From Pantoea endophytica (GTDB lineage Bacteria; Pseudomonadota; Gammaproteobacteria; Enterobacterales; Enterobacteriaceae), in contig NZ_PJRT01000033.1 of NCBI RefSeq assembly GCF_002858935.1, forward strand, positions 186,001 to 250,000: 64,000 nt of DNA, written 5' to 3'. The position numbers and the translations under genes are program-made. The notes beneath the pieces are model-generated. The model had not been told where the DNA came from. It did not search any database and worked only from the letters and a program-made list of their open reading frames with translations. Shown here one piece after another: positions 1 through 64,000 of this stretch; the first letter of the stretch is position 1, and the number at the start of each line of letters is the position of its first letter.

Positions 1-1150
<1,150 letters not shown>

Positions 1151-1561
1151 ATGGCTAAAGACACCGCACCCGACGCAAAAATTGCGCAGCTTTCCGAAAT
1201 GCAGCGCTATGTCACTCAGCATCGTGGAACGGAGCCCCCTTTCTCGGGCGCCTTGCTGCACAACAAGCAGGAAGGGATTTACCACTGCTTAGTTTGTAAT
1301 TCGCCGCTGTTTCTCTCCGAAACCAAATACGATTCAGGCTGTGGCTGGCCAAGTTTCTATCAGCCCTTCAGTGACGACGCTATCCGCTATCTGGAAGATG
1401 ATTCACACGGCATGCAACGGGTTGAGATTCGCTGTGGCAACTGTGATGCGCATTTGGGACATGTGTTCCCGGATGGCCCACAACCGAGCGGCGAGCGCTA
1501 CTGCGTGAACTCCGCCTCGCTAAACTTCACTGATGAGCAGGGCAATCAGCAAGAGGGCTAA
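1151..1561 (+). CDS. msrB: Peptide methionine (R)-S-oxide reductase
   Basis: This is a 136-residue MsrB, which reduces methionine-R-sulfoxide in proteins with electrons from thioredoxin. It has the two structural Zn-binding CxxC pairs ([11 protein letters not shown] and [14 protein letters not shown]), the substrate-pocket segment GCGWPSF, and the catalytic Cys in [11 protein letters not shown]. Length and motifs match the E. coli protein, which acts in the cytoplasm. The next gene, yeaC, starts 2 nt after the stop codon, so the two are almost certainly one transcript. Confidence 0.96.
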
Positions 1562-1563
1562 GC

Positions 1564-1845
1564 ATGAAACAGGAACTGGAAGCGATGCTGGAGGCGATGA
1601 CGCCGGAAGTGTACGAGCGGCTCTCCACGGCGGTTGAAATCGGCAAATGGCCAGATGGCGTCGCGCTGACGCCAGAGCAGAAAGAGAATTGTCTGCAGCT
1701 GGTGATGTTGTGGCAGGCTCGCCACAATGACGATCCGCAACATATGACCATTAGCAAAGGTGGGGATATGGTGATGAAATCGAAGAAACAGCTGAAAGAA
1801 GAGTTTGGCATTGAGCCCGACGTCACGCGCATCAACCTGCACTAA
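1564..1845 (+). CDS. yeaC: YeaC, DUF1315 family protein
   Basis: This 93-residue acidic protein of the YeaC/DUF1315 family has no established biochemical function. It begins 2 nt after msrB and is probably cotranscribed with it. It is predicted to be soluble, with no signal peptide or membrane segment, and has a C-terminal basic patch (KSKKQLKEEFGIEPD). The msrB-yeaC pair next to pncA is the same order as in E. coli. A bidirectional terminator follows directly. Confidence 0.9.
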   Translation: MKQELEAMLEAMTPEVYERLSTAVEIGKWPDGVALTPEQKENCLQLVMLWQARHNDDPQHMTISKGGDMVMKSKKQLKEEFGIEPDVTRINLH

Positions 1846-1850
1846 AAATC

Positions 1851-1881
1851 AAAAGGGCTGGTTCTCACCAGCCCCTTATTT
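1851..1881. terminator. Bidirectional terminator between yeaC and pncA
   Basis: A perfect 8-bp stem, GGGCTGGT (1855-1862) and ACCAGCCC (1867-1874), encloses a 4-nt loop. It is followed by a T-rich run on the + strand and preceded by an A-run, so it can end transcripts from both convergent genes. Confidence 0.85.
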
Positions 1882-2490
1882 TCAGATTAATACCGCACCT
1901 TGTGCTTCCATCTGAGCGAAAGCAATTTCACTGTCATCCGGATTCAGGTTCACACCGCGGCAGCCCTCTTTAACCACCTCCACGTTGTAACCTAACTCCA
2001 GCGCATCCAGCACGCTGTATTTGACGCAGTAATCGGTCGCAATACCCAGCATCACTAAATCGCTAATGCCGCGCTCGCGCAGCCAACTGTCGAGTTCTGT
2101 CTTGCGTCGATGGCCGTTATCGAAGAAGGCGCTGTAGCTATCCACCTCAACATCGCCCCCTTTATGAAACACGGCATCAATCAGAGAGCGATCGAGATCG
2201 GGATGAAAATCCGCCCCGACAGAATTCTCAATACCGTGATCGGGCCACCAGATCTGCGCTAAACCGTTTAATTCGCCGAGCGTGTAGACCGGCTCGCCGG
2301 AGATCGAGGCGAAGCTGCCGTGATTGGCTGGATGCCAGTCTTGCAATGCCACCACACATTCACCCCGATCGTGAAACTCACGCGCAAATCGATTGGCGAC
2401 GGCAACCGTTTGGTCACCCTCACGCACCGCCATTGGGCCGCCGGGGCAAAAATCGTTCTGAATATCGATGATTATCAATGCCCGCTTCAT
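1882..2490 (-). CDS. pncA: Nicotinamidase (pyrazinamidase)
   Basis: This 202-residue isochorismatase-fold amidase deamidates nicotinamide to nicotinate in the NAD salvage pathway. The catalytic triad positions are visible: Asp in IIIDIQNDF near the N-terminus, Lys in VFHKGGDVEVDSYS, and Cys in LGIATDYCVKYS. The length is close to the E. coli protein. It starts 15 nt after the ansA stop codon on the same strand, consistent with an ansA-pncA operon as in E. coli. Confidence 0.95.
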   Translation of the reverse strand: MKRALIIIDIQNDFCPGGPMAVREGDQTVAVANRFAREFHDRGECVVALQDWHPANHGSFASISGEPVYTLGELNGLAQIWWPDHGIENSVGADFHPDLDRSLIDAVFHKGGDVEVDSYSAFFDNGHRRKTELDSWLRERGISDLVMLGIATDYCVKYSVLDALELGYNVEVVKEGCRGVNLNPDDSEIAFAQMEAQGAVLI

Positions 2491-2505
2491 TGGTTTCGCT
2501 CCGTA

Positions 2506-3519
2506 TCAATCTTCGGTCAGTTCGCCGCGTAAATTCTGCTGCATTTTGGCACGAATTTCCGCGCTGGTAAGGTTCTGACTCAATAAAAAATGCAGTTTGG
2601 TTAATGTGGCCTCAACGGTGAGATCAAAGCCGCTGATCACGCCCGCATGCTCAAGCGCATTGCCGGTGGCATAGCCGCCCATATTCACTTTGCCGGACAT
2701 ACACTGTGTCAGATTCACCACCACGATGCCGCGATCGCTGGCCTGTTGCAGTTCCGAAAGGAACTCGGCATTTTGCGGCGCGTTGCCAACGCCGTAAGAG
2801 CGCAGGATCAAGGCTTTCACCGGCTGACGCAGGAAATTACCCACCACGTCGGCAGAAATACCCGGATAAATCGTCACCACGCCAATCGGCTGTGGCGTAA
2901 TCGGATGCACAATCAGCTCGCCATGACCTTGCGGTGCGGGCGGGGTATTTAACCGGCGGATATGAATACCCGCTTCCAGCAAAGGCGCAAGGTTTGGCGA
3001 TGCGAAGGCATTAAAGCCGTCAGCATGTGCCTTAGTGGTACGGTTGCCGCGGAATAGCGTGTTGTTGAAAAACAGGGCAACTTCACTGATCGGATAATTG
3101 GCCGCCACATACAGCGAGTTCAGCAGGTTTTGCTGCCCATCAGAACGCAATTCTGCCAGGGGAATTTGCGAGCCGGTGACAATCACCGGCTTAGCGAGGT
3201 TCTCCAGCATAAAGGAGAGCGCCGAAGCGGTGAAAGCCATGGTGTCGGTACCATGCAAAATCACAAAGCCATCGTAGCGATCGTAGTTTTGCTTAATATC
3301 GTTCGCAATCGATTGCCAATCCTGCGGCGTCATGTCCGAGGAGTCCATCAGCGGCTGATATTCATGGATGGTGAAATCCGGCATTTCAGGCCGATGGAAT
3401 TCGGGCATGTTTGCCAGCTGCTGTTGCAGATGACCCGATACCGGAATGTAGCCCTGCGCAGAGCGCTGCATCCCGATGGTGCCGCCGGTGTAGGCTACGT
3501 AGATATTTTTCTTTTGCAT
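2506..3519 (-). CDS. ansA: L-asparaginase I, cytoplasmic
   Basis: This 337-residue type I asparaginase hydrolyses L-asparagine to aspartate and ammonia in the cytoplasm. It has no signal peptide. The two family signatures are clear: the nucleophile Thr in YTGGTIGM at the N-terminus and LHGTDTMAFTASALSFML carrying the second catalytic Thr-Asp pair. The length equals the usual 338 residues of AnsA. It lies between sppA and pncA on the same strand, but a strong hairpin separates it from sppA, so it probably has its own promoter in the 85-bp gap. Confidence 0.95.
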   Translation of the reverse strand: MQKKNIYVAYTGGTIGMQRSAQGYIPVSGHLQQQLANMPEFHRPEMPDFTIHEYQPLMDSSDMTPQDWQSIANDIKQNYDRYDGFVILHGTDTMAFTASALSFMLENLAKPVIVTGSQIPLAELRSDGQQNLLNSLYVAANYPISEVALFFNNTLFRGNRTTKAHADGFNAFASPNLAPLLEAGIHIRRLNTPPAPQGHGELIVHPITPQPIGVVTIYPGISADVVGNFLRQPVKALILRSYGVGNAPQNAEFLSELQQASDRGIVVVNLTQCMSGKVNMGGYATGNALEHAGVISGFDLTVEATLTKLHFLLSQNLTSAEIRAKMQQNLRGELTED

Positions 3520-3570
3520 GAAGGAACTCAGACTTGCCGTAAAACGCGCAGTATAAGGGGATTGCGAACG

Positions 3571-3604
3571 AAAAGCAGCCCGACCAGCGGCCGGGCTGTA
3601 AAGA
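3571..3604 (-). terminator. sppA terminator
   Basis: Immediately downstream of the sppA stop on the minus strand, CAGCCCG (3576-3582) pairs with CGGGCTG (3592-3598) and is followed on the minus strand by TTTT. This is a simple Rho-independent terminator separating sppA from ansA. Confidence 0.8.
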
Positions 3605-5464
3605 TTAGCGTACGTTGCCGCAGTTCAGGCAGAAAGCGTAGCGATTTTGCGGATCGTTGAGGTTATTCAGTAAGCCAGGTTGCTGTTTCATTGCGCTCAT
3701 TACGTCCAGCATTGGCGCAGGCAGCCAGACTTTCAGCGCAGCCGGCAACACCGACTGAACCGACGCGTTCATCTGATTCAGCAGCAGATCGATCATGCCC
3801 GGATCGTCCTGATACCAGCTCAACTCCGGCTTAGCGACTTTCGCCAGCTCAGCAGCTTTCGCCACGGCATCATCAAAGTCTCCCAACGCATCGACCAAAC
3901 CATTGGCTTTCGCATCGCTACCGGTCCAGACGTGACCCTGCGCAATCGCATTGATCTCCTCAGGCGTTTTGTGACGCGAGGCCGCCACCAGGCCAACGAA
4001 ATTACGATAGCCGTTCTCAATGGTCAGCTGCATCAGCTGCTGCACTTCAGTTGGCAGTGCTTTGGTGGTGGCGACGTCCGCCAGCGGTGATGTGGCAACG
4101 CCGTCAGTATGCACACCCACCGAACTCAGGCTGTTTTCAACGGTGTTAATCACGCCAAAGATACCGATGGAACCGGTCAGCGTGCTGGGTGCCGCCACGA
4201 TGTAATCGGCAGGCGTTGAAATCCAGTAACCGCCGGAAGCCGCCATGCCACCCATTGAGACGACCACCGGTTTACCCGCATCGTGGGCTGCCGCCAGCTC
4301 TTCACGAATCGCTTCCGATGCCGTGACGCTGCCGCCAGGGCTGTTGACACGCAACACAATGGCTTTGATTTTAGCATCCAGGCGCGCATCGCGGATTTGC
4401 GACGCCGTGGTATCACCGCCGACGTTTCCGGCACTCTCTTCACCGTCCATAATCGCACCGCTGGCGAGGATCACGGCGATATTGCCATCCTGGCTCTGCG
4501 GCGGCTGTTTAACGGTGTAATCGTAGATACTCACGCTACGGTAATCGTTATTCGCCTTATCCCAGCCGAAGGTTTTCACCAGTTCCTGATCGGCGGCTGC
4601 ACGCGTATCCAGTACATCCACCAATTTATTATTCAGCGCATATTTCGCGGTATCACCTTGCACCGCTTGCAAGCCGCTAATGATGCCGGCTGCACCTGGG
4701 AACAGCTGTTCTGGTGTAATTTGACGATTGGCTGCCACAGTATTCAGGTAATTCTGCCACAGCTGGCCAATCCAGCGCCCATCAGCGTCGCGCGCTTCCG
4801 GTGACATATCGTCACGCAGGAACGGCTCAACCGCAGACTTATAAGTGCCTACACGGAATACATGCGAATTAACTTTCAGCTTTTCCAGCAAAGTCTTGTA
4901 GTACAGGCCGTTGGTGGCGAAACCGTGTAGATCAACCGTGCCCTGAGGTGAGAGATACACCTTGTTGGCGTAACTGGCGATGTAGTATTGCGCCTGGCTG
5001 TAACTGTCGCCGACTGCATAAATAGGTTTGCCGGCGTCACGGAATTCGCGCAGTGCTTTACCCACATATTGCAGCGAAGGTTGATCGCCACCGGCAAAGT
5101 CACGCAGCTCCAGCACGATGCCAGTGATGTTTTTATCGGTTTTTGCCTGGCGGATCGCATCGACGACATCGAACAGGGAATTCTCCTGCAGGCGATCGCT
5201 ATTTGCGCCTAACAGTTGACGGCTGATACGACTTAGACGATTGCTGACGGAAGGTTTATCGACCAGCACTCCACTCAGATCGATTTTCAATGCGCCTTGC
5301 TGTACAGGCTCACTGTTGTTGGAACTGGAAACCTGCAGCCAAATCCCGACGCCCGCCAGGATCAAAACAATAAGAAATAAATTAAGAATAAATTCCCGAA
5401 TAAAATTCAGTACCCGCCAGGTCCAGCGGAACAGACCGGAAATAATTCGCCACAAAGTGCGCAT
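3605..5464 (-). CDS. sppA: Signal peptide peptidase SppA (protease IV)
   Basis: This inner-membrane serine protease digests signal peptides released by leader peptidase. I place the start at 5464, giving 619 residues that begin [17 protein letters not shown]; a longer reading from 5500 adds 12 residues with no family counterpart. A single membrane segment follows (about residues 29-46, [10 protein letters not shown] region). The protein has the tandem S49 domains of the long SppA type, with the catalytic Lys in [11 protein letters not shown] and the catalytic Ser in [15 protein letters not shown]. The C-terminus carries an unusual CLNCG pair. It is divergent from ydjA. Confidence 0.94.
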
Positions 5465-5633
5465 AAACTCTCCATATTCACGTAGCAGGGCAGCCAGCAC
5501 GCGGTCTGCCCCGATGTCGGGTTCATCCTAAAGAGCGGCGTGCGAAAAGTCAGCAGGAAATCGCGCCAGACTGTTACAAAAGATCGTGCTGTGCCAGGAT
5601 TAGCCCACGCTTTTTATTCACGGGAGAAGAATA

Positions 5634-6185
5634 ATGGATGCATTGGATTTATTGGTTAATCGCCGCTCGGCGTCTCGTCTGGCAGAACCGGCTCCGGCAG
5701 GTGAAGCGTTGCAAAATATTCTGCACGCCGCGATGCGCGCCCCCGATCACGGCACATTGCAGCCATGGCGTTTCATTATTGTCGAAAATGAGGGGCGCGA
5801 GCGCTTTGCTAACTTGCTGGAACAGGCCGCGCGTGACAGCAACCTTGAGCAGAAGGCGATCGACAAAGCAGCCTCCGCGCCTTTTCGCGCGCCGATGATC
5901 ATCACCGTGGTGGCGCATTGTGAAGAGCACGCCAAAGTGCCGCAATGGGAGCAGCTGGCGTCTGCCAGCTGTGCGGTGATGGCGATGCAGATGGCCGCCG
6001 TGGCGCAAGGTTTTAATGGCATCTGGCGCAGCGGTCCGTGGACCGATCATCCGTCCGTGCGCGAAGCCTTTGGCTGCCGCGAGCAAGATGCGATTGTTGG
6101 TTTCCTCTATCTCGGCACGCCACAGTTGAAAGCCAACACCACCGTGGTTGCGCCGGACACCGCGCAGTTTGTCAGTTATTTCTGA
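5634..6185 (+). CDS. ydjA: Nitroreductase family protein YdjA
   Basis: This 183-residue minimal FMN-dependent nitroreductase-fold protein is the orthologue of E. coli YdjA by length, sequence and position upstream of selD. FMN-binding features are RRSASRL near the N-terminus, [15 protein letters not shown], and the C-terminal VGFLYLGTP. The natural substrate is not established. The 153 bp to selD hold no clear terminator, so partial cotranscription is possible. Confidence 0.92.
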
Positions 6186-6338
6186 CAGACAATGCTGGAC
6201 TTTTGCGGCAGGTTAGGCGCCGTTGCAAAGATTGCACAAAGCCTGTGCGAAAGATCGAGGTTAGGTCGTGCAACACTTACTCCCAACTGACAGCCAGGCT
6301 AACATAGCGCCTTCTGTTCATCGCATAAGGAAGTCGCC

Positions 6339-7382
6339 ATGAGTGAACCTGTTCGTTTAACGCAATACAGCCACGGTGCGGGTTGTGGGTGCAAGATTTC
6401 GCCGCAGGTGTTGGAAACCATTCTGCGCAGTGAGCTCAGTCCGTTTAACGATCCGCAACTGCTGGTTGGCAATGAAACGCGTGATGATGCTGCAGTCTAC
6501 GATCTCGGCAACGGTACTGCGGTGGTAAGCACCACCGACTTCTTTATGCCGATCGTCGACGATCCTTTTACCTTTGGTCGTATCGCCGCCACTAACGCCA
6601 TCAGCGATATCTACGCCATGGGCGGGAAACCAATCATGGCGATCGCTATATTAGGCTGGCCGGTGAATCTACTGAGTCCGGAAGTGGCGCAGCAGGTGGT
6701 CGAGGGCGGGCGTGCCGCTTGTCAGGCGGCGGGAATCGCCCTGGCGGGCGGTCATTCGATTGATGCACCAGAGCCGATCTTCGGCCTGGCCGTAACCGGT
6801 ATCGTCGATGTGGCACGGGTGAAAAAGAACAGCGCGGCGCAGGCCGGTTGTCAGCTTTTCCTCACCAAACCATTAGGCATTGGCATTCTCACTACCGCGG
6901 AGAAAAAAGGCCTGCTGCGGCCTGAACACCAGTCGCTGGCCGCCGACGTAATGTGCCAGCTGAATAAAGCCGGAGCGGAGTTCGCCAAACTGGCGGGCAT
7001 CAGCGCGATGACCGATGTCACCGGTTTTGGCTTGCTCGGCCATTTAAGTGAAATCTGCCAGGGTTCAGGATTGCGTGCCGAAGTGATTGCAGCGCAGGTA
7101 CCGCGCCTGGCGGGCGTCGATGACTATATCGCTGCGGGAGCGGTGCCCGGTGGCACCAGCCGCAACTTCGCCAGCTATGGCGAGCAGGTTTCACCCTTAG
7201 ATGATGCCACCCGCGCGTTGCTGTGCGATCCACAAACCTCCGGTGGTCTGCTGGTGGCGGTTCAACCCGGCGCCATTGAGGCATTCCAGCGCTGCGCCTC
7301 TGCAGCAGGCGTGCAAGCAACGTCGATTGGCGAACTGTTTGCCGCGAGAGCCGATCGTCCACTGATTACCGTAGTTACCTGA
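6339..7382 (+). CDS. selD: Selenide, water dikinase (selenophosphate synthetase)
   Basis: SelD makes selenophosphate from selenide and ATP, the selenium donor for Sec-tRNA and selenouridine in tRNA. The 347-residue protein has the N-terminal catalytic loop HGAGCGCK, with Cys (not selenocysteine) at residues 16 and 18 and Lys19. It also has the ATP-binding segments [14 protein letters not shown] and [10 protein letters not shown]. It begins with good ribosome-binding spacing (AAGGAAG before ATG). It ends 21 nt before topB, and the pair forms one operon in relatives. That operon's transcription now runs into the island. Confidence 0.97.
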
Positions 7383-7403
7383 CGTTAAGGAACGACGCCA
7401 TCC

Positions 7404-7745
7404 ATGCGTTTGTTTATTGCCGAAAAACCCAGCTTAGCGCGTGCGATTGCCGACGTGTTGCCAAAACCGCATCGACGCGGAGACGGCTATATTGCCTGCG
7501 GGAATGACCAGGTTGTGACCTGGTGTGTTGGGCACCTGCTGGAGCAGGCGCAGCCCGACAGTTATGACAGCCGCTATGCGCGCTGGAATCTGGCTGATTT
7601 ACCGATTATTCCGGAAAAATGGCGCCTGCAGCCACGTCCATCCGTAGCGAAGCAGTTGAAAGTGATTGAAGGCCTGCTGCAACAAGCCAGCATGGTGGTG
7701 CATGCGGGTGACCCCGATCGTGTACTGTTACAATGTTTTCATTGA
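7404..7745 (+). pseudogene. topB: Host topB, 5' fragment (DNA topoisomerase III residues 1-106) cut by island
   Basis: The first 106 codons read as a typical enterobacterial topoisomerase [33 protein letters not shown], then HAGDPDR. The reading frame then crosses the island end and adds seven foreign residues before TGA. The break falls between Arg106 and Glu107 of the TOPRIM metal-binding motif DxDxE, so the fragment lacks the third acidic residue and the whole strand-passage body. It cannot be a topoisomerase by itself. The remainder of the gene resumes at 24587 in perfect register. The start lies 21 nt after selD. Confidence 0.96.
7706..7733 (+). other. Left attachment junction (attL)
   Basis: The host arm GGGTGACCCCG is followed by the 6-bp core ATCGTG (7717-7722) and then the island end TACTGTTACAA (7723-7733). 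The core is repeated exactly at the right end (24587-24592), and the 11-bp island end is repeated there in inverse orientation. In the uninterrupted topB the core sits in the codons for Asp105-Arg106-Glu107. A 6-bp spacer between inverted arms is typical of tyrosine-recombinase crossover sites. A second TGTTAC motif at 7753-7758, in direct orientation to 7726-7731, could be an accessory binding site. Confidence 0.9.
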
Positions 7746-7802
7746 ATTGGATTGTTACGTAGATAATCTGTGAATTCGTGAAATCATCCGGCAGGTAGTT
7801 TT

Positions 7803-9134
7803 ATGGGGATCGTGCTTTGGGAACTTCCTGACTTAGTACTTGATCAGGAAATCAGAAGGGAAATTGATACTGGCACCGGCGAATTATCGATACGCTTTGA
7901 AGGTACTGGTCAGCATTTAGGCAAGCTCCCATTATTATTTATGGAAGATGGCGGCAGTATCAGAGTCGCCAATAATTGGCTGATTCATTTAAAAGCTAAT
8001 TTGCGTAAAAAAGAGGTTAATACCCAGGCTCAAGCTTTACTGCATTACTTTACCTTTCTTAATGAGATTGGCATGTCTTGGGATGAGATGCCAATCTCTA
8101 TCAGGCTACGTCCCACCTATGCCTTTCGTAAGCATTTGCGAGAGATGTTCAAACAGGGTGAATTGGCGCGCAGTACCGCTAACAGTTATATGGGATCGGT
8201 GATTAATTTTTATAAATTCTATCTGGCTCGCGATCACTTTTTTGCCTATCCTCCCTTTAAATATGAAGTAGTACGGTTACATAGAAATTCATCCCATGAA
8301 TATATGAGAAATCATTTTATCCATGTCGATACCACGGATTTAAGATTAAAACTGCCCAGTGATACCCGACACTTTGGATTATCACGAAAACTTGTTCCAT
8401 TGAGCAATAACGAATGGCAAGTCGTCGAGTCTGTATATAAAATCCGTGGTATAGGTATTTCAACCAGTGCAGGTGAGGGTAATGAGGTTCCACTATCTGA
8501 GGAATGTAAGTTAGCTATTGATCTTAGCCGATACTCTGGTCTTAGAAGAACTGAAATAATATCGTTAAGAGCAAAGCAAATTTATAAACCAGATGCTGAA
8601 CAGCTCAAGAAAAAATATCTTATCAATACTGATGGATTATTGCTTGATCCCCGACAAGGTGTTGAAACCAAGAATGGAACAATACGCACTGCTGAGATCC
8701 ACTCTGAATTAATGCAGACCCTGTATGATTATATTAATTCATCCAGATATATTAAGCGTAGAAAGAAATATGAAGAGATTTATCCGGAAAACAAAGATAA
8801 CCCGCCATTGTTGTTAAATCAAAATGGTAAGCCTTATGCCGCTAAAACACTGGATGCACGTTGGGGCGAAATCAGAAATGCGGTAAGAAAAGAGTTACCT
8901 AACTTTAATCATAAGTTTCATAATTTACGTTCAACATATGCTGTGGAAAGATTGAAGGAATTACTGAATGCTGGGCTAAAAGAGGGAAAGGCGCTTGATT
9001 ACCTACAATCGGTGATGGGACATAAAAGTAGAGCGACCTTACTGGGTTACCTAAAATTCTGTGAGGAAGAAACAATGACGGCTAATGAAGTGCATGAGAA
9101 AGCATTAAATATTATTCTCAAGAGTGATAAATAG
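7803..9134 (+). CDS. Tyrosine recombinase 1 (GmtY/TnpA-like)
   Basis: This 443-residue site-specific recombinase of the tyrosine (phage integrase) family has all the catalytic landmarks. Arg I is in YSGLRRTEII (about residue 248), the HxxR box is in HKFHNLRSTYAVERL (about residue 373), and the C-terminal box is VMGHKSRATLLGYLKF with a candidate Tyr nucleophile. Residues 60-165 resemble a SAM-like core-binding domain. It is the first gene inside the left end, 57 nt after the truncated topB frame, and no terminator is visible in between. The next gene starts 2 nt after its stop. It probably catalyses integration and excision together with the two following proteins. The individual role of each is inferred. 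Confidence 0.9.
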   Translation: MGIVLWELPDLVLDQEIRREIDTGTGELSIRFEGTGQHLGKLPLLFMEDGGSIRVANNWLIHLKANLRKKEVNTQAQALLHYFTFLNEIGMSWDEMPISIRLRPTYAFRKHLREMFKQGELARSTANSYMGSVINFYKFYLARDHFFAYPPFKYEVVRLHRNSSHEYMRNHFIHVDTTDLRLKLPSDTRHFGLSRKLVPLSNNEWQVVESVYKIRGIGISTSAGEGNEVPLSEECKLAIDLSRYSGLRRTEIISLRAKQIYKPDAEQLKKKYLINTDGLLLDPRQGVETKNGTIRTAEIHSELMQTLYDYINSSRYIKRRKKYEEIYPENKDNPPLLLNQNGKPYAAKTLDARWGEIRNAVRKELPNFNHKFHNLRSTYAVERLKELLNAGLKEGKALDYLQSVMGHKSRATLLGYLKFCEEETMTANEVHEKALNIILKSDK

Positions 9135-9136
9135 TT

Positions 9137-10921
9137 ATGGCATTTTTAAAAGAGAATAAACGCAAAACAGTAACGACATCGAACATTAATACTGACACAG
9201 TAATTAATATTAGCTTACGCGACAAATTTATAAAAGATCAAGATCGCTCTGCAAATTTTGAGCGTTTACTCTACGAAAATTGCCCTGCTATTCCTATTAC
9301 TGACAACTATATAAATATTAAAATTGATAAACCTGGTTTTGTTTATGCTAATCGACAATCACTTGTAGTACGTATTTGTAATGCAATACACAGTTTAGAT
9401 GCAACCGATCGGACTAAAGTAAATGTTTTTAATGAAACTGTACGTTTCTTAAAAATGGCAGATGAACAAAAAATCAAGAATGCTTTCTGCATTGACACGA
9501 TATCAATGTATATAAAAAATCTTGTTAGCTCATATAATAAAGGAAGTAAAGGGAAAACATTATCCGGTCGTCAAAATTCCATTAAAGCTTTATTGAAAGC
9601 TATGGACTATGAACTATATAAAAAATGTGAAAGCATGTTTATTTCTTTTCCGGCAGATACGCAGAGTGTTTCTCCTTATACTGATGGTGAAGTTAAAGAG
9701 CTTTTTTCTGCATTGCAAGCTATATATATTTGTTATGCTGCGCATCTCGAAAATGGTACTAAGCCTAAAGCTTTTCCTCTTTATGAACTAAAAGATCTAG
9801 CAGGTAATCATAAATATAAAAATAAGACATCGACAGAGAGAACAGTCTCATATAAAAATAGTGATACTGTATGGTTATCTGACTTAGTTAGGGTGGCCTA
9901 TTTTATGACATGTTTCTATACAGGTGCAAATGCATCATCGCTATTAAAGTTAAGATTGTCGGACTTCAGCGAAGAGCTATTTAAAGCTCTTAATAGAAAA
10001 ACATATAAATTAAGCACAAAAAAAGGAAGACAGTCAGGTAGAACCAATGAAATTGATGTGGGTTTTACTAAGGAAGCAAGAGTTTTTTTTGAGAGCTGGA
10101 TTAGCGTTAGCAAAAAAATAAATAATAATAAAGATGGTTTCTTGTATCCTAATCCCTCAGTTAATAATAGATCATATATGACGGATAGCAGTATGAGTAT
10201 CTTGAATAAAACGTTTGTTGATCTTGGTTTACCTGCATTGAGTAGTCAACGATTTAGAAAGACAAAAGCTTCATTAATTATGAGAGCTACAGAGAGTGTT
10301 TTCTTTGTTTCTCAGGGGCTGAATAATTCCGTTGAAACAGTAGCAAAACATTATGCAGATGGTAACGCTGTTACCACTGAGTTCTCACTGGCTTCCGCAC
10401 TGTATATCCGAGAGCAGACTGCCTTGGGAAAACCGTTAGATAAGGCCATCACTGAGAGTGCATTCCTGTACCACGACCCGCTTAAAGAGAGCGAAGCCGG
10501 TAAAGAATTTAAAAAACTGACCAATGGCTTAAGATGCGGTGGAGCATTTAAAGATAAGGCGATAAAAGTAAAAGAGGTACTGGTTAAAAATGGCTTGGCT
10601 GAACACAATGATGCGGTGGCTTGTCATAAATTTCTTGAGTGTTTTGGATGCAAGCATCACGCTATTGTCGCAGAGGTTGATGATATATGGCTTTTACTCT
10701 CATTCAACGATGTGATTCTGGAGTCTGTCACAAGGCCAGCGATTAACTCCCGCCCGTCAAACTTACTGAACAAAGTGAATAATACTATTCAGGTCATTAT
10801 AGAGCGAATGAAAAGGGAGCACACTGCGGTATACAACGAAGCCTATGATAAATACTTGGATGGAATGCATCCTCTTTGGCAGGATACGAATGACCTGGAA
10901 TTAATGCAGGGTATTTACTGA
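9137..10921 (+). CDS. Recombinase-family protein 2, apparently lacking the first catalytic Arg
   Basis: This 594-residue protein has a tyrosine-recombinase-like layout, but the Arg I position appears changed: the box usually reading TGLR is TGANASSLLKLRL (about residue 262). The second box reads QRFRKTKASL rather than HxxR. A terminal HYADG could still supply Tyr. A C-terminal Cys/His-rich segment (about residues 467-508, including CHKFLECFGCKHH) looks like a zinc-binding module. I infer a structural or regulatory partner rather than a full catalyst. Base composition is mosaic: about 32% GC at 9721-9840 and 53% at 10381-10500 by hand count, which suggests recombination within the gene. It shares one base with the next gene. 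Confidence 0.75.
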   Translation: MAFLKENKRKTVTTSNINTDTVINISLRDKFIKDQDRSANFERLLYENCPAIPITDNYINIKIDKPGFVYANRQSLVVRICNAIHSLDATDRTKVNVFNETVRFLKMADEQKIKNAFCIDTISMYIKNLVSSYNKGSKGKTLSGRQNSIKALLKAMDYELYKKCESMFISFPADTQSVSPYTDGEVKELFSALQAIYICYAAHLENGTKPKAFPLYELKDLAGNHKYKNKTSTERTVSYKNSDTVWLSDLVRVAYFMTCFYTGANASSLLKLRLSDFSEELFKALNRKTYKLSTKKGRQSGRTNEIDVGFTKEARVFFESWISVSKKINNNKDGFLYPNPSVNNRSYMTDSSMSILNKTFVDLGLPALSSQRFRKTKASLIMRATESVFFVSQGLNNSVETVAKHYADGNAVTTEFSLASALYIREQTALGKPLDKAITESAFLYHDPLKESEAGKEFKKLTNGLRCGGAFKDKAIKVKEVLVKNGLAEHNDAVACHKFLECFGCKHHAIVAEVDDIWLLLSFNDVILESVTRPAINSRPSNLLNKVNNTIQVIIERMKREHTAVYNEAYDKYLDGMHPLWQDTNDLELMQGIY

Positions 10922-12798
10922 TGAAAGAAGTTCTGAAATTTATTGATAGCAATAATATTTATGATGATCTGATCGTTTCTTTTGACACTGAAGGCAATCC
11001 ATATAGCTACTATGGTTCTGATAAGTGGTACTTATGGTCATTAAGCTTTAATGTTTCTTTCTCCAGATTATCTGGTACGTTCAAGTCGACAGTAAAATAC
11101 CTAGTTCACAAGGTGATATCTAATGATAGCTTGAAGTCAAAAAAAAGTGTTATTAAAAATATCATTGAGGGGGCTGTTATTTTTGAAAAATGCATCACTG
11201 GATGTAATGGAGTATCATATGACTTTATTGATGATGATGAGGATTTTAGGCGGTTATTAGTTGAAGCCAAAAGTAGAAGCTTAAAATTTAAAACATGGAA
11301 GAATAATCTTGTTTTTTTATCTCATTTACATAACGCAGAAGTAATAACCAGAGAGATAAAGAACTACGAAGAACTAGCATTATATTTATCTGTGAGTGGT
11401 GCATCAGTCTCACAAGCAGTATGCATTCCAGAATCTATTGCGTCTAAATATTATGGTGAGGCACTGAGCGTTATTGAAACTTATTATTCTTATAGAAATG
11501 AAATATCTTCATGCTATGATGATTATGTGTCTGAGTATTTAGAATCATCAAAACGCTATAAGTCTAATATTTCTGCAAGAAGATACGCACTTAAGAATGT
11601 TAAACGGCTACCAAAAAACATTGATATTCAATTTGACTATAGCGGCTCATGGTTATCCTGGCTCCGTGGAGCCTGTTATACCGTGATTGCAGCATTTACT
11701 GGCTGTCGGGATGGTGAGATAAAGTCTTTTGATATTGATTCCTATCAAGAGAAGAAATATGCAGGTATGACTGTTCCTGTTTTGCATGGTCTTGATACCA
11801 AACCTAATGCAGGAGGGGTAGCACGGCACACCTCATGGGTGACGATACCGAGTGTTAAAAAAGCTATCTTACTGCTTTGGGATGCATTTAGCTTTGCGCG
11901 TGAAAAGTGGCGAGAAAAAGCGGATTCAATAGTACATCCTGATGAAAGAAATGCTTTTCTTGAAAAGGTAGATAGCTTATTTGTTACGCTTCCCTATATG
12001 CGAGGACATCGACCTGAGGCTGGAAAACAATCATTAGCTCATTCTCTTAACACCTTCGTTAAATCCATTGGATATCGAGCTACAAAGGATGATGTTCAAG
12101 AGTTCGACTTATTAAATCCCTCAAGAAAAGGTGAGCTTAAAATTGGACAAATGTTGAAGGTTCATCCCCATGCATTTCGTCGGACTTTTGCTGTTTATCT
12201 GGTGCGTAATAAGTTGGCCTCTCTGCTAGATATTAAGTATCAGTTTAAGCATATGAATATAGCCATGACATCCTGGTATGCCAATCAGGCCAATATCGCT
12301 TCTTATGTTGATATGATGATTGATCAAGATCTCCAGGATGAAATTGCGGGTGAAAACCAGAACTATATGACAGATGTTTTTTACCATATTTATAATGAAG
12401 CTGAAACATTAGCTGGTCATGAAGGGAGAAGAATTAAAAACCTTAGGGCTGAGGGTGACACGCGTATCTACTTAAATCGCGAAGAAATTCGTAAGCAAGT
12501 TCAGGATGGTCGTCTTTCGATCGTGGAACACCCTGGAGGATACTGCACTAACCCAGATTGTGACAGAATTTGTGATATGACGACTTGCCAGTATAAAATC
12601 GTCACAAAAGACAAGGCAAAAAAACTCGTTAATATCAGAGAAAAATTAATTATAAAATATAATGATATTGAATCTCTTGGGCTGGATATGCCGAATGTTA
12701 CCTCGAAATTATTTTACGAAATCAGGTCGATTGAACAGGTTTTATCCGAGCATCATCTTGAGTATGTTGCTTTTAATAAAAAGGACGCTTATTTGTGA
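10921..12798 (+). CDS. Tyrosine recombinase 3 (GmtZ/TnpB-like) with C-terminal zinc motif
   Basis: This 625-residue protein has a tyrosine-recombinase catalytic region in its middle. Arg I is in FTGCRDGEIKSF (about residue 263), HxxR in VHPHAFRRTFAVYL (about 417), His in YQFKHMNIAMT, and the likely nucleophile Tyr in SWYANQ (about 452). A C-terminal Cys cluster (CTNPDCDRICDMTTC, about residues 542-556) probably binds zinc. The N-terminal 220 residues are AT-rich and unrecognised. The start overlaps the previous stop by 1 nt (TGATG) and its stop overlaps the next start by 4 nt (GTGA), so translation is coupled. Confidence 0.87.
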   Translation: MKEVLKFIDSNNIYDDLIVSFDTEGNPYSYYGSDKWYLWSLSFNVSFSRLSGTFKSTVKYLVHKVISNDSLKSKKSVIKNIIEGAVIFEKCITGCNGVSYDFIDDDEDFRRLLVEAKSRSLKFKTWKNNLVFLSHLHNAEVITREIKNYEELALYLSVSGASVSQAVCIPESIASKYYGEALSVIETYYSYRNEISSCYDDYVSEYLESSKRYKSNISARRYALKNVKRLPKNIDIQFDYSGSWLSWLRGACYTVIAAFTGCRDGEIKSFDIDSYQEKKYAGMTVPVLHGLDTKPNAGGVARHTSWVTIPSVKKAILLLWDAFSFAREKWREKADSIVHPDERNAFLEKVDSLFVTLPYMRGHRPEAGKQSLAHSLNTFVKSIGYRATKDDVQEFDLLNPSRKGELKIGQMLKVHPHAFRRTFAVYLVRNKLASLLDIKYQFKHMNIAMTSWYANQANIASYVDMMIDQDLQDEIAGENQNYMTDVFYHIYNEAETLAGHEGRRIKNLRAEGDTRIYLNREEIRKQVQDGRLSIVEHPGGYCTNPDCDRICDMTTCQYKIVTKDKAKKLVNIREKLIIKYNDIESLGLDMPNVTSKLFYEIRSIEQVLSEHHLEYVAFNKKDAYL

Positions 12799-13271
12799 TT
12801 GATGAAGAAACACTCTCTGAGCGAGGTAAACTAACGATAATCAGGCTTGAACAGGCTCTTGAGCGTTTATTAAACGGCGTTCCTGAACGGACTCCCCACG
12901 ATGGGCGAGTCAGTCTGAGCCGTATCAATCAGGAAGCGGGTCTGAGTTCGGGGGGTATCTACTATTACGATGAGTTTGTCCAGAAAGCTAAAAGAGCTAT
13001 TCACGAAAGAAAGCTCGATAATGCAGTATCTACTATCGAGTCAGGTAAAGCCTCGGTGGATAAAATGCGCGTACAAAGGGATAAAGAACGCGAGTTAAAA
13101 GAGCGTTACAGGTCTCAACGAGACGATATCAAAGCCTTCTGCGATAAGATTATTGCTAAAAATGCCCAGTTAGAATTCTCTTTGTTCGAAGCATTAGATA
13201 AGATCGAGGATCTGGAAAGGGAAGTATCAGCACTCAAGGTTGTTGATATAAGCAGCAGGAGAAGTCAGTGA
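12795..13271 (+). CDS. Small HTH/coiled-coil accessory protein (GmtX/TnpC-like)
   Basis: This 158-residue protein has a helix-turn-helix-like N-terminal half (about residues 10-70, SLSRINQEAGLSSGGIYYY) and a charged, heptad-like coiled coil in the C-terminal half (about 85-150). Small proteins of this form accompany multi-recombinase modules such as TnpC of Tn554 and, from memory, GmtX of gamma-mobile-trio elements. The likely job is binding an end sequence or bridging recombinases; this is inference. It uses a GTG start overlapping the upstream gene by 4 nt, and its end overlaps the GTG start of the island topB by 4 nt. Confidence 0.75.
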   Translation: MIDEETLSERGKLTIIRLEQALERLLNGVPERTPHDGRVSLSRINQEAGLSSGGIYYYDEFVQKAKRAIHERKLDNAVSTIESGKASVDKMRVQRDKERELKERYRSQRDDIKAFCDKIIAKNAQLEFSLFEALDKIEDLEREVSALKVVDISSRRSQ

Positions 13272-15196
13272 TTTTGTACATAGCTGAAAAACCGAGTGTT
13301 GGCAGAGCTGTCGCAGATGTGCTGCCGAAACCACATCAAAAAGGGGACGGGTTTATTAAAACCGCAAACGGTGATGTGGTGACTTGGTGTATTGGCCATT
13401 TACTCGAACAGGCTGAGCCTGATGCCTATAACCCTGACTTTAAAAAGTGGCGTAGGGAACACTTACCTATTGTGCCTGTGGAGTGGAAACACTCGGTAAA
13501 GCCCGCCACTCAGAAGCAATTTAACGTTATAAAAAAACTGATTAATGAAGCCGATGTGTTAGTCAATATGGGCGACCCCGATAGGGTTGGGCAAATTCTG
13601 GTTGATGAGATTATCAATTATTGCGGTGTCCCAAAAGAGAAGCGTGAAGCAGCCAAGCGCTGTTTAATTAACGATATGAACGCTGATGCTATCCAACGTG
13701 CGTTAAATGACCTACGCCGCAATATCGACTTTATCCCTCTGGCTACTTCAGCATTAGCGCGTGCACGCGCTGACTGGCTCTATGGTATCAATATGACCCG
13801 TTTATGTACCTTACGAGGGCAGTCATCGGGTTATAACGGTGTGCTGTCTGTAGGACGGGTACAGACGCCGGTATTAGGTTTGGTCGTTAATCGTGATTTA
13901 GAAATCGAGAATTTTGTCTCTAAACCCTTCTATGACGTGTTTATCGATCTTAAAACCGATAAAGACCAAATTTATACGGCAAAATGGAAACCGAGTGCCG
14001 CCTGTGAACCCTATATGGATGAAGAGGGGCGACTGGTGCTGAAAAAGCTGGCTGAAACCGTATTGAAGAAGGTAACAGGCCAGCCAGGAACTGTGGTTGC
14101 GGTAACTGAAGAACGGGCGAAACAAGCTCCACCATTACCCTATAACTTGTCCGCACTGCAAATCGATGCTTCCAGACGTTTTAATCTCAATGCCCAGAAG
14201 ACGCTGGATGTTTGTCAGCAGCTCTATGAGAAGCATAAGTTGATTACCTATCCTCGTTCAGATTGTCGCTATCTACCCAGCGGACACTTTGGCGATACAC
14301 ATAGAATCACTCAAGCGATCGTTAAAACTGTCCCAGGACTGGCGACAGCTGTTGAAATTGCCGATCTGTCAGTCAAATCTAAGGCGTGGAATGATGATAA
14401 GGTCAGTGCGCACCATGCCATTATCCCGACCAGTCGTGGGGTTGATACGAGTCGTCTGTCGCTTGATGAGCAGAACATCTATGAACTGGTCGCCAGACAG
14501 TATCTGATGCAGTTCTATCCGCCTTTTCAATATCAGGAAAAGCAGATTGATACTGAAGTCGGTGGTGGCTTGTTTATCAGCAGGCAAAAAGAGGTGGTTG
14601 ATAAAGGCTGGAAGGTATTATTACCGGAGCGGAAATCATCATCTGAAGATCCCGAGTTTTCAGCAGTAAGATTGCCAGAAGTTATCAAAGGCGAAAGCGT
14701 CGTCTGTATTGATGGCAAGCTGGATGAAAAAAATACCTCGCCGCCACGCCACTTTACCGATGCTTCTTTGCTATCAGCTATGACGGGCATTGCCAGATAC
14801 GTGACCGACAGGGCTATTAAAAAGGTACTTAGAGAGACCGATGGCCTGGGAACAGAAGCAACCCGAGCAGGCATCATTGAGTTACTGTTTAGGCGTGACT
14901 ATCTGACCAAAAAAGGCAAAGAGATTCACGCCACGGATATTGGCCGCAGACTGATCCTATCTCTGCCAGAAGCCATGACAAAGCCCGATATGACGGCACA
15001 TTGGGAATCTCAGCTAGAAGCGATTTCTGAGAAAAAGATTAAGTATGGTCAGTTTATGCAACCGATGGTTGATGGTCTGCATGTGTTTATTCATCAGGTC
15101 GACAATATTCGTTTTGAAGGATTGAGGGGCTTAGGCAAGGCTTCCTATAAAAAGCCATCAGCAAAAAAGTCTGCAAAACGGCAGAGTAAGGACTGA
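13268..15196 (+). CDS. topB: Complete island-borne DNA topoisomerase III, third TOPRIM acid replaced by Val
   Basis: This 642-residue type IA topoisomerase is colinear with E. coli TopB along its length. It has the N-terminal TOPRIM Glu in IAEKPS, the motif GDPDRVGQ at residues 102-109, the [14 protein letters not shown] core, and the active-site Tyr in ITYPRSDCRYLP. It also has [17 protein letters not shown] and a Lys-rich tail. Type IA enzymes relax and decatenate single-stranded crossovers with Mg2+. The TOPRIM triad DxDxE normally needs Glu at 107, and here it is Val (codon GTT). The change coincides with the island's target site: GAT-CGT-GAA in the host is GAT-AGG-GTT here. The GTG start is coupled to the recombinase operon. 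It presumably substitutes for the interrupted host gene. Confidence 0.93.
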   Translation: MILYIAEKPSVGRAVADVLPKPHQKGDGFIKTANGDVVTWCIGHLLEQAEPDAYNPDFKKWRREHLPIVPVEWKHSVKPATQKQFNVIKKLINEADVLVNMGDPDRVGQILVDEIINYCGVPKEKREAAKRCLINDMNADAIQRALNDLRRNIDFIPLATSALARARADWLYGINMTRLCTLRGQSSGYNGVLSVGRVQTPVLGLVVNRDLEIENFVSKPFYDVFIDLKTDKDQIYTAKWKPSAACEPYMDEEGRLVLKKLAETVLKKVTGQPGTVVAVTEERAKQAPPLPYNLSALQIDASRRFNLNAQKTLDVCQQLYEKHKLITYPRSDCRYLPSGHFGDTHRITQAIVKTVPGLATAVEIADLSVKSKAWNDDKVSAHHAIIPTSRGVDTSRLSLDEQNIYELVARQYLMQFYPPFQYQEKQIDTEVGGGLFISRQKEVVDKGWKVLLPERKSSSEDPEFSAVRLPEVIKGESVVCIDGKLDEKNTSPPRHFTDASLLSAMTGIARYVTDRAIKKVLRETDGLGTEATRAGIIELLFRRDYLTKKGKEIHATDIGRRLILSLPEAMTKPDMTAHWESQLEAISEKKIKYGQFMQPMVDGLHVFIHQVDNIRFEGLRGLGKASYKKPSAKKSAKRQSKD

Positions 15197-15237
15197 TTGT
15201 AAGTAGTAGCAAGCTTGACACGACCTCCTGTAGCAAA

Positions 15238-15265
15238 GAAGGTTGCCATTTGTTTAGCAGCCTTC
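15238..15265. terminator. Possible terminator between island topB and convergent regulator gene
   Basis: GAAGGTTGC (15238-15246) pairs with GCAGCCTTC (15257-15265) with one G-T wobble and a 10-nt loop, between two convergent genes. There is no convincing T-run, so this is tentative. Confidence 0.4.
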
Positions 15266-15270
15266 CTGAT

Positions 15271-15744
15271 TTACATAGATAAGAGCTGATTAATTGCTCG
15301 TAGCTTGCCATTTAACTGGTTTAACTTTTCAGCGGTATCATGTTGTAATTTCATTATTTTAAGCTTCTGTTTCGGTATTTTTTCCAGAAGCTCTTGATAG
15401 GCCTCCTGTTCGTAGTGGATCAGCGTCAGCTCTTTTTCTAGTCTTTCTCTTTCAGAACAGAGCACAAGCTCTTCAGCATTAACCGTATGAAGTGGTTGAA
15501 GGTTTATCACACCAAATGAAAACAGGTAGCTGATATTTTTTATCCTCCCATCCGATCTCACCAGCCTCTGTTGCTTTAGCTGATAAACACCACGATCAAT
15601 CAGCTCCGAAGCCTGTTTTTCAGAGAGTTGAAATTCGGTAATAGCGATATTAATCAATTCACTACGTAATACTTTATGACATGTTAATTGGTTTAAAATA
15701 CGACGAAATTTTTTACTGCCGCTAAATAAGATCCTCTGGTTCAT
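15271..15744 (-). CDS. Hypothetical protein with C-terminal coiled coil, divergent to XRE regulator
   Basis: I do not recognise this 157-residue protein. The N-terminal 70 residues are basic and helical, and could form a winged-helix domain (QLSEKQASELIDRGVYQLKQQRLVRSDGRI). Residues about 90-155 are strongly charged with a heptad pattern, typical of a coiled coil. It is transcribed away from an XRE-family gene with two palindromic operators in the shared 104-bp gap, so it is probably under that regulator's control. Possible roles are a second transcription factor or an excision-control protein; neither can be shown from sequence. Confidence 0.7.
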   Translation of the reverse strand: MNQRILFSGSKKFRRILNQLTCHKVLRSELINIAITEFQLSEKQASELIDRGVYQLKQQRLVRSDGRIKNISYLFSFGVINLQPLHTVNAEELVLCSERERLEKELTLIHYEQEAYQELLEKIPKQKLKIMKLQHDTAEKLNQLNGKLRAINQLLSM

Positions 15745-15770
15745 ATCGGTAAAAACTCATAGGCCAAAAA

Positions 15771-15785
15771 CTTAGGATTACTAAG
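15771..15785. promoter_or_regulatory. Palindromic operator 1 (CTTAG-N5-CTAAG)
   Basis: CTTAG-GATTA-CTAAG is a perfect inverted repeat in the divergent promoter region, with the same half-sites as operator 2 (15805-15819). It lies 27 nt from the start codon of the minus-strand gene. It is the likely binding site of the XRE protein encoded at 15849. Confidence 0.7.
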
Positions 15786-15804
15786 TATACAGGAGTGAGA
15801 GAAA

Positions 15805-15819
15805 CTTAGACAATCTAAG
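15805..15819. promoter_or_regulatory. Palindromic operator 2 (CTTAG-N5-CTAAG)
   Basis: CTTAG-ACAAT-CTAAG has the same half-sites and spacing as operator 1. Extended by A/T it is a 6-bp stem around CAA. The centres are 34 bp apart, about three helical turns, so two dimers could bind the same DNA face. It ends 29 nt before the XRE start codon, consistent with autoregulation. Confidence 0.7.
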
Positions 15820-15848
15820 CATCCGAGACGCTAGATGATGAAAAAATT

Positions 15849-16154
15849 TTGCAGAATAATCCCTTCCCCGAACGACTCAAGCAGGCCAGAAAAAAAGCCG
15901 GTTTGTCCCAAAAGGATCTGGGGATCAAAGCCGGTATGGATGAAGGCTCGGCTAGCGGACGTATGAATCATTATGAAAAGGGGCGGCATATCCCTGATAT
16001 GGATATGCTAAAGAGGCTGACCAGTGAACTTGGCGTTCCGCTGAGTTACTTTTTTTGTGAAGATGAGCTGAGTGCGGAACTCGTTTGTCTGTTTAATAAT
16101 CTGGATGAACAGTCAAAGTTGAATCTGATTAGTAAACTGCGTCAAAGCCTATGA
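15849..16154 (+). CDS. XRE-family helix-turn-helix regulator
   Basis: This 101-residue Cro/CI-type DNA-binding protein has a HTH of about residues 8-62: RLKQARKKAGLSQKDLGIKA, then SASGRMNHYEKGRHIPDMDMLKRLTSELGVPLSYFF. A short acidic tail may dimerise. The only in-frame initiators after the upstream stop (TAA at 15816) are TTG at 15849 and ATT, so TTG is taken as the start; no clear Shine-Dalgarno precedes it, suggesting low expression. It probably binds the two palindromes in the divergent region and controls itself and the gene at 15271-15744, perhaps as the island's maintenance or excision switch. Confidence 0.88.
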   Translation: MQNNPFPERLKQARKKAGLSQKDLGIKAGMDEGSASGRMNHYEKGRHIPDMDMLKRLTSELGVPLSYFFCEDELSAELVCLFNNLDEQSKLNLISKLRQSL

Positions 16155-16194
16155 TTTTTGAGAAAAATTAACCATGAACTACTATGCAGAGGAT

Positions 16195-16226
16195 CACTTC
16201 TAGGTAATTAAATTAACTAGGAAGTG
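16195..16226 (+). promoter_or_regulatory. Inverted repeat overlapping the ribosome-binding site of the 97-residue gene
   Basis: CACTTCTAG (16195-16203) faces CTAGGAAGTG (16217-16226), pairing except for one extra base, with an AT-rich loop. The right arm contains the Shine-Dalgarno AGGA just before the ATG at 16229. In RNA the hairpin would hide the ribosome-binding site. In DNA it could be an operator. Confidence 0.5.
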
Positions 16227-16228
16227 AC

Positions 16229-16522
16229 ATGAAAAAACTTAAATCACAGTATAAAAAAGTATCTACCCATACTTATGGGCTAAGATCTTGGCGTTGGTAT
16301 CCGAATCTCCGTAGCCATTACCATAAATATTTTAGTACATATCAAGAGAAAAGTTTCTATGCTCTTCATTGTATTGAGTACCGAGATTATTCATTGAAGT
16401 TGAGAGCAGCACGAGGTTCATGCTTAGCAGATCCTTGGGATGACTTGCCCGCTTATACAATGAAAGTGGCTAAGAGCTGGAAACATAACTCACGACGTCG
16501 GTATCAATATTTTCGTGAGTAA
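16229..16522 (+). CDS. Small basic hypothetical protein
   Basis: This 97-residue protein is rich in Lys, Arg, Trp and Tyr (for example YGLRSWRWYPNLRSHYHKYF). It has no signal peptide, no membrane segment and no motif I recognise. The high basic and aromatic content suggests nucleic-acid binding, but this is only an impression. It has a plausible ribosome-binding site (AGGA, inside an inverted repeat) and is followed by a terminator-like hairpin, which supports it as a real independent transcript between the regulators and the cargo operon. Confidence 0.6.
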   Translation: MKKLKSQYKKVSTHTYGLRSWRWYPNLRSHYHKYFSTYQEKSFYALHCIEYRDYSLKLRAARGSCLADPWDDLPAYTMKVAKSWKHNSRRRYQYFRE

Positions 16523-16531
16523 TACTGAAAA

Positions 16532-16565
16532 GTAGGCTGTGGTTGAACTCATGGCCTATTTTTTT
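16532..16565 (+). terminator. Terminator after the small basic gene
   Basis: TAGGC (16533-16537) pairs with GCCTA (16554-16558), extendable by wobble pairs, and is followed by seven T residues. It ends the 97-residue gene's transcript. Confidence 0.6.
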
Positions 16566-16903
16566 GTTGCTAATGAGAGACTAAACAACAAAACCTGATT
16601 CTACTCATGATCTCCGTTAAAATTAGATGATATATGTAGTTACCCAATATTGAAACATTGTGCTAATTTGCCGTGATAGTCAGTACATAGCGGAGTTTCA
16701 TCGTTATCAAGATTATAGAGGTTCAGTGCAGAGTAACTCTGGCAAAATGATAAATAATAAAAAATGAATCTCTTCTAGATGAAAAAAAGTAGTAAGTTAG
16801 AATAATTTTACGTATGGAATAGAATCTGAACTAACCTTATCGTCATTGGTATCAATCAACACTAATTTTGAAGATCATTCTCGTAAATATTATAAGGCTA
16901 TCT
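16566..16903 (+). promoter_or_regulatory. AT-rich upstream region of the cargo operon
   Basis: These 338 bp between the terminator and the helicase start contain no supportable gene. The stretch is very AT-rich and presumably holds the promoter for the three-gene operon. I could not fix -35/-10 boxes or operators. None of the CTTAG-N5-CTAAG palindromes recurs here. Confidence 0.5.
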
Positions 16904-19774
16904 ATGTCATCTTCTAATAAAAATCAACAAATTGCGATACATCATCATAGTGGCCCATTACTGATCATTGCCGGTCCGGGTTCAGGAAAAACTTATACAC
17001 TCGTTGAACGCATTATCAATCTCGTTATTGTTCACGCAGCGGCTCCTGATCAGCTACTGGTTGTCACCTTTACGGAAAAGGCAGCACAAGAGCTTAAAAC
17101 ACGACTATCAAACAGGGTTATTGAGTTAGGTATAGATTTCAATATCAATGAGATGTACTTAGGAACCTTCCACTCAATCTGCCTGAGGATATTAGAGGAA
17201 TATCGCGAATATACTCGTTTGAAGCGCTCCTTCGTATTGATGGACCAGTTTGATCAACAATATTTTATTTATCAGAAGCTGCGAGAATTCAATAATATCG
17301 AGGGTATCGAATATATTCAGGGGGAACAAAAACTTCCAGCGTGGATAAAATCAGAAAATTTAATCGGATGGTTAAATAAAGTTTCTGAAGAGGTATTGGA
17401 TGTTGAAGAGTTATGTCGTTCTTCAGATGTAGCAATTAATGCCTTAGGTAACAGCTATAAAGTGTATCAAACACTGCTAGCTAAAAATAATGCTTTAGAT
17501 TTCTCCTGTATCCAGCTCGAAACCTACTATCTCCTTCGTGAGAATCCACATCTACTTAAGAAACTTCAAGAGAAACTTGAATACCTTATGGTCGATGAGT
17601 ATCAGGATACGAATACAATTCAAGAAAAATTACTCTACCTCTTAATGGGAGAAAAACAAAACCTCTGTGTTGTTGGCGATGATGATCAAGCTCTGTATCG
17701 TTTCCGTGGTGCAAGTGTACGCAATATTCTTGAATTTCCTCAAAAATTTCCACTAGGTCGGTGTCAGCAGGTTAAATTATCCATCAACTATCGTTCTCAT
17801 CCTGAAATTGTTAGGTTTTACGATACATATATGCAAGAGAAGCCTTGGCTGAGAAAAGGAATCAATTATCGTTATTCTAAGAATATTGTTGCTCGAGATG
17901 GTATTTTTCCGAATGGTCCGACGGTAGTTAGTGCCATTACTCCTGAAGGAGATGATTGGCATGATGATGTTTATCAGCTATTAATTCATCTGAGAGACAA
18001 TGGTAAACTGAAAGATTGGAATCAGGTTGCTTTCTTATTTCGGTCAGTGAAAAACGATAAAGTGAAGTTACTGGCGAAATTTCTTGAAGATAAAGGGATT
18101 CCAGTTTATTCCCCACGCGCAAACCTGTTTTTTGAGCGAGAAGAAATTCGTTTAATGCTCGGAGTACTACATCTCGTTTTTCCGATGGTTCTACCTGATC
18201 GAAAAAAGCGTATTCAGGAAGGTAAGACTTTACCTATTTGGACCTATTATGAGCAACAATGTCTGTCACCGCTTATCTCTGAACTTAGTAAAATAGAACA
18301 CTTAGATTTAGTCTCTTGGTGTAAGAAAAAAGCACATGAACACATTAAATTAACTAAAAGTGCTGATAATTCCTTCTTAGGGATATTTTACGAGATATTG
18401 CAATTTCCGCTGTTCTCTAAATATTTGGATCAAAAGAATGGCAATGCACGTGCGCAAAGAAATTTAGCACAGTTTAGCCGAATGCTTGGCAAGTTTGAGT
18501 ATCTACATCATATCAGTGTGTTAAATCCTAAATATATAGAACGGAATTTGAGAGATCTTTTTGATAACTTTCTAAGATTTTTACATGACGGAGGGATTGA
18601 TGAGTACGAAGATATGTCCGAGTATGCTCCTTCAGGTTGTATCTCCTTCTTAACCATACACCAGTCAAAAGGATTAGAGTTCCCTATTGTTTTTGTTGGT
18701 TCTCTTGAAGCAACTCCTCGTAAGCAATATACGGATCTTGACGAAATTATCGAAACCCAATATATGGGGAAAAAACCATTTGAACCATTAGATGACACGA
18801 AATATTTTGATTTCTGGCGGCTCTATTATACTGCATTTTCACGGTCGCAAAATTTACTTATACTCACAGGTCAGGGAAAATCGGGGCATGGAAGAACACC
18901 GTCTCGGCATTTTGTCGATTGCACTGCAAGTTTAACGTATTGGCGCGAGGCTAAATTTCAACTTGCTGCGTTAGATATTGAGTCAGTAAAAGATGTGAAT
19001 ATAAAAAATGAGTATGCCTTTACATCTCATATTACATTATTTGAAACCTGCGCAGAGCAATACCGGTTATTTAAAGAGTTAGAATTCCAGCCGGTCAAAG
19101 CAAGCCCCATGCTATTTGGTACGTTAATTCATGAAACCCTTGAAGATATTCATAAAATAGCTCTTAGAGATGAAGGATTCAAAATTACCAAAGATAATGT
19201 CAAGATTTGGTTGATGGATAATTATCAAAACCTAGCAAATCGTGAACGAATGTATTTGGGAGAATCCACATTAGGTGCGGCGTTGAACCATGTGATGCGC
19301 TATGTCGAGCGAAAGAATGACGATTGGTCTGATATCAAAGAAACGGAAGTCGATATTTCTTTAGTTAAAAGTCACTATATACTAACAGGCAGCGTCGATT
19401 TAATTAAAGGTGCTGATGGAACAGTCGAATTGGTGGACTTTAAGTCAGAACGAAAACCTGATATGGAGCGTGATAAAGAACGTATCCAGCATCATAAAAG
19501 ACAGCTTGAGATCTATGCTCATTTGGTAGAAGAGCGCTATGGTTATCAAGTGAGCAAAATGCACCTATATTTTACCGGTGAAACCAATGGATTACCGAAC
19601 ATATCTTTTAACAAAACAAGTGGTACGATCGACAAAACGGTAGCGGAATTTGATAGAATCGTTGGCAGGATTGAGAGCAAGGATTTTTCGCTCAAGTCAC
19701 GACCAGATAAGACCTGTGTTGACTGTAGTGCAAGAGCCTACTGTGACCGAAAGAATTGGAATTTCTGTGGTTGA
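16904..19774 (+). CDS. UvrD-type superfamily 1 helicase fused to Cas4/AddB-like Fe-S PD-(D/E)XK nuclease
   Basis: The start is the ATG at 16904 with AAGG six bases upstream, giving 956 residues; a longer TTG reading from 16868 lacks support. SF1A helicase motifs run in order: Walker A AGPGSGKT (about residue 23), motif II DEYQDTN (about 231), VGDDDQALYRFRGA (about 257), INYRSHPEIV, TIHQSKGLEFPIVFV, and YYTAFSRSQNLLIL. The C-terminal domain is a RecB/AddB-type nuclease with GTLIHETLEDIH and the catalytic VDFKSERK (about 845). Four cysteines, one in FETCAEQY and three in CVDCSARAYC, match the Fe-S pattern of Cas4/AddB nucleases. It should unwind and cut DNA. It is followed 16 nt later by a methyltransferase gene, so a role in phage restriction is inferred. 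Confidence 0.9.
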   Translation: MSSSNKNQQIAIHHHSGPLLIIAGPGSGKTYTLVERIINLVIVHAAAPDQLLVVTFTEKAAQELKTRLSNRVIELGIDFNINEMYLGTFHSICLRILEEYREYTRLKRSFVLMDQFDQQYFIYQKLREFNNIEGIEYIQGEQKLPAWIKSENLIGWLNKVSEEVLDVEELCRSSDVAINALGNSYKVYQTLLAKNNALDFSCIQLETYYLLRENPHLLKKLQEKLEYLMVDEYQDTNTIQEKLLYLLMGEKQNLCVVGDDDQALYRFRGASVRNILEFPQKFPLGRCQQVKLSINYRSHPEIVRFYDTYMQEKPWLRKGINYRYSKNIVARDGIFPNGPTVVSAITPEGDDWHDDVYQLLIHLRDNGKLKDWNQVAFLFRSVKNDKVKLLAKFLEDKGIPVYSPRANLFFEREEIRLMLGVLHLVFPMVLPDRKKRIQEGKTLPIWTYYEQQCLSPLISELSKIEHLDLVSWCKKKAHEHIKLTKSADNSFLGIFYEILQFPLFSKYLDQKNGNARAQRNLAQFSRMLGKFEYLHHISVLNPKYIERNLRDLFDNFLRFLHDGGIDEYEDMSEYAPSGCISFLTIHQSKGLEFPIVFVGSLEATPRKQYTDLDEIIETQYMGKKPFEPLDDTKYFDFWRLYYTAFSRSQNLLILTGQGKSGHGRTPSRHFVDCTASLTYWREAKFQLAALDIESVKDVNIKNEYAFTSHITLFETCAEQYRLFKELEFQPVKASPMLFGTLIHETLEDIHKIALRDEGFKITKDNVKIWLMDNYQNLANRERMYLGESTLGAALNHVMRYVERKNDDWSDIKETEVDISLVKSHYILTGSVDLIKGADGTVELVDFKSERKPDMERDKERIQHHKRQLEIYAHLVEERYGYQVSKMHLYFTGETNGLPNISFNKTSGTIDKTVAEFDRIVGRIESKDFSLKSRPDKTCVDCSARAYCDRKNWNFCG

Positions 19775-19790
19775 GCGAAATGAGGTAAAA

Positions 19791-21674
19791 ATGAAGAGAT
19801 TAGAGGTAAATATGGCCAACGAAGAACAAACTAACATCGAAAAGTATGAATTTGAGCCAATTAAAGGCTATCCGATGCTGAACTGGAAAGGAAAGCGCCC
19901 GTTTCGTTCTACACAATATTTTCCTGCGCAGTTAAAAGAAGTGTATGGGCATGAAGATGAAAATGGCTGGATAAATAAAATTTTTTGGGGGGATAACCTT
20001 CAAGTCATGAGCCATCTGCTCAAAAATTTTCGTGGGAGAGTAGATCTTATTTATATCGATCCCCCTTTTGATTCAAAAGCCAATTATGGGAAGAAAATTA
20101 AATTAAAGAATAAAAGTGGTATTAACGGCGACCAAAATTCTTTCGAAGAAAAACAATATACAGATTTATGGAGTAATGATGAATATCTTCAATTTATGTA
20201 TGAAAGATTAATTTTGTTAAAAGAATTACTATCTGATACCGGTTTGATTTATTTACATTGTGACTATCATAAATCTCATCATTTGCGATGTATTTTAGAT
20301 GAGGTTTTCGGTCAGGAAAATTTCATCAATGAGTGTATTTGGAAAAGAACTACTGCTCATGGGGATTCAAAACAAGGGGCAAAAAGATATGACATCGTTC
20401 ACGATAATATTTTGTTATATTCCAAAACATCAAGCTTTAAATGGAATACCCAGTTTGTCCCGTTTTCGGACGACCAGATAGCTCAACAATATAATAAAGA
20501 AGACGAGAATGGGAGAAAATACCGCCTTGTAACACCAACAGCATCTAAACCTGGAGGTGATACATCTTATGAATATAGAGGAGTTACACCTCCTCCTGGA
20601 CGTTTCTGGGCTTATAAAAAAGAAACCATGAGGAAATTTGAAGAAGAAGGTAAACTATATTTTAGTAGCACAGGACAACCATATATAAAATATTTTCTAG
20701 ATGAAAGGCCTGGTGTTGCTGCATCAACATTGTGGTCGGAAATTCCTATTTTATCGCCAACGGCAAAAGAAAGATTACATTATCCGACTCAAAAACCAGA
20801 AGCATTGATAGAACGGATTATAAAAACAGCAACTGATGAAGGAGATTTGGTTCTTGATGTATTTATGGGGTCGGGAACAACTCAGGCTGTATCAAGTCGT
20901 TTGAAAAGAAAATTTATAGGGAGTGATATTAATCTTGGAGCGGTACAAACAACTACCAAGAGATTGGCCTTACGTGAAGCTGACTTTGAAGTTTATAACG
21001 TAAATAACTATGAGATTTTTAGGAATCCACTAGAAGCAAAAAGCTTACTGATTGAAGCATTGGAGGTTCAATTAATTGATGGCAACATAATCTATGATGG
21101 CGAAAAAGAAGGCTACAAAGTCAAGATTATGCCAGTTAACCGTATTGCAACGAAAGAAGACCTCAACGAATTAGTCGCAAATTTTCCATATAAAAAATTT
21201 GAGGAGCGTAAGGCTGCTAACGCAAATAAACCTGTCGAAAATATTATGCTGATTTGTATGGGGCATGAGCCAGGCTTGGGTGCTGCACTTGAAAATGAAT
21301 GCGGTTATAAACTAAAAATCGAAGTGGTTGATATTTTACGTGATAAGTCAGATTTAATCTTTAAATATGATTCAGAAGCAATCATTAAAATTAAAGACGG
21401 TAAATTGGTCATAGATGAATTTTATCCCCGTAACTTGCTGCAAAAACTTAGCCAGCAAAAAGAAGATATTAACGAGTGGCGAGAGATGGTGGAGTCTATC
21501 ATGATCGACTGGAATTACGATGGTGCCGTTATGGAGCCAGTTGTTATCGATATCCCAGATAAAAACGAGTTTGTTGTAGGCGAATATAAGATCCCTGAGG
21601 GTGCAAGCAACATTAAAATTAAGATCACGGATTTGCTCTCTGAGTCTTACGAAGAGGTGATCGCACATGGCTAA
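19791..21674 (+). CDS. Type III-like DNA methyltransferase (Mod)
   Basis: The start is the ATG at 19791 with GAGG five bases upstream, giving 627 residues; an internal ATG at 19812 is also possible. It is a beta-class amino-methyltransferase: the catalytic motif IDPPFDSKANYG (about residue 90) precedes the SAM-binding motif DVFMGSGTTQA (about 357), the order found in type III Mod subunits. The middle section between them is probably the target-recognition domain, so specificity cannot be read. Residues 440-627 form a C-terminal extension that may contact the endonuclease subunit. It overlaps the next gene by 8 nt. It probably modifies adenine and protects host DNA. Confidence 0.92.
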   Translation: MKRLEVNMANEEQTNIEKYEFEPIKGYPMLNWKGKRPFRSTQYFPAQLKEVYGHEDENGWINKIFWGDNLQVMSHLLKNFRGRVDLIYIDPPFDSKANYGKKIKLKNKSGINGDQNSFEEKQYTDLWSNDEYLQFMYERLILLKELLSDTGLIYLHCDYHKSHHLRCILDEVFGQENFINECIWKRTTAHGDSKQGAKRYDIVHDNILLYSKTSSFKWNTQFVPFSDDQIAQQYNKEDENGRKYRLVTPTASKPGGDTSYEYRGVTPPPGRFWAYKKETMRKFEEEGKLYFSSTGQPYIKYFLDERPGVAASTLWSEIPILSPTAKERLHYPTQKPEALIERIIKTATDEGDLVLDVFMGSGTTQAVSSRLKRKFIGSDINLGAVQTTTKRLALREADFEVYNVNNYEIFRNPLEAKSLLIEALEVQLIDGNIIYDGEKEGYKVKIMPVNRIATKEDLNELVANFPYKKFEERKAANANKPVENIMLICMGHEPGLGAALENECGYKLKIEVVDILRDKSDLIFKYDSEAIIKIKDGKLVIDEFYPRNLLQKLSQQKEDINEWREMVESIMIDWNYDGAVMEPVVIDIPDKNEFVVGEYKIPEGASNIKIKITDLLSESYEEVIAHG

Positions 21675-24390
21675 AGGTGCTCAAGACAACTTCGAACTTA
21701 ATAACTCGTTTTATATCCACCTACATGAGTTTTACAAGCAGAAACGTGGTTTCGTGCGTAAGAATTATACTCGACTGAGTAAGGCGTTCCTCGATTATAA
21801 TGATCCTTCACGACCAGGGAGTTTTCTCCGAATCCCTCAATTTGAAGCGCTTGAAATCTATGTGTTTATTAAAGAATTTTTAGATAATAAGCCTGTTTAT
21901 CAGTTGTTTGAAGATTGGTATACCAGCCAAGGTAAGTTTGAAGGACGTGTAACAGGTATTGAGGCAGTTGAAGGTCAAATAGTACAAGGTGATATGTTTT
22001 GGGAGATGTCCCAACAAGATTACAAAGGTATCTTTAAAAATATGAAGGCCAGCAATGCTGGTCGTTTGTATCCAAACTATATTTTTGCCCTGACCATGGG
22101 AACGGGTAAAACCATCCTGATGGCAACTTGTATCTTTTACGATTTCCTCGCAGGTAATAAAAAAGGTAACGATGAACGCTTTATTCAAAATGCGCTTATC
22201 TTTGCCCCAGATAAAACCGTTTTACAGTCACTAAGAGAAATTGAATCGTTCAGTCACGCCAAGGTTGTGCCACCAGAATATATGCCAATCGTAGCGGAAT
22301 TTAAGTTTCACTATCTTGAAGATGCAGGTGTATCACTCAATACGCTTGATGGTTCAAAGTTTAATATTATTGTATCTAATAGCCAGAAAATAATCCTAAA
22401 ACGCGATAGTAAAAGTAAATCAAGCGTTGATAGATTGTATAGCTCAGGCAAAGATATTTACCAAGGCTTAGGCGATATTGGTGATGCAGTTGCTGGTATC
22501 TTGGATATCGATCCAGATTCACTTGCGGTAGCACCTGAAACCGAAGGTGATCTGGTTACAAACCAGCGTTTTGAAAAATTAAAAAGACTGCCACAGTTAG
22601 GGATCTTTGTTGACGAAGCCCACCATGCTTTTGGAGATCAATTAGCCAAAGATATGGGGGTGAAAAAAGCCGCTAATTCTCTGCGTAAAACTATTGATGA
22701 GCTGGCTATTAACTTAAAACATGCTGGTACTCGAGTTGTAGGTTGTTATAACTATACGGGAACACCTTATGTTGGTAAAAGTGTTCTTCCTGAGGTGGTG
22801 TACGCTTATGGTTTGCGCAAAGCTATCGATAACAATTATTTGAAACAAGTTCGTCTAAATGGCTACAGTAATACAAGGCACGAAGATTTCCTCGAGATTA
22901 CGATTAATAACTTTCTCGACGAAATGCACCATTTAAGTGAAACATCATTGGATATAAATGGCCAAGAGATTACCAAGCCTTTTAGACCGGGAAATATGCT
23001 CCCGAAAATGGCTATCTTTGGTACTACGATCGAAGAGATTACGACAGAAATTCGCCCTGCAGTAGAGAATGTTCTAGCCAAACGTGGGATTTCATCAGAC
23101 AGAATTCTGGTAAACGTAGGTGACGCTAAAGTTACAACCGATGACGATATCCGTGAGTTTAACCGTCTTGACACACCTCAATCAGAAAAACAATTTATCC
23201 TGTTGGTTAATAAAGGGCGTGAAGGTTGGAACTGTCGCTCTCTATTCTCTGTAGCTCTGTACCGTGAGCCAAAATCAAAAATATTTGTGCTTCAGGCTAC
23301 TATGCGCTGCTTACGTGCTATTGGCAAAGTACAATACACAGGTCATGTTTATCTCACTCAGGACAATCTGAAATTGCTCGATAAAGAGTTAGAAGCTAAC
23401 TTCCGAGTATCAGTGGATGATATTAAAGAGCCTGATCCGAACAAAGAAACTGTTCATATTCGTGTACTACAACCACCAGTTAAGATCCCAATTAAGCGTG
23501 TCAGACGTAGTTACAAATTGGTGGAAAAGGATGAAATTGTACAGGGCTATAAGATAGGCTTAGACATAATAGAACTCAATGATTATCGTTTAATCCATGA
23601 GGTTCGTGAAGGCATGAGAATGCCTGATGACCTTGGTAATACGAAAAAAGCGATAAGAGATGATCTTTCTTATCTAAAAGTTCAGAGAAAATTCTCACGT
23701 ATTTCTCTGGTCGCTGATATTGCACGTTACCTCAATAAACCGTGTATTGAGATCGATAAAATTATCTCTTTAACAGAAGAAAGCTTTGATGGAATATTAG
23801 CCTTAGTAAATCAGTTTAACGAAGTACTTTATGACCAAGTGATTCCTCGTCTATTTAAGGCGATGTATGACATCAATTCTGAGAGTATCGAAGAAGAGTT
23901 CGAAGTCGAATTGGTTACAGAACCGCCGATAGATCCTGGTTATTACACTGTGACAGCGGCTAAAGATAAGATTATTCGTAAATTAGATTCTGAGGTATCT
24001 AAGATAGCGGAGCGCAGTTTCCACTTAGATAATTACTGCTTTGATTCTAATCCAGAAAGACAGTTTTTCTGGGATATGCTGCATAACGATAAGGTAGAAA
24101 AAATCTGGTTCACTGGCATGCTAACACATGGGCAAAGTGATTTTGTTATTCACTATGTAGATTCCGATACTCAGCGAGTCCGTAGTTACTATCCTGATTT
24201 TCTGATCAAGAAACAGGATGGTTCTTACGTGATGATTGAAGTTAAGGGCGAACATATGATTGACTCTCAGAATGTAAAGGACAAACAGGAAGCCGCTGAA
24301 CTTATGGGGGTTTCAGCTGGAATAGGTTATGAAATTATTAGGGGGAAAGATGCCGCAGCTGGTTCGTACGGGCGAGACTTCTTAAATTAA
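21667..24390 (+). CDS. Type III-like restriction subunit, DEAH helicase/translocase with C-terminal endonuclease
   Basis: This 907-residue SF2 translocase has Walker A MGTGKTIL (about residue 144), motif II VDEAHH (about 316), motif III TGTP (about 365), and motif VI QATMRCLR (about 543). It ends with a PD-(D/E)XK nuclease domain: YYPDFLIKKQDG followed by MIEVKGE (about 842-860). This is the layout of Res subunits, slightly shorter than EcoP15I Res (about 970 residues). It overlaps the methyltransferase gene by 8 nt, so the two are translationally coupled. A helicase-nuclease upstream in the same operon is not usual for type III restriction. A hairpin terminator follows. Confidence 0.92.
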   Translation: MAKGAQDNFELNNSFYIHLHEFYKQKRGFVRKNYTRLSKAFLDYNDPSRPGSFLRIPQFEALEIYVFIKEFLDNKPVYQLFEDWYTSQGKFEGRVTGIEAVEGQIVQGDMFWEMSQQDYKGIFKNMKASNAGRLYPNYIFALTMGTGKTILMATCIFYDFLAGNKKGNDERFIQNALIFAPDKTVLQSLREIESFSHAKVVPPEYMPIVAEFKFHYLEDAGVSLNTLDGSKFNIIVSNSQKIILKRDSKSKSSVDRLYSSGKDIYQGLGDIGDAVAGILDIDPDSLAVAPETEGDLVTNQRFEKLKRLPQLGIFVDEAHHAFGDQLAKDMGVKKAANSLRKTIDELAINLKHAGTRVVGCYNYTGTPYVGKSVLPEVVYAYGLRKAIDNNYLKQVRLNGYSNTRHEDFLEITINNFLDEMHHLSETSLDINGQEITKPFRPGNMLPKMAIFGTTIEEITTEIRPAVENVLAKRGISSDRILVNVGDAKVTTDDDIREFNRLDTPQSEKQFILLVNKGREGWNCRSLFSVALYREPKSKIFVLQATMRCLRAIGKVQYTGHVYLTQDNLKLLDKELEANFRVSVDDIKEPDPNKETVHIRVLQPPVKIPIKRVRRSYKLVEKDEIVQGYKIGLDIIELNDYRLIHEVREGMRMPDDLGNTKKAIRDDLSYLKVQRKFSRISLVADIARYLNKPCIEIDKIISLTEESFDGILALVNQFNEVLYDQVIPRLFKAMYDINSESIEEEFEVELVTEPPIDPGYYTVTAAKDKIIRKLDSEVSKIAERSFHLDNYCFDSNPERQFFWDMLHNDKVEKIWFTGMLTHGQSDFVIHYVDSDTQRVRSYYPDFLIKKQDGSYVMIEVKGEHMIDSQNVKDKQEAAELMGVSAGIGYEIIRGKDAAAGSYGRDFLN

Positions 24391-24400
24391 TAAAAATAAT

Positions 24401-24433
24401 CCAATAAAGCCTCTTCTTGTAGGGCTTTATTGG
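24401..24433 (+). terminator. Terminator of the cargo operon
   Basis: A perfect 11-bp stem, CCAATAAAGCC (24401-24411) and GGCTTTATTGG (24423-24433), with an 11-nt loop, begins 10 nt after the restriction-subunit stop. It would also stop island transcription from reaching the topB 3' fragment and ynjH. Confidence 0.7.
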
Positions 24434-24575
24434 ATAACTAATTAGTGCTGGAAGTTAGTAAAACCTGCATGGCTGACTTACCTTATGGAAAGGTGTTTGT
24501 ATGAAAATCCCCAAAACCATGAAATCAATATTTCTCCATAAAAATCATAATAATAAATATTTTCACAAAAAAATC

Positions 24576-24603
24576 TTGTAACAGTAATCGTGAAGGTCAA
24601 CTG
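24576..24603 (+). other. Right attachment junction (attR)
   Basis: The island end TTGTAACAGTA (24576-24586) is the exact inverse of the left end. It is followed by the 6-bp core ATCGTG (24587-24592) and the host arm AAGGTCAACTG. Joining the two island ends around one core would form an attP with perfectly symmetric 11-bp arms. The rebuilt attB has a TGACC/GGTCA inverted repeat 11 bp apart around the core. Confidence 0.9.
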
Positions 24604-26196
24604 CTGGTGGATGAAGTGCTGGATTATCTGCAGCTCGCACCAGAGAAACGTAAAGCGGTGCAGCGCTGCCTGATTAACGATCTTAATCCTTCGGCGGTTG
24701 AACGTGCGGTTGGGCGCTTACGTGAGAACCGCGAATTCATTCCGCTGTGTGTGTCTGCGTTAGCGCGTGCGCGCGCCGACTGGCTGTACGGCATCAACAT
24801 GACGCGCGCCTTTACCTTGCTGGGCCGTAACGCCGGTTACGACGGCGTGCTGTCGGTTGGCCGCGTGCAGACGCCGGTGCTGGGTTTAGTGGTGCGCCGC
24901 GATGAAGAGATCGAAAACTTTATCCCTAAGGACTATTTCGAAGTTAAAGCGCACATCGTCACGCCCAAAGACGAGCGTTTTGTCGCGACATGGGTGCCAA
25001 GCGATGCTTGCGAGCCGTGGCAGGATGAAGAGGGGCGTTTGCTGCATCGTCCGCTGGCGGATCACGTGCTTGAGCGCATTAATGGTAAGCCGGCGCTGGT
25101 CACCGGATATAACGACAAACGTGAATCCGATACCGCACCGCTACCATTTTCGCTTTCTGGCCTGCAGATCGAAGCCGGTAAGCGCTTTGGCCTCAGCGCG
25201 CAGAACGTACTGGATTGCTGTCAGCGGCTTTATGAAACCCATAAGCTGATCACCTACCCGCGTTCCGATAGCCGCTATCTACCCGATGAGCACTTTGCCG
25301 GACGCCATGCGGTGCTGAACGCCATTCAGGCGCATCAGCCCAATCTGACACCGCCAACGGATTTTAATCCCGATCAGAAGAACCGCTGCTGGGACGACAA
25401 AAAGGTCGATGCGCACCATGCCATCATTCCCACTGCGCGTGCCAGTAAGGTTAATCTGACCGAAAATGAGGCCAATATTTACGGCCTGATCGCCCGCCAG
25501 TATTTAATGCAGTTTTGCCCGGATGCGGTGTTCCGCAAATGCGTTATTGATCTTGATATCGGCGGCGGAAAATTTATCGCCAAAGCGCGTTTTCTGGCCG
25601 AAGCCGGCTGGCGTGCGCTGCTCGGCAGCAAAGAGCGTGACGAGGAGAACGATGGCACGCCGCTGCCGGTCGTCGCTAAAGGTGATGAGCTGCTGTGCGA
25701 GCGCGGCGAAGTGCTGGCGAAGCAGACGCAACCGCCGCGTCCGTTTACCGATGCGACGCTGTTGTCTGCGATGACCGGCATCGCCCGCTTTGTGCAGGAT
25801 AAAGAATTAAAGAAAGTGCTGCGTGCAACCGATGGTTTAGGTACGGAAGCGACGCGTGCGGGCATTATCGAATTGCTGTTCCGCCGCACTTTCCTGGTGA
25901 AAAAAGGCCGTTATATTCATTCAACGGATGCAGGCAGGGCGTTGATCCATGCACTGCCAGAAATGGCCGCCCGGCCCGATATGACGGCGCAATGGGAATC
26001 GACGCTTACCCGGATTAGCGAGAAGTCTTGTCGCTATGATGAGTTTATGCAGCCGCTGGTCAGCACCTTGATTGGGCTGATTGGTGAAGCACGCCAGCGA
26101 CCGTCGTTACAGGCCTTTCGCGGATTGACAGCGCCTGGGGCCAAAAAGAAAGCCAAACCGAAAACGGCTCGTCGCAAAACCAAGGAGACAGAGTGA
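24587..26196 (+). pseudogene. topB: Host topB, 3' fragment (from Glu107 to the C-terminus)
   Basis: From the core ATCGTG the sequence resumes at Glu107 of DPDRE and continues without stop or frameshift to a TGA at 26196. It contains [14 protein letters not shown], the active-site Tyr in [25 protein letters not shown] and a Lys/Arg-rich tail. GC-rich host codon use contrasts with the island copy. A GTG at 24607 and internal ATGs could start a truncated protein, but it would lack the N-terminal TOPRIM Glu and both Asp residues, so no activity is expected. The island's own terminator cuts it off from upstream transcription. The intact frame suggests recent insertion. Confidence 0.95.
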
Positions 26197-26492
26197 TGCG
26201 TTATGCAATGATGTTGCTGGGCGGATTGCTGTTATGCAGCACCTCGGCGCTGGCCAACCGCCAGCCGGAAAACAATCGTATGGGCAATACCGATGTGGTG
26301 GTGGATCTGCCGCCAGAAGCTTGGACACAAGGGCAAAACAATCGTCAGAGCAATTGCATGCAGTGCTGTACCTATGAGAACCGCAGTTATTCTGAAGGTG
26401 CGGTGGTCAAAGCAGAAGGCGTGTTATTGCAGTGCGGCAGGGATGAGAAGGTATTAGGCACTAATCCGCTTATCTGGAGAATCATCAAATAA
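26196..26492 (+). CDS. ynjH: YnjH, exported DUF1496 protein
   Basis: This short periplasmic protein resembles E. coli YnjH. A signal peptide (MRYAMMLLGGLLLCSTSALA) is followed by a roughly 78-residue domain with conserved cysteines in CMQCCTYENRSYSEGAV and VLLQCG. Its function is unknown. The ATG at 26196 overlaps the topB stop by one base; a GTG three bases upstream is an alternative. Translation was probably coupled to topB, so the island insertion may have lowered its expression. Confidence 0.88.
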   Translation: MRYAMMLLGGLLLCSTSALANRQPENNRMGNTDVVVDLPPEAWTQGQNNRQSNCMQCCTYENRSYSEGAVVKAEGVLLQCGRDEKVLGTNPLIWRIIK

Positions 26493-26524
26493 AAGCGCGT
26501 GGCGCCAGACGCCACGCTGCTTCA

Positions 26525-27331
26525 TCACAGCTTAAATGTCGACCAAACCGGGGCGTGATCCGACGGTTTTTCCATGCTGCGGATATCGTAATCGATGCCA
26601 CTCTCAATGCAGCGCGAGGCAAGCGGTTGGCTTGCCAGCAGCAGATCAATGCGCAGACCACGGTTGTCGTCAAAGCCTTTCGAACGGTAGTCAAACCATG
26701 AGAAACGATCGTTGGTTTCCGGGAACTTAGCGCGCCAGGTATCAACTAAACCCCACTTTAGCAAGCGATCCATCCACTCGCGCTCCTCAGGCAGGAACGA
26801 GCATTTTCCGGTACGCAGCCAGCGTTTACGATTGTCTTCACCAATGCCGATGTCAAAATCGGTGCTGCTGATGTTCATGTCGCCCATGATCAATACCGGT
26901 TTATCCACGGCTAGCTGTTGCTCAAGATAGCTTTGCAGATCGCGATAAAACTTCTCTTTCGCCGGGAACTTGGTGGGATGGTCGCGGCTTTCACCCTGCG
27001 GAAAATAACCGTTGATCACCGTGATATCACCAATCGGACTCGGGATTACCGCCATGATCAAACGACGCTGTGCATCTTCCTCATCGCCAGGGAAACCACG
27101 GTAGACGTTGACAGGCTCAGCTTTGGTCAGCAGCGCGACGCCGTAATGACCTTTCTGTCCATGATAAAACACGTGATAACCCAGTTTGCTGACGTCTTCG
27201 AGCGGGAACATATCGTCATGCACTTTGGTTTCCTGCAAGCCGATGACATCGGGTTGATGCTGTTCAACCAGCGCGGCTAATTGATGAGGACGCGCACGCA
27301 AGCCGTTGATGTTGAAAGAGACAAATTTCAT
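26525..27331 (-). CDS. xthA: Exodeoxyribonuclease III
   Basis: This is the major AP endonuclease and 3'-5' exonuclease of base-excision repair. The start at 27331 gives 268 residues, identical to E. coli, beginning [17 protein letters not shown]; an upstream reading adds 19 unrelated residues. Catalytic features visible are Glu34 in [23 protein letters not shown], and the terminal [10 protein letters not shown] with the general-base His. It is convergent with ynjH. Confidence 0.96.
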
Positions 27332-27456
27332 TTCGCTGCCATTTTTATCCGCAAAAGTATGGCGCGATGGTAACGAGTTTTTGGGCAAAAGTCATGGTGT
27401 GAATCAGGAGGTTACAACGATTAAAACAAGTGGGAAAAACAGGAGAATGGTATTGA

Positions 27457-27541
<85 letters not shown>

Positions 27542-27583
27542 GGGGATATGACATATTGTGGCTTCAGGCAGAGACGATTCAGA

Positions 27584-27668
<85 letters not shown>

Positions 27669-27776
27669 ACTGGCCTGAATCATTGCGTCTTAAAGCGGGG
27701 CGCATCATAACAAATGCGCTCAGCCTGTAAAGCGCCGTCACTGAAAATAAAAACTGTTTGCCCACTTTTTATGCGT

Positions 27777-27805
27777 GGCGCTGAAGAGTTGTGCAGTTCA
27801 GCGCC
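27777..27805 (-). terminator. Hairpin downstream of purU
   Basis: A perfect 9-bp inverted repeat, GGCGCTGAA (27777-27785) and TTCAGCGCC (27797-27805), lies just after the purU stop. A T-run is absent on the minus strand, so it may be a processing or stability element rather than a strict terminator. Confidence 0.5.
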
Positions 27806-27812
27806 GAAGTGG

Positions 27813-28661
27813 TTAAAGAATGATCGTGCGGTTGCCGTAAACGAACACGCGCTGGCCTAACACTTTATACAGCGCGCGGCTCAGCACATTCTTCTCAACG
27901 TCTCGTCCTGCACGCATCATCTCTTCTGCGGTGTAGCTATGATCGACGTTGATCACGTCCTGCATGATAATTGGACCTTCATCGAGGTTATCGTTCACGT
28001 AGTGCGCGGTGGCGCCGATGATTTTCACGCCGCGCTCATAAGCCTGATGATACGGACGCGCGCCAATGAACGCCGGCAAGAAGGAGTGGTGAATATTGAT
28101 GATCTGGTTTGGATAACGTTGCACAAAGGCGGGCGTCAACACGCGCATATATTTTGCCAGCACCACGTAATCAGGCTGATAACGGTCAATTTCATCCGCC
28201 ATGCGGTTGTCGTGCTCTTCACGCGTGTGGCCTTCGTGGCTCACCATCACAAACGGAATATCGAAACGTTCAACCAGTGAGCGCAGCGTTTCGTGGTTAC
28301 CGATGACTGCAGCAATCTCCATATCCAGACCGCCAAACGCGCTTTTCATTAGCAGATCGCCCAGGCAATGCGCCTCTTTGGTCACCAGAATCACGACACG
28401 GCGACGACCGGCACTTTGCAGTTCACGCACTGAACCGACGGGCAGCGCGCTATCGAGATCGGCCAGCAAGGTGTTGTCGTTGAAAATGCCTTCCAGCTCG
28501 GTGCGCATGAAAAAGCGTCCGGTGCGGTGATCGACAAACTCATTGTTCTGCACAATGTTGAGTTCGTGCTTGTAGCAAATGTTGGTGATCTTGGCGATCA
28601 AACCTTTCGCATCAGGGCAAATGGTTCGTAAAACTTTTCGTTGGATGGTTTGCGCTTGCAT
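27813..28661 (-). CDS. purU: Formyltetrahydrofolate deformylase
   Basis: PurU hydrolyses 10-formyl-THF to formate and THF, supplying formate for PurT in purine synthesis and balancing the one-carbon pool. The 282-residue protein has an N-terminal ACT-type regulatory domain (about residues 8-85) and a C-terminal formyltransferase domain with INIHHSFLPAFIGA and GATAHYVNDNLDEGPII, containing the catalytic Asn/His/Asp set. The length matches E. coli (280). It is transcribed toward the tRNA-Tyr pair. Confidence 0.96.
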   Translation of the reverse strand: MQAQTIQRKVLRTICPDAKGLIAKITNICYKHELNIVQNNEFVDHRTGRFFMRTELEGIFNDNTLLADLDSALPVGSVRELQSAGRRRVVILVTKEAHCLGDLLMKSAFGGLDMEIAAVIGNHETLRSLVERFDIPFVMVSHEGHTREEHDNRMADEIDRYQPDYVVLAKYMRVLTPAFVQRYPNQIINIHHSFLPAFIGARPYHQAYERGVKIIGATAHYVNDNLDEGPIIMQDVINVDHSYTAEEMMRAGRDVEKNVLSRALYKVLGQRVFVYGNRTIIL

Positions 28662-28718
28662 CTCGATCAGAGTCCTGTCAAAGCGATGAATGGTAAAGCC
28701 GTTGTGTATCTGTCCAGA

Positions 28719-29174
28719 TTACCCACAACATTTTTTGTATTTTTTATCGGCGCCACAAGGACAGCGATCGTTACGTCCCAACTCAGGCGTTGTTCCGTCG
28801 ACATAGTACCAGCGTTGATCCTCGCGAAGAAAGCGCGAACATTCATAGATGGCTGAAGTGCGGCCTTTTTCGAGGTAACGCGCAAAAAACGTCACGAAGG
28901 CTTCATTCTCATGGCTTCCATGATTACAACGAGTTACATTCAAGCCCAGCCATTCAGTACCGGCAAAACTTTCGGATAATAACGTCTCAAGGTCGGCCAC
29001 GCGTTTACTGGAGTGCCAGGTTTTCGCCAGCCACGCGGCATCTTTCACGACGTAGGCGGTGTAGCGTGAGCGCATTAATTGTTCCGCGCTGGACGGGTTC
29101 GCTTGGCCATTCAGAAAGGGTTGGCAACATACGCTATACTCCTTTCCGCTGCAGCAAGGGCACTTTTCAGACAC
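28719..29174 (-). CDS. ychJ: YchJ, SEC-C zinc-motif protein
   Basis: This 151-residue UPF0225 protein has Cys-rich motifs at both ends: CPCCSGKEYSVCC at the N-terminus and a SEC-C-type motif at the C-terminus (RNDRCPCGADKKYKKCCG). Both probably bind zinc. The central part resembles an NTF2-like fold. Its function is unknown. It is divergent from rssA, as in E. coli. Confidence 0.92.
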   Translation of the reverse strand: MSEKCPCCSGKEYSVCCQPFLNGQANPSSAEQLMRSRYTAYVVKDAAWLAKTWHSSKRVADLETLLSESFAGTEWLGLNVTRCNHGSHENEAFVTFFARYLEKGRTSAIYECSRFLREDQRWYYVDGTTPELGRNDRCPCGADKKYKKCCG

Positions 29175-29270
29175 GTCATCTCCTGGAAGTGATTAAAGTA
29201 AATTTAAGCGTGCGCTATGGTAGCCGACTGTCAGGCGTGATGCTACGTACCATGCCAATCATGAGGTGAG

Positions 29271-30176
29271 ATGAGAAAGGTCAGGATTGGGCTGGCACTG
29301 GGTTCAGGTGCTGCCAAAGGTTGGTCCCACATCGGCGTGATCAATGCGCTGGAACGCGCAGGGATTGAAATCGATGTGGTGGCCGGATGTTCTGTTGGCG
29401 CGTTGGTCGGTTCGGCTTACGTGAATGGACGGCTGGGCGTGATGGAGAAGTGGGTGAGTGCATTCCGTTATTGGGATGTCATTCGATTAATGGACCTGTC
29501 GTGGCAGCGCGGTGGTTTATTGCGCGGCGACCGGGTGTTTAGCCACATCCGCCAGCTGATTCCCAACGACCTCATCGATGAGTGCGATAAGCCATTTGGC
29601 GTCGTCGCGACCAATCTCAGTACCGGACGAGAAGTGTGGTTGACCGAAGGCGATTTGCATCAAGCTGTGCGTGCGTCCTGTAGTATGCCAGGCTTATTGC
29701 CACCCATTGCTTACAATGGATACTGGTTGGTGGATGGCGCGGTGGTGAATCCCGTGCCGATCTCATTAACCCGCGCATTGGGTGCTGACATCGTTATCGC
29801 CGTGGATTTACAGCATGACGCACATCTGATGCAACAGGATTTATTGTCAGTTACGCCGCAGAGCGGTGAAGAAGCGGCGGCAGTAGAAGCGCTGAGCTGG
29901 GGAAAGAAACTGCGTCAACGCCTGATTGGCCTGACGCATCGCCGTGCTAATCAAACGCCGGGTGCGATGGAGATTATGTCGACATCTATCCAGGTTCTGG
30001 AAAATCGCCTGAAACGTAACCGCATGGCGGGCGATCCGCCGGATGTGCTGATTCAGCCGTTTTGTCCACAAATTTCCACACTGGACTTCCATCGTGCAGA
30101 AGAAGCCATTGCGGCTGGCAAGGCCGCCGTTGAGAAAAAAATGGATGAACTATTACCGCTGGTCCGTGGCAGATAG
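29271..30176 (+). CDS. rssA: Patatin-like phospholipase family protein RssA
   Basis: This 301-residue patatin-fold protein has an oxyanion/glycine-rich loop LALGSGAAKGWSHIG, the nucleophile elbow GCSVG, and the dyad Asp in LVDGAVVNPVP. This suggests lipid-ester or acyl hydrolase activity, although the physiological substrate is not established. It lies upstream of rssB as in E. coli, 102 bp away. That gap contains no clear terminator, so cotranscription is likely. No membrane segment is visible. Confidence 0.93.
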   Translation: MRKVRIGLALGSGAAKGWSHIGVINALERAGIEIDVVAGCSVGALVGSAYVNGRLGVMEKWVSAFRYWDVIRLMDLSWQRGGLLRGDRVFSHIRQLIPNDLIDECDKPFGVVATNLSTGREVWLTEGDLHQAVRASCSMPGLLPPIAYNGYWLVDGAVVNPVPISLTRALGADIVIAVDLQHDAHLMQQDLLSVTPQSGEEAAAVEALSWGKKLRQRLIGLTHRRANQTPGAMEIMSTSIQVLENRLKRNRMAGDPPDVLIQPFCPQISTLDFHRAEEAIAAGKAAVEKKMDELLPLVRGR

Positions 30177-30278
30177 TCAGGTTGTTCATTCACAGGTGTT
30201 GCGACTTCAGCCAATTCTGAAAGGCGCAACGGCATTTTATGAACCACTATTGAATTATCTGGTACGCAGGGGGAGAGA

Positions 30279-31295
30279 ATGGAAAAACCGCTAATCGGCA
30301 AAAAGATACTCATTGTCGAAGATGAGGTCGTTTTCCGTTCATTGATAGACAATTTATTAACCAGCTTAGGTGCAACAACGCTTGAGGCAGGTGATGGTGT
30401 TGATGGCTTAACCTTGTTGTCGGCGCAATCAGTGGATCTGGTTATTTGCGACCTTGAAATGCCGCGTATGGGCGGTATCCCGTTCGTTGAGCGTCTTCGC
30501 ACGCGCGGCAACAATGTGCCCATTCTGATTATCTCCGCCACACAAAATATGGCGGACATCGCGCATGTGTTGCGTTTGGGCGTGCAGGACGTATTGCTAA
30601 AACCGCTCAAAAATATGGAACGTTTCCGTGAAGCGGTGTTTGAGTGTCTCTATCCATCAATGTTTACCTCCAAAGTCGAGGAGGATGAACAACTGTTTCA
30701 GGATTGGGATGCGCTGGTGAGCGATCCGCTGGCGGCATCTAAATTACTCAAACAGCTCCAGCCGCCGGTGCAGCAAACCATTGCCAATTGCCGTATCAAT
30801 TACCGTCAGCTCACCATGGCGGAACAGCCGGGCTTAGTACTGGATATCGCGGCGCTATCAGATAACGATTTGGCATTCTATTGCCTTGATGTAACGCGCG
30901 CTGGCGATAATGGCGTGTTAGCCGCGCTGTTACTGCGCGCACTGTTTAATGGTTTGCTGCAGGAGCAGCTCTCCGGCCAGAAGCAGCGACTGCCTGAGTT
31001 GAATGGGCTGCTGCGTCAGGTCAACATGCTGTTAAGGCAGGCGAATCTCAGCGGGCAGTTCCCGTTGCTGGTGGGCTATTATCATCGCCAGTTAAAAAAC
31101 CTAATCCTGGTTTCAGCAGGGCTCAACGCGACGTTGCATGTCAATACTCATCAAATCCAACTCAGTAATGGTGTGCCGCTTGGTACTATGGGCAGCACTC
31201 ATCTTAATCAAATCAGCCAACGTGCCGACGCCTGGCAGTGTCATATTTGGGGCGCCGGAGGCAGGTTACGTTTGATGCTTTCAGCCGAAGAATAA
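30279..31295 (+). CDS. rssB: RpoS adaptor/response regulator RssB
   Basis: RssB delivers the stationary-phase sigma factor RpoS to ClpXP for degradation. The 338-residue protein has an N-terminal receiver domain with acidic pocket VEDE, phospho-acceptor Asp58 (VICDLEMPRMGG) and Lys in LLKPLK. It is followed by a degenerate PP2C-like output domain (about residues 150-335). Length and layout match E. coli RssB (337). The next gene, galU, is 194 bp downstream. Confidence 0.95.
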   Translation: MEKPLIGKKILIVEDEVVFRSLIDNLLTSLGATTLEAGDGVDGLTLLSAQSVDLVICDLEMPRMGGIPFVERLRTRGNNVPILIISATQNMADIAHVLRLGVQDVLLKPLKNMERFREAVFECLYPSMFTSKVEEDEQLFQDWDALVSDPLAASKLLKQLQPPVQQTIANCRINYRQLTMAEQPGLVLDIAALSDNDLAFYCLDVTRAGDNGVLAALLLRALFNGLLQEQLSGQKQRLPELNGLLRQVNMLLRQANLSGQFPLLVGYYHRQLKNLILVSAGLNATLHVNTHQIQLSNGVPLGTMGSTHLNQISQRADAWQCHIWGAGGRLRLMLSAEE

Positions 31296-31489
31296 CCGGT
31301 TAGATTTAATTTTTCCGTGGGTTAAAGACAGGACCAGGAGCAAGCTTTACACTTGGGTAATAGTCCTAAATTCCGTGGATTAACTTCTTCCAGGATAATT
31401 CCACCTGATAGTAACTGATATACTCATTTCGTTTTTAAACCGACATATCAAGTATTAACTTGAACGGCCTATTAAGAGAGGTATTTTTG

Positions 31490-32398
31490 ATGTCTGCCTA
31501 TAAGACTAAAGTTAAAAAAGCGGTAATCCCAGTTGCAGGCCTCGGCACGCGTATGCTGCCTGCGACCAAAGCTATTCCAAAAGAGATGTTACCGTTGGTC
31601 GATAAGCCGTTGATCCAGTATGTCGTAAATGAGTGCATTGCAGCAGGCATTAACGAGATTGTGCTGGTTACGCACTCTTCTAAAAACGCCATCGAAAACC
31701 ACTTTGATACCAGTTTTGAGCTGGAATCTATGCTGGAAAAACGTGTTAAGCGTCAGCTGCTGGACGAAATCCAGTCAATCTGCCCTCCACACGTCACCAT
31801 CATGCAGGTTCGTCAGGGTATCGCGAAAGGTCTGGGCCACGCAGTAATGTGCGCACATCCGCTGATTGGTGATGAGCCGTTCGCTGTAATCCTGCCAGAC
31901 GTAATCATCGACGAATACGAATCTGATCCAACCAAAGACAACCTGGCAGAGATGCTGGCTCGTTACGAAGAGAGCGGCCGCAGCCAGATCATGGTCGAGC
32001 CGGTTGCTGATGTAACCGCTTACGGTGTAGTTGATTGCCAGGGTGCTGAACTCTCTGCAGGTCAGAGCGCGCCAATGGTTGGCGTGGTTGAGAAGCCTAA
32101 AGCTTCAGAAGCCCCATCAAACCTGGCCGTTGTAGGACGTTACGTGTTGTCTGCTGAAATCTGGCCGCTGCTGGCGAAAACGCCTCCAGGCGCAGGTGGC
32201 GAAGTTCAGCTGACTGACTCCATTGCGATGCTGATGGAAAAAGAGACCGTTGAAGCTTATCACCTGAACGGTGTCAGCCATGACTGCGGTAACAAACTGG
32301 GTTACATGCAAGCGTTTGTTGAGTACGGCGTTCGCCATCCAGTGCTGGGTAAAGATTTCACCCAGTGGCTTGAAGGCGCGGTAGGCAACAAAAAGTAA
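31490..32398 (+). CDS. galU: UTP-glucose-1-phosphate uridylyltransferase
   Basis: GalU makes UDP-glucose from UTP and glucose-1-phosphate, the precursor for LPS, capsule and UDP-glucuronate. The start at 31490 gives 302 residues, as in E. coli; a longer reading from 31460 is not supported. Nucleotide-binding signatures are [23 protein letters not shown] and VEKPKA. It is followed 23 nt later by ugd, whose enzyme uses its product, so galU-ugd-epimerase forms a sugar-nucleotide operon. Confidence 0.96.
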
Positions 32399-32421
32399 CT
32401 CAATAAACACAGGATAATTCA

Positions 32422-33765
32422 ATGAAAGTCACTGTATTTGGTATCGGCTATGTCGGTCTGGTTCAGGCTGCGGTGTTGGCCGAAGTCGGACATGACGTTC
32501 TCTGCATTGATGTCGACGAAAAGAAAGTCGAGAACTTAAAGAAAGGCAATATTCCGATCTTTGAACCAGGCCTGACGCCGCTTGTTATGTCTAATTACGA
32601 GTCGGGTCGCCTGAAGTTCAGTACGAATGCGGAAGAAGGCGTTAATCATGGCGTGATGCAATTTATCGCCGTGGGTACGCCACCGGATGAAGACGGTTCT
32701 GCCGATCTGAAGTATGTGACTGCCGTTGCGCGCACGATTGCGCAGCACATGAACGATCACAAAGTTGTTATCGACAAATCTACTGTACCAGTGGGTACCG
32801 CAGATCGTGTGCGAGCGGTAATGACGGAAACCCTGCAAAAGCGTGATGCAAACATCGCCTTTGACGTGGTTTCAAACCCGGAATTCCTCAAAGAAGGTGC
32901 GGCAGTCAATGACTGCATGCGTCCTGAACGTATCGTTGTCGGTACCGATAATGATGAAGTGGTTGAGCTGTTACGCGAGCTGTACGAGCCGTTCAACCGT
33001 AATCATGATCGTATGATTTTGATGGATATCCGCAGTGCAGAGCTGACCAAATATGCGGCTAACTGCATGCTGGCAACCAAAATTAGCTTCATGAACGAGA
33101 TCTCTAACCTGGCAGAACGTCTGGGAGCCGACGTTGAGAAAGTTCGCCAGGGTATTGGTTCAGATTCACGTATTGGTTATCACTTCATCTATCCAGGCTG
33201 CGGCTATGGCGGCTCTTGTTTCCCGAAAGACGTGCAGGCGCTGATTCGCACTGCTGAGTCAATTGGTTACACTCCGCGTCTACTGCAGGCGGTTGAAGAC
33301 GTCAACGATTCGCAGAAGAACAAGCTGCCAACCTTTATTAAACGCCATTTTGGCGACGATCTGCGCGGCAAAACCTTTGCTCTGTGGGGACTGGCGTTCA
33401 AACCGAACACTGACGATATGCGTGAAGCCTCCAGCCGCGTGCTGATGGAGACGCTGTGGGAAGCAGGGGCAACGGTTCAGGCGTTCGACCCAGAAGCGAT
33501 GGACGAAGCGCAACGCATTTACGGACATCGTAACGATCTGAAGTTGATGGGTACTAAGGAAGCCGCGCTGCAGGGTGCGGATGGCTTAGTGATCTGTACT
33601 GAGTGGCAAAACTTCCGTGCGCCAGACTTTGACGTCATCAAAAGTGCGTTAAAAGAACCCGTGATTTTTGATGGTCGTAACCTGTATGATCCTGAGCGTA
33701 TCAGCAAGCGCGGTTTCAAGTACTATGCTATCGGCCGCGGAGCGTCAATTAAAATTGTAGAATAA
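32422..33765 (+). CDS. ugd: UDP-glucose 6-dehydrogenase
   Basis: Ugd oxidises UDP-glucose to UDP-glucuronate with two NAD+. The 447-residue protein has the N-terminal Rossmann motif [20 protein letters not shown], a catalytic Cys in [12 protein letters not shown], and the C-terminal UDP-binding domain ([16 protein letters not shown]). At 447 residues it is longer than the 388-residue E. coli enzyme and closer to the longer homologues. It lies between galU and an epimerase. The product can feed capsule synthesis and aminoarabinose modification of lipid A. Confidence 0.95.
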
Positions 33766-33775
33766 TGAGGGATGT

Positions 33776-34783
33776 ATGAAGTTTCTGGTCACCGGCGCGG
33801 CAGGTTTTATTGGATTTCACGTCAGTCAGCGTTTGCTGGCCGCTGGTCACCAGGTTGTCGGTATCGATAACCTGAATGACTATTATGATGTCAGCCTGAA
33901 ACAGGCTCGTTTAGACCAGAACACCCAACATCCTGATTTTATTTTCGTAAAAATGGACCTGGCGGATCGCCAGGCCATTTCCTCTTTATTCGCTGAGCAT
34001 GCGTTTGAACGCGTTATTCATTTGGGCGCTCAAGCCGGCGTGCGTTATTCAATCGAAAATCCCCATGCTTATGCCGAAGCAAATTTGATCGGCCACCTCA
34101 ATATTCTTGAAGGTTGCCGTCATCATAAAATTGGCCACCTTTTGTATGCCTCATCCAGTTCAGTTTATGGCCTGAATCGCAAAATGCCTTTTTCAACGGA
34201 CGATTCCGTTGACCATCCGGTTTCACTTTACGCGGCCACAAAAAAAGCCAACGAATTGATGTCGCATACTTATTCACACCTTTATCAATTGCCCACTACG
34301 GGATTACGTTTCTTCACCGTGTATGGCCCATGGGGCCGTCCGGATATGGCATTGTTCAAATTTACACGCGCGATGTTAGCGGGTGAGCAAATTGACGTCT
34401 ATAACAACGGACAAATGACGCGTGACTTTACGTATATCGATGATATTGCTGAAGCCATCGTGCGCTTGCAGGATGTGATTCCTCAACCGGATGAAAAGTG
34501 GACGGTGGAAGCAGGTTCTCCCGCCAGCAGCTCGGCTCCTTATCGCGTTTACAACATTGGTAATAGCCAGCCGACCAGCTTAATGACGTATATTGAGTCG
34601 CTGGAAAAAGCATTGGGCATTGAAGCGAAGAAAAATATGCTGCCCATGCAACCTGGCGACGTACTGGGCACCAGCGCTGACACGCAACCTTTGTACGACG
34701 CGATCAATTTCCGTCCTCAAACTAGCGTAGAGCAAGGTGTGCAGCATTTTGTTGATTGGTATCGCCGCTTCTATCAACAATAA
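33776..34783 (+). CDS. NAD-dependent epimerase, probable UDP-glucuronate 4-epimerase
   Basis: This 335-residue extended short-chain dehydrogenase has the NAD-binding motif VTGAAGFIGFHV, the serine region YASSSSVYG, and the catalytic YxxxK in LYAATKKANE. The sequence LRFFTVYGPWGRPDMA is typical of UDP-glucuronate 4-epimerases, which make UDP-galacturonate. Its start is 10 nt after ugd, whose product would be its substrate. Substrate choice is inferred from context and family resemblance; a GalE-like activity cannot be fully excluded. A strong terminator follows. Confidence 0.88.
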   Translation: MKFLVTGAAGFIGFHVSQRLLAAGHQVVGIDNLNDYYDVSLKQARLDQNTQHPDFIFVKMDLADRQAISSLFAEHAFERVIHLGAQAGVRYSIENPHAYAEANLIGHLNILEGCRHHKIGHLLYASSSSVYGLNRKMPFSTDDSVDHPVSLYAATKKANELMSHTYSHLYQLPTTGLRFFTVYGPWGRPDMALFKFTRAMLAGEQIDVYNNGQMTRDFTYIDDIAEAIVRLQDVIPQPDEKWTVEAGSPASSSAPYRVYNIGNSQPTSLMTYIESLEKALGIEAKKNMLPMQPGDVLGTSADTQPLYDAINFRPQTSVEQGVQHFVDWYRRFYQQ

Positions 34784-34792
34784 TTAAGCATG

Positions 34793-34820
34793 AAAAAAGG
34801 AAGCCATTGGCTTCCTTTTT
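34793..34820. terminator. Bidirectional terminator between epimerase and hns
   Basis: GGAAGCC (34799-34805) and GGCTTCC (34809-34815) are flanked by an A-run on the left and TTTTT on the right. The hairpin can end both convergent transcripts. Confidence 0.88.
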
Positions 34821-34878
34821 CTTACCTGGTCAAAGTGAATTAGCGATGAACTAATTACAATGCTGAGCGCTGGAATGA

Positions 34879-35286
34879 TTACAGTAGGAAATCGTCCAGT
34901 TGTTTACCTTGTTCTTCAATTGCTTTTTTAATCACAGCAGGAGTGCGGCCCTGGCCAGTCCAGGTACGGTTTTCACCGTTTTCATCAACGTAAGAATATT
35001 TAGCTGGACGCGCAGCGCGCTTAGCTTTGCCCGGAACTTTCGTTTCAGATAATGCCTGTAACAGATCATTTGGGTCAATACCATCGGCAATTAGCATCTC
35101 GCGGTATTGTTCGAGTTTGCGTGTGCGTTCTGCATTTTCCGCTTGTGCATGAGTATCATCTTCACGACGCTCATTGACCACAACTTCGAGTTTTTCTAGC
35201 ATCTCTTCCAATGTTTCCAGAGAGCATTCCCGAGCTTGTGCGCGCAATGTACGGATATTATTAAGAATTTTAAGTGCTTCGCTCAT
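34879..35286 (-). CDS. hns: H-NS nucleoid-associated DNA-binding protein
   Basis: H-NS is a global silencer of AT-rich, often horizontally acquired DNA. The start at 35286 gives 135 residues beginning [15 protein letters not shown]; a longer reading from 35361 adds 25 unsupported residues. It has an N-terminal oligomerisation coiled coil (about 1-65), a linker, and the C-terminal DNA-binding motif [12 protein letters not shown]. The AT-rich island in topB would be a natural target for it. It is divergent from tdk across a 402-bp gap. Confidence 0.96.
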
Positions 35287-35688
35287 TGTCCTAATCTCAA
35301 AATATAATAAATGGGAGTTGTTCTGCCGACTCATAATAATGGTGCAAAAAAATAACTGCAATAGCCAGATTTAAAAGCAAAACGTAAAAATAAAAAAGAA
35401 GGGCAAATTGATAACGCTCTTCAGAATATATTTACTTATTTGGTAATCTTTTCTAACTTGCTGACCAGACTGAACGCTGAACCTGACGCTTCGGCTTTAA
35501 TTTAAATGAATAAAATATCGGCGTAATCGTTATTTTGTCAAAACGTGCTTTCTTTCTATAGTGACTGTGATATCCATCTTAATGGTGATGTTATTTTGAG
35601 CAGATGATAAAAATAATGCATCGCTACAGCTATACAGGTTTATGGTAAACTGCGCCGCAACAGATATAGGCTGCGATGAGATTTTCTA
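35287..35688. promoter_or_regulatory. hns/tdk divergent intergenic region
   Basis: This is a 402-bp AT-rich, probably curved, non-coding region with many short A/T tracts. It must hold the hns and tdk promoters. AT-rich tracts near hns are known sites of H-NS autorepression. I could not place individual sites with confidence and saw no additional gene. Confidence 0.5.
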
Positions 35689-36309
35689 ATGGCTCAACTT
35701 TATTTTTATTACTCTGCGATGAATGCGGGTAAATCAACGGCTTTGCTACAGTCTTCTTATAATTATCATGAACGTGGTATGCGATCGTTGGTTTATACCG
35801 CCGAGATCGACAACCGCTTTGGTGCAGGCAAAGTCAGTTCACGTATCGGGCTTTCGTCTCCTGCATTTTTATATAACGATGAGACAAAGCTCGATGAGGA
35901 AATAGCTGCAGAACATGCGAAGCAACCCGTGCATTGCGTGTTAGTCGATGAAAGCCAGTTCCTTACGCGCGAACAGGTCAAAGCATTATCTGATGTTGTC
36001 GACAATCTGGATATTCCGGTGCTTTGCTATGGCCTGCGCACCGATTTCCGTGGAGAGCTGTTTGTTGGCAGCCAATATTTACTGGCATGGGCGGATAAGC
36101 TGGTTGAGCTTAAAACCATCTGCCACTGTGGCAGAAAAGCCAGCATGGTGCTTCGTCTTGATGCTAAGGGTAAACCTTTCAGCGAAGGTGAGCAGGTGGT
36201 GATTGGTGGCAATGAGCGTTATATATCGGTCTGCCGTAAACACTATAAGCAGGCAATCGATGAGGGTTCACTTCAGGCGATATATGGCTCACAATCGCCG
36301 CAGGTTTAA
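35689..36309 (+). CDS. tdk: Thymidine kinase
   Basis: Tdk phosphorylates thymidine to dTMP in pyrimidine salvage. The 206-residue type II enzyme has the P-loop [14 protein letters not shown], Walker [10 protein letters not shown], the structural zinc motif CHCGRKA with a second pair ending VCRKHY, and the lasso-loop substrate segment. Length is as in E. coli (205). It is followed by a short terminator shared with adhE. Confidence 0.96.
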
Positions 36310-36325
36310 CTCATCAGCAAGCCAT

Positions 36326-36353
36326 AAAAAAACCCGCCGTAGCGGGTTTTTTG
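36326..36353. terminator. Bidirectional terminator between tdk and adhE
   Basis: AACCCGC (36331-36337) and GCGGGTT (36342-36348) enclose a 4-nt loop, with an A-run before and a T-run after. This is a classic convergent terminator. Confidence 0.9.
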
Positions 36354-36364
36354 TTTAAAGCGGT

Positions 36365-39040
36365 TTAGGCTTTTTTGGTTTTCTTGTCAATTTTCACTTC
36401 GGCTTTAACTTCTTGAGCATTCTCACTCAATGACTCAGAGAATTCACGACCGTAGAAGGTATCCAGCATGATTTGTTTTAACTCAGCAATCAGCGGATAG
36501 CGTGGGTTCGCACCGGTACATTGGTCATCGAATGCATCCTCAGCCAGTTTGTCCACTTTCGCGAGGAAATCAGCTTCCTGCACGCCCGCTTCGCGGATTG
36601 AGGTTGGGATGCCCAACTGCGTTTTCATCTCTTCAAGCCAGGCGAGCAGTTTTTCAATTTTCTGCGCGGTGCGGTCGCCAGCGGCGGAGAGTCCCAGATG
36701 GTCAGCAATCTCAGCATAACGACGACGTGCTTGTGGGCGGTCGTACTGGCTGAAAGCCGTTTGCTTAGTCGGGTTGTCATTGGCGTTATAGCGAATGACG
36801 TTTGAAATCAGCAGGGCGTTTGCCAGACCGTGTGGAATGTGGAACTCCGAGCCCAGTTTATGCGCCATTGAGTGACACACACCCAGGAAGGCGTTTGCGA
36901 ACGCAATCCCCGCGATAGTTGCCGCATTGTGAACGCGTTCACGTGCTACCGGATTTTTTGCGCCATCGCGATAACTGGCTGGCAGGTTCTCTTTCAGCAG
37001 TTTCAGTGCTTGCAAGGCCTGGCCATCAGAATACTCATTCGCTAATACGGAGACATAGGCTTCGAGTGAGTGCGTTACCGCATCGAGGCCACCGAAGGCG
37101 CAAAGTGAACGCGGCATATCCATCACCAGGTTGGCATCAACTATGGCCATATCTGGCGTCAGCGCATAATCCGCTAATGGATATTTCTGGCCGGTCGCAT
37201 CGTCCGTTACCACGGCAAACGGCGTTACCTCAGAACCCGTACCGGAAGTGGTAGTGATGGCAACCATACGCGCTTTAACACCCATTTTCGGGAACTTATA
37301 GATGCGTTTACGGATGTCCATAAAGCGCAGTGCCAGCTCTTCGAAATGCGTCTCAGGATGTTCGTACATCACCCACATGATTTTTGCTGCATCCATCGGT
37401 GAACCACCACCGAGTGCGATAATTACATCAGGTTTAAAGCTGTTCATCTGCTCTGCACCTTTACGGACGATGCTCAGCGTTGGGTCAGCTTCTACTTCGA
37501 AGAAGACTTCGGTTTCAATACCGTGAGATTTCAGTACGCGAGTCACCTGATCGGCATAGCCATTATTGAACAGGAAGCGGTCGGTAACGATAAAGGCGCG
37601 TTTGGCACCATCAGTTGCCACTTCTTCCAGAGCAATCGGCAGTGAGCCGCGACGGAAGTAAATAGACTTCGGAAGTTTATGCCACAACATATTCTCAGCT
37701 CGCTTGGCCACGGTTTTCTTGTTGATGAGATGTTTTGGTCCTACGTTTTCAGAAATAGAGTTACCGCCCCACGAACCACAGCCCAACGTCAGTGATGGAG
37801 CCAACTTGAAGTTGTACAGGTCACCGATACCGCCTTGTGACGCCGGCGTGTTAATCAGAATACGCGCGGTCTTCATTTTGTCGCCGAAGTAGTGCACACG
37901 CTCAATCTGATTATCCTGATCGGTATACAGACATGAGGTGTGGCCGATACCGCCCATGGTTACCAGTTTTTCAGCTTTATCGACCGCGTCGTGGTAATCC
38001 TTCGCCCGGTACATCGCTAAGGTTGGCGAGAGTTTTTCATGCGCGAAAGGCTCTGATTCATCAACCAGTTTCACTTCACCAATCAGAATCTTGGTGGTTG
38101 CCGGCACGCTAATTCCCGCCAATTCGGCAATCTTAGTCGCCGGCTGGCCGACAATCGCCGCATTCAGCGCGCCATTCTTCAGAATGATATCCTGAATCGC
38201 TTTAAGCTCTTTACCTTGCAGCAGATAGCCGCCGTGGCTGGCAAAACGCTCACGTACCGCATCATAAGCCGAATCAACCACAATTACGGATTGCTCAGAC
38301 GCACAAATCACACCGTTATCGAAGGTCTTCGACATCAGGATGGATGCGACAGCGCGTTTGATATCCGCTGTTTCATCAATTACGACTGGCGTGTTACCGG
38401 CACCAACACCAATTGCGGGCTTACCGGAACTGTAAGCGGCTTTGACCATGCCCGGACCGCCGGTTGCAAGGATCAGGTTGATATCAGGGTGATGCATTAA
38501 CTGATTAGAAAGTTCGACGGATGGGGTGTCGATCCAGCCGATGATATCTTTTGGCGCACCCGCCGCAATCGCTGCCTGCAGCACAATGTCAGCGGCTTTG
38601 TTAGTGGCATCTTTCGCACGTGGATGCGGAGAGAAGATAATGCCGTTACGGGTTTTCAGGCTGATCAGTGCTTTGAAAATCGCCGTAGAAGTTGGGTTGG
38701 TGGTAGGAACGATGCCGCAGATCAGGCCAATCGGTTCAGCAATAGTAATCGTGCCGAAGGTGTCATCAGTGGCGAGAATACCGCAGGTTTTTTCATCTTT
38801 ATAAGCGTTATAGATGTATTCAGAAGCAAAGTGGTTCTTGATGACTTTATCTTCAACAATACCCATACCTGATTCGGCAACGGCCAGCTTGGCCAGTGGA
38901 ATTCGTGCGTCTGCAGCGGCGAGGGCGGCAGCGCGGAAGATTGCATCAACTTGTTCCTGACTAAAATTAGCGTACTCACGCTGTGCCTTTTTTACACGTT
39001 CAACCAGTGCATTAAGTTCGGCAACATTAGTAACGGCCAT
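36365..39040 (-). CDS. adhE: Bifunctional acetaldehyde/alcohol dehydrogenase
   Basis: AdhE converts acetyl-CoA to acetaldehyde and then ethanol, reoxidising NADH during fermentation, and assembles into spirosome filaments. The 891-residue protein has an N-terminal aldehyde dehydrogenase domain (catalytic Cys in NGVICASEQSVIVV), a linker, and an iron-dependent alcohol dehydrogenase domain (ALGGGSPMDAAKIMW and the metal-binding His in GVCHSMAHKLG). Length and motifs match E. coli. The C-terminus is Lys-rich. Anaerobic regulation is known for the family, but specific sites were not identified here. Confidence 0.97.
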   Translation of the reverse strand: MAVTNVAELNALVERVKKAQREYANFSQEQVDAIFRAAALAAADARIPLAKLAVAESGMGIVEDKVIKNHFASEYIYNAYKDEKTCGILATDDTFGTITIAEPIGLICGIVPTTNPTSTAIFKALISLKTRNGIIFSPHPRAKDATNKAADIVLQAAIAAGAPKDIIGWIDTPSVELSNQLMHHPDINLILATGGPGMVKAAYSSGKPAIGVGAGNTPVVIDETADIKRAVASILMSKTFDNGVICASEQSVIVVDSAYDAVRERFASHGGYLLQGKELKAIQDIILKNGALNAAIVGQPATKIAELAGISVPATTKILIGEVKLVDESEPFAHEKLSPTLAMYRAKDYHDAVDKAEKLVTMGGIGHTSCLYTDQDNQIERVHYFGDKMKTARILINTPASQGGIGDLYNFKLAPSLTLGCGSWGGNSISENVGPKHLINKKTVAKRAENMLWHKLPKSIYFRRGSLPIALEEVATDGAKRAFIVTDRFLFNNGYADQVTRVLKSHGIETEVFFEVEADPTLSIVRKGAEQMNSFKPDVIIALGGGSPMDAAKIMWVMYEHPETHFEELALRFMDIRKRIYKFPKMGVKARMVAITTTSGTGSEVTPFAVVTDDATGQKYPLADYALTPDMAIVDANLVMDMPRSLCAFGGLDAVTHSLEAYVSVLANEYSDGQALQALKLLKENLPASYRDGAKNPVARERVHNAATIAGIAFANAFLGVCHSMAHKLGSEFHIPHGLANALLISNVIRYNANDNPTKQTAFSQYDRPQARRRYAEIADHLGLSAAGDRTAQKIEKLLAWLEEMKTQLGIPTSIREAGVQEADFLAKVDKLAEDAFDDQCTGANPRYPLIAELKQIMLDTFYGREFSESLSENAQEVKAEVKIDKKTKKA

Positions 39041-39486
39041 AGTGCTCTCCTGAAGGAAGTTAAACTCTTTTAGTAAACAAGCCTGAATCCAGAAGTATAG
39101 TCACGCTATGCTTATATATTGGGCAGGTTGGCGTCTGTTTTGCCGTTGCTTACTAAAAGGGTTTCCTGGTCAAGATACTTAAGCGTCAGGAAGTTGTTTC
39201 GACGGGGTAAGATTACCCCTGATGAGGTAGGTAAATTTTGATGCAGATCAATCCGGATCTAAGCTGACACCTTTCAGCACTAACTTTCGCAAGTAAAGTT
39301 AGCGCGATGTGCCACATATTCTGCACGCATCGGCTGCATCGCAATAACCAACGGTTAACAGCAGTTGAAAAAACTGGCTCAAAGCCAGACGGATAGCATA
39401 AATTTCTGCCGCCACCTCTGGTTTTTCGCCCGGCTTATGCACTACATTAAGCGCGCTTTTCTACTCAGACTTTACCGGAGCCTACT
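39041..39486. promoter_or_regulatory. adhE/ychE divergent upstream region with 8-bp inverted repeat
   Basis: These 446 bp are non-coding. An inverted repeat, CTAACTTT (39280-39287) and AAAGTTAG (39295-39302) around a 7-nt loop, lies about 240 bp upstream of the adhE ATG. It could be an operator or an RNA hairpin in a long adhE leader. I saw no further gene; promoter boxes were not assigned. Confidence 0.5.
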
Positions 39487-40134
39487 TTGAATCCCGTGCT
39501 ACTCGATCTTTCCGGCTACATTAAGTTTTTTGTCGGTTTGTTTGCCCTGGTAAATCCGGTAGGTATCATCCCGGTCTTTATCAGCATGACCAGCTATCAG
39601 GCGGTGGTTGAACGTAATAAAACCAATCTTACCGCCAACCTGGCCGTGGCCATCATCCTCTGGACGTCACTGTTTCTTGGCGATGGCATCCTGCATCTGT
39701 TTGGCATTTCGATAGATTCATTCCGTATTGCTGGCGGTATTCTGGTGGTCACTATCGCGATGTCGATGATCAGCGGAAAACTGGGTGAGGATAAGCAGAA
39801 CAAGCAGGAGAAGTCAGAGAGCGCTATTCGCGAAAGCATTGGCGTGGTACCGCTAGCGTTACCGTTAATGGCTGGTCCCGGTGCAATTAGTTCAACCATT
39901 GTCTGGAGTACGCGTTATCACAGCTGGCAGAACTTAATTGGTTTTAGTATCGCGATTGCCATTTTCGCCTTTTGCTGTTGGCTGCTGTTCCGCGCAGCAC
40001 CGTTGATGGTGCGGGTGCTTGGACAAACCGGGATTAACGTGATTACCCGTATTATGGGCTTGTTGTTAATGGCGTTGGGCATCGAGTTTATTGTTACAGG
40101 TATGAAATCTATTTTTCCTGGTTTGCTGAATTAA
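39487..40134 (+). CDS. ychE: MarC-family inner membrane protein YchE
   Basis: This 215-residue, six-helix integral membrane protein of the MarC/UPF0056 family has no established transport substrate. The conserved segments LFALVNPVGIIPVFISMT and LALPLMAGPGAISSTIV are present. The start is TTG at 39487, with GGAG six bases upstream; this agrees with the N-terminal length of relatives. It is followed by a large hairpin and then the opp leader region. Confidence 0.92.
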   Translation: MNPVLLDLSGYIKFFVGLFALVNPVGIIPVFISMTSYQAVVERNKTNLTANLAVAIILWTSLFLGDGILHLFGISIDSFRIAGGILVVTIAMSMISGKLGEDKQNKQEKSESAIRESIGVVPLALPLMAGPGAISSTIVWSTRYHSWQNLIGFSIAIAIFAFCCWLLFRAAPLMVRVLGQTGINVITRIMGLLLMALGIEFIVTGMKSIFPGLLN

Positions 40135-40170
40135 ACGAAGTTATTTTTTTCTTTTAAGAGATTTCACGAT

Positions 40171-40210
40171 CCAAAATGGTGCATATCTTCATTTTATTGC
40201 ACCATTTTGG
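40171..40210 (+). terminator. Large perfect inverted repeat after ychE
   Basis: CCAAAATGGTGCA (40171-40183) and TGCACCATTTTGG (40198-40210) form a perfect 13-bp stem with a 14-nt loop, followed by a T-rich but broken tract. It probably terminates ychE; regulator binding is an alternative. Confidence 0.6.
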
Positions 40211-40701
40211 TTAATTTATTCATTAGCCTTAACTGCAAACGTCCAGCATCACTTTTACTACTATCCTCATCCCATCCGAGTAAAACCTCACACTAAACTG
40301 TGATAATCGTCACAGATAATTGTTCTGCACATATCTTTGAAATTAGCATTTGAGAAAAGTTGATAAGTTAATCGATGACTCTTTATGCGGATAATGGCTA
40401 ATTTTATAGTCGAATTCGTAAAAATCATATTGAAAGAACAATAACGAGTAAATTACATGCAGTTATCCTACAAATAACTTTAAAATCACTTGGTTAATCG
40501 ATAATTCAATAAAAGAATTAACACTTTTCCTACTCACCCGAACGTGATAAAAGAGAATCTGCTAACATTTTTGCAGTTTAGCTTTGGCGTGCGGGCATCT
40601 GTTCTGATAATTTTCGGCACATCACAAATTTTTTATATGATAGTGACAAATGTGTACGCTTCTTGCTTACAGGCTATCAGGCTTATGATTAAGGTTGATA
40701 T
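40211..40701 (+). promoter_or_regulatory. Long AT-rich upstream region of the opp operon
   Basis: The 491 bp between the ychE hairpin and the first oppA-like gene contain no supportable CDS. The stretch is AT-rich (for example around 40381-40560) and presumably carries the opp promoter and a long leader. Small-RNA and Lrp-type control of opp is known in relatives, but no specific site was identified. Confidence 0.5.
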
Positions 40702-42342
40702 TTGTTGATGAAATGCATGGTAGCGAAAACGGCAGTACGTTCAGTGCTTGCCCTCTGCCTTACAGGCGCACTGGCAGCAAGCCAGGCAGCCCAAATTCCC
40801 GCGGGCACGCAATTATCTGAATTACAGCGTATCGTGATTAATAATGGCAGTGAGGTGGCAACGCTTGATCCGCAGAAAGCAGAAGGCGTGCCGGAATCCA
40901 ATGTCATGCGTAATTTACTGGAAGGCCTGGTTGAAACCGATAATAACGGTCAACTCGTCCCCGGTGTCGCTAAGCAATGGCAAAGCGAAGAAGGGCGCAT
41001 CTGGATTTTCACGCTGCGTGACGATGCGCGCTGGAGTAACGGCCAGCCTGTTACTGCTCAGGATTTCGTCTACAGCTGGCAGCGCCTGGCCGATCCTAAA
41101 ACAGCTTCGCCTTACGCCAGCTACTTACAGGCTGCGCATGTGGCGAACGTTGACGCCGTTCTGTCTGGCAAAGCCGCACCCTCTGAACTCGGCGTTAAAG
41201 CCCTCGACGATCGTCATCTGCAAGTCACCCTTTCTGAACCCGTTCCCTACTTTGTTGCCATGCTGGCTCACAGCGCGATGAAACCGGTCTATCGTCCGGC
41301 GATAGAGCAGTGGGGCGAGCAGTGGACACAGCCGCAACACTATGTTGGCAATGGCGCTTTTACACTCGCGGAGTGGGTGGTAAATGAAAAAATCGTGGTG
41401 AAACGCAATCCACAGTATTGGGATAATGCCCACACGGTGATAGAAGAGGGCGTATTTTTACCGCTCTCCTCAGAGAACAGCGATATCAACCGCTATCGCA
41501 GCGGTGGCACCGATATGACCAACAGCGTGGTGCCGCCGGAAATGTTCAAAAAGTTACAGCAGGATCTCGGCGATGAGGTCAAAATTAGCCCACTGCTGTG
41601 CACCTTCTATTACGAAATTAATAACAAAAAAGCGCCATTCGATGACGCGCGCGTACGCGCCGCGCTAAAGTTAACCCTCGATCGCGACATCATTGCGCAG
41701 AAGATCATGGGCCAGGGCCAGATTCCTGCCTACGGATTGACGCCGCCGTTTACCCACGGTATCACGCTTTCCCCACCGGCCTGGGCGCAACAAACGCAGT
41801 CCGAGCGTAATGCCAGCGCCAAACAGTTATTAGCCGATGCCGGCTTTAATCAGCAAAACCCGCTGCGTTTTACGCTGCTGTACAACACCTCCGAACAAAA
41901 CAAGCGACAGGCGATTGCTGCGGCCTCGATGTGGCAAAAAAATTTGGGGGCGGTGGTTACATTGCAGAACCAGGAGTGGAAAACGCTGCTGGAGACGCGC
42001 CATCAGGCGCAGTATGACGTGGTGCGCGCCACATGGTGCGCAGATTACAACGAACCTTCTACCTTCCTGAATATGCTGTTGAGCAGTTCATCCAATAACA
42101 CCGCGTTTTACCACAGCCCGGCGTTTGACCAGTTGATGAAGCAAACATTAACCAGCGCAGACGAAGCAAAGCGCGCCTCGCTTTATCAGCAGGCGGAAGC
42201 GCAACTCGATAAAGACTCGCCAATCGTACCTGTCTATTACCGCGTTAGCGTGCGGTTGGTAAAACCCTGGGTGGGCGGTTTTACCGGCAAGGATCCGCAG
42301 GACATGCTGGCGTTGAAATACTATTACATAAAGAAACATTGA
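40702..42342 (+). CDS. Oligopeptide-binding periplasmic protein, OppA paralogue 1
   Basis: This SBP family 5 (DppA/OppA type) protein has a signal peptide with cleavage near LAASQA-AQIP. It shares with the next gene YSWQRL, DPKTASPYASY, VGNGAF and the terminal KPWVGGFTGKDP. A TTG at 40702 has AAGG seven bases upstream; ATGs at 40708 and 40717 are alternatives. The 546-residue product is clearly diverged from OppA at 42502 and could be an MppA-like murein-peptide binder or an extra oligopeptide receptor for OppBCDF. The assignment within the family is not certain. Confidence 0.88.
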   Translation: MLMKCMVAKTAVRSVLALCLTGALAASQAAQIPAGTQLSELQRIVINNGSEVATLDPQKAEGVPESNVMRNLLEGLVETDNNGQLVPGVAKQWQSEEGRIWIFTLRDDARWSNGQPVTAQDFVYSWQRLADPKTASPYASYLQAAHVANVDAVLSGKAAPSELGVKALDDRHLQVTLSEPVPYFVAMLAHSAMKPVYRPAIEQWGEQWTQPQHYVGNGAFTLAEWVVNEKIVVKRNPQYWDNAHTVIEEGVFLPLSSENSDINRYRSGGTDMTNSVVPPEMFKKLQQDLGDEVKISPLLCTFYYEINNKKAPFDDARVRAALKLTLDRDIIAQKIMGQGQIPAYGLTPPFTHGITLSPPAWAQQTQSERNASAKQLLADAGFNQQNPLRFTLLYNTSEQNKRQAIAAASMWQKNLGAVVTLQNQEWKTLLETRHQAQYDVVRATWCADYNEPSTFLNMLLSSSSNNTAFYHSPAFDQLMKQTLTSADEAKRASLYQQAEAQLDKDSPIVPVYYRVSVRLVKPWVGGFTGKDPQDMLALKYYYIKKH

Positions 42343-42501
42343 GTAATGGGCCGATCCGGCGCTACAGTCGGGCGACACTTTACCGTGGTAAACCCTGAAG
42401 GGTGATTAGGGTCTTCGTTCAGACACGCGAAGATCACCTGGAAACGGGGTACGCCGGGCGTTAAATCGACCCGGTAAAGATAATAAAACTGGAGCGTAAT
42501 A

Positions 42502-44142
42502 ATGAACAACATCACAAAAAAAAGCCTGATTGCCGCGGGCGTATCAGCCGCAATCGGCGCGCTGGCAGGGAATGCCGCGCTGGCAGCAACAGTGCCAGCA
42601 GGCGTTGAATTGGCAGCAAAACAGGAACTGGTTCGCGGTAACGGCGATGAAGTACAGTCGCTGGATCCCCACAAGATTGAAGGTGTACCCGAAGACAACA
42701 TCGCGCGTGACCTGTATGAAGGTTTAATCACCAGCGACAGCGATGGCAAACCGGTACCGGGCGTGGCAGAAAGCTGGGAAAACAAAGATTTCAAAGTCTG
42801 GACTTTCCACCTGCGCAAGAACGCAAAATGGTCCAACGGTGAGCCGGTTACTGCACAAGATTTCGTATATAGCTGGCAGCGCCTGGTCGATCCGAAAACC
42901 GCATCGCCTTATGCCAGCTATCCGCAATACGGCCACATCGTCAATGTTGACGACATCATCGCCGGTAAAAAGCCAACTTCCGAGCTGGGCGTAAAAGCCA
43001 TCGACGATCACACGCTGGAAGTGACGCTGAGCGAGCCCGTGCCGTACTTCTATAAACTGCTGATCAACTCCGTGATGTCTCCGGTGTATAAGCCGGCGAT
43101 CGACAAATTTGGCGATCAGTGGACTCAACCGCAAAACTGGGTCGGTAACGGCGCCTTTAAACTTGAATCGCACGTGATCAACGAACGCGTAACGCTGGTG
43201 CGTAACCCGCAGTATTGGGATAACGAGCACACCGTGCTGAACAAAGTCACCTTCCTGCCAATTAACTCCGAAGTCAGCGACGTTAACCGTTACTTCTCTG
43301 AGAACGGCAGCGATATCACTTACAACAACATGCCTATCGAGCTGTTCAAAAAACTGCAGCGGGACAACGGCAAAGAGTTGATGGTCAAGCCATACCTGTG
43401 CACCTATTACTACGAAATCAATAACCAGAAAGCGCCATTCACCGATCCACGCGTGCGTACCGCGCTGAAACTCGGTCTGGATCGCGACATCATGGTGAAC
43501 AAGGTTCTGGCACAAGGTCAGCAACCGGCTTACAGCTTCACCCCGCCAGCCACCGATGGCATGGAACTGCTGCCGCCGGATTGGTTCAAGTGGGATCAGA
43601 ACAAGCGTAACGAAGAAGCGAAAAAGCTGCTGGCTGAAGCGGGTTACACCGCGGATAAACCGCTGACCTTCAACCTGCTGTACAACACCTCCGATCTGCA
43701 CAAGAAACTGGCGATCGCGGCCTCTTCTATCTGGAAGAAAAACATCGGCGTGAACATCAAGTTGGAAAACCAGGAGTGGAAAACCTTCCTCGACACGCGT
43801 CATCAGGGCAACTTTGATGTCTCTCGTGCGGCATGGTGTGCGGATTACAACGAACCGACTTCATTCCTGAACATCATGCTGTCTGACAGCAGCAGTAACA
43901 CCTCGCATTACAAAAGCGCTGACTTCGATAAAGTTATTCACGATGCGGTGAAAGCCACAGACGATAAAGCGCGCGTAGCGGATTATCAGAAAGCTGAGCA
44001 GATTCTGGATAAAGACAGCACCATCGTACCGGTTTACTACTACGTCAATGCGCGTTTGGTGAAACCTTACGTGGGCGGTTACACCGGCAACGATCCGCTG
44101 GATAAAACCGTCGATAAAAACCTGTATATCATTAAGCATTAA
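42502..44142 (+). CDS. oppA: Periplasmic oligopeptide-binding protein OppA
   Basis: OppA captures 2-5-residue peptides in the periplasm and hands them to OppBC. The 546-residue precursor has a clear signal peptide (IGALAGNAALA-ATVPAG). The mature part shows SLDPHKIEGVPE, the peptide-binding segments around WCADYNEPTSFLN, and a C-terminus KPYVGGYTGNDP. It is closer to E. coli OppA than the upstream paralogue. Codon use suggests high expression. A terminator-like hairpin between oppA and oppB would make oppA mRNA more abundant than that of the membrane genes. Confidence 0.95.
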   Translation: MNNITKKSLIAAGVSAAIGALAGNAALAATVPAGVELAAKQELVRGNGDEVQSLDPHKIEGVPEDNIARDLYEGLITSDSDGKPVPGVAESWENKDFKVWTFHLRKNAKWSNGEPVTAQDFVYSWQRLVDPKTASPYASYPQYGHIVNVDDIIAGKKPTSELGVKAIDDHTLEVTLSEPVPYFYKLLINSVMSPVYKPAIDKFGDQWTQPQNWVGNGAFKLESHVINERVTLVRNPQYWDNEHTVLNKVTFLPINSEVSDVNRYFSENGSDITYNNMPIELFKKLQRDNGKELMVKPYLCTYYYEINNQKAPFTDPRVRTALKLGLDRDIMVNKVLAQGQQPAYSFTPPATDGMELLPPDWFKWDQNKRNEEAKKLLAEAGYTADKPLTFNLLYNTSDLHKKLAIAASSIWKKNIGVNIKLENQEWKTFLDTRHQGNFDVSRAAWCADYNEPTSFLNIMLSDSSSNTSHYKSADFDKVIHDAVKATDDKARVADYQKAEQILDKDSTIVPVYYYVNARLVKPYVGGYTGNDPLDKTVDKNLYIIKH

Positions 44143-44164
44143 TAGCACTCAGGCTATCGACAGT

Positions 44165-44189
44165 GGCGGTGCTGCGGCACCGCCTTTTT
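44165..44189 (+). terminator. Intra-operon terminator/attenuator between oppA and oppB
   Basis: GGCGGTGC (44165-44172) and GCACCGCC (44177-44184) enclose a 4-nt loop and are followed by TTTTT. The 8-bp GC-rich stem with a short T-run can give partial termination and protect the oppA 3' end. Confidence 0.75.
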
Positions 44190-44222
44190 ACTTTGTGAAG
44201 CAACAGCCTGGTAGGTACGGCA

Positions 44223-45143
44223 ATGTTAAAATTCATCCTGCGTCGGCTCCTTGAAGCCATCCCGACGCTGTTTATCCTCATCACCATCTCTTTCTTTATG
44301 ATGCGACTGGCACCCGGCAGTCCATTTACCGGCGAACGTGTCCTCTCGCCGGAAGTGATGGCGAATATCGAAGCGAAGTACCATCTCAACGATCCAATTG
44401 GCAAGCAGTACCTGAGCTACCTGGTGCAGTTGGCACATGGCGACTTTGGCCCTTCGTTTAAATACAAAGATTACTCGGTCAATTATCTGGTCGGCCACGC
44501 CTTCCCGGTGTCAGCCAAACTTGGTCTGGCTGCCTTCTTCCTCGCCGTGGTGCTGGGCGTAACGGCTGGCGTGATCGCCGCCCTGAAGCAAAACAGTTTG
44601 TGGGATTATGCCGTGATGGGGGTCGCGATGACCGGCGTGGTGATCCCCAGCTTTGTCGTGGCACCGTTACTGGTGCTGGTGTTTGCGATTACTTTACGCT
44701 GGCTACCAGGCGGCGGCTGGAACGGCGGCCAATGGAATTACATGTTGCTGCCAATGGTGGCGCTGTCGCTGGCCTACATCGCCAGCATCGCGCGTATTAC
44801 CCGTGGTTCGATGATTGAAGTGATGCATTCAAACTTCATCCGTACCGCGCGCGCTAAAGGACTGCCACTGCGTCGTATCGTGCTGCGTCACGCGCTGAAG
44901 CCTGCCATGTTGCCGGTGCTTTCCTATATGGGACCGGCGTTTGTCGGCATCATCACCGGTTCCATGGTGATTGAATCCATCTATGGTTTGCCGGGCATCG
45001 GCCAGCTGTTCGTTAACGGGGCGTTGAACCGTGACTACTCGCTGGTGATGAGTCTGACCATTCTGGTTGGCGTGCTGACCATTCTGTTTAACGCGATCGT
45101 TGATGTGCTGTACGCCGTGATCGATCCGAAAATCCGTTACTGA
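44223..45143 (+). CDS. oppB: Oligopeptide transporter permease OppB
   Basis: This 306-residue inner-membrane permease of the ABC peptide importer has six predicted membrane helices. The cytoplasmic EAA loop is visible as TARAKGLPLRRIVLRHALKPA, which contacts the ATPases. Length is as in E. coli. It precedes oppC by 15 nt and works with OppC as a heterodimer. Confidence 0.95.
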   Translation: MLKFILRRLLEAIPTLFILITISFFMMRLAPGSPFTGERVLSPEVMANIEAKYHLNDPIGKQYLSYLVQLAHGDFGPSFKYKDYSVNYLVGHAFPVSAKLGLAAFFLAVVLGVTAGVIAALKQNSLWDYAVMGVAMTGVVIPSFVVAPLLVLVFAITLRWLPGGGWNGGQWNYMLLPMVALSLAYIASIARITRGSMIEVMHSNFIRTARAKGLPLRRIVLRHALKPAMLPVLSYMGPAFVGIITGSMVIESIYGLPGIGQLFVNGALNRDYSLVMSLTILVGVLTILFNAIVDVLYAVIDPKIRY

Positions 45144-45158
45144 TTGTGGAGCTCGCCC

Positions 45159-46067
45159 ATGATGTTAAGTAAGAAAAACAGCGAAGCTCTGGATGCCTTC
45201 AGTGAAAAACTGGAAGTCGAAGGGCGCAGCCTCTGGCAGGATGCGCGTCGCCGCTTTATTCACAACCGTGCAGCCTTCATCAGCCTGCTGGTGCTGCTGG
45301 TGATCACTTTGTTCGTGGTGTTCGCCCCGATGTTGTCGCAGTTCAAATATGACGATACCGACTGGGCGATGATGTCTGCCGCGCCGGATACCGTCTCCGG
45401 CCACTGGTTTGGCACCGATTCATCGGGTCGCGATCTGCTGGTGCGCGTTGCGATTGGTGGCCGTATCTCGCTGATGGTGGGCATTGCCTCCGCGCTGATC
45501 GCGGTGCTGGTGGGCACGCTGTATGGCTCACTGGCGGGTTATCTGGGCGGTAAAACCGACTCAGTGATGATGCGTATTCTGGAGATCCTCAACTCCTTCC
45601 CGTTCATGTTCTTCGTTATCCTGCTGGTAACCTTCTTTGGTCGCAACATTCTGCTGATCTTTGTGGCGATCGGCATGGTGTCGTGGCTGGATATGGCGCG
45701 TATCGTACGTGGGCAGACGCTGGGCCTGAAGCGCAAAGAGTTCATCGAAGCGGCGCAGGTCGGCGGTGTGAGCACCTTCAAAATCGTGCTGCGTCACATT
45801 GTGCCAAACGTATTAGGCGTGGTGGTGGTGTATGCCTCGCTGCTGGTGCCGAGCATGATACTGTTCGAATCTTTCCTCAGCTTCCTTGGCCTCGGAACTC
45901 AGGAACCGCTGAGCAGTTGGGGCGCATTGCTAAGCGATGGCGCCAACTCGATGGAAGTGTCGCCGTGGTTACTGATGTTCCCGGCAGGTTTCCTCGTGGT
46001 CACGCTGTTCTGTTTTAACTTTATCGGCGATGGCTTGCGTGATGCCCTCGACCCGAAAGATCGTTAA
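45159..46067 (+). CDS. oppC: Oligopeptide transporter permease OppC
   Basis: This is the second permease subunit of Opp. The ATG at 45159 gives 302 residues beginning [22 protein letters not shown]-, as in E. coli; the upstream TTG reading is not supported. It has an N-terminal extension and membrane helix, the EAA loop [21 protein letters not shown], and the C-terminal segment [13 protein letters not shown] typical of the family. It is 11 nt upstream of oppD. Confidence 0.95.
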
Positions 46068-46078
46068 GGAGTTTCCCG

Positions 46079-47098
46079 ATGACCATTCATGAATTTCAGC
46101 CAGCCCTGGCTGCACGTGCGGGAAACAATAACCTGCTGCTTGATGTAAAAGACCTGCGCGTCACCTTCAGCACCCACGATGGCGATGTCACCGCTGTGAA
46201 CGACCTCAACTTTTCACTGCATGCGGGTGAAACTCTGGGCATTGTTGGCGAATCCGGCTCGGGGAAATCGCAAACCGCGTTTGCCTTGATGGGGCTGCTG
46301 GCAAAAAATGGGCGCATTGGCGGTTCAGCGAAATTTAACGGCGCAGAGATCCTCAATCTGCCGGAAAGCAAGCTCAACAAACTGCGCGCAGAGCAGATTG
46401 CGATGATCTTCCAGGATCCAATGACGTCGCTTAACCCTTACATGCGCGTCGGCGAGCAGTTAATGGAAGTGCTGAAGCTGCATAAAGGCATGAACAGCGC
46501 GCAGGCGTTCGAAGAGTCGGTGCGCATGCTGGATGCGGTGAAAATGCCGGAAGCGCGTAAGCGTATGAAGATGTTTCCGCATGAGTTCTCGGGCGGTATG
46601 CGTCAGCGTGTGATGATTGCGATGGCGCTGCTGTGTCGGCCGAAGCTGCTGATTGCCGATGAGCCGACTACGGCGCTCGACGTGACCGTACAGGCGCAGA
46701 TCATGACGCTGCTGAATGAGCTGAAGCGCGAATTCAATACCGCGATTGTGATGATTACCCACGATCTCGGCGTGGTAGCGGGTATCTGTGACAAAGTGCT
46801 GGTGATGTACGCCGGTCGTACCATGGAATATGGACGCGCACGCGATGTGTTCTATCATCCTGCCCATCCATACTCGATTGGCTTGCTGAGTGCGGTGCCG
46901 CGTCTGGATGCTGAGGAGGGCGAGTCGCTGACCACCATTCCAGGCAACCCGCCAAATTTGCTGCGCCTGCCGCAAGGCTGTCCGTTCCAGCCTCGCTGCG
47001 CCTACGCCATGGACATTTGTGCCAAGGCACCGCCGCTGGAGCCTTTCGCTGAAGGGCGCTTACGTGCCTGCTTCAAGCCGGTGGAGGAGTTAGTATGA
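46079..47098 (+). CDS. oppD: Oligopeptide transporter ATPase OppD
   Basis: This 339-residue ABC ATPase has Walker [12 protein letters not shown], signature [15 protein letters not shown] and Walker [13 protein letters not shown]. The C-terminal oligopeptide-transporter extension has Cys positions ([15 protein letters not shown]) that in relatives bind an Fe-S cluster. It forms a heterodimer with OppF and drives OppBC. Its stop overlaps the oppF start by 4 nt (ATGA). Confidence 0.96.
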
Positions 47099-48099
47099 GC
47101 ACCGTAGTCGAAGAGAAAAAAGTCCTGCTGGAGATCGCCGACCTTAAGGTGCACTTCGAGATTAAGGATGGCAAACAGTGGTTCTGGCAGCCACCGCATA
47201 CCCTGAAAGCGGTCGACGGCGTCAGTCTGCGTTTGTACGAAGGTGAAACATTGGGCGTGGTAGGCGAGTCAGGCTGCGGTAAATCAACGCTGGCCCGTGC
47301 CATCATTGGCCTGGTAAAAGCCACAGAAGGGCGCGTCGCCTGGTTAGGACGCGATCTGCTCGGGCAAAGCCAGGAGCAATGGCGTCAGGCGCGCAGCGAT
47401 ATCCAGATGATCTTCCAGGATCCGCTGGCATCGCTCAATCCGCGTATGACCATTGGCGATATCATTGCGGAACCGCTGCGCACCTATTACCCAAAGATGC
47501 CGGGCCAGCAAGTGAAGGATAAGGTGAAAACCATGATGATGAAGGTCGGGTTGTTACCTAACCTCATCAACCGCTATCCGCACGAGTTCTCGGGCGGCCA
47601 GTGTCAGCGTATTGGCATCGCGCGTGCGCTGATTCTCGAGCCAAAGCTGATCATCTGCGATGAGCCGGTATCGGCGCTGGACGTGTCGATTCAGGCGCAG
47701 GTCGTTAACCTGTTGCAGCAATTGCAGCGAGAAATGGGGCTGTCACTGATCTTTATCGCGCACGATTTGGCGGTGGTAAAACACATCTCCGATCGCGTGC
47801 TGGTGATGTATCTCGGGCATGCGGTTGAGCTGGGTACTTACGATGCGGTGTATAACAATCCGCAGCATCCTTACACCCGCGCGCTGATGTCAGCGGTGCC
47901 GATTCCCGATCCGGACCTGGAGAAGAACAAGCAAATCCAGCTGCTGGAAGGAGAGCTGCCATCGCCGATCAATCCGCCATCGGGATGCGTGTTCCGCACC
48001 CGTTGCCCGATTGCCGGACCAGAGTGCGCGAAAACCCGGCCGCTGCTGGAAGGCAGCTTCCGTCATGCGGTCTCTTGTTTAAAAGTCGATCCGCTGTAA
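47095..48099 (+). CDS. oppF: Oligopeptide transporter ATPase OppF
   Basis: This 334-residue ABC ATPase is the last gene of the opp operon. It has Walker [14 protein letters not shown], signature [15 protein letters not shown], Walker [13 protein letters not shown], and the C-terminal Cys-containing extension [15 protein letters not shown]. Its coupled start with oppD supports equal production of the two partners. A strong terminator begins 5 nt after the stop. Confidence 0.96.
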
Positions 48100-48100
48100 A

Positions 48101-48136
48101 TGAAAACGCCGGGCGATTGCCCGGCGTTTTTTTGTC
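48101..48136. terminator. opp/yciU terminator
   Basis: AACGCCGGGC (48105-48114) and GCCCGGCGTT (48119-48128) form a 10-bp stem with a 4-nt loop, followed by a long T-run. It lies between convergent oppF and yciU. Confidence 0.93.
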
Positions 48137-48142
48137 TGTCGC

Positions 48143-48472
48143 TTACTCGCGCCACAGGATGTGGCAGAGTTTGTTATCTTTCTCGCGGCAAAGCAGGACG
48201 CGTGCGAACACATCAGTGATCGGCTCTCCGTCGGCTTCACCTAATCCAATCACCACTTCTGCGAAGAAGTCTGGGTTGAGATCGAAATCAACATGTTCCT
48301 GCCAGTCTTCCGCAGGATCGAACAGTTCCGCGCCACCGCGCTCTTCAAACTGCAGATTGAACAGAATAATGTCAGCGGGATCGAGATTGTCGCCAGCCAG
48401 CTCAAGAAAAATATCGTAAGCCTGCTCCAGCGTTTCATCTTCAGTAAGGCGATTATTTAAATCCATGGTCAT
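48143..48472 (-). CDS. yciU: YciU, UPF0263 (DUF440) family protein
   Basis: This small acidic cytoplasmic protein has 109 residues from the ATG at 48472; a longer reading from 48679 would overlap clsA and adds unrelated sequence. Family-typical segments are [39 protein letters not shown] and the C-terminal LCHILWRE. The fold is acidic and has been called a DNA mimic, but its biological role is unclear. It follows clsA by 37 nt and may be cotranscribed. Confidence 0.9.
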
Positions 48473-48509
48473 TCCTGCTTGCCCTGAGGCGGTAATATTT
48501 TCGCTCGTT

Positions 48510-49970
48510 TTACAGTAAAGGACTAAAGAAGTAAAACAGTCGTTCAACGATGCGTTGCCACCAGGCACGTTTAGCCCAGCGAGCACCATCCAGTAAGCGT
48601 GAGCGGGCGATGTAATCATCCTGCACGGTAGCGAGATCGCTGCCAAAGCCGTCATCATCAACCACCAGAGTGATCTCAAAGTTGAGCCACAGGCTGCGCA
48701 TATCCAGATTTACCGTGCCGACCAGACTCAGCTGCCCGTCAACCAGCACACTTTTGGTATGCAACAGGCCATCTTCAAACTGGTAAATCTTCACGCCGGC
48801 TTCCAGCAGTTCGGTGAAGAAGGCACGACTCGCCCAGCCTACCAGCAGCGAATCATTATGGCGCGGCACAATGATGCTCACTTCCACACCGCGTAACGCT
48901 GCGGTACAGATGGCGTGCAGCAGGTCATCGCTCGGCACAAAGTAGGGCGTGGTCATAATCAGCTGCTGACGCGCGGAGTAGACCGCTGTGAGTAACGCCT
49001 GGTGGATCATATCTTCCGGAAAGCCGGGCCCAGAAGCGATCACCTGAATGGTATGCCCGCTCTCCTGTTCGAAGGGCATCACGTTGCCATCCGGCGCGGG
49101 CGGCAGAATGCGTTTACCGGTTTCAATCTCCCAGTCGCAGGCATACACAATGCCCATGGTGGTGGCCACCGGGCCTTCCATGCGCGCCATCAGGTCAATC
49201 CATTGGCCCACGCCGGCTTCCTGCTTAAAGAAGCGTGGATCGACCAGATTCATGCTGCCGGTATAAGCGATGTAGTTATCGATCAGCACCACTTTGCGAT
49301 GCTGACGTAGGTCCATGCGGCGCAGGAACACGCGCAGCAGGCTTACCTGCAATGCTTCAACCACGTCGATGCCGGCATTGCGCATCATATTGACCCACGG
49401 ACTGCGGAAGAAGGTGACGCTGCCCGCTGAATCCAGCATCAAACGGCAATGTACACCGCGACGCGATGCAGCCATCAGCGATTCCGCCACTTCATCGGCC
49501 AGCCCGCCGGGATGCCAGATATAGAACACCATCTCGATATTATGCCGTGCCAGCTGGATATCACGGATCAGTGCGTGCATCACGTCATCGGAGTTGGTCA
49601 GCAACTGCAGCTGATTACCTTTCACGCCGGCGATGCCCTGACGATGGCGGCACAAATCAAACAGGGACCGCGCCACGTCGCTGTGTTCAGTGGCGAAGAT
49701 ATGCCGGCACTGTTTGAGATCGTTGAGCCATTTGGCGGTGGAGGGCCACATGGTGCGCGCGCGTTCAGCACGCCTTTTACCTAAATGCAGCTCACCAAAA
49801 GAGAGATAAGCGATTATACCCACCAGCGGTAGAATGTAGATGATCAGCAGCCAGGCCATTGCTGAGGTGACTGCGCGGCGTTTCATCAGAATACGTAGCG
49901 TGACACCCGCAATCAGCAGCCAGTAACCAAACAGCAGCAACCAACTGATTAGGGTATAAAATGTGGTCAT
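48510..49970 (-). CDS. clsA: Cardiolipin synthase A
   Basis: ClsA condenses two phosphatidylglycerols into cardiolipin at the inner membrane. The 486-residue protein has two N-terminal membrane helices (about residues 5-25 and 38-58) and two phospholipase-D HKD motifs, [18 protein letters not shown] and [18 protein letters not shown]. Length matches E. coli ClsA (486). It is divergent from yciY. Confidence 0.96.
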
Positions 49971-50132
49971 TAAGTGGACGTCCTGTTCGCGCTTTGTTGT
50001 GCAAAGTTTACGTGCTGATCACAGGGAGTGAAACCTTTAATCGTGAATGACGTTTCGATGAAGCTTTCGATTTGGCATTTCCTGGCAGATCTTTATAATG
50101 CCTGCCGAGTTTAGCCTGTCTGAGAGGATGTT

Positions 50133-50306
50133 ATGAGACGCAGCAAAAATGAAGTGGCGCGCTGGAGAATGTTACGTCAGGTACACCGTCGTCGTTCTCG
50201 CTGGCTGGAAGGGCAGTCGCGTCGTTATAAGCGCATCCATACCATTCGTCATCAGGTGGCGCAGCAACATCGCCGCTCCATCCTGTTTATCTCGCAAATG
50301 GACTGA
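50133..50306 (+). CDS. yciY: YciY small basic protein
   Basis: This 57-residue ORF starts at the ATG at 50133, with GAGAGG eight bases upstream. It is strongly Arg-rich and contains RSRWLEGQSRR, which matches E. coli YciY, also located beside cls. Function is unknown; a nucleic-acid or ribosome contact would fit the charge but is not shown. Confidence 0.85.
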   Translation: MRRSKNEVARWRMLRQVHRRRSRWLEGQSRRYKRIHTIRHQVAQQHRRSILFISQMD

Positions 50307-50322
50307 TGGGTTTACGCGGCCA

Positions 50323-50493
50323 TCATGCGCCGCGTAGCACCCGGATGACATTGACCATCTCTACTGCCGCTGCCAGCACAATTAACATTACAACGTGCTG
50401 ACGAGCGTTGCGCCAGCCTTGCTGACGCCATAGCCAAAGTGCTCTGCCGATGAGAGCGAATGCTATCACCAGCAGTAAAACTGACAACCACAT
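50323..50493 (-). CDS. Candidate 56-residue small membrane protein downstream of yciI
   Basis: An ATG at 50493, 3 nt after the yciI stop, opens a 56-residue frame with two hydrophobic helices: WLSVLLLVIAFALIGRALWL and VVMLIVLAAAVEMVNVI. A basic loop (WRQQGWRNARQH) lies between them, consistent with a hairpin membrane topology. There is no good Shine-Dalgarno, but termination-reinitiation from yciI could serve. I do not recognise it. The clean two-helix pattern argues that it is coding. Confidence 0.5.
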   Translation of the reverse strand: MWLSVLLLVIAFALIGRALWLWRQQGWRNARQHVVMLIVLAAAVEMVNVIRVLRGA

Positions 50494-50496
50494 AGA

Positions 50497-50793
50497 TTAG
50501 AAAACGCGTTTGAACGGTTTGACCGCGACTTTCTCATACACGCCTGCGGCAATGTAGGGATCATCCTTGGCCCATGATTCCGCGACTTCCAGCGAAGAGA
50601 ATTCGGCGATGATCACGGAACCGCTGAAACCGGCCGGGCCTGGATCGTTGCTGTCAACTGCTGGTAGCGGACCCGCAGCAATCAGTCGACCTTCATCTTG
50701 CAACAGCTTCAAACGAGCAAGATGCGCGGGACGTACCGAGTTGCGTTTTTCCAGTGAATCAGCGGTATCTTCCGCATAAATGACGTAAAGCAC
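50497..50793 (-). CDS. yciI: YciI family protein
   Basis: This 98-residue ferredoxin-like-fold protein has the family features [19 protein letters not shown] (candidate His) and a terminal domain with [16 protein letters not shown]. Homologues are small putative enzymes without an established general substrate. Its position beside tonB is as in E. coli. A short membrane ORF follows. Confidence 0.9.
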
Positions 50794-50998
50794 GATGGGA
50801 TACTCCCGTTAGACTTGCCGAAATTGCGTGACACGTTAAGTGATCGTTAATCAGAGTGCAAACGAAAGATAAATACGCTGTCATTCAGCGCAATCAGGGT
50901 TAAAAAAGACCTTTCTGCGGGGCGCTTGCACATCGCTTATTGAAACTGATTGCTATTTGCATTTAAAATCTGCGCTTCACTCAATGAACATGAATGAT

Positions 50999-51727
50999 AT
51001 GACCACGTTGACTACGCCTTTACCTTCACGTACCCCCATTGCTGTAATTTTATCCGTGGTACTTCACGGTTCGTTGATCGCTGGCATTCTCTATGCATCT
51101 TTTCATCAGGTGATTGAAGTTCCAAAAGCGTCCCAGCCTATCAGCGTTTCGCTGGTGGCTCCGGAAGTGCAACCCGAACCTGCGCCTGCTCAGGTCACGC
51201 CGCCGCCACCTGAACCTGAGCCGGAGCCTGAAGTGGCGCCAGAGCCGCCGAAGGTTGAGCCGGTACCGATTCCTAAACCGGAACCTAAGCCGAAGCCAAA
51301 ACCTAAACCGAAGCCAAAGGTTGAAAAGAAGGTTGAGCCGAAACCGCGTCAGCAAGTGAAGCCGCAGGAAAATCCGTTTAAGCAGGAAGCGCCAACCACG
51401 CAGACGCGTCCAACAACCGCGCCGAAAGCCAATCCGACCGCAACGCCGAGCATTTCAGATGGTCCGAAAGCGATGAGCGTCAGCAAGCCTGCCTATCCGG
51501 CACGTGCGTTCGCGCTGCGTGTTGAGGGACGTGTGCGGGTGCAGTTTGACGTTGATAGCGACGGTCGTGTGGATAACGTCCAGATTTTGTCGGCAGAACC
51601 GCGCAACATGTTCGAGCGCGAAGTGAAGCAGGCGATGAAGAAGTGGCGTTATCAGCCAGGTCGTCCGGGCAAGAATCTCACCATGAACATCGTATTCCGC
51701 ATCAATGGTGGCGCCAATATCGAATAA
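50999..51727 (+). CDS. tonB: Energy transducer TonB
   Basis: TonB couples the proton motive force sensed by ExbBD to outer-membrane receptors for siderophores and B12. The start is uncertain: ATG at 50999 gives 242 residues aligned to E. coli TonB, with in-frame ATGs at 50984 and 50990 and a longer reading from 50957. Features are an N-terminal membrane anchor (AVILSVVLHGSLIAGILYAS), a Pro-rich periplasmic spacer with PEPEPE followed by KPKPKPKPKP repeats, and the C-terminal domain (PAYPARAFALRVEGRV and MFEREVKQAMKKWRY). A shared terminator follows. Confidence 0.94.
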   Translation: MTTLTTPLPSRTPIAVILSVVLHGSLIAGILYASFHQVIEVPKASQPISVSLVAPEVQPEPAPAQVTPPPPEPEPEPEVAPEPPKVEPVPIPKPEPKPKPKPKPKPKVEKKVEPKPRQQVKPQENPFKQEAPTTQTRPTTAPKANPTATPSISDGPKAMSVSKPAYPARAFALRVEGRVRVQFDVDSDGRVDNVQILSAEPRNMFEREVKQAMKKWRYQPGRPGKNLTMNIVFRINGGANIE

Positions 51728-51749
51728 GCACTCGTGGCTGAGAGGCAAT

Positions 51750-51778
51750 AAAAAAGCGGTCAGATGACCGCTTTTTTA
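51750..51778. terminator. tonB/yciA bidirectional terminator
   Basis: AAGCGGTCA (51754-51762) pairs with TGACCGCTT (51765-51773), with A- and T-runs on the two sides. It serves the convergent tonB and yciA genes. Confidence 0.9.
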
Positions 51779-51781
51779 ATG

Positions 51782-52201
51782 TTACAGATCGCTTAAATTG
51801 CTTCTGCCGGGCGGCAACGGGCGAGATTGACCGGTATTGTCGACAGCGACGTAGACAAACACCGCTTCGGTTGCGCAGTAGGTCTGTCCAATCGGTTCGG
51901 ACGACACTTTCTTTATCCACACTTCGACGTTTATGGTCATGGAACTGTTGCCGGTGCGGATGCAGCGTGCGTAGCAGCTCACCACATCGCCAACCGCCAC
52001 CGGTTTAAGGAACGTCATTCCGTCCACGCGCACGGTGACGACACGTCCTTCGGCAATCTCTTTCGCCTTAATTGCGCCGCCCATATCCATCTGCGACATC
52101 AACCAGCCACCAAAGATATCTCCGTTAGCATTGGTATCCGCTGGCATGGCCAGGGTACGCAACACCATCTCGCCTTGCGGCGACTTATGTTTTTCGTCCA
52201 T
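51782..52201 (-). CDS. yciA: Acyl-CoA thioesterase YciA
   Basis: This 139-residue hotdog-fold thioesterase cleaves a broad range of acyl-CoAs. It shows the family motif ANGDIFGGWLMSQMD, in which the Asp is catalytic, and VAVGDVVSCYARCIRTG. It is the last of the yciC-yciB-yciA series on this strand; hairpins lie between the genes. Confidence 0.94.
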   Translation of the reverse strand: MDEKHKSPQGEMVLRTLAMPADTNANGDIFGGWLMSQMDMGGAIKAKEIAEGRVVTVRVDGMTFLKPVAVGDVVSCYARCIRTGNSSMTINVEVWIKKVSSEPIGQTYCATEAVFVYVAVDNTGQSRPLPPGRSNLSDL

Positions 52202-52229
52202 TGCTCAGTTCTTCTGCAGGTGAAGAGAA

Positions 52230-52246
52230 GCCCGACGCTGTCGGGC
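52230..52246 (-). terminator. Hairpin between yciB and yciA
   Basis: GCCCGAC (52230-52236) and GTCGGGC (52240-52246) enclose a 3-nt loop, with a TTCTCTTC tract on the minus-strand side. It is probably a weak terminator or processing site. Confidence 0.5.
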
Positions 52247-52255
52247 GGAGTGGCA

Positions 52256-52795
52256 TTATTTTTGTTCTTGTTGCGGCATCTGTCGCCAGATATACACGCC
52301 GCTTAACAGGGTAAAGAGTAGGGTCAGGCCGGTCAGACCGAACACCTTAAAGTTAACCCAAAATTCCTGCGATAACCAAAACGCAACATAAATATTCGCT
52401 AAGCCGCAGGCGAGGAAGAAGATTGCCCAGGCAATGTTGAGATTGCGCCACACGCCTGAAGGCAGTTGTAACTCTTTACCCAGCATGGTTTGGATCAGCG
52501 GTTGCTTCATAAACCACTGGCTGTAGAGCAGCGCGACGGCAAACAGCGAATAGATCACCGTGACTTTCCATTTGATGAATTCATCGTTATGGAATACCAG
52601 CGTCAGCGTGCCGAATACCGCGACCAGCACAAAGGTAAAAATGGTCATCTTTTCCAGCTTGCGGTAGAGCACCCAACTGACGACCAGCGCCAGACCGGTG
52701 GCAACGATCAGTGCGCCAGAAGCAACAAAGATGTCGTACAGCTTGTAGAAGATGAAGAAAACCACCAGGGGAAGAAAATCGAGTAACTGCTTCAT
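52256..52795 (-). CDS. yciB: Inner membrane septation protein YciB
   Basis: This 179-residue integral membrane protein (also called IspA/IspZ) has about five membrane helices. It starts [21 protein letters not shown] and ends in a Gln-rich cytoplasmic tail. In E. coli it affects cell-envelope synthesis and interacts with cell-elongation and division proteins. Length and topology match the family. It is 58 bp downstream of yciC. Confidence 0.93.
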
Positions 52796-52824
52796 AGCGT
52801 TTCCAAGTAGGCAGGAGCGTACAG

Positions 52825-52850
52825 TTATGGCGCCCGGGTGAGCGCCATAA
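52825..52850 (-). terminator. Hairpin between yciC and yciB
   Basis: A perfect 9-bp inverted repeat, TTATGGCGC (52825-52833) and GCGCCATAA (52842-52850), lies next to the yciC stop codon. There is no T-run on the minus strand, so it may stabilise the yciC 3' end rather than terminate. Confidence 0.45.
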
Positions 52851-52853
52851 CGA

Positions 52854-53588
52854 TTAACGTAACAGCATATACAGCCGGTACAGGTAGATAATCAGCACTG
52901 CGGAGACCAGGTTACCCAGCGCGTTCAACACCACGGAGGCGATATTGGCGGGCAGCACGGTCAGCGATGAGAAGAAGAACATCAGCACAATTTTGGCCAG
53001 CAGCCACAGCACAATAGCCGGTGCGATAACCTTAATATTCTTCCAGGCGAGACGCATGCTGGCACGCATCGCGCCAATCACGCCGAGCTTCTCATTGGCG
53101 AGAATCACCGGTGCCAGTGAAAACAGGATCGCCAGAATCACGCCCGGTACCATCAGCACCATAAAGCCCAATTGAACCAGCAGGGTAATCAGGAAGGTCT
53201 GCAGCAGCAGCTTTGGCAGGATGGGCGCAGATGCACCAATAGCGCGCAGCGCGCTGACGCGTTGTCCGCCCGATACCATAGGGATCAGAAGCAGCATGCC
53301 ACCCAGCAGCAGCGTGTTGCCAATCAACGCAGCGAACGTGCCTGCAGCGGAAGCGCGCAGCAAAATGCGCTGCTGATCCGGAGACATATTTTGTACCAGC
53401 TCAAACAGCGACGATGCGCTGTCATCGGACTGGCTCAACAACGAGAGCTGGTCTTCACCTGGCGTTAACGCGTGGCCGACGATCACAGTAATGAACGAGG
53501 TCAGCAGCGCCAGCAGTAAAATAGTAACCAGCTGATGGCGCAAAAAATTTCCTGTGTCACGGTATAACGAGCTTGCCGTGATAGACAT
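52854..53588 (-). CDS. yciC: UPF0259 membrane protein YciC
   Basis: This 244-residue inner-membrane protein has about six helices, with the N-terminal amphipathic start [20 protein letters not shown] typical of the family. Its function is not well established; in E. coli it has been linked to envelope stress together with YciB. No catalytic motif is visible. Confidence 0.9.
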
Positions 53589-53615
53589 GTAAACTCCTTG
53601 AAAGAACCGGATTAA

Positions 53616-54032
53616 TTAACCCGGCGATTGTACATGTTCTACTGGCGTGCTGGCACCCGCATTGGGATAACTTTCTGTCATAACAGGTAAAGAAGGGTGA
53701 AAAAGCGCAGGAAGACCGTAGCGAGCACGGGCGCGATCGCAGGCTTCGTTCTGTTCACCGTTCTCGCCGGACATCGAAAACTCCCGACAGGGCGAAGGAC
53801 GCTGCTGATAAATGCCGCAGGATACGCAGCCGCCGACGTCGCCCTGCAGCGCAATACAGCGCGGCTGGCGTTGGTTGGTGCCGCGCATATTGCGCATAAA
53901 CGGGGTTAACGGTTCGGTTAATTCAACGGGAACAGCACCGGCGCCATCATCGGCTTCGGCCCAGTAAAAAGAGACACGGAAGTGCGCGCAGCATGCGCCA
54001 CAGGTCACGCAAGGATTTAGTGAATCGCTCAT
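53616..54032 (-). CDS. YkgJ-type cysteine-cluster protein
   Basis: This 138-residue protein starts at the ATG at 54032; an upstream ATG at 54047 is possible. Cys motifs are [14 protein letters not shown] at the N-terminus, a Cys in QPRCIAL, then [19 protein letters not shown]. This layout matches the YkgJ/UPF0153 family, thought to bind zinc or an iron-sulfur cluster. Its function is unknown. It is 27 bp upstream of yciC and could share a transcript. Confidence 0.85.
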
Positions 54033-54146
54033 CTGATCGCCCGCCACCTTTAAGGTATCGAACCAAAATCACACAGGGGAAAGTTAAAATAGTCACGGCG
54101 AAAAATTTTCGCAAGCGGACTTTTATTACGCGCTGTAAAGCCAAAA

Positions 54147-54160
54147 TTGATCTGAATCAA
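54147..54160 (+). promoter_or_regulatory. FNR box upstream of ompW
   Basis: TTGAT-CTGA-ATCAA is a perfect match to the FNR consensus TTGAT-N4-ATCAA. It is centred about 125 bp upstream of the ompW ATG. FNR control of ompW is known in E. coli and Salmonella, so anaerobic activation is likely here. Confidence 0.75.
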
Positions 54161-54278
54161 TTCATTGTTTTTTAAGTGATTAATTTAGATTGATGCAGAT
54201 GATCTTTTACCAAAAAAGGGGTAAATGTTGTGCCGCATTCAACATTGTGACCCATCTTTATTTGGCAAAGGAGTGATT

Positions 54279-54911
54279 ATGAAACTGGCAAAATGCGCAC
54301 TGCTGATGGCGCTGGCAATTCCGCAACTGGCTCTGGCTCATGAAGCCGGTGATTTCTTTATGCGTGCAGGTAGCGCCACCGTTCGTCCGACCGAAGGCTC
54401 TGACAATGTGCTGGGTATGGGCGGCTTTAACGTTAGCAACGATACGCAGCTGGGCTTGACCTTCACCTATATGGCAACGGATAACATCGGCGTTGAGCTG
54501 CTGGCTGCAACCCCGTTCCGTCATAAGGTTGGACTGGGCGCCACCGGTAATCTGGCCACCGTTCGTCAGCTGCCGCCAACCTTAATGGCGCAGTACTATT
54601 TCTTTGATAGCAAAAGTAAAGTCCGCCCGTACGTTGGCGTCGGTATCAACTACACCACCTTTTACGATGCCAAATTCAACCAAACGGGTGAGGATGCCGG
54701 TTTAAGCGACCTGAGCGTCAAAGACTCGTGGGGCATGGCGGGCCAGGTTGGTCTGGATTATCAAATCAACCGCGACTGGATGCTGAACGCATCGCTGTGG
54801 TACATGGATATTGATACCGAAGTGAAATTTAAAGCTGGCGGTGAGCAGCAAAACATCAACACGCGTATCGATCCGTGGGTGTTCTTCTTTGGTGCGGGAT
54901 ATCGATTCTAA
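54279..54911 (+). CDS. ompW: Outer membrane protein OmpW
   Basis: OmpW is an eight-stranded outer-membrane beta-barrel with a hydrophobic channel. The ATG at 54279 (AGGAG upstream) gives 210 residues with signal peptide MKLAKCALLMALAIPQLALA and mature start HEAGDFFMRAGSATVRP. The terminal Phe of GAGYRF fits recognition by the Bam complex. A longer reading from 54225 is not supported. It has a perfect FNR box upstream. Confidence 0.95.
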   Translation: MKLAKCALLMALAIPQLALAHEAGDFFMRAGSATVRPTEGSDNVLGMGGFNVSNDTQLGLTFTYMATDNIGVELLAATPFRHKVGLGATGNLATVRQLPPTLMAQYYFFDSKSKVRPYVGVGINYTTFYDAKFNQTGEDAGLSDLSVKDSWGMAGQVGLDYQINRDWMLNASLWYMDIDTEVKFKAGGEQQNINTRIDPWVFFFGAGYRF

Positions 54912-54930
54912 TCGGCAACCAGAAATGAAG

Positions 54931-54952
54931 CGGGCGACCAGAAGGTCGCCCG
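54931..54952. terminator. ompW/BON-lipoprotein terminator
   Basis: CGGGCGACC (54931-54939) pairs with GGTCGCCCG (54944-54952) around a 4-nt loop, between convergent genes. The flanking T-run is short. Confidence 0.8.
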
Positions 54953-54957
54953 TTGTA

Positions 54958-55272
54958 TTATTTGATCTGCATATTGTTAACCACAGATTTCACACCCGCC
55001 ACGCTACGCGTTACGGCCACCGCGCGATTTGCCATCTGCGGGGAGCTGACAAAACCGCTCAGCTGAACTTTACCCTTGAAGGTTTCAACGTTAATTTCGG
55101 TCGATTTCAGCGACTCGTCATTCAATAGCTGAGCCTTAACTTTGGTGGTTACCACGGTATCGTCGATGTAACCGCCAGTGCCTTCTTTGGTTGCTGTGGG
55201 TGCACACGCGCTAAGTGCCAGCGCCATTACCGCAGCCATCATAAATCCTGCAACGACTTTGAAAAATTTCAT
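54958..55272 (-). CDS. BON-domain lipoprotein, OsmY-like
   Basis: This 104-residue precursor has a lipoprotein signal (VMALALSAC, lipobox LSAC, lipidated Cys at about residue 22) followed by a single BON domain (about residues 36-104, with VTTKVKAQLLNDESLKSTEI and VQLSGFVSS). BON proteins sit in the periplasm or outer membrane and are often osmotically induced. OsmY itself has two BON domains and is not a lipoprotein, so this is a shorter relative. Its role is not established. Confidence 0.88.
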   Translation of the reverse strand: MKFFKVVAGFMMAAVMALALSACAPTATKEGTGGYIDDTVVTTKVKAQLLNDESLKSTEINVETFKGKVQLSGFVSSPQMANRAVAVTRSVAGVKSVVNNMQIK

Positions 55273-55484
55273 TGGTTATCTCCCTGTCTTAGATGATGTT
55301 TCGCCGCAATGGGGCGGCGCAGTTAATTGTGGTCTGGAGATGCGAAATCAGCAAATCGGCGCGCGCGAAAAAGTCAGAAAAAGGGCGTTTTTACCACTTA
55401 ATGATCCAATCGCAGTTTTAGCTGGGCGAGAAAATCTGAGAGTAGACGGGAATTTGAGTTTGGGGATAATTGTGGCAATAAAAA

Positions 55485-55512
55485 GGCCTTATCCGCACCA
55501 GCGAATGAGGCC
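55485..55512 (-). terminator. trp operon terminator
   Basis: On the minus strand after trpA, GGCCTCATTCGC (55512-55501) pairs with GCGGATAAGGCC (55496-55485) with one mismatch and a TGGT loop, followed by TTTTT. This is the end of the trp operon. Confidence 0.85.
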
Positions 55513-55521
55513 CTGAAGATT

Positions 55522-56325
55522 TTAGCGGGTGGCTGCTTTCAGACTGCTCACAAAGGCTTTCAGTTCGCTGAGCAGCGTTGCCGGATCGTTCTGGTTACGC
55601 TCAATAATTTTCACAATTGCCGACCCGGAAATGGCACCCGCCGCACCGGCGGCGATGGCTTCTTTCACCTGGCCGGGTTCAGAGATACCAAAGCCCTGCA
55701 GCGGCGGCGCAGCGTTAAACTCACGCAGCTTTTCGATCAGGTGATGCAGCGGCAGGCTGGCACGATTTTCCGAACCGGTGACGCCTGCGCGTGACAGCAA
55801 ATAGGTATAACCGCGACCGTGCGCAGCGATCTCACGCAGCAGTTCATCGTCAGCATTTGGTGGACAGATAAAGATCGGTGCCACATTGTGGCGCAGCGCA
55901 GCCTGACGGAAGGGCGCAGACTCTTCCAGCGGCACATCCGCAACCAGCACGGAATCGACGCCCACCGCTTCACACTGTGCATAAAAGTTATCGATACCTT
56001 TGCTGAACACCAGATTGGCGTACATCAGCAAGCCAATCGGCAGCTCGGGATATTTCTGGCGCACGGTCGCCAGAATTTCAAAGCACTGCGCCACGGTGGT
56101 GCCGGAAGCAAAGGCACGCAGCGTCGCGCCCTGTATGGTTGGGCCGTCGGCCAGCGGATCCGAGAACGGAATACCGAGCTCTAGCGCATCCGCACCGCCT
56201 TCCACCAGGGTATCGATAATTTTTAGCGACAGTTCAGGTGACGGATCGCCGAGAGTAACGAAGGGGACAAACGCGCCTTCTTGCTGCGCCGACAGACGTT
56301 GAAACAGCTGATTGTAACGTTCCAT
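55522..56325 (-). CDS. trpA: Tryptophan synthase alpha subunit
   Basis: TrpA cleaves indole-3-glycerol phosphate to indole and glyceraldehyde-3-phosphate, and the indole is channelled to TrpB. The 267-residue TIM barrel has catalytic Glu49 and Asp60 in [16 protein letters not shown] and the phosphate-binding GFGISEPGQ. Its start overlaps the trpB stop by one base, so the alpha and beta subunits are translationally coupled. Confidence 0.97.
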
Positions 56326-57518
56326 CAGATCTCTCCCTTGGCTTTCAAAATATCGTGAACGGTGAAGATGTCTTTATCGCCGCGACCAGAAAGGTTAACC
56401 ACCAGCAGCTGCTCTTTTTCCGGATTTTCGCGGATCATTTTCAGTGCATGTGCCAGCGCGTGTGAGGATTCGAGCGCAGGAATAATCCCTTCAGCACGGC
56501 ACAGCTCTTTAAAGGCGCTGAGCGCTTCGTCATCGGTGATCGAAACATATTCCGCGCGGCCGATACTGTTCAGATGCGCATGCTGAGGACCCACTGACGG
56601 GAAGTCCAGACCTGCAGAGATTGAGTAGGATTCTTCAATCTGCCCCTCTTCGGTCTGCATCATCGGCGCTTTCATACCGAAATAGATACCCACGCGACCG
56701 TGCTTGAGCGGCGCACCGTGTTCTCCGGTTTCGATCCCGTGACCGGCCGGCTCTACGCCGATCAGGCCAACACTTTCTTCTTCGATAAAATCAGCGAACA
56801 TGCCGATAGCGTTCGAACCACCGCCCACGCAGGCTAACACCGCATCCGGCAGGCGACCTTCGCGCTCCAGAATCTGGGCTTTGGTCTCTTCACCAATCAT
56901 GCGCTGGAATTCACGCACGATAGTCGGGAACGGATGCGGGCCAGCGGCGGTGCCGAGCATGTAGTGCGCGGTTTCATAGCTGCCAGACCAGTCGCGCAGC
57001 GCCTCGTTACAGGCATCTTTCAGCGTGGCTGAGCCGCTATGCACCGGAATCACTTCCGCGCCCATCAGACGCATACGGAATACGTTTGGCGACTGACGCT
57101 CAACATCCTTGGCACCCATATAAATGCGGCACTTCATACCCAGCAGGGCACAGGCTAACGCTGACGCGACACCGTGCTGACCGGCGCCGGTTTCCGCGAT
57201 AATCTCGTTTTTGCCCATACGCTTGGCCAGCAGCGCCTGACCCAGCACCTGGTTAGTTTTATGCGCACCACCGTGCAGCAAATCTTCACGCTTAAGATAA
57301 AGGCGGGTTTTGCTGCCTTTAGTCAGGTTGCTGCACAGCGTCAAAGCCGTTGGGCGTCCAGCGTAGTTTTTCAGCAGGTCAGTAAACTCGGCCTGAAACT
57401 CGGGATCGCGCTGCGCTTCAACAAACGCATTTTCCAACTGGCGCAAGGCTGGCATCAGGATTTGTGGTACGTACTGGCCGCCAAACTCGCCAAAATAGGG
57501 ATTCAATAACGTGGTCAT
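56325..57518 (-). CDS. trpB: Tryptophan synthase beta subunit
   Basis: TrpB condenses indole with serine using PLP. The start at 57518 gives 397 residues, as in E. coli ([19 protein letters not shown]); a longer reading from 57611 is an upstream extension without homology. PLP Lys87 is in GGAHKTNQ, and the phosphate-binding GGGSNAIG loop is present. It is followed immediately by trpA. Confidence 0.97.
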
Positions 57519-57564
57519 TTTTTCATCTTCCTTATTCGGCCCGCGCCATGGCGGGCAAGCGAAA

Positions 57565-58932
57565 TTAATAGGCGCGCAGCGTGCGGAATACCGCCGCGAC
57601 TTTGCTGGCATCTTTAATGCCTGGCGCAGATTCTACGCCGGAGTTGAAATCGAGGCCGGCACAGCCCAGCTGCGCGGCCTCTACGCAGTTGTCCGCGCTT
57701 AGGCCACCGGCCAGCAGCACATTGCTGAGATCCTGGCCTTGCAGCAGTGACCAATCGAAACGCTGGCCGGTGCCGCCCTGGCCATTATCAAACACGTAAC
57801 GATCGACGTGCGGCCAGTCGCGCGCAGGTAACTGCTCTTTAATGCTCAGCGCTTTCCAGATTTTGGTGTCTGCTGGCAGCGCCTGACGCAATTCTGCGAC
57901 GAACGCCTGATCTTCATCGCCGTGCAGCTGCACCGCATAAAGTTTTAAACTTTCCGCTAGCGTGACAATGTCACTTGCCGCATTGTTGCGGAATACGCCA
58001 ACATACTTCAGCGGGGCAGCCGCCTGCACAATCTGCGCCTGCTCGCGGCTGATTTTACGCGGTGAGCCTTCAGCGAAGATCAAGCCACCGTAAATGGCGC
58101 CGGCTTCCTGCGCTCCACGTGCATCTTCGGCGCGGGTCAGGCCGCAGACTTTATTATCACCGAGCAATACGCGTCGCACGCCAGCGGTGAGATCGGCTTC
58201 TTCCATCAGCGCGGAGCCAATCAGGAAGCCGTTAGCGAAGTGGCTCAGCTCACGAACCTGCGCATAATTGTGAATGCCAGATTCGCTGATGACGGTGACG
58301 CCATGTCCGAGGCGCGGCGCTAACTGACGCGTGCGATTCAGGTCGATGGACAGGTCGCGCAGGTCGCGGTTATTAATGCCGACGACTTTGGCTTCCAGCG
58401 CAATCGCGCGTTCCATCTCTTCTTCATTACTGACTTCGGTCAGCACGCCCATTTTCAGGCTGTGCGCCACGGCGGCGAGCTGACGATATTGCTCATCATC
58501 GAGCACCGACAACATCAGCAGAATGGCGTCGGCCTGATAATGACGTGCCAGATAGATTTGATACGGATCGATGATGAAGTCTTTGCACAACACCGGTTGC
58601 GTGATGGCGGCGCTAACAATCGGCAGGAACGCAAAATCGCCCTGGAAGTATTTTTCATCGGTTAACACCGACACCGCTGAAGCGTAATGACGATATACGC
58701 CAGCGATGGTGGCGGGATCGAAATCCTCGCGAATCAGCCCTTTGGAGGGCGATGCTTTTTTGCATTCCAGGATGAATACGGTGCGTGAGCCACGCAGTGC
58801 ATCGTAAAAATGACGTTCCGCAGGCTGCAAATCGTTCTGGAAGGTGGCCAGCGGCTGCTGTGCTTTGCGCGCTTCAACCCAGACGGCTTTATCTTGTACG
58901 ATTTTCTCTAAAACAGTGCCCTTAATACTCAT
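57565..58932 (-). CDS. trpCF: Bifunctional indole-3-glycerol-phosphate synthase / phosphoribosylanthranilate isomerase
   Basis: These are two fused TIM barrels: TrpC (about residues 1-255, [18 protein letters not shown]) and TrpF (about 256-455, with [11 protein letters not shown]). Together they convert phosphoribosylanthranilate to indole-3-glycerol phosphate. The start at 58932 gives 455 residues, matching E. coli TrpC; the upstream reading from 59028 is not supported. It lies 1 nt after trpD. Confidence 0.96.
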
Positions 58933-58933
58933 C

Positions 58934-59935
58934 TCATCCTCTCGCTGCCAGAGCGACAACGCGCTTGTAGGCCTGTCCGCTGCGAATGGCAGCGATGGCG
59001 CGCTGTGCGTTGTCGCGCAAATCTTCATTTCCGAACACTTTCAGTAACATTGCGACGTTCACCGCCACCGCCTGCTCATGGGCGGGCTGGCCTTTACCCT
59101 GGAGTAAACGGGTCAGAATGTCACGGTTTTCTTCCGGCGTGCCGCCTGCCAACGCGTCTTTATCATGGAAGCCAAAACCGAAGTCTTCTGGCGTCAGCTG
59201 ATAGCCAGTGATTTCGCCATCACGCAGCTCGGCGACCTGCGTTGGGCTGTGCAGCGCCACTTCATCCATGCCGCCGCCGTGAACCACAGCCGCACGTTGA
59301 TAGCCGAGCACTTTTAGCGTTTGGGCGATTGGCAGTACCAGCTCCGGGCTATACACGCCAATCACCGCTAGCGGTGGACGCGCAGGGTTAATCAGCGGAC
59401 CCAACACGTTAAAGATGGTACGGGTTTTCAACTGCTGACGTACCGGCATCGCGTGACGAAAACCGCTGTGGTACTGCGGAGCAAACAGGAAGCAGACGTT
59501 GAGATCGTCCAGCGCCTCACGTGCTTGTTCCGCAGGCATATCCAGATTGATGCCAAATGCCGCCAGCAGATCGGAAGAACCCGATTTGCTGGAGACGCTG
59601 CGATTACCGTGCTTTGCCACTTTCAGGCCGCAGGTTGCCGCAACAAAGGCGCTGGCGGTGGAGATATTGATGCTGTTGCTGCCGTCACCGCCGGTACCGA
59701 CGATATCGGCAAAGGTGTAATCCGGGCGCGGGAACGGTTTTGCATCGGCCAGCAGCGCGGAAGCGGCACCGGCGATCTCTTCCGGACGCTCGCCACGGAC
59801 TTTCATGGCAATCAGCGCGGCGGCTAACTGCGTCGGCTCCAGCTGACCGGTAATGATAGCGCTAAATAGCTGGTGGCTTTCGCCCTGGCTCAGCGTCTCA
59901 GACTGATAAAGTTTTTCCAGAATAGTTTGCATCAT
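58934..59935 (-). CDS. trpD: Anthranilate phosphoribosyltransferase (separate from trpG)
   Basis: TrpD transfers phosphoribose from PRPP to anthranilate. The 333-residue protein shows the PRPP-binding [14 protein letters not shown] and [17 protein letters not shown] motifs. In E. coli this domain is fused to the amidotransferase; here it is a separate gene starting 10 nt after the trpG stop, as in many other bacteria. An alternative ATG is one codon downstream. Confidence 0.96.
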
Positions 59936-59945
59936 AATCTCCCTA

Positions 59946-60527
59946 TTACTTCGCCAGCGCCCAGGCCAACGTCTGTTCTAATAAGCGCGCGCCCTGAGTG
60001 GTGAGAATGGATTCGGGGTGGAACTGGAAGCCACAGACGCGGTCGGCATCGTGGCGCACGGCCATCACCATGCCGTTGTAGCTGGCGTTAACGGTCAATT
60101 CGGCTGGCGTATTGCTACCGACCAGCGAGTGATAGCGCGCCACCGGCAGCGGATTGCTCAGGCCAGCGAACATGCCTTCGCCATCGTGGGTAATAGAAGA
60201 GGCTTTGCCGTGCAGGATCTCGCCGGCCTGACCGACATGGCCGCCGTAAGCTTCAACAATCGCCTGATGACCGAGACAGATGCCGATAATCGGCAGACGA
60301 CCGCGCAGCGCTTGCAGCAAATCTGGCATGCATCCGGCATCTTTCGGCGCGCCCGGACCCGGCGACAGCATCAGAATTGGGTTTTCCATCTGCTGCAGGC
60401 GTTCAATCAGCACCTCAGCGGGCACGTTGTTGCGGTAAATCACCACGTTATGGCCAAAGGTACGCAGCTGATCAACGAGGTTGTAAGTAAAGGAGTCGAT
60501 GTTATCGAGCAGCAGGATATCGGCCAT
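59946..60527 (-). CDS. trpG: Anthranilate synthase glutamine amidotransferase subunit
   Basis: TrpG supplies ammonia from glutamine to TrpE. The 193-residue class I amidotransferase has the oxyanion segment [12 protein letters not shown], nucleophile Cys in [11 protein letters not shown], and the His/Glu pair in [13 protein letters not shown]. Its start overlaps the trpE stop by one base. It ends cleanly before trpD, with no fusion. Confidence 0.96.
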
Positions 60528-62089
60528 CAGAAAATCTCCTTGCAGTGATGGGCTGTTGCGATGGCACGCAATACCGCGCGCGCTTTATTGCGGCTCTCGT
60601 CCGCTTCTGCCTGGGGCTGGGAATCCAGCACCACACCGGCGCCGGCTTGTACGGTGGCTACACCGTCTTCAACCCACGCGGAACGGATAACGATGCAGGT
60701 ATCAAGGTCGCCGTTAGCGGTGAAATAGCCGACTGCGCCGCCGTAGCTGCCGCGACGTGTGCCTTCTTTCCCGGCAATCAGTTGCATCGCACGCACTTTC
60801 GGTGCGCCGCTCAGCGTGCCCATGTTCATGCAGGCGCGGTAGGCGTGCAGCACGTCGAGATCTGCGCGCAGCGTGCCGACCACGCGTGACACCAGATGCA
60901 TCACGAATGAGTAGCGGTCAACTTTAGTCAGGTCTGCCACGTAACGGCTGCCCGGCACACAGATACGCGCCAAATCGTTACGTGCTAAATCCACCAGCAT
61001 CAGGTGCTCAGCCATCTCTTTATGGTCGGTGCGCATTTCCAGTTCGATGCGGCTGTCGAGATCGCGATCCAGCGAGCCATCGGCATGGCGGCCGCGTGGA
61101 CGCGTACCGGCAATCGGGTAGATCTCAATCTGACGCGACGTCGCGTCATATTTCAGTGAGCTTTCTGGCGAGGCACCAAACAGCGCGAAATCCTGATCCT
61201 GCATAAAGAACATGTAAGGACTTGGATTGCTGTTTTTCAACGTGTCGTAAGCGGCCAGTGGAGAAGGGCACGGCAGCGAGAAGCGACGTGAAGGGACAAC
61301 CTGGAAGATTTCGCCAATGCGAATCGCTTCCTGCATCTCACGCACCACGTTGCAGTACTCTTCATCGCTCTGACTGGTGCTCAGCGTCATGTGCTCGACG
61401 CGCTGGACCGGCAATGCGGGCGCTGCTTGCGTCATCTGGCCGCGCAGTTGTTCGATGCGGCCTTGCAGACGCTGGAACTCGCTGGTCGATGGGCTGAATA
61501 AGCTGGCCTGCAGGCGAGCAGTGCGCTGCTGATGGTCGATCACCAGTAAGGTTTCGGCCAGATAGAAGCAGTAATCCGGGCAACGCTGTTCGTTGCGCAG
61601 TTGCGGCAGATCTTCGAAACCGGCCACTAAGTCATAAGCGAACAAGCCGCCAAGTAGCATCGCTTCACGCTCCTCTTCCGGGCTGTTCACCAGTTGCGGG
61701 ATCAGGCGCAGCGCATCAAATACGGAAAGGGCCTTCAGGCGGGAATCTTCGTCCTGCATGCCTTGCGGCTGGGTGAAATGCAGCTCGCGGCCATCAGGGC
61801 GCACCTCGATACGCACCTCAGAGGGCAGCGCCTCGTCCAGCAGCGGCAAGATGGCGCGACCATTTTCCGACAGCGCTTTGATGGTGACGATGTTGCCCAG
61901 CGCACTGACGCGCAGCGCGCTATCCACGATTAACAGGCTTTTCAGGTTTTGTTTGCTGTCGATATCTGCGGATTCAAGCAGCAGAGTTGCTGGACGTGCG
62001 CCGCATAACTGATGAAACACTGCGGCCGGATCTTCGCGGTAGGGCGCGGTACCGGTTATCAACTTCAATGTAGGTTTCGCAATAGCCAT
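60527..62089 (-). CDS. trpE: Anthranilate synthase component I
   Basis: TrpE converts chorismate to anthranilate and is feedback-inhibited by tryptophan. The 520-residue protein has the tryptophan-binding LLLESADI motif near the N-terminus. The chorismate-binding catalytic domain contains [27 protein letters not shown] and [13 protein letters not shown]. It is the first structural gene of the operon and is preceded by a leader peptide and attenuator. Confidence 0.97.
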
Positions 62090-62111
62090 AATGGATTCTC
62101 TGAATTTCGCT

Positions 62112-62140
62112 CAAAAAAAAGCCCGCTCGGTGGCGGGCTT
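62112..62140 (-). terminator. trp attenuator terminator
   Basis: On the minus strand, GCCCGC and GCGGGC pair around a CACCGA loop, followed by eight T residues, between trpL and trpE. This is the 3:4 terminator of tryptophan attenuation. Confidence 0.9.
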
Positions 62141-62161
62141 AGGTATCAATCTGCACTGCGG

Positions 62162-62245
62162 TTACGCAAATTGTGCACGACGACGTCGCCCGATAAAGGG
62201 ATCTTCGCGCCACCAACCATTTAGATGCGTACCAAAAATAGTCAT
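62162..62245 (-). CDS. trpL: trp operon leader peptide
   Basis: An ATG at 62245 opens a 27-codon frame with tandem Trp codons at residues 11-12 (LNGWWRED) and an Arg-rich tail (RRRRAQFA), ending in TAA just before the attenuator. Ribosome stalling at the Trp-Trp pair during tryptophan shortage would prevent formation of the terminator. It is longer than the 14-residue E. coli leader. Confidence 0.9.
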   Translation of the reverse strand: MTIFGTHLNGWWREDPFIGRRRRAQFA

Positions 62246-62274
62246 GATTAAATACCCGTTACGTGTGAACTTGT

Positions 62275-62308
62275 GTACTAGTTAACTGGTTCGGGCGAAA
62301 AATGTCAA
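62275..62308 (-). promoter_or_regulatory. trp promoter and TrpR operator
   Basis: On the minus strand, -35 TTGACA (62308-62303) and -10 TTAACT (62285-62280) have a 17-bp spacer and are identical to the E. coli trp boxes. Overlapping the -10 is the near-palindrome GTACTAGTTAACTGGTTC (62275-62292, + strand), the TrpR operator, so TrpR-tryptophan would block RNA polymerase. Confidence 0.92.
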
Positions 62309-62375
62309 TACCCTTTTTCAGCCAGGGGCAAAATCGTTATCATGCCTGCCGGTTTATGCAGTTGCTGGAGTTATT

Positions 62376-63260
62376 TTGTCGGACATCGCTCGTTTTCCCC
62401 TTTACGATTTACACAGCCATACGCTGGCTTCTGACGGCTTATTGACGCCGACCGCGCTGGTGCAGCGCGCGGTTGAGATGAAAGTCGGTGTGCTGGCGAT
62501 TACCGATCACGACACGGTGGCGGGCGTGGCAGAAGCGCAGGCGGCAGTGATGCAACAGGATCTACCGATCCGCGTGCTAGCCGGTTTAGAAGCATCAACC
62601 TTATGGGAAAATCACGAAATCCACATTGTGGGGCTGAATGTCGATTGCCAGCATCCCGCGCTGACTGAATTCCTTGCGCAGCAGTATCAGACACGCCTTG
62701 ATCGTGCGCAGCAGATTGCCGAACGCCTCGAGCGCGCTCGCATTCCTGATGCGCTAGCCGGTGCGCAGCGACTGGCGCAGGGCGGCTTGATCACGCGTGG
62801 CCACTTTGCGCGTTATCTGGTGGAGATTGGCAAAGCCGACAATATGGCGCAGGTATTCAAGAATTATCTGGCGCGCGGGAAAACCGGCTACGTGCCGCCG
62901 CAATGGTGTACAATTAAACAAGCCATTGATGCTATTCATCATTCTGGCGGCTATGCCGTTTTGGCGCATCCCGGTCGTTATGGTTTGTCGGCTAAATGGT
63001 TAAAGCGGCTGATTGCGCATTTTGCCGACGTGGGTGGCGATGCCATGGAGGTCGCGCAGTGCCAGCAAGCGCCCAACGAGCGCACGCAGCTGGCAACCTA
63101 TGCGCATGACCATCAGTTAGCCGGGTCGCAGGGATCAGATTTCCACCAACCTTGTCCGTGGATAGAACTGGGACGCAAGTTATGGCTACCGGGCGGCGTG
63201 GAGCCGGTTTGGGAACGCTTCCCCGCATTGGCGCCCAGCAGTGCTATTACAGACAGGTGA
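62376..63260 (+). CDS. rnm: PHP-domain 5'-3' exonuclease Rnm (YciV)
   Basis: This 294-residue PHP-family phosphoesterase matches E. coli YciV/RNase AM, which trims 5' ends of rRNAs and hydrolyses 3',5'-bisphosphate nucleotides. Metal-binding motifs are YDLHSHTLASDG, AITDHDTVAG, LAHPGRYG and SQGSDFHQPCPW. The start is TTG at 62376 with TGGAG upstream. It is divergent from trpL/trpE and 12 nt upstream of yciO. Confidence 0.93.
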   Translation: MSDIARFPLYDLHSHTLASDGLLTPTALVQRAVEMKVGVLAITDHDTVAGVAEAQAAVMQQDLPIRVLAGLEASTLWENHEIHIVGLNVDCQHPALTEFLAQQYQTRLDRAQQIAERLERARIPDALAGAQRLAQGGLITRGHFARYLVEIGKADNMAQVFKNYLARGKTGYVPPQWCTIKQAIDAIHHSGGYAVLAHPGRYGLSAKWLKRLIAHFADVGGDAMEVAQCQQAPNERTQLATYAHDHQLAGSQGSDFHQPCPWIELGRKLWLPGGVEPVWERFPALAPSSAITDR

Positions 63261-63272
63261 TATGAGGTTTTT

Positions 63273-63893
63273 ATGAGTCAATATTTTCACATTCATCCCG
63301 ACAATCCGCAGCCGCGCCTGGTAAATCAGGCCGTTGATTATCTCAATAAAGGCAGCGTGATTGTTTATCCAACCGACTCTGGCTATGCGCTGGGGTGTCG
63401 TCTGGAAGAGAAAAATGCCATGGAACGCATTTGTCGCATTCGCCAGTTGGATGGCAATCACAACTTTACGCTGATGTGCCGCGATCTGTCGGAGCTGTCG
63501 ACGTACGCGCAGGTGGATAACTCCGCGTTTCGCCTCCTGAAAAACAACACGCCGGGCAACTACACCTTCATTTTGAAGGCGACGAAAGAAGTGCCGCGTC
63601 GTCTGATGAATGACAAACGTAAAACCATCGGGCTACGCGTGCCGTCCAACCCGGTGGCGCTGGCGCTATTGGAGCGCCTCAACGAGCCGATGATGTCGAC
63701 TTCGCTGATGCTGTCCGGCAATGATTTCACCGAGTCCGATCCGGAAGAGATTCAGTACAGCATTGGCAAGCTGGTGGATCTGATCATCGATGGCGGCACG
63801 CTGGGACAGCAGCCGACCACGGTGATCGATCTCACCAGCGATGCGCCGGTGGTGGTGCGCGAAGGTGTCGGTGACACGAGCCCGTTCCAGTAA
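63273..63893 (+). CDS. yciO: YciO, Sua5/YrdC-like protein
   Basis: This 206-residue protein has the Sua5/YrdC fold (GSVIVYPTDSGYALGC, then NFTLMCRDLSEL and GLRVPSNPVALALL). TsaC/Sua5 relatives make threonylcarbamoyl-AMP for tRNA modification, but YciO is a distinct paralogue whose physiological function is unclear. It is probably cotranscribed with rnm. Confidence 0.92.
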   Translation: MSQYFHIHPDNPQPRLVNQAVDYLNKGSVIVYPTDSGYALGCRLEEKNAMERICRIRQLDGNHNFTLMCRDLSELSTYAQVDNSAFRLLKNNTPGNYTFILKATKEVPRRLMNDKRKTIGLRVPSNPVALALLERLNEPMMSTSLMLSGNDFTESDPEEIQYSIGKLVDLIIDGGTLGQQPTTVIDLTSDAPVVVREGVGDTSPFQ

Positions 63894-64000
63894 TCATGCA
63901 TGGTCAGGCGTGGCTTTCTGCGTCTGACCAATATTGGATTCCAGCCAGGTTTTGAAATCCCCGTACGGAATATACAGCGAGACATCTTTTAAGATGATTT
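63894..64000 (-). CDS. Partial unidentified CDS at the right window edge
   Basis: On the minus strand a frame open from the window edge ends at TGA (63896-63894), adjacent to the yciO stop. The visible 34 residues include LKDVSLYIPYGDFKTWLE and end in TPDHA. It has ordinary protein-like composition, but is too short to identify. Confidence 0.4.
   Translation of the reverse strand, partial: IILKDVSLYIPYGDFKTWLESNIGQTQKATPDHA

Follow-up and report, generated by a model that had tools for sequence, protein, structure and literature searches.

A GInt-type genomic island in the active-site codons of topB carries a complete topB with a substitution at the crossover codon

Genomic islands and phages that integrate in tRNA genes or protein genes restore the end of the gene that they interrupt. 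They compensate for their own insertion damage at one end only, with a short identical segment; the Islander abstract states this restoration for tRNA genes. The GInts (Tn6571-family islands; Bardaji et al. 2017, PMC5385486) are described as carrying an operon of four genes, three of recombinase type and a small one, with cargo downstream of ginD. Their 3' end is short and AT rich, short repeats flank them, and integration is a site-specific exchange of 6 nt. A circular intermediate and a need for all four gin genes also characterize them. The targets described in that work are left usable or are re-expressed, i.e., gene ends, intergenic sites, or a 5' end served by an outward promoter. The closest precedent for the locus described here is the tnpABC/tgl element Tn552-II (Wan et al. 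2025, PMC12486829), a tyrosine-recombinase element of the Tn554 type in which a target-gene-like gene, tgl, follows the recombinase genes. Its authors suggest that tgl rescues the disrupted gene. SE elements (PMC10214605) show a 6-bp footprint beside inverted terminal motifs, with a host-derived left core and an element-derived right core. Their core genes are intA, tfp, intB and srap, and their protein clusters are reported as separate from those of the GInts.

The window analyzed here, meaning the whole 64-kb stretch of Pantoea endophytica DNA, contains a GInt-type island with a ginABCD recombinase operon at positions 7723-24586. The host topB gene begins at 7404 and is cut after its DPDR codons, in agreement with the original prediction of a break within the DPDRE block. 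Its 5' part (7404..7722, forward strand) holds codons 1-106 and the first base of codon 107, and its last 6 bases are the left core ATCGTG (7717-7722). The gene resumes at a second ATCGTG core (24587-24592) and ends at 26196, the right core and 3' part together spanning 24587..26196 on the forward strand. When the flanks are rejoined at the core, they encode a TopB of 640 aa without interruption. Inside the two cores, the element ends form an exact 11-bp inverted repeat, TACTGTTACAA on the left (7723..7733, forward strand) and TTGTAACAGTA on the right (24576-24586), the left arm being an inverted copy of the right. Within the 64-kb window, TACTGTTAC occurs once, at the left end (7723), and GTAACAGTA once, at the right end (24578). 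The 3' end (24391..24586, forward strand) is AT rich, with a G+C of 0.296 over its last 196 bases.

Four co-oriented genes on the forward strand, separated by a 2-nt gap or overlapping by 1-4 nt, make up the recombinase operon. The ginA-like gene (7803..9134) encodes a 443-aa tyrosine recombinase, identified by Pfam Phage_integrase (2.2e-08) and by its place in the GInt gene order. The ginB-like product (9137..10921; 594 aa) has no match in a Pfam search and is recognized by homology to the second gene of other GInt-like operons. The ginC-like gene (10921..12798; 625 aa) has homologues in other genomes, and its Phage_integrase score of 26 bits lies just under the Pfam cut-off of 27.1. The small ginD-like product (12795..13271; 158 aa) has no match in Pfam or NCBIfam and shares 27-37% identity with the fourth gene of ten distant operons.

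The next gene in the operon is a complete topB (13268..15196, forward strand). As originally predicted, it encodes a 642-residue protein, and its GTG start at 13268, with AGGAG upstream, overlaps the end of the ginD-like stop codon (13271) by 4 nt. The product belongs to the topoisomerase III family over its full length (NCBIfam PRK07726 at 852 bits and topB at 744 bits, each exceeding its cut-off) and aligns over 638 residues to the solved E. coli-type TopoIII. It is 53% identical to the rejoined host TopB. A TopB search of the host's own genome returned four matches, a 28% identical TopA-like gene in addition to the island copy and both pieces of the host gene, so there is no second intact TopB there. 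Promoter and terminator scans of the locus performed no better than shuffled sequences.

Beyond topB lie a 157-aa gene on the reverse strand (15271..15744), without a match in family searches, and a 101-aa helix-turn-helix gene resembling restriction control proteins (15849..16154, forward strand). Both adjoin topB in enterobacterial elements, the former at 66-74% identity. The cargo proper (16868..24390, forward strand) encodes a UvrD-type helicase with a PDDEXK domain (968 aa), an N6/N4 DNA methyltransferase (674 aa) and a ResIII-type protein (907 aa). It is probably a defence or restriction module, and it varies from element to element.

The ginABCD order with three recombinase-type genes and a small fourth gene, the short direct imperfect repeats with a 6-bp core at both ends, and the cargo after ginD (topB, then variable genes) with a short AT-rich 3' end all place the element among the GInts, an assignment made by comparison with GInt-like operons of other genomes. 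Unlike the GInts described in PMC5385486, it cuts its target in the active site and carries a whole substitute gene in the operon; the words topoisomerase and topB are absent from the main text of that report. It also differs from end-restoring islands, since what it brings is a whole gene with its own start codon, encoding a 53% identical protein. The Tn554 family has two recombinase genes and tnpC, whereas here there are four recombination genes, three of them recombinase sized. Tn552-II differs further as a tnpABC element of staphylococci with a small target gene, and its tgl keeps the att sequence (i-att2), whereas the island TopB has a fixed amino-acid change at the site. No comparative series, selection test or in-place takeover is known to us for Tn552-II from PMC12486829. 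Window genes 1 and 3 resemble Phage_integrase (the third just below cut-off) and gene 2 has no match, a comparison with the SE set made at the level of domains.

The insertion is repeatable. Ten further ginABCD-topB loci, recruited through the recombinase and not through topB, were found in E. coli (three copies of one element), Pantoea (two), Tatumella, Pseudoalteromonas, Photobacterium (two) and Halomonas. In all 11 loci, the window included, topB follows ginD, which bears out the expectation that a genome search with this recombinase set would always find it there. With the later cargo differing, the same constancy upholds the claim that the gene is not random cargo. In the window, in the three E. 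coli genomes and in all seven other genomes, the break in host topB lies at residues 104-107, so the predicted constancy of the target codons held as well. The left junctions fall on the identical base in nine of nine examined, with the left arm kept as YACTGTTACRAT, and each of the eight right junctions that could be read (of nine) runs on into A[AG]GGNCAR. The element sits in a single orientation in host topB. Chance or an assembly artefact is ruled out, since the junction is identical to the base across different hosts. The two cores of the E. coli element are unlike (ATCGTG and ATGATG), the left being derived from the host and the right from the element, as in SE. A further intact host topB, which would have made rescue unnecessary, was looked for; none is present in the genome of the window or in seven others searched whole. 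Another TopB, of 41-42% identity, is present in two of the seven element-bearing genomes (G664 and G666). In two surveyed genomes, the host topB is broken and no island copy is among the matches listed.

The association with topB belongs to a subset of these elements. Ten distant GInt-like operons, drawn from 25 genomes with a GinC match (24 without the window's) and including two that look like near-copies (L072, L073), share the gene order and detectable gin homology (ginA in nine of ten, one lying at a contig end). None of them has topB in the 2.8-11.2 kb after ginD, which rules out TopB as a requirement of all GInts. For the other genomes with a GinC match, topB was looked for in short flanks only; G103 (L007/L115) stops at a contig edge. 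No phage record matches GinC. Plasmid records with a GinC match number 253, all below 60% identity and at 20.8-30.9% in the 40 matches listed.

The original prediction missed a change at the cut itself. Every island TopB reads GDPDRVGQ where ordinary TopBs read GDPDREGQ, and codon 107 straddles the crossover; in the window, the site in island topB that matches the host insertion point reads GGCGACCCCGATAGGGTTGGGCAA. A comparison of 13 distinct V-type (valine) and 28 E-type (glutamate) proteins over 203 conserved columns shows a single fixed difference, Glu107-to-Val; 185 of the 203 columns conserved in E-type proteins are identical in every V-type protein. The third residue of the DxDxE acidic triad is thus Val in 13 of 13 V-type proteins and Glu in at least 95% of the 28 E-type TopBs (28 of 28 in the conserved-column count). 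Two of the Val codons lie one base from Glu and are unreverted (GTA in L084, GTG in L082). In Photobacterium SKA34, the island gene matches host topB in the left half-site and core and departs from it at the first two bases past the core, which are TT in the island and AA in the host. Glu107 belongs to a triad that is called strictly conserved and is tied to religation in TopA (PMC7823277), so the V-type enzyme might be altered rather than equivalent. A literature search listed no measurement on residue 107 of TopoIII.

Pattern surveys across the class, the order and IMG/VR rule out DPDRV as a common TopB motif. Of 369 class genomes, the V pattern matches two: that of the window, and another in which the matching frame does not encode TopB. 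This sample gives a weak standard of comparison, since just 7 of 185 genomes matched the wider pattern. Among 148 order genomes, 95 of which match the wider pattern, the V matches that are TopB come from the window, G085, G146 and G071. The Ala and Asp matches that were fetched (L078, L079, L085, L086) are not TopB. A check for TopB identity covered a minority of the Glu matches in the order genomes. In all, 27 E-type TopBs were read, and L110 yielded no ORF. None of 21 IMG/VR stretches matching the V pattern looks like TopB, and the top match listed in a plasmid-collection search, a TopB of Aeromonas caviae, is E-type.

V-type TopBs form one clade (support 100/99), which holds with the motif masked. 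Given this single origin, the coincidence of the substitution with the crossover counts as one event, spotted after the fact. Island-type TopBs are under strong purifying selection, with dN/dS of 0.04-0.07 versus 0.10-0.17 for the gin genes. Four genomes in which no gin genes were detected have a V-type TopB at the native locus and, apart from a TopA-like gene, no other TopB match; a GinB search of these genomes, run without a positive control, gave no match. Such in-place V-type genes occur in three host lineages, and the histories of TopB and the gin genes are partly uncoupled. The one possible element remnant beside in-place V-type genes is a 9-bp arm-like string (L117, at 11987, 44 bp after topB), probably there by chance.

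The reading that we favor, and hold to be reasonably likely, is a GInt subfamily specialized on the toprim active-site codons of topB (DPDR-E) that brings a substitute TopB. The island lands in active-site codons and carries a full substitute, with the probable result that the host retains the function but relies on the island version for it. A transcript from the host selD-topB promoter, a gin-operon promoter, or both would run through ginABCD into the new topB, so that a cell losing its own gene would gain the substitute at once. Judging from sequence comparison, the island TopB very probably serves as a replacement that rescues host function; this is supported by purifying selection and by the genomes in which no TopB other than a V-type gene at the native locus was matched. 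E. coli is viable without topB, so rescue need not be essential. The proposal that Val107 confers self-immunity is evenly balanced. The change at the crossover codon would spoil the right half-site and so keep the element out of the rescue copy that it carries. Immediately right of the core comes the second base of codon 107, a position at which any substitution is non-synonymous. Hosts may grow dependent on the island copy, which appears to have permanently taken over the native locus in some lineages. The original prediction of a gene-replacing element is thus supported, with two corrections: the element is of a known type, the GInt, and the replacement has a fixed active-site substitution at the crossover codon.

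Other explanations account for parts of these observations. The island TopB could serve the element's own reaction, for example by unlinking circular or replicative intermediates, with its kinship to the target being secondary. Its place in the recombinase operon, the frequency of TopB genes on plasmids (at least 5000 plasmid records match) and the report that excision of some GInts may be replicative (PMC5385486) fit such a role, which is very unlikely given the distant operons without topB, the finding that four gin genes are enough for mini-GInt integration and excision (PMC5385486) and the persistence of V-type TopB where no gin gene was found. That topB was picked up passively and matches the target by coincidence is scarcely credible: GInts do carry diverse cargo starting right before or after the ginD stop (PMC5385486), but in each of the 11 loci topB holds the same place, whereas the cargo beyond it is different in the window and in E. 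coli, and topB is more constrained than the recombinases.

The substitution itself raises the question of whether the island copy is a plain substitute. If Val107 makes the enzyme weaker, differently regulated or prone to trapping, the copy might instead be a modifier of host topology or an addiction factor. Other changes affecting Mg binding in TopA lead to trapped complexes and cell death (PMC7587558), the acidic triad including its third residue is linked to religation (PMC7823277), and Val is fixed and unreverted. We nonetheless regard this as unlikely: solved structures are described as having the first Glu and the two Asp, rather than the third acidic residue, as Mg ligands, four genomes have no TopB match besides the V-type gene, and most E-type-conserved columns are intact in it. 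The direction of transfer could also be reversed, with V-type TopB first chromosomal in some marine lineage and later captured by GInts, the in-place genes being ancestral. In-place genes in three lineages, a clade root that the data do not fix and a position of L117 among the enterobacterial copies that the tree does not settle leave room for this order of events. It is improbable, since congeners carry E-type TopB at the same locus with upstream neighbors far more similar than TopB, and L083/L084 and L082 fall inside the clade of element-borne copies.

More tentatively, a recoded-rescue gene drive possibly has a natural counterpart in the specialized GInt with its substitute TopB. Such an element would recognize bases at which any change in the host would alter an active-site residue. 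The resident allele would be destroyed, and the substitute would escape recognition by way of an amino-acid change that its own enzyme background tolerates. This new allele could then outlive the element, become a host gene and guard the lineage against reinvasion. A non-exhaustive survey of the open-access literature, with subscription journals mostly outside it, turned up no account of a GInt in topB or of TopBs with DPDRV. The locus is a bacterial example of site-specific mobile DNA that exchanges an entire conserved gene for a version changed precisely at the cut. It poses testable questions about how an active site can be targeted without harm to the host, whether one non-synonymous base can provide self-immunity, and whether a type IA topoisomerase can function without the third acidic residue. 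It also suggests a route to in-place gene replacement, as seen in three host lineages.

The host topB starts at 7404, after selD, and is interrupted after its DPDR codons; its remainder (24587-26196) resumes at a second core, and once the flanks are rejoined at the 6-bp core ATCGTG they read as a single open frame for a 640-aa TopB. The inserted DNA (7723-24586, 16,864 bp) is bounded by 11-bp inverted repeats that match exactly (TACTGTTACAA / TTGTAACAGTA); its G+C content is 0.38-0.40 against 0.53-0.58 in the measured flanks and 0.296 in its last 196 bases. From the left end run four co-oriented genes (443, 594, 625, and 158 aa), the last of which overlaps by 4 nt the GTG start of a second topB (13268-15196, 642 aa) whose product is 53% identical to the host TopB. 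Beyond this topB lie a 157-aa gene and an HTH gene, followed at 16868-24390 by cargo genes for a UvrD helicase that includes a PDDEXK nuclease domain, a methyltransferase, and a ResIII-type protein. This cargo resembles a defence or restriction module of an unusual kind, and the HTH gene ahead of it is control-protein-like. Downstream of the split gene, at about 27460-27670 on the minus strand, are two near-identical tRNA-like stretches, apparently tRNA-Tyr by eye.

The original prediction held that a topB copy always follows this recombinase set and that insertion always falls at the same codons, and both parts hold across the relatives recovered. A ginCD DNA search matched 3 of 5426 E. coli genomes, counted as one element because ginA and topB are 100% identical among them, and a GinC search of genome contigs gave seven loci (Pantoea sp. 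WMus005, Pantoea anthophila, Tatumella, Pseudoalteromonas, two Photobacterium, and Halomonas). As in the window, topB follows ginD at each of the ten further loci, and the insertion splits host topB at residues 104-107 in the three E. coli strains and in 7/7 others. Counting E. coli once, there are nine junction sets including the window: all nine left junctions read host GAYCCNGAYCGNG, then YACTGTTACRAT, and the eight readable right junctions run into A[AG]GGNCAR of host topB, the Pseudoalteromonas one having been looked for and not found. E. coli K-12 reads GGATCGTGAAGG at the insertion site. The E. coli island has the core ATCGTG on the left and ATGATG on the right, and this difference identifies the left core as host-derived and the right as element-derived, the same origin that PMC10214605 reports for SEs (core genes intA, tfp, intB, and srap). 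Cargo is not alike between the window and E. coli elements. Two of the three E. coli loci (L034 and L036) carry ISEc52 (19926-21094) between ginC and the ginD start with topB intact; these elements may be immobile yet still supply TopB. In the Photobacterium iliopiscarium locus (L042) the island topB is intact, and 3' of it lies a further fragment resembling the TopB C-terminus (18195-18929; 60% identity to the island TopB of the window), perhaps left by another element that inserted at the same site and decayed.

Set against the description in PMC5385486, the island's four genes and layout appear to match GInts. The traits outlined there (Bardaji et al. 2017) include three recombinase-type genes plus a small one, cargo 3' of ginD, an AT-rich 3' end, short flanking repeats, and a 6-nt exchange. 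Of 295 genomes in the order, 25 have a GinC match, the window's included (24-42% identity in the others). Ten of these operons were retrieved with wider flanks, and topB is absent from all ten in fetched DNA reaching 2.8-11.2 kb past ginD. In six of the ten (those printed: L070, L071, L072, L074, L075, and L077), the gene before ginA is glutathione-reductase-like, one NCBIfam-confirmed, with its 3' end intact, apparently a shared GInt site. For GInts of this kind, no substitute gene is needed. In a separate locus, L115, an obg gene precedes the gin genes.

In the topB elements, the fixed orientation puts ginABCD-topB 3' of the host's own topB start; outside transcription through the gin operon into topB would be the expression step, and translation from the start overlapping ginD would yield the new TopB. 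AGGAG lies upstream of this start in the enterobacterial copies. For a Pseudomonas GInt, PMC5385486 shows that transcripts enter ginA from outside and continue through the gin operon, and it calls their reaching the cargo likely. The nearest precedent for carrying a whole target-like gene is tgl of Tn552-II, for which the authors of PMC12486829 suggest rescue; tgl retains an att sequence, and in this the island topB differs.

That difference lies at codon 107. All island TopBs read GDPDRVGQ (V-type), whereas ordinary TopBs read GDPDREGQ (E-type). When 13 V-type and 28 E-type proteins are aligned, the E-type set shows 203 columns with conservation of at least 95%; all V-type proteins share the residue in 185 of them, and the sole fixed difference is position 107. 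At five more columns the V-type is fixed on a residue absent from the E-type set, the E-type itself being variable there. The core begins with the final two bases of the codon for Asp105, covers all of codon 106 (Arg), and ends on the first base of codon 107; the two bases that follow it are therefore the second and third of that codon. Host cores at left junctions (ATCGTG, ATCGGG, ATCGCG, ACCGTG, and ACCGCG) are all synonymous variants, and such drift therefore gives the host no escape; the base right after the core is held as A by the Glu codon. In Photobacterium SKA34 the island TopB shares the left half-site and core (GGCGATCCTGATCGTG) with the host gene, and right of the core it has TT where the host has AA, with a wobble base four bases later also differing. 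We infer that the Glu107-to-Val change shields the rescue copy from the element. The coincidence was spotted post hoc, with simple counting giving 1/203 to 3/203, and since the V clade arose once it amounts to one evolutionary event.

The V-type enzyme appears to be under constraint: dN/dS is 0.04-0.07 in seven pairs with unsaturated synonymous divergence (four saturated pairs were left out), against 0.10-0.17 for gin genes. The V codons GTA (L084) and GTG (L082) are one base from Glu, yet unreverted, which suggests that Val suits the V-type background. The corresponding E. coli TopA triad, D111/D113/E115, is called strictly conserved and tied to religation in a review (PMC7823277). PMC6101483 and PMC7587558 give the Mg ligands seen in structures as the first Glu and the two Asp, so a substitution of the third acidic residue could be tolerated. 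A literature search on this residue of TopoIII showed no measurement among the results listed.

As for the need for rescue, a whole-genome search bore out the premise that the window's genome has no further intact TopB; in two of the element-bearing genomes there is another, distant TopB. In E. coli, topB is dispensable. In two family genomes (G812 and G686; loci L118 and L119), frame changes or stops disrupt the host topB and the matches listed include no island copy, so its loss is seemingly tolerated in some strains. From sequence comparison, the island TopB would probably serve as rescue, and Val107 may confer immunity.

V-type TopBs also occur apparently outside elements. Among 148 genomes of the order, a pattern survey found three more (G085, G146, and G071), whose matches are the V-type TopB and a TopA-like gene only; a survey of 198 family genomes, at least 129 with a match at E 1e-28, found one more among the matches listed, in G766, where it is the single listed match at that threshold. 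A search run without a positive control found no GinB in these four, and GinC was not found in G085, G146, or G071. The four genes occupy native loci. Against two congeners, G085 has upstream neighbors 73-93% and matched downstream ones 68-80% identical, whereas its TopB and their E-type TopB share 62% identity; nothing in the ORF lists matched the gene adjoining its topB. Against one congener, G146 has upstream neighbors 75-97% identical, apart from the adjacent one at 57%, and TopB at 57%; its downstream genes had no match there, and two other congeners do not share the locus. In G766 the order is ydjA-topB-xthA (xthA being named by its sequence), and the stretch gave no match to selD.

In trees, V-type TopBs form one clade (100/99) with or without the motif. 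G146 and G071 fall together with the Pseudoalteromonas element. The enterobacterial copies have G085 as their sister, the Halomonas element branching outside that grouping, and G766 belongs among those copies, in an unresolved fork. TopB and gin histories are partly uncoupled: between the window and Tatumella (L038 12302-14230), TopB is 97% and the HTH gene 95% identical, against 64-76% for the gin genes (GinA and GinB 64-67%) and 66% for the 157-aa gene, with synonymous divergence of 0.43 for TopB and 2.3 for GinA. TopB being far closer than the gin genes points to topB exchange between elements, as this mosaic suggests. Chromosomes could conceivably have donated V-type TopB to elements; the simplest reading is that the element's TopB took over the native locus more than once.
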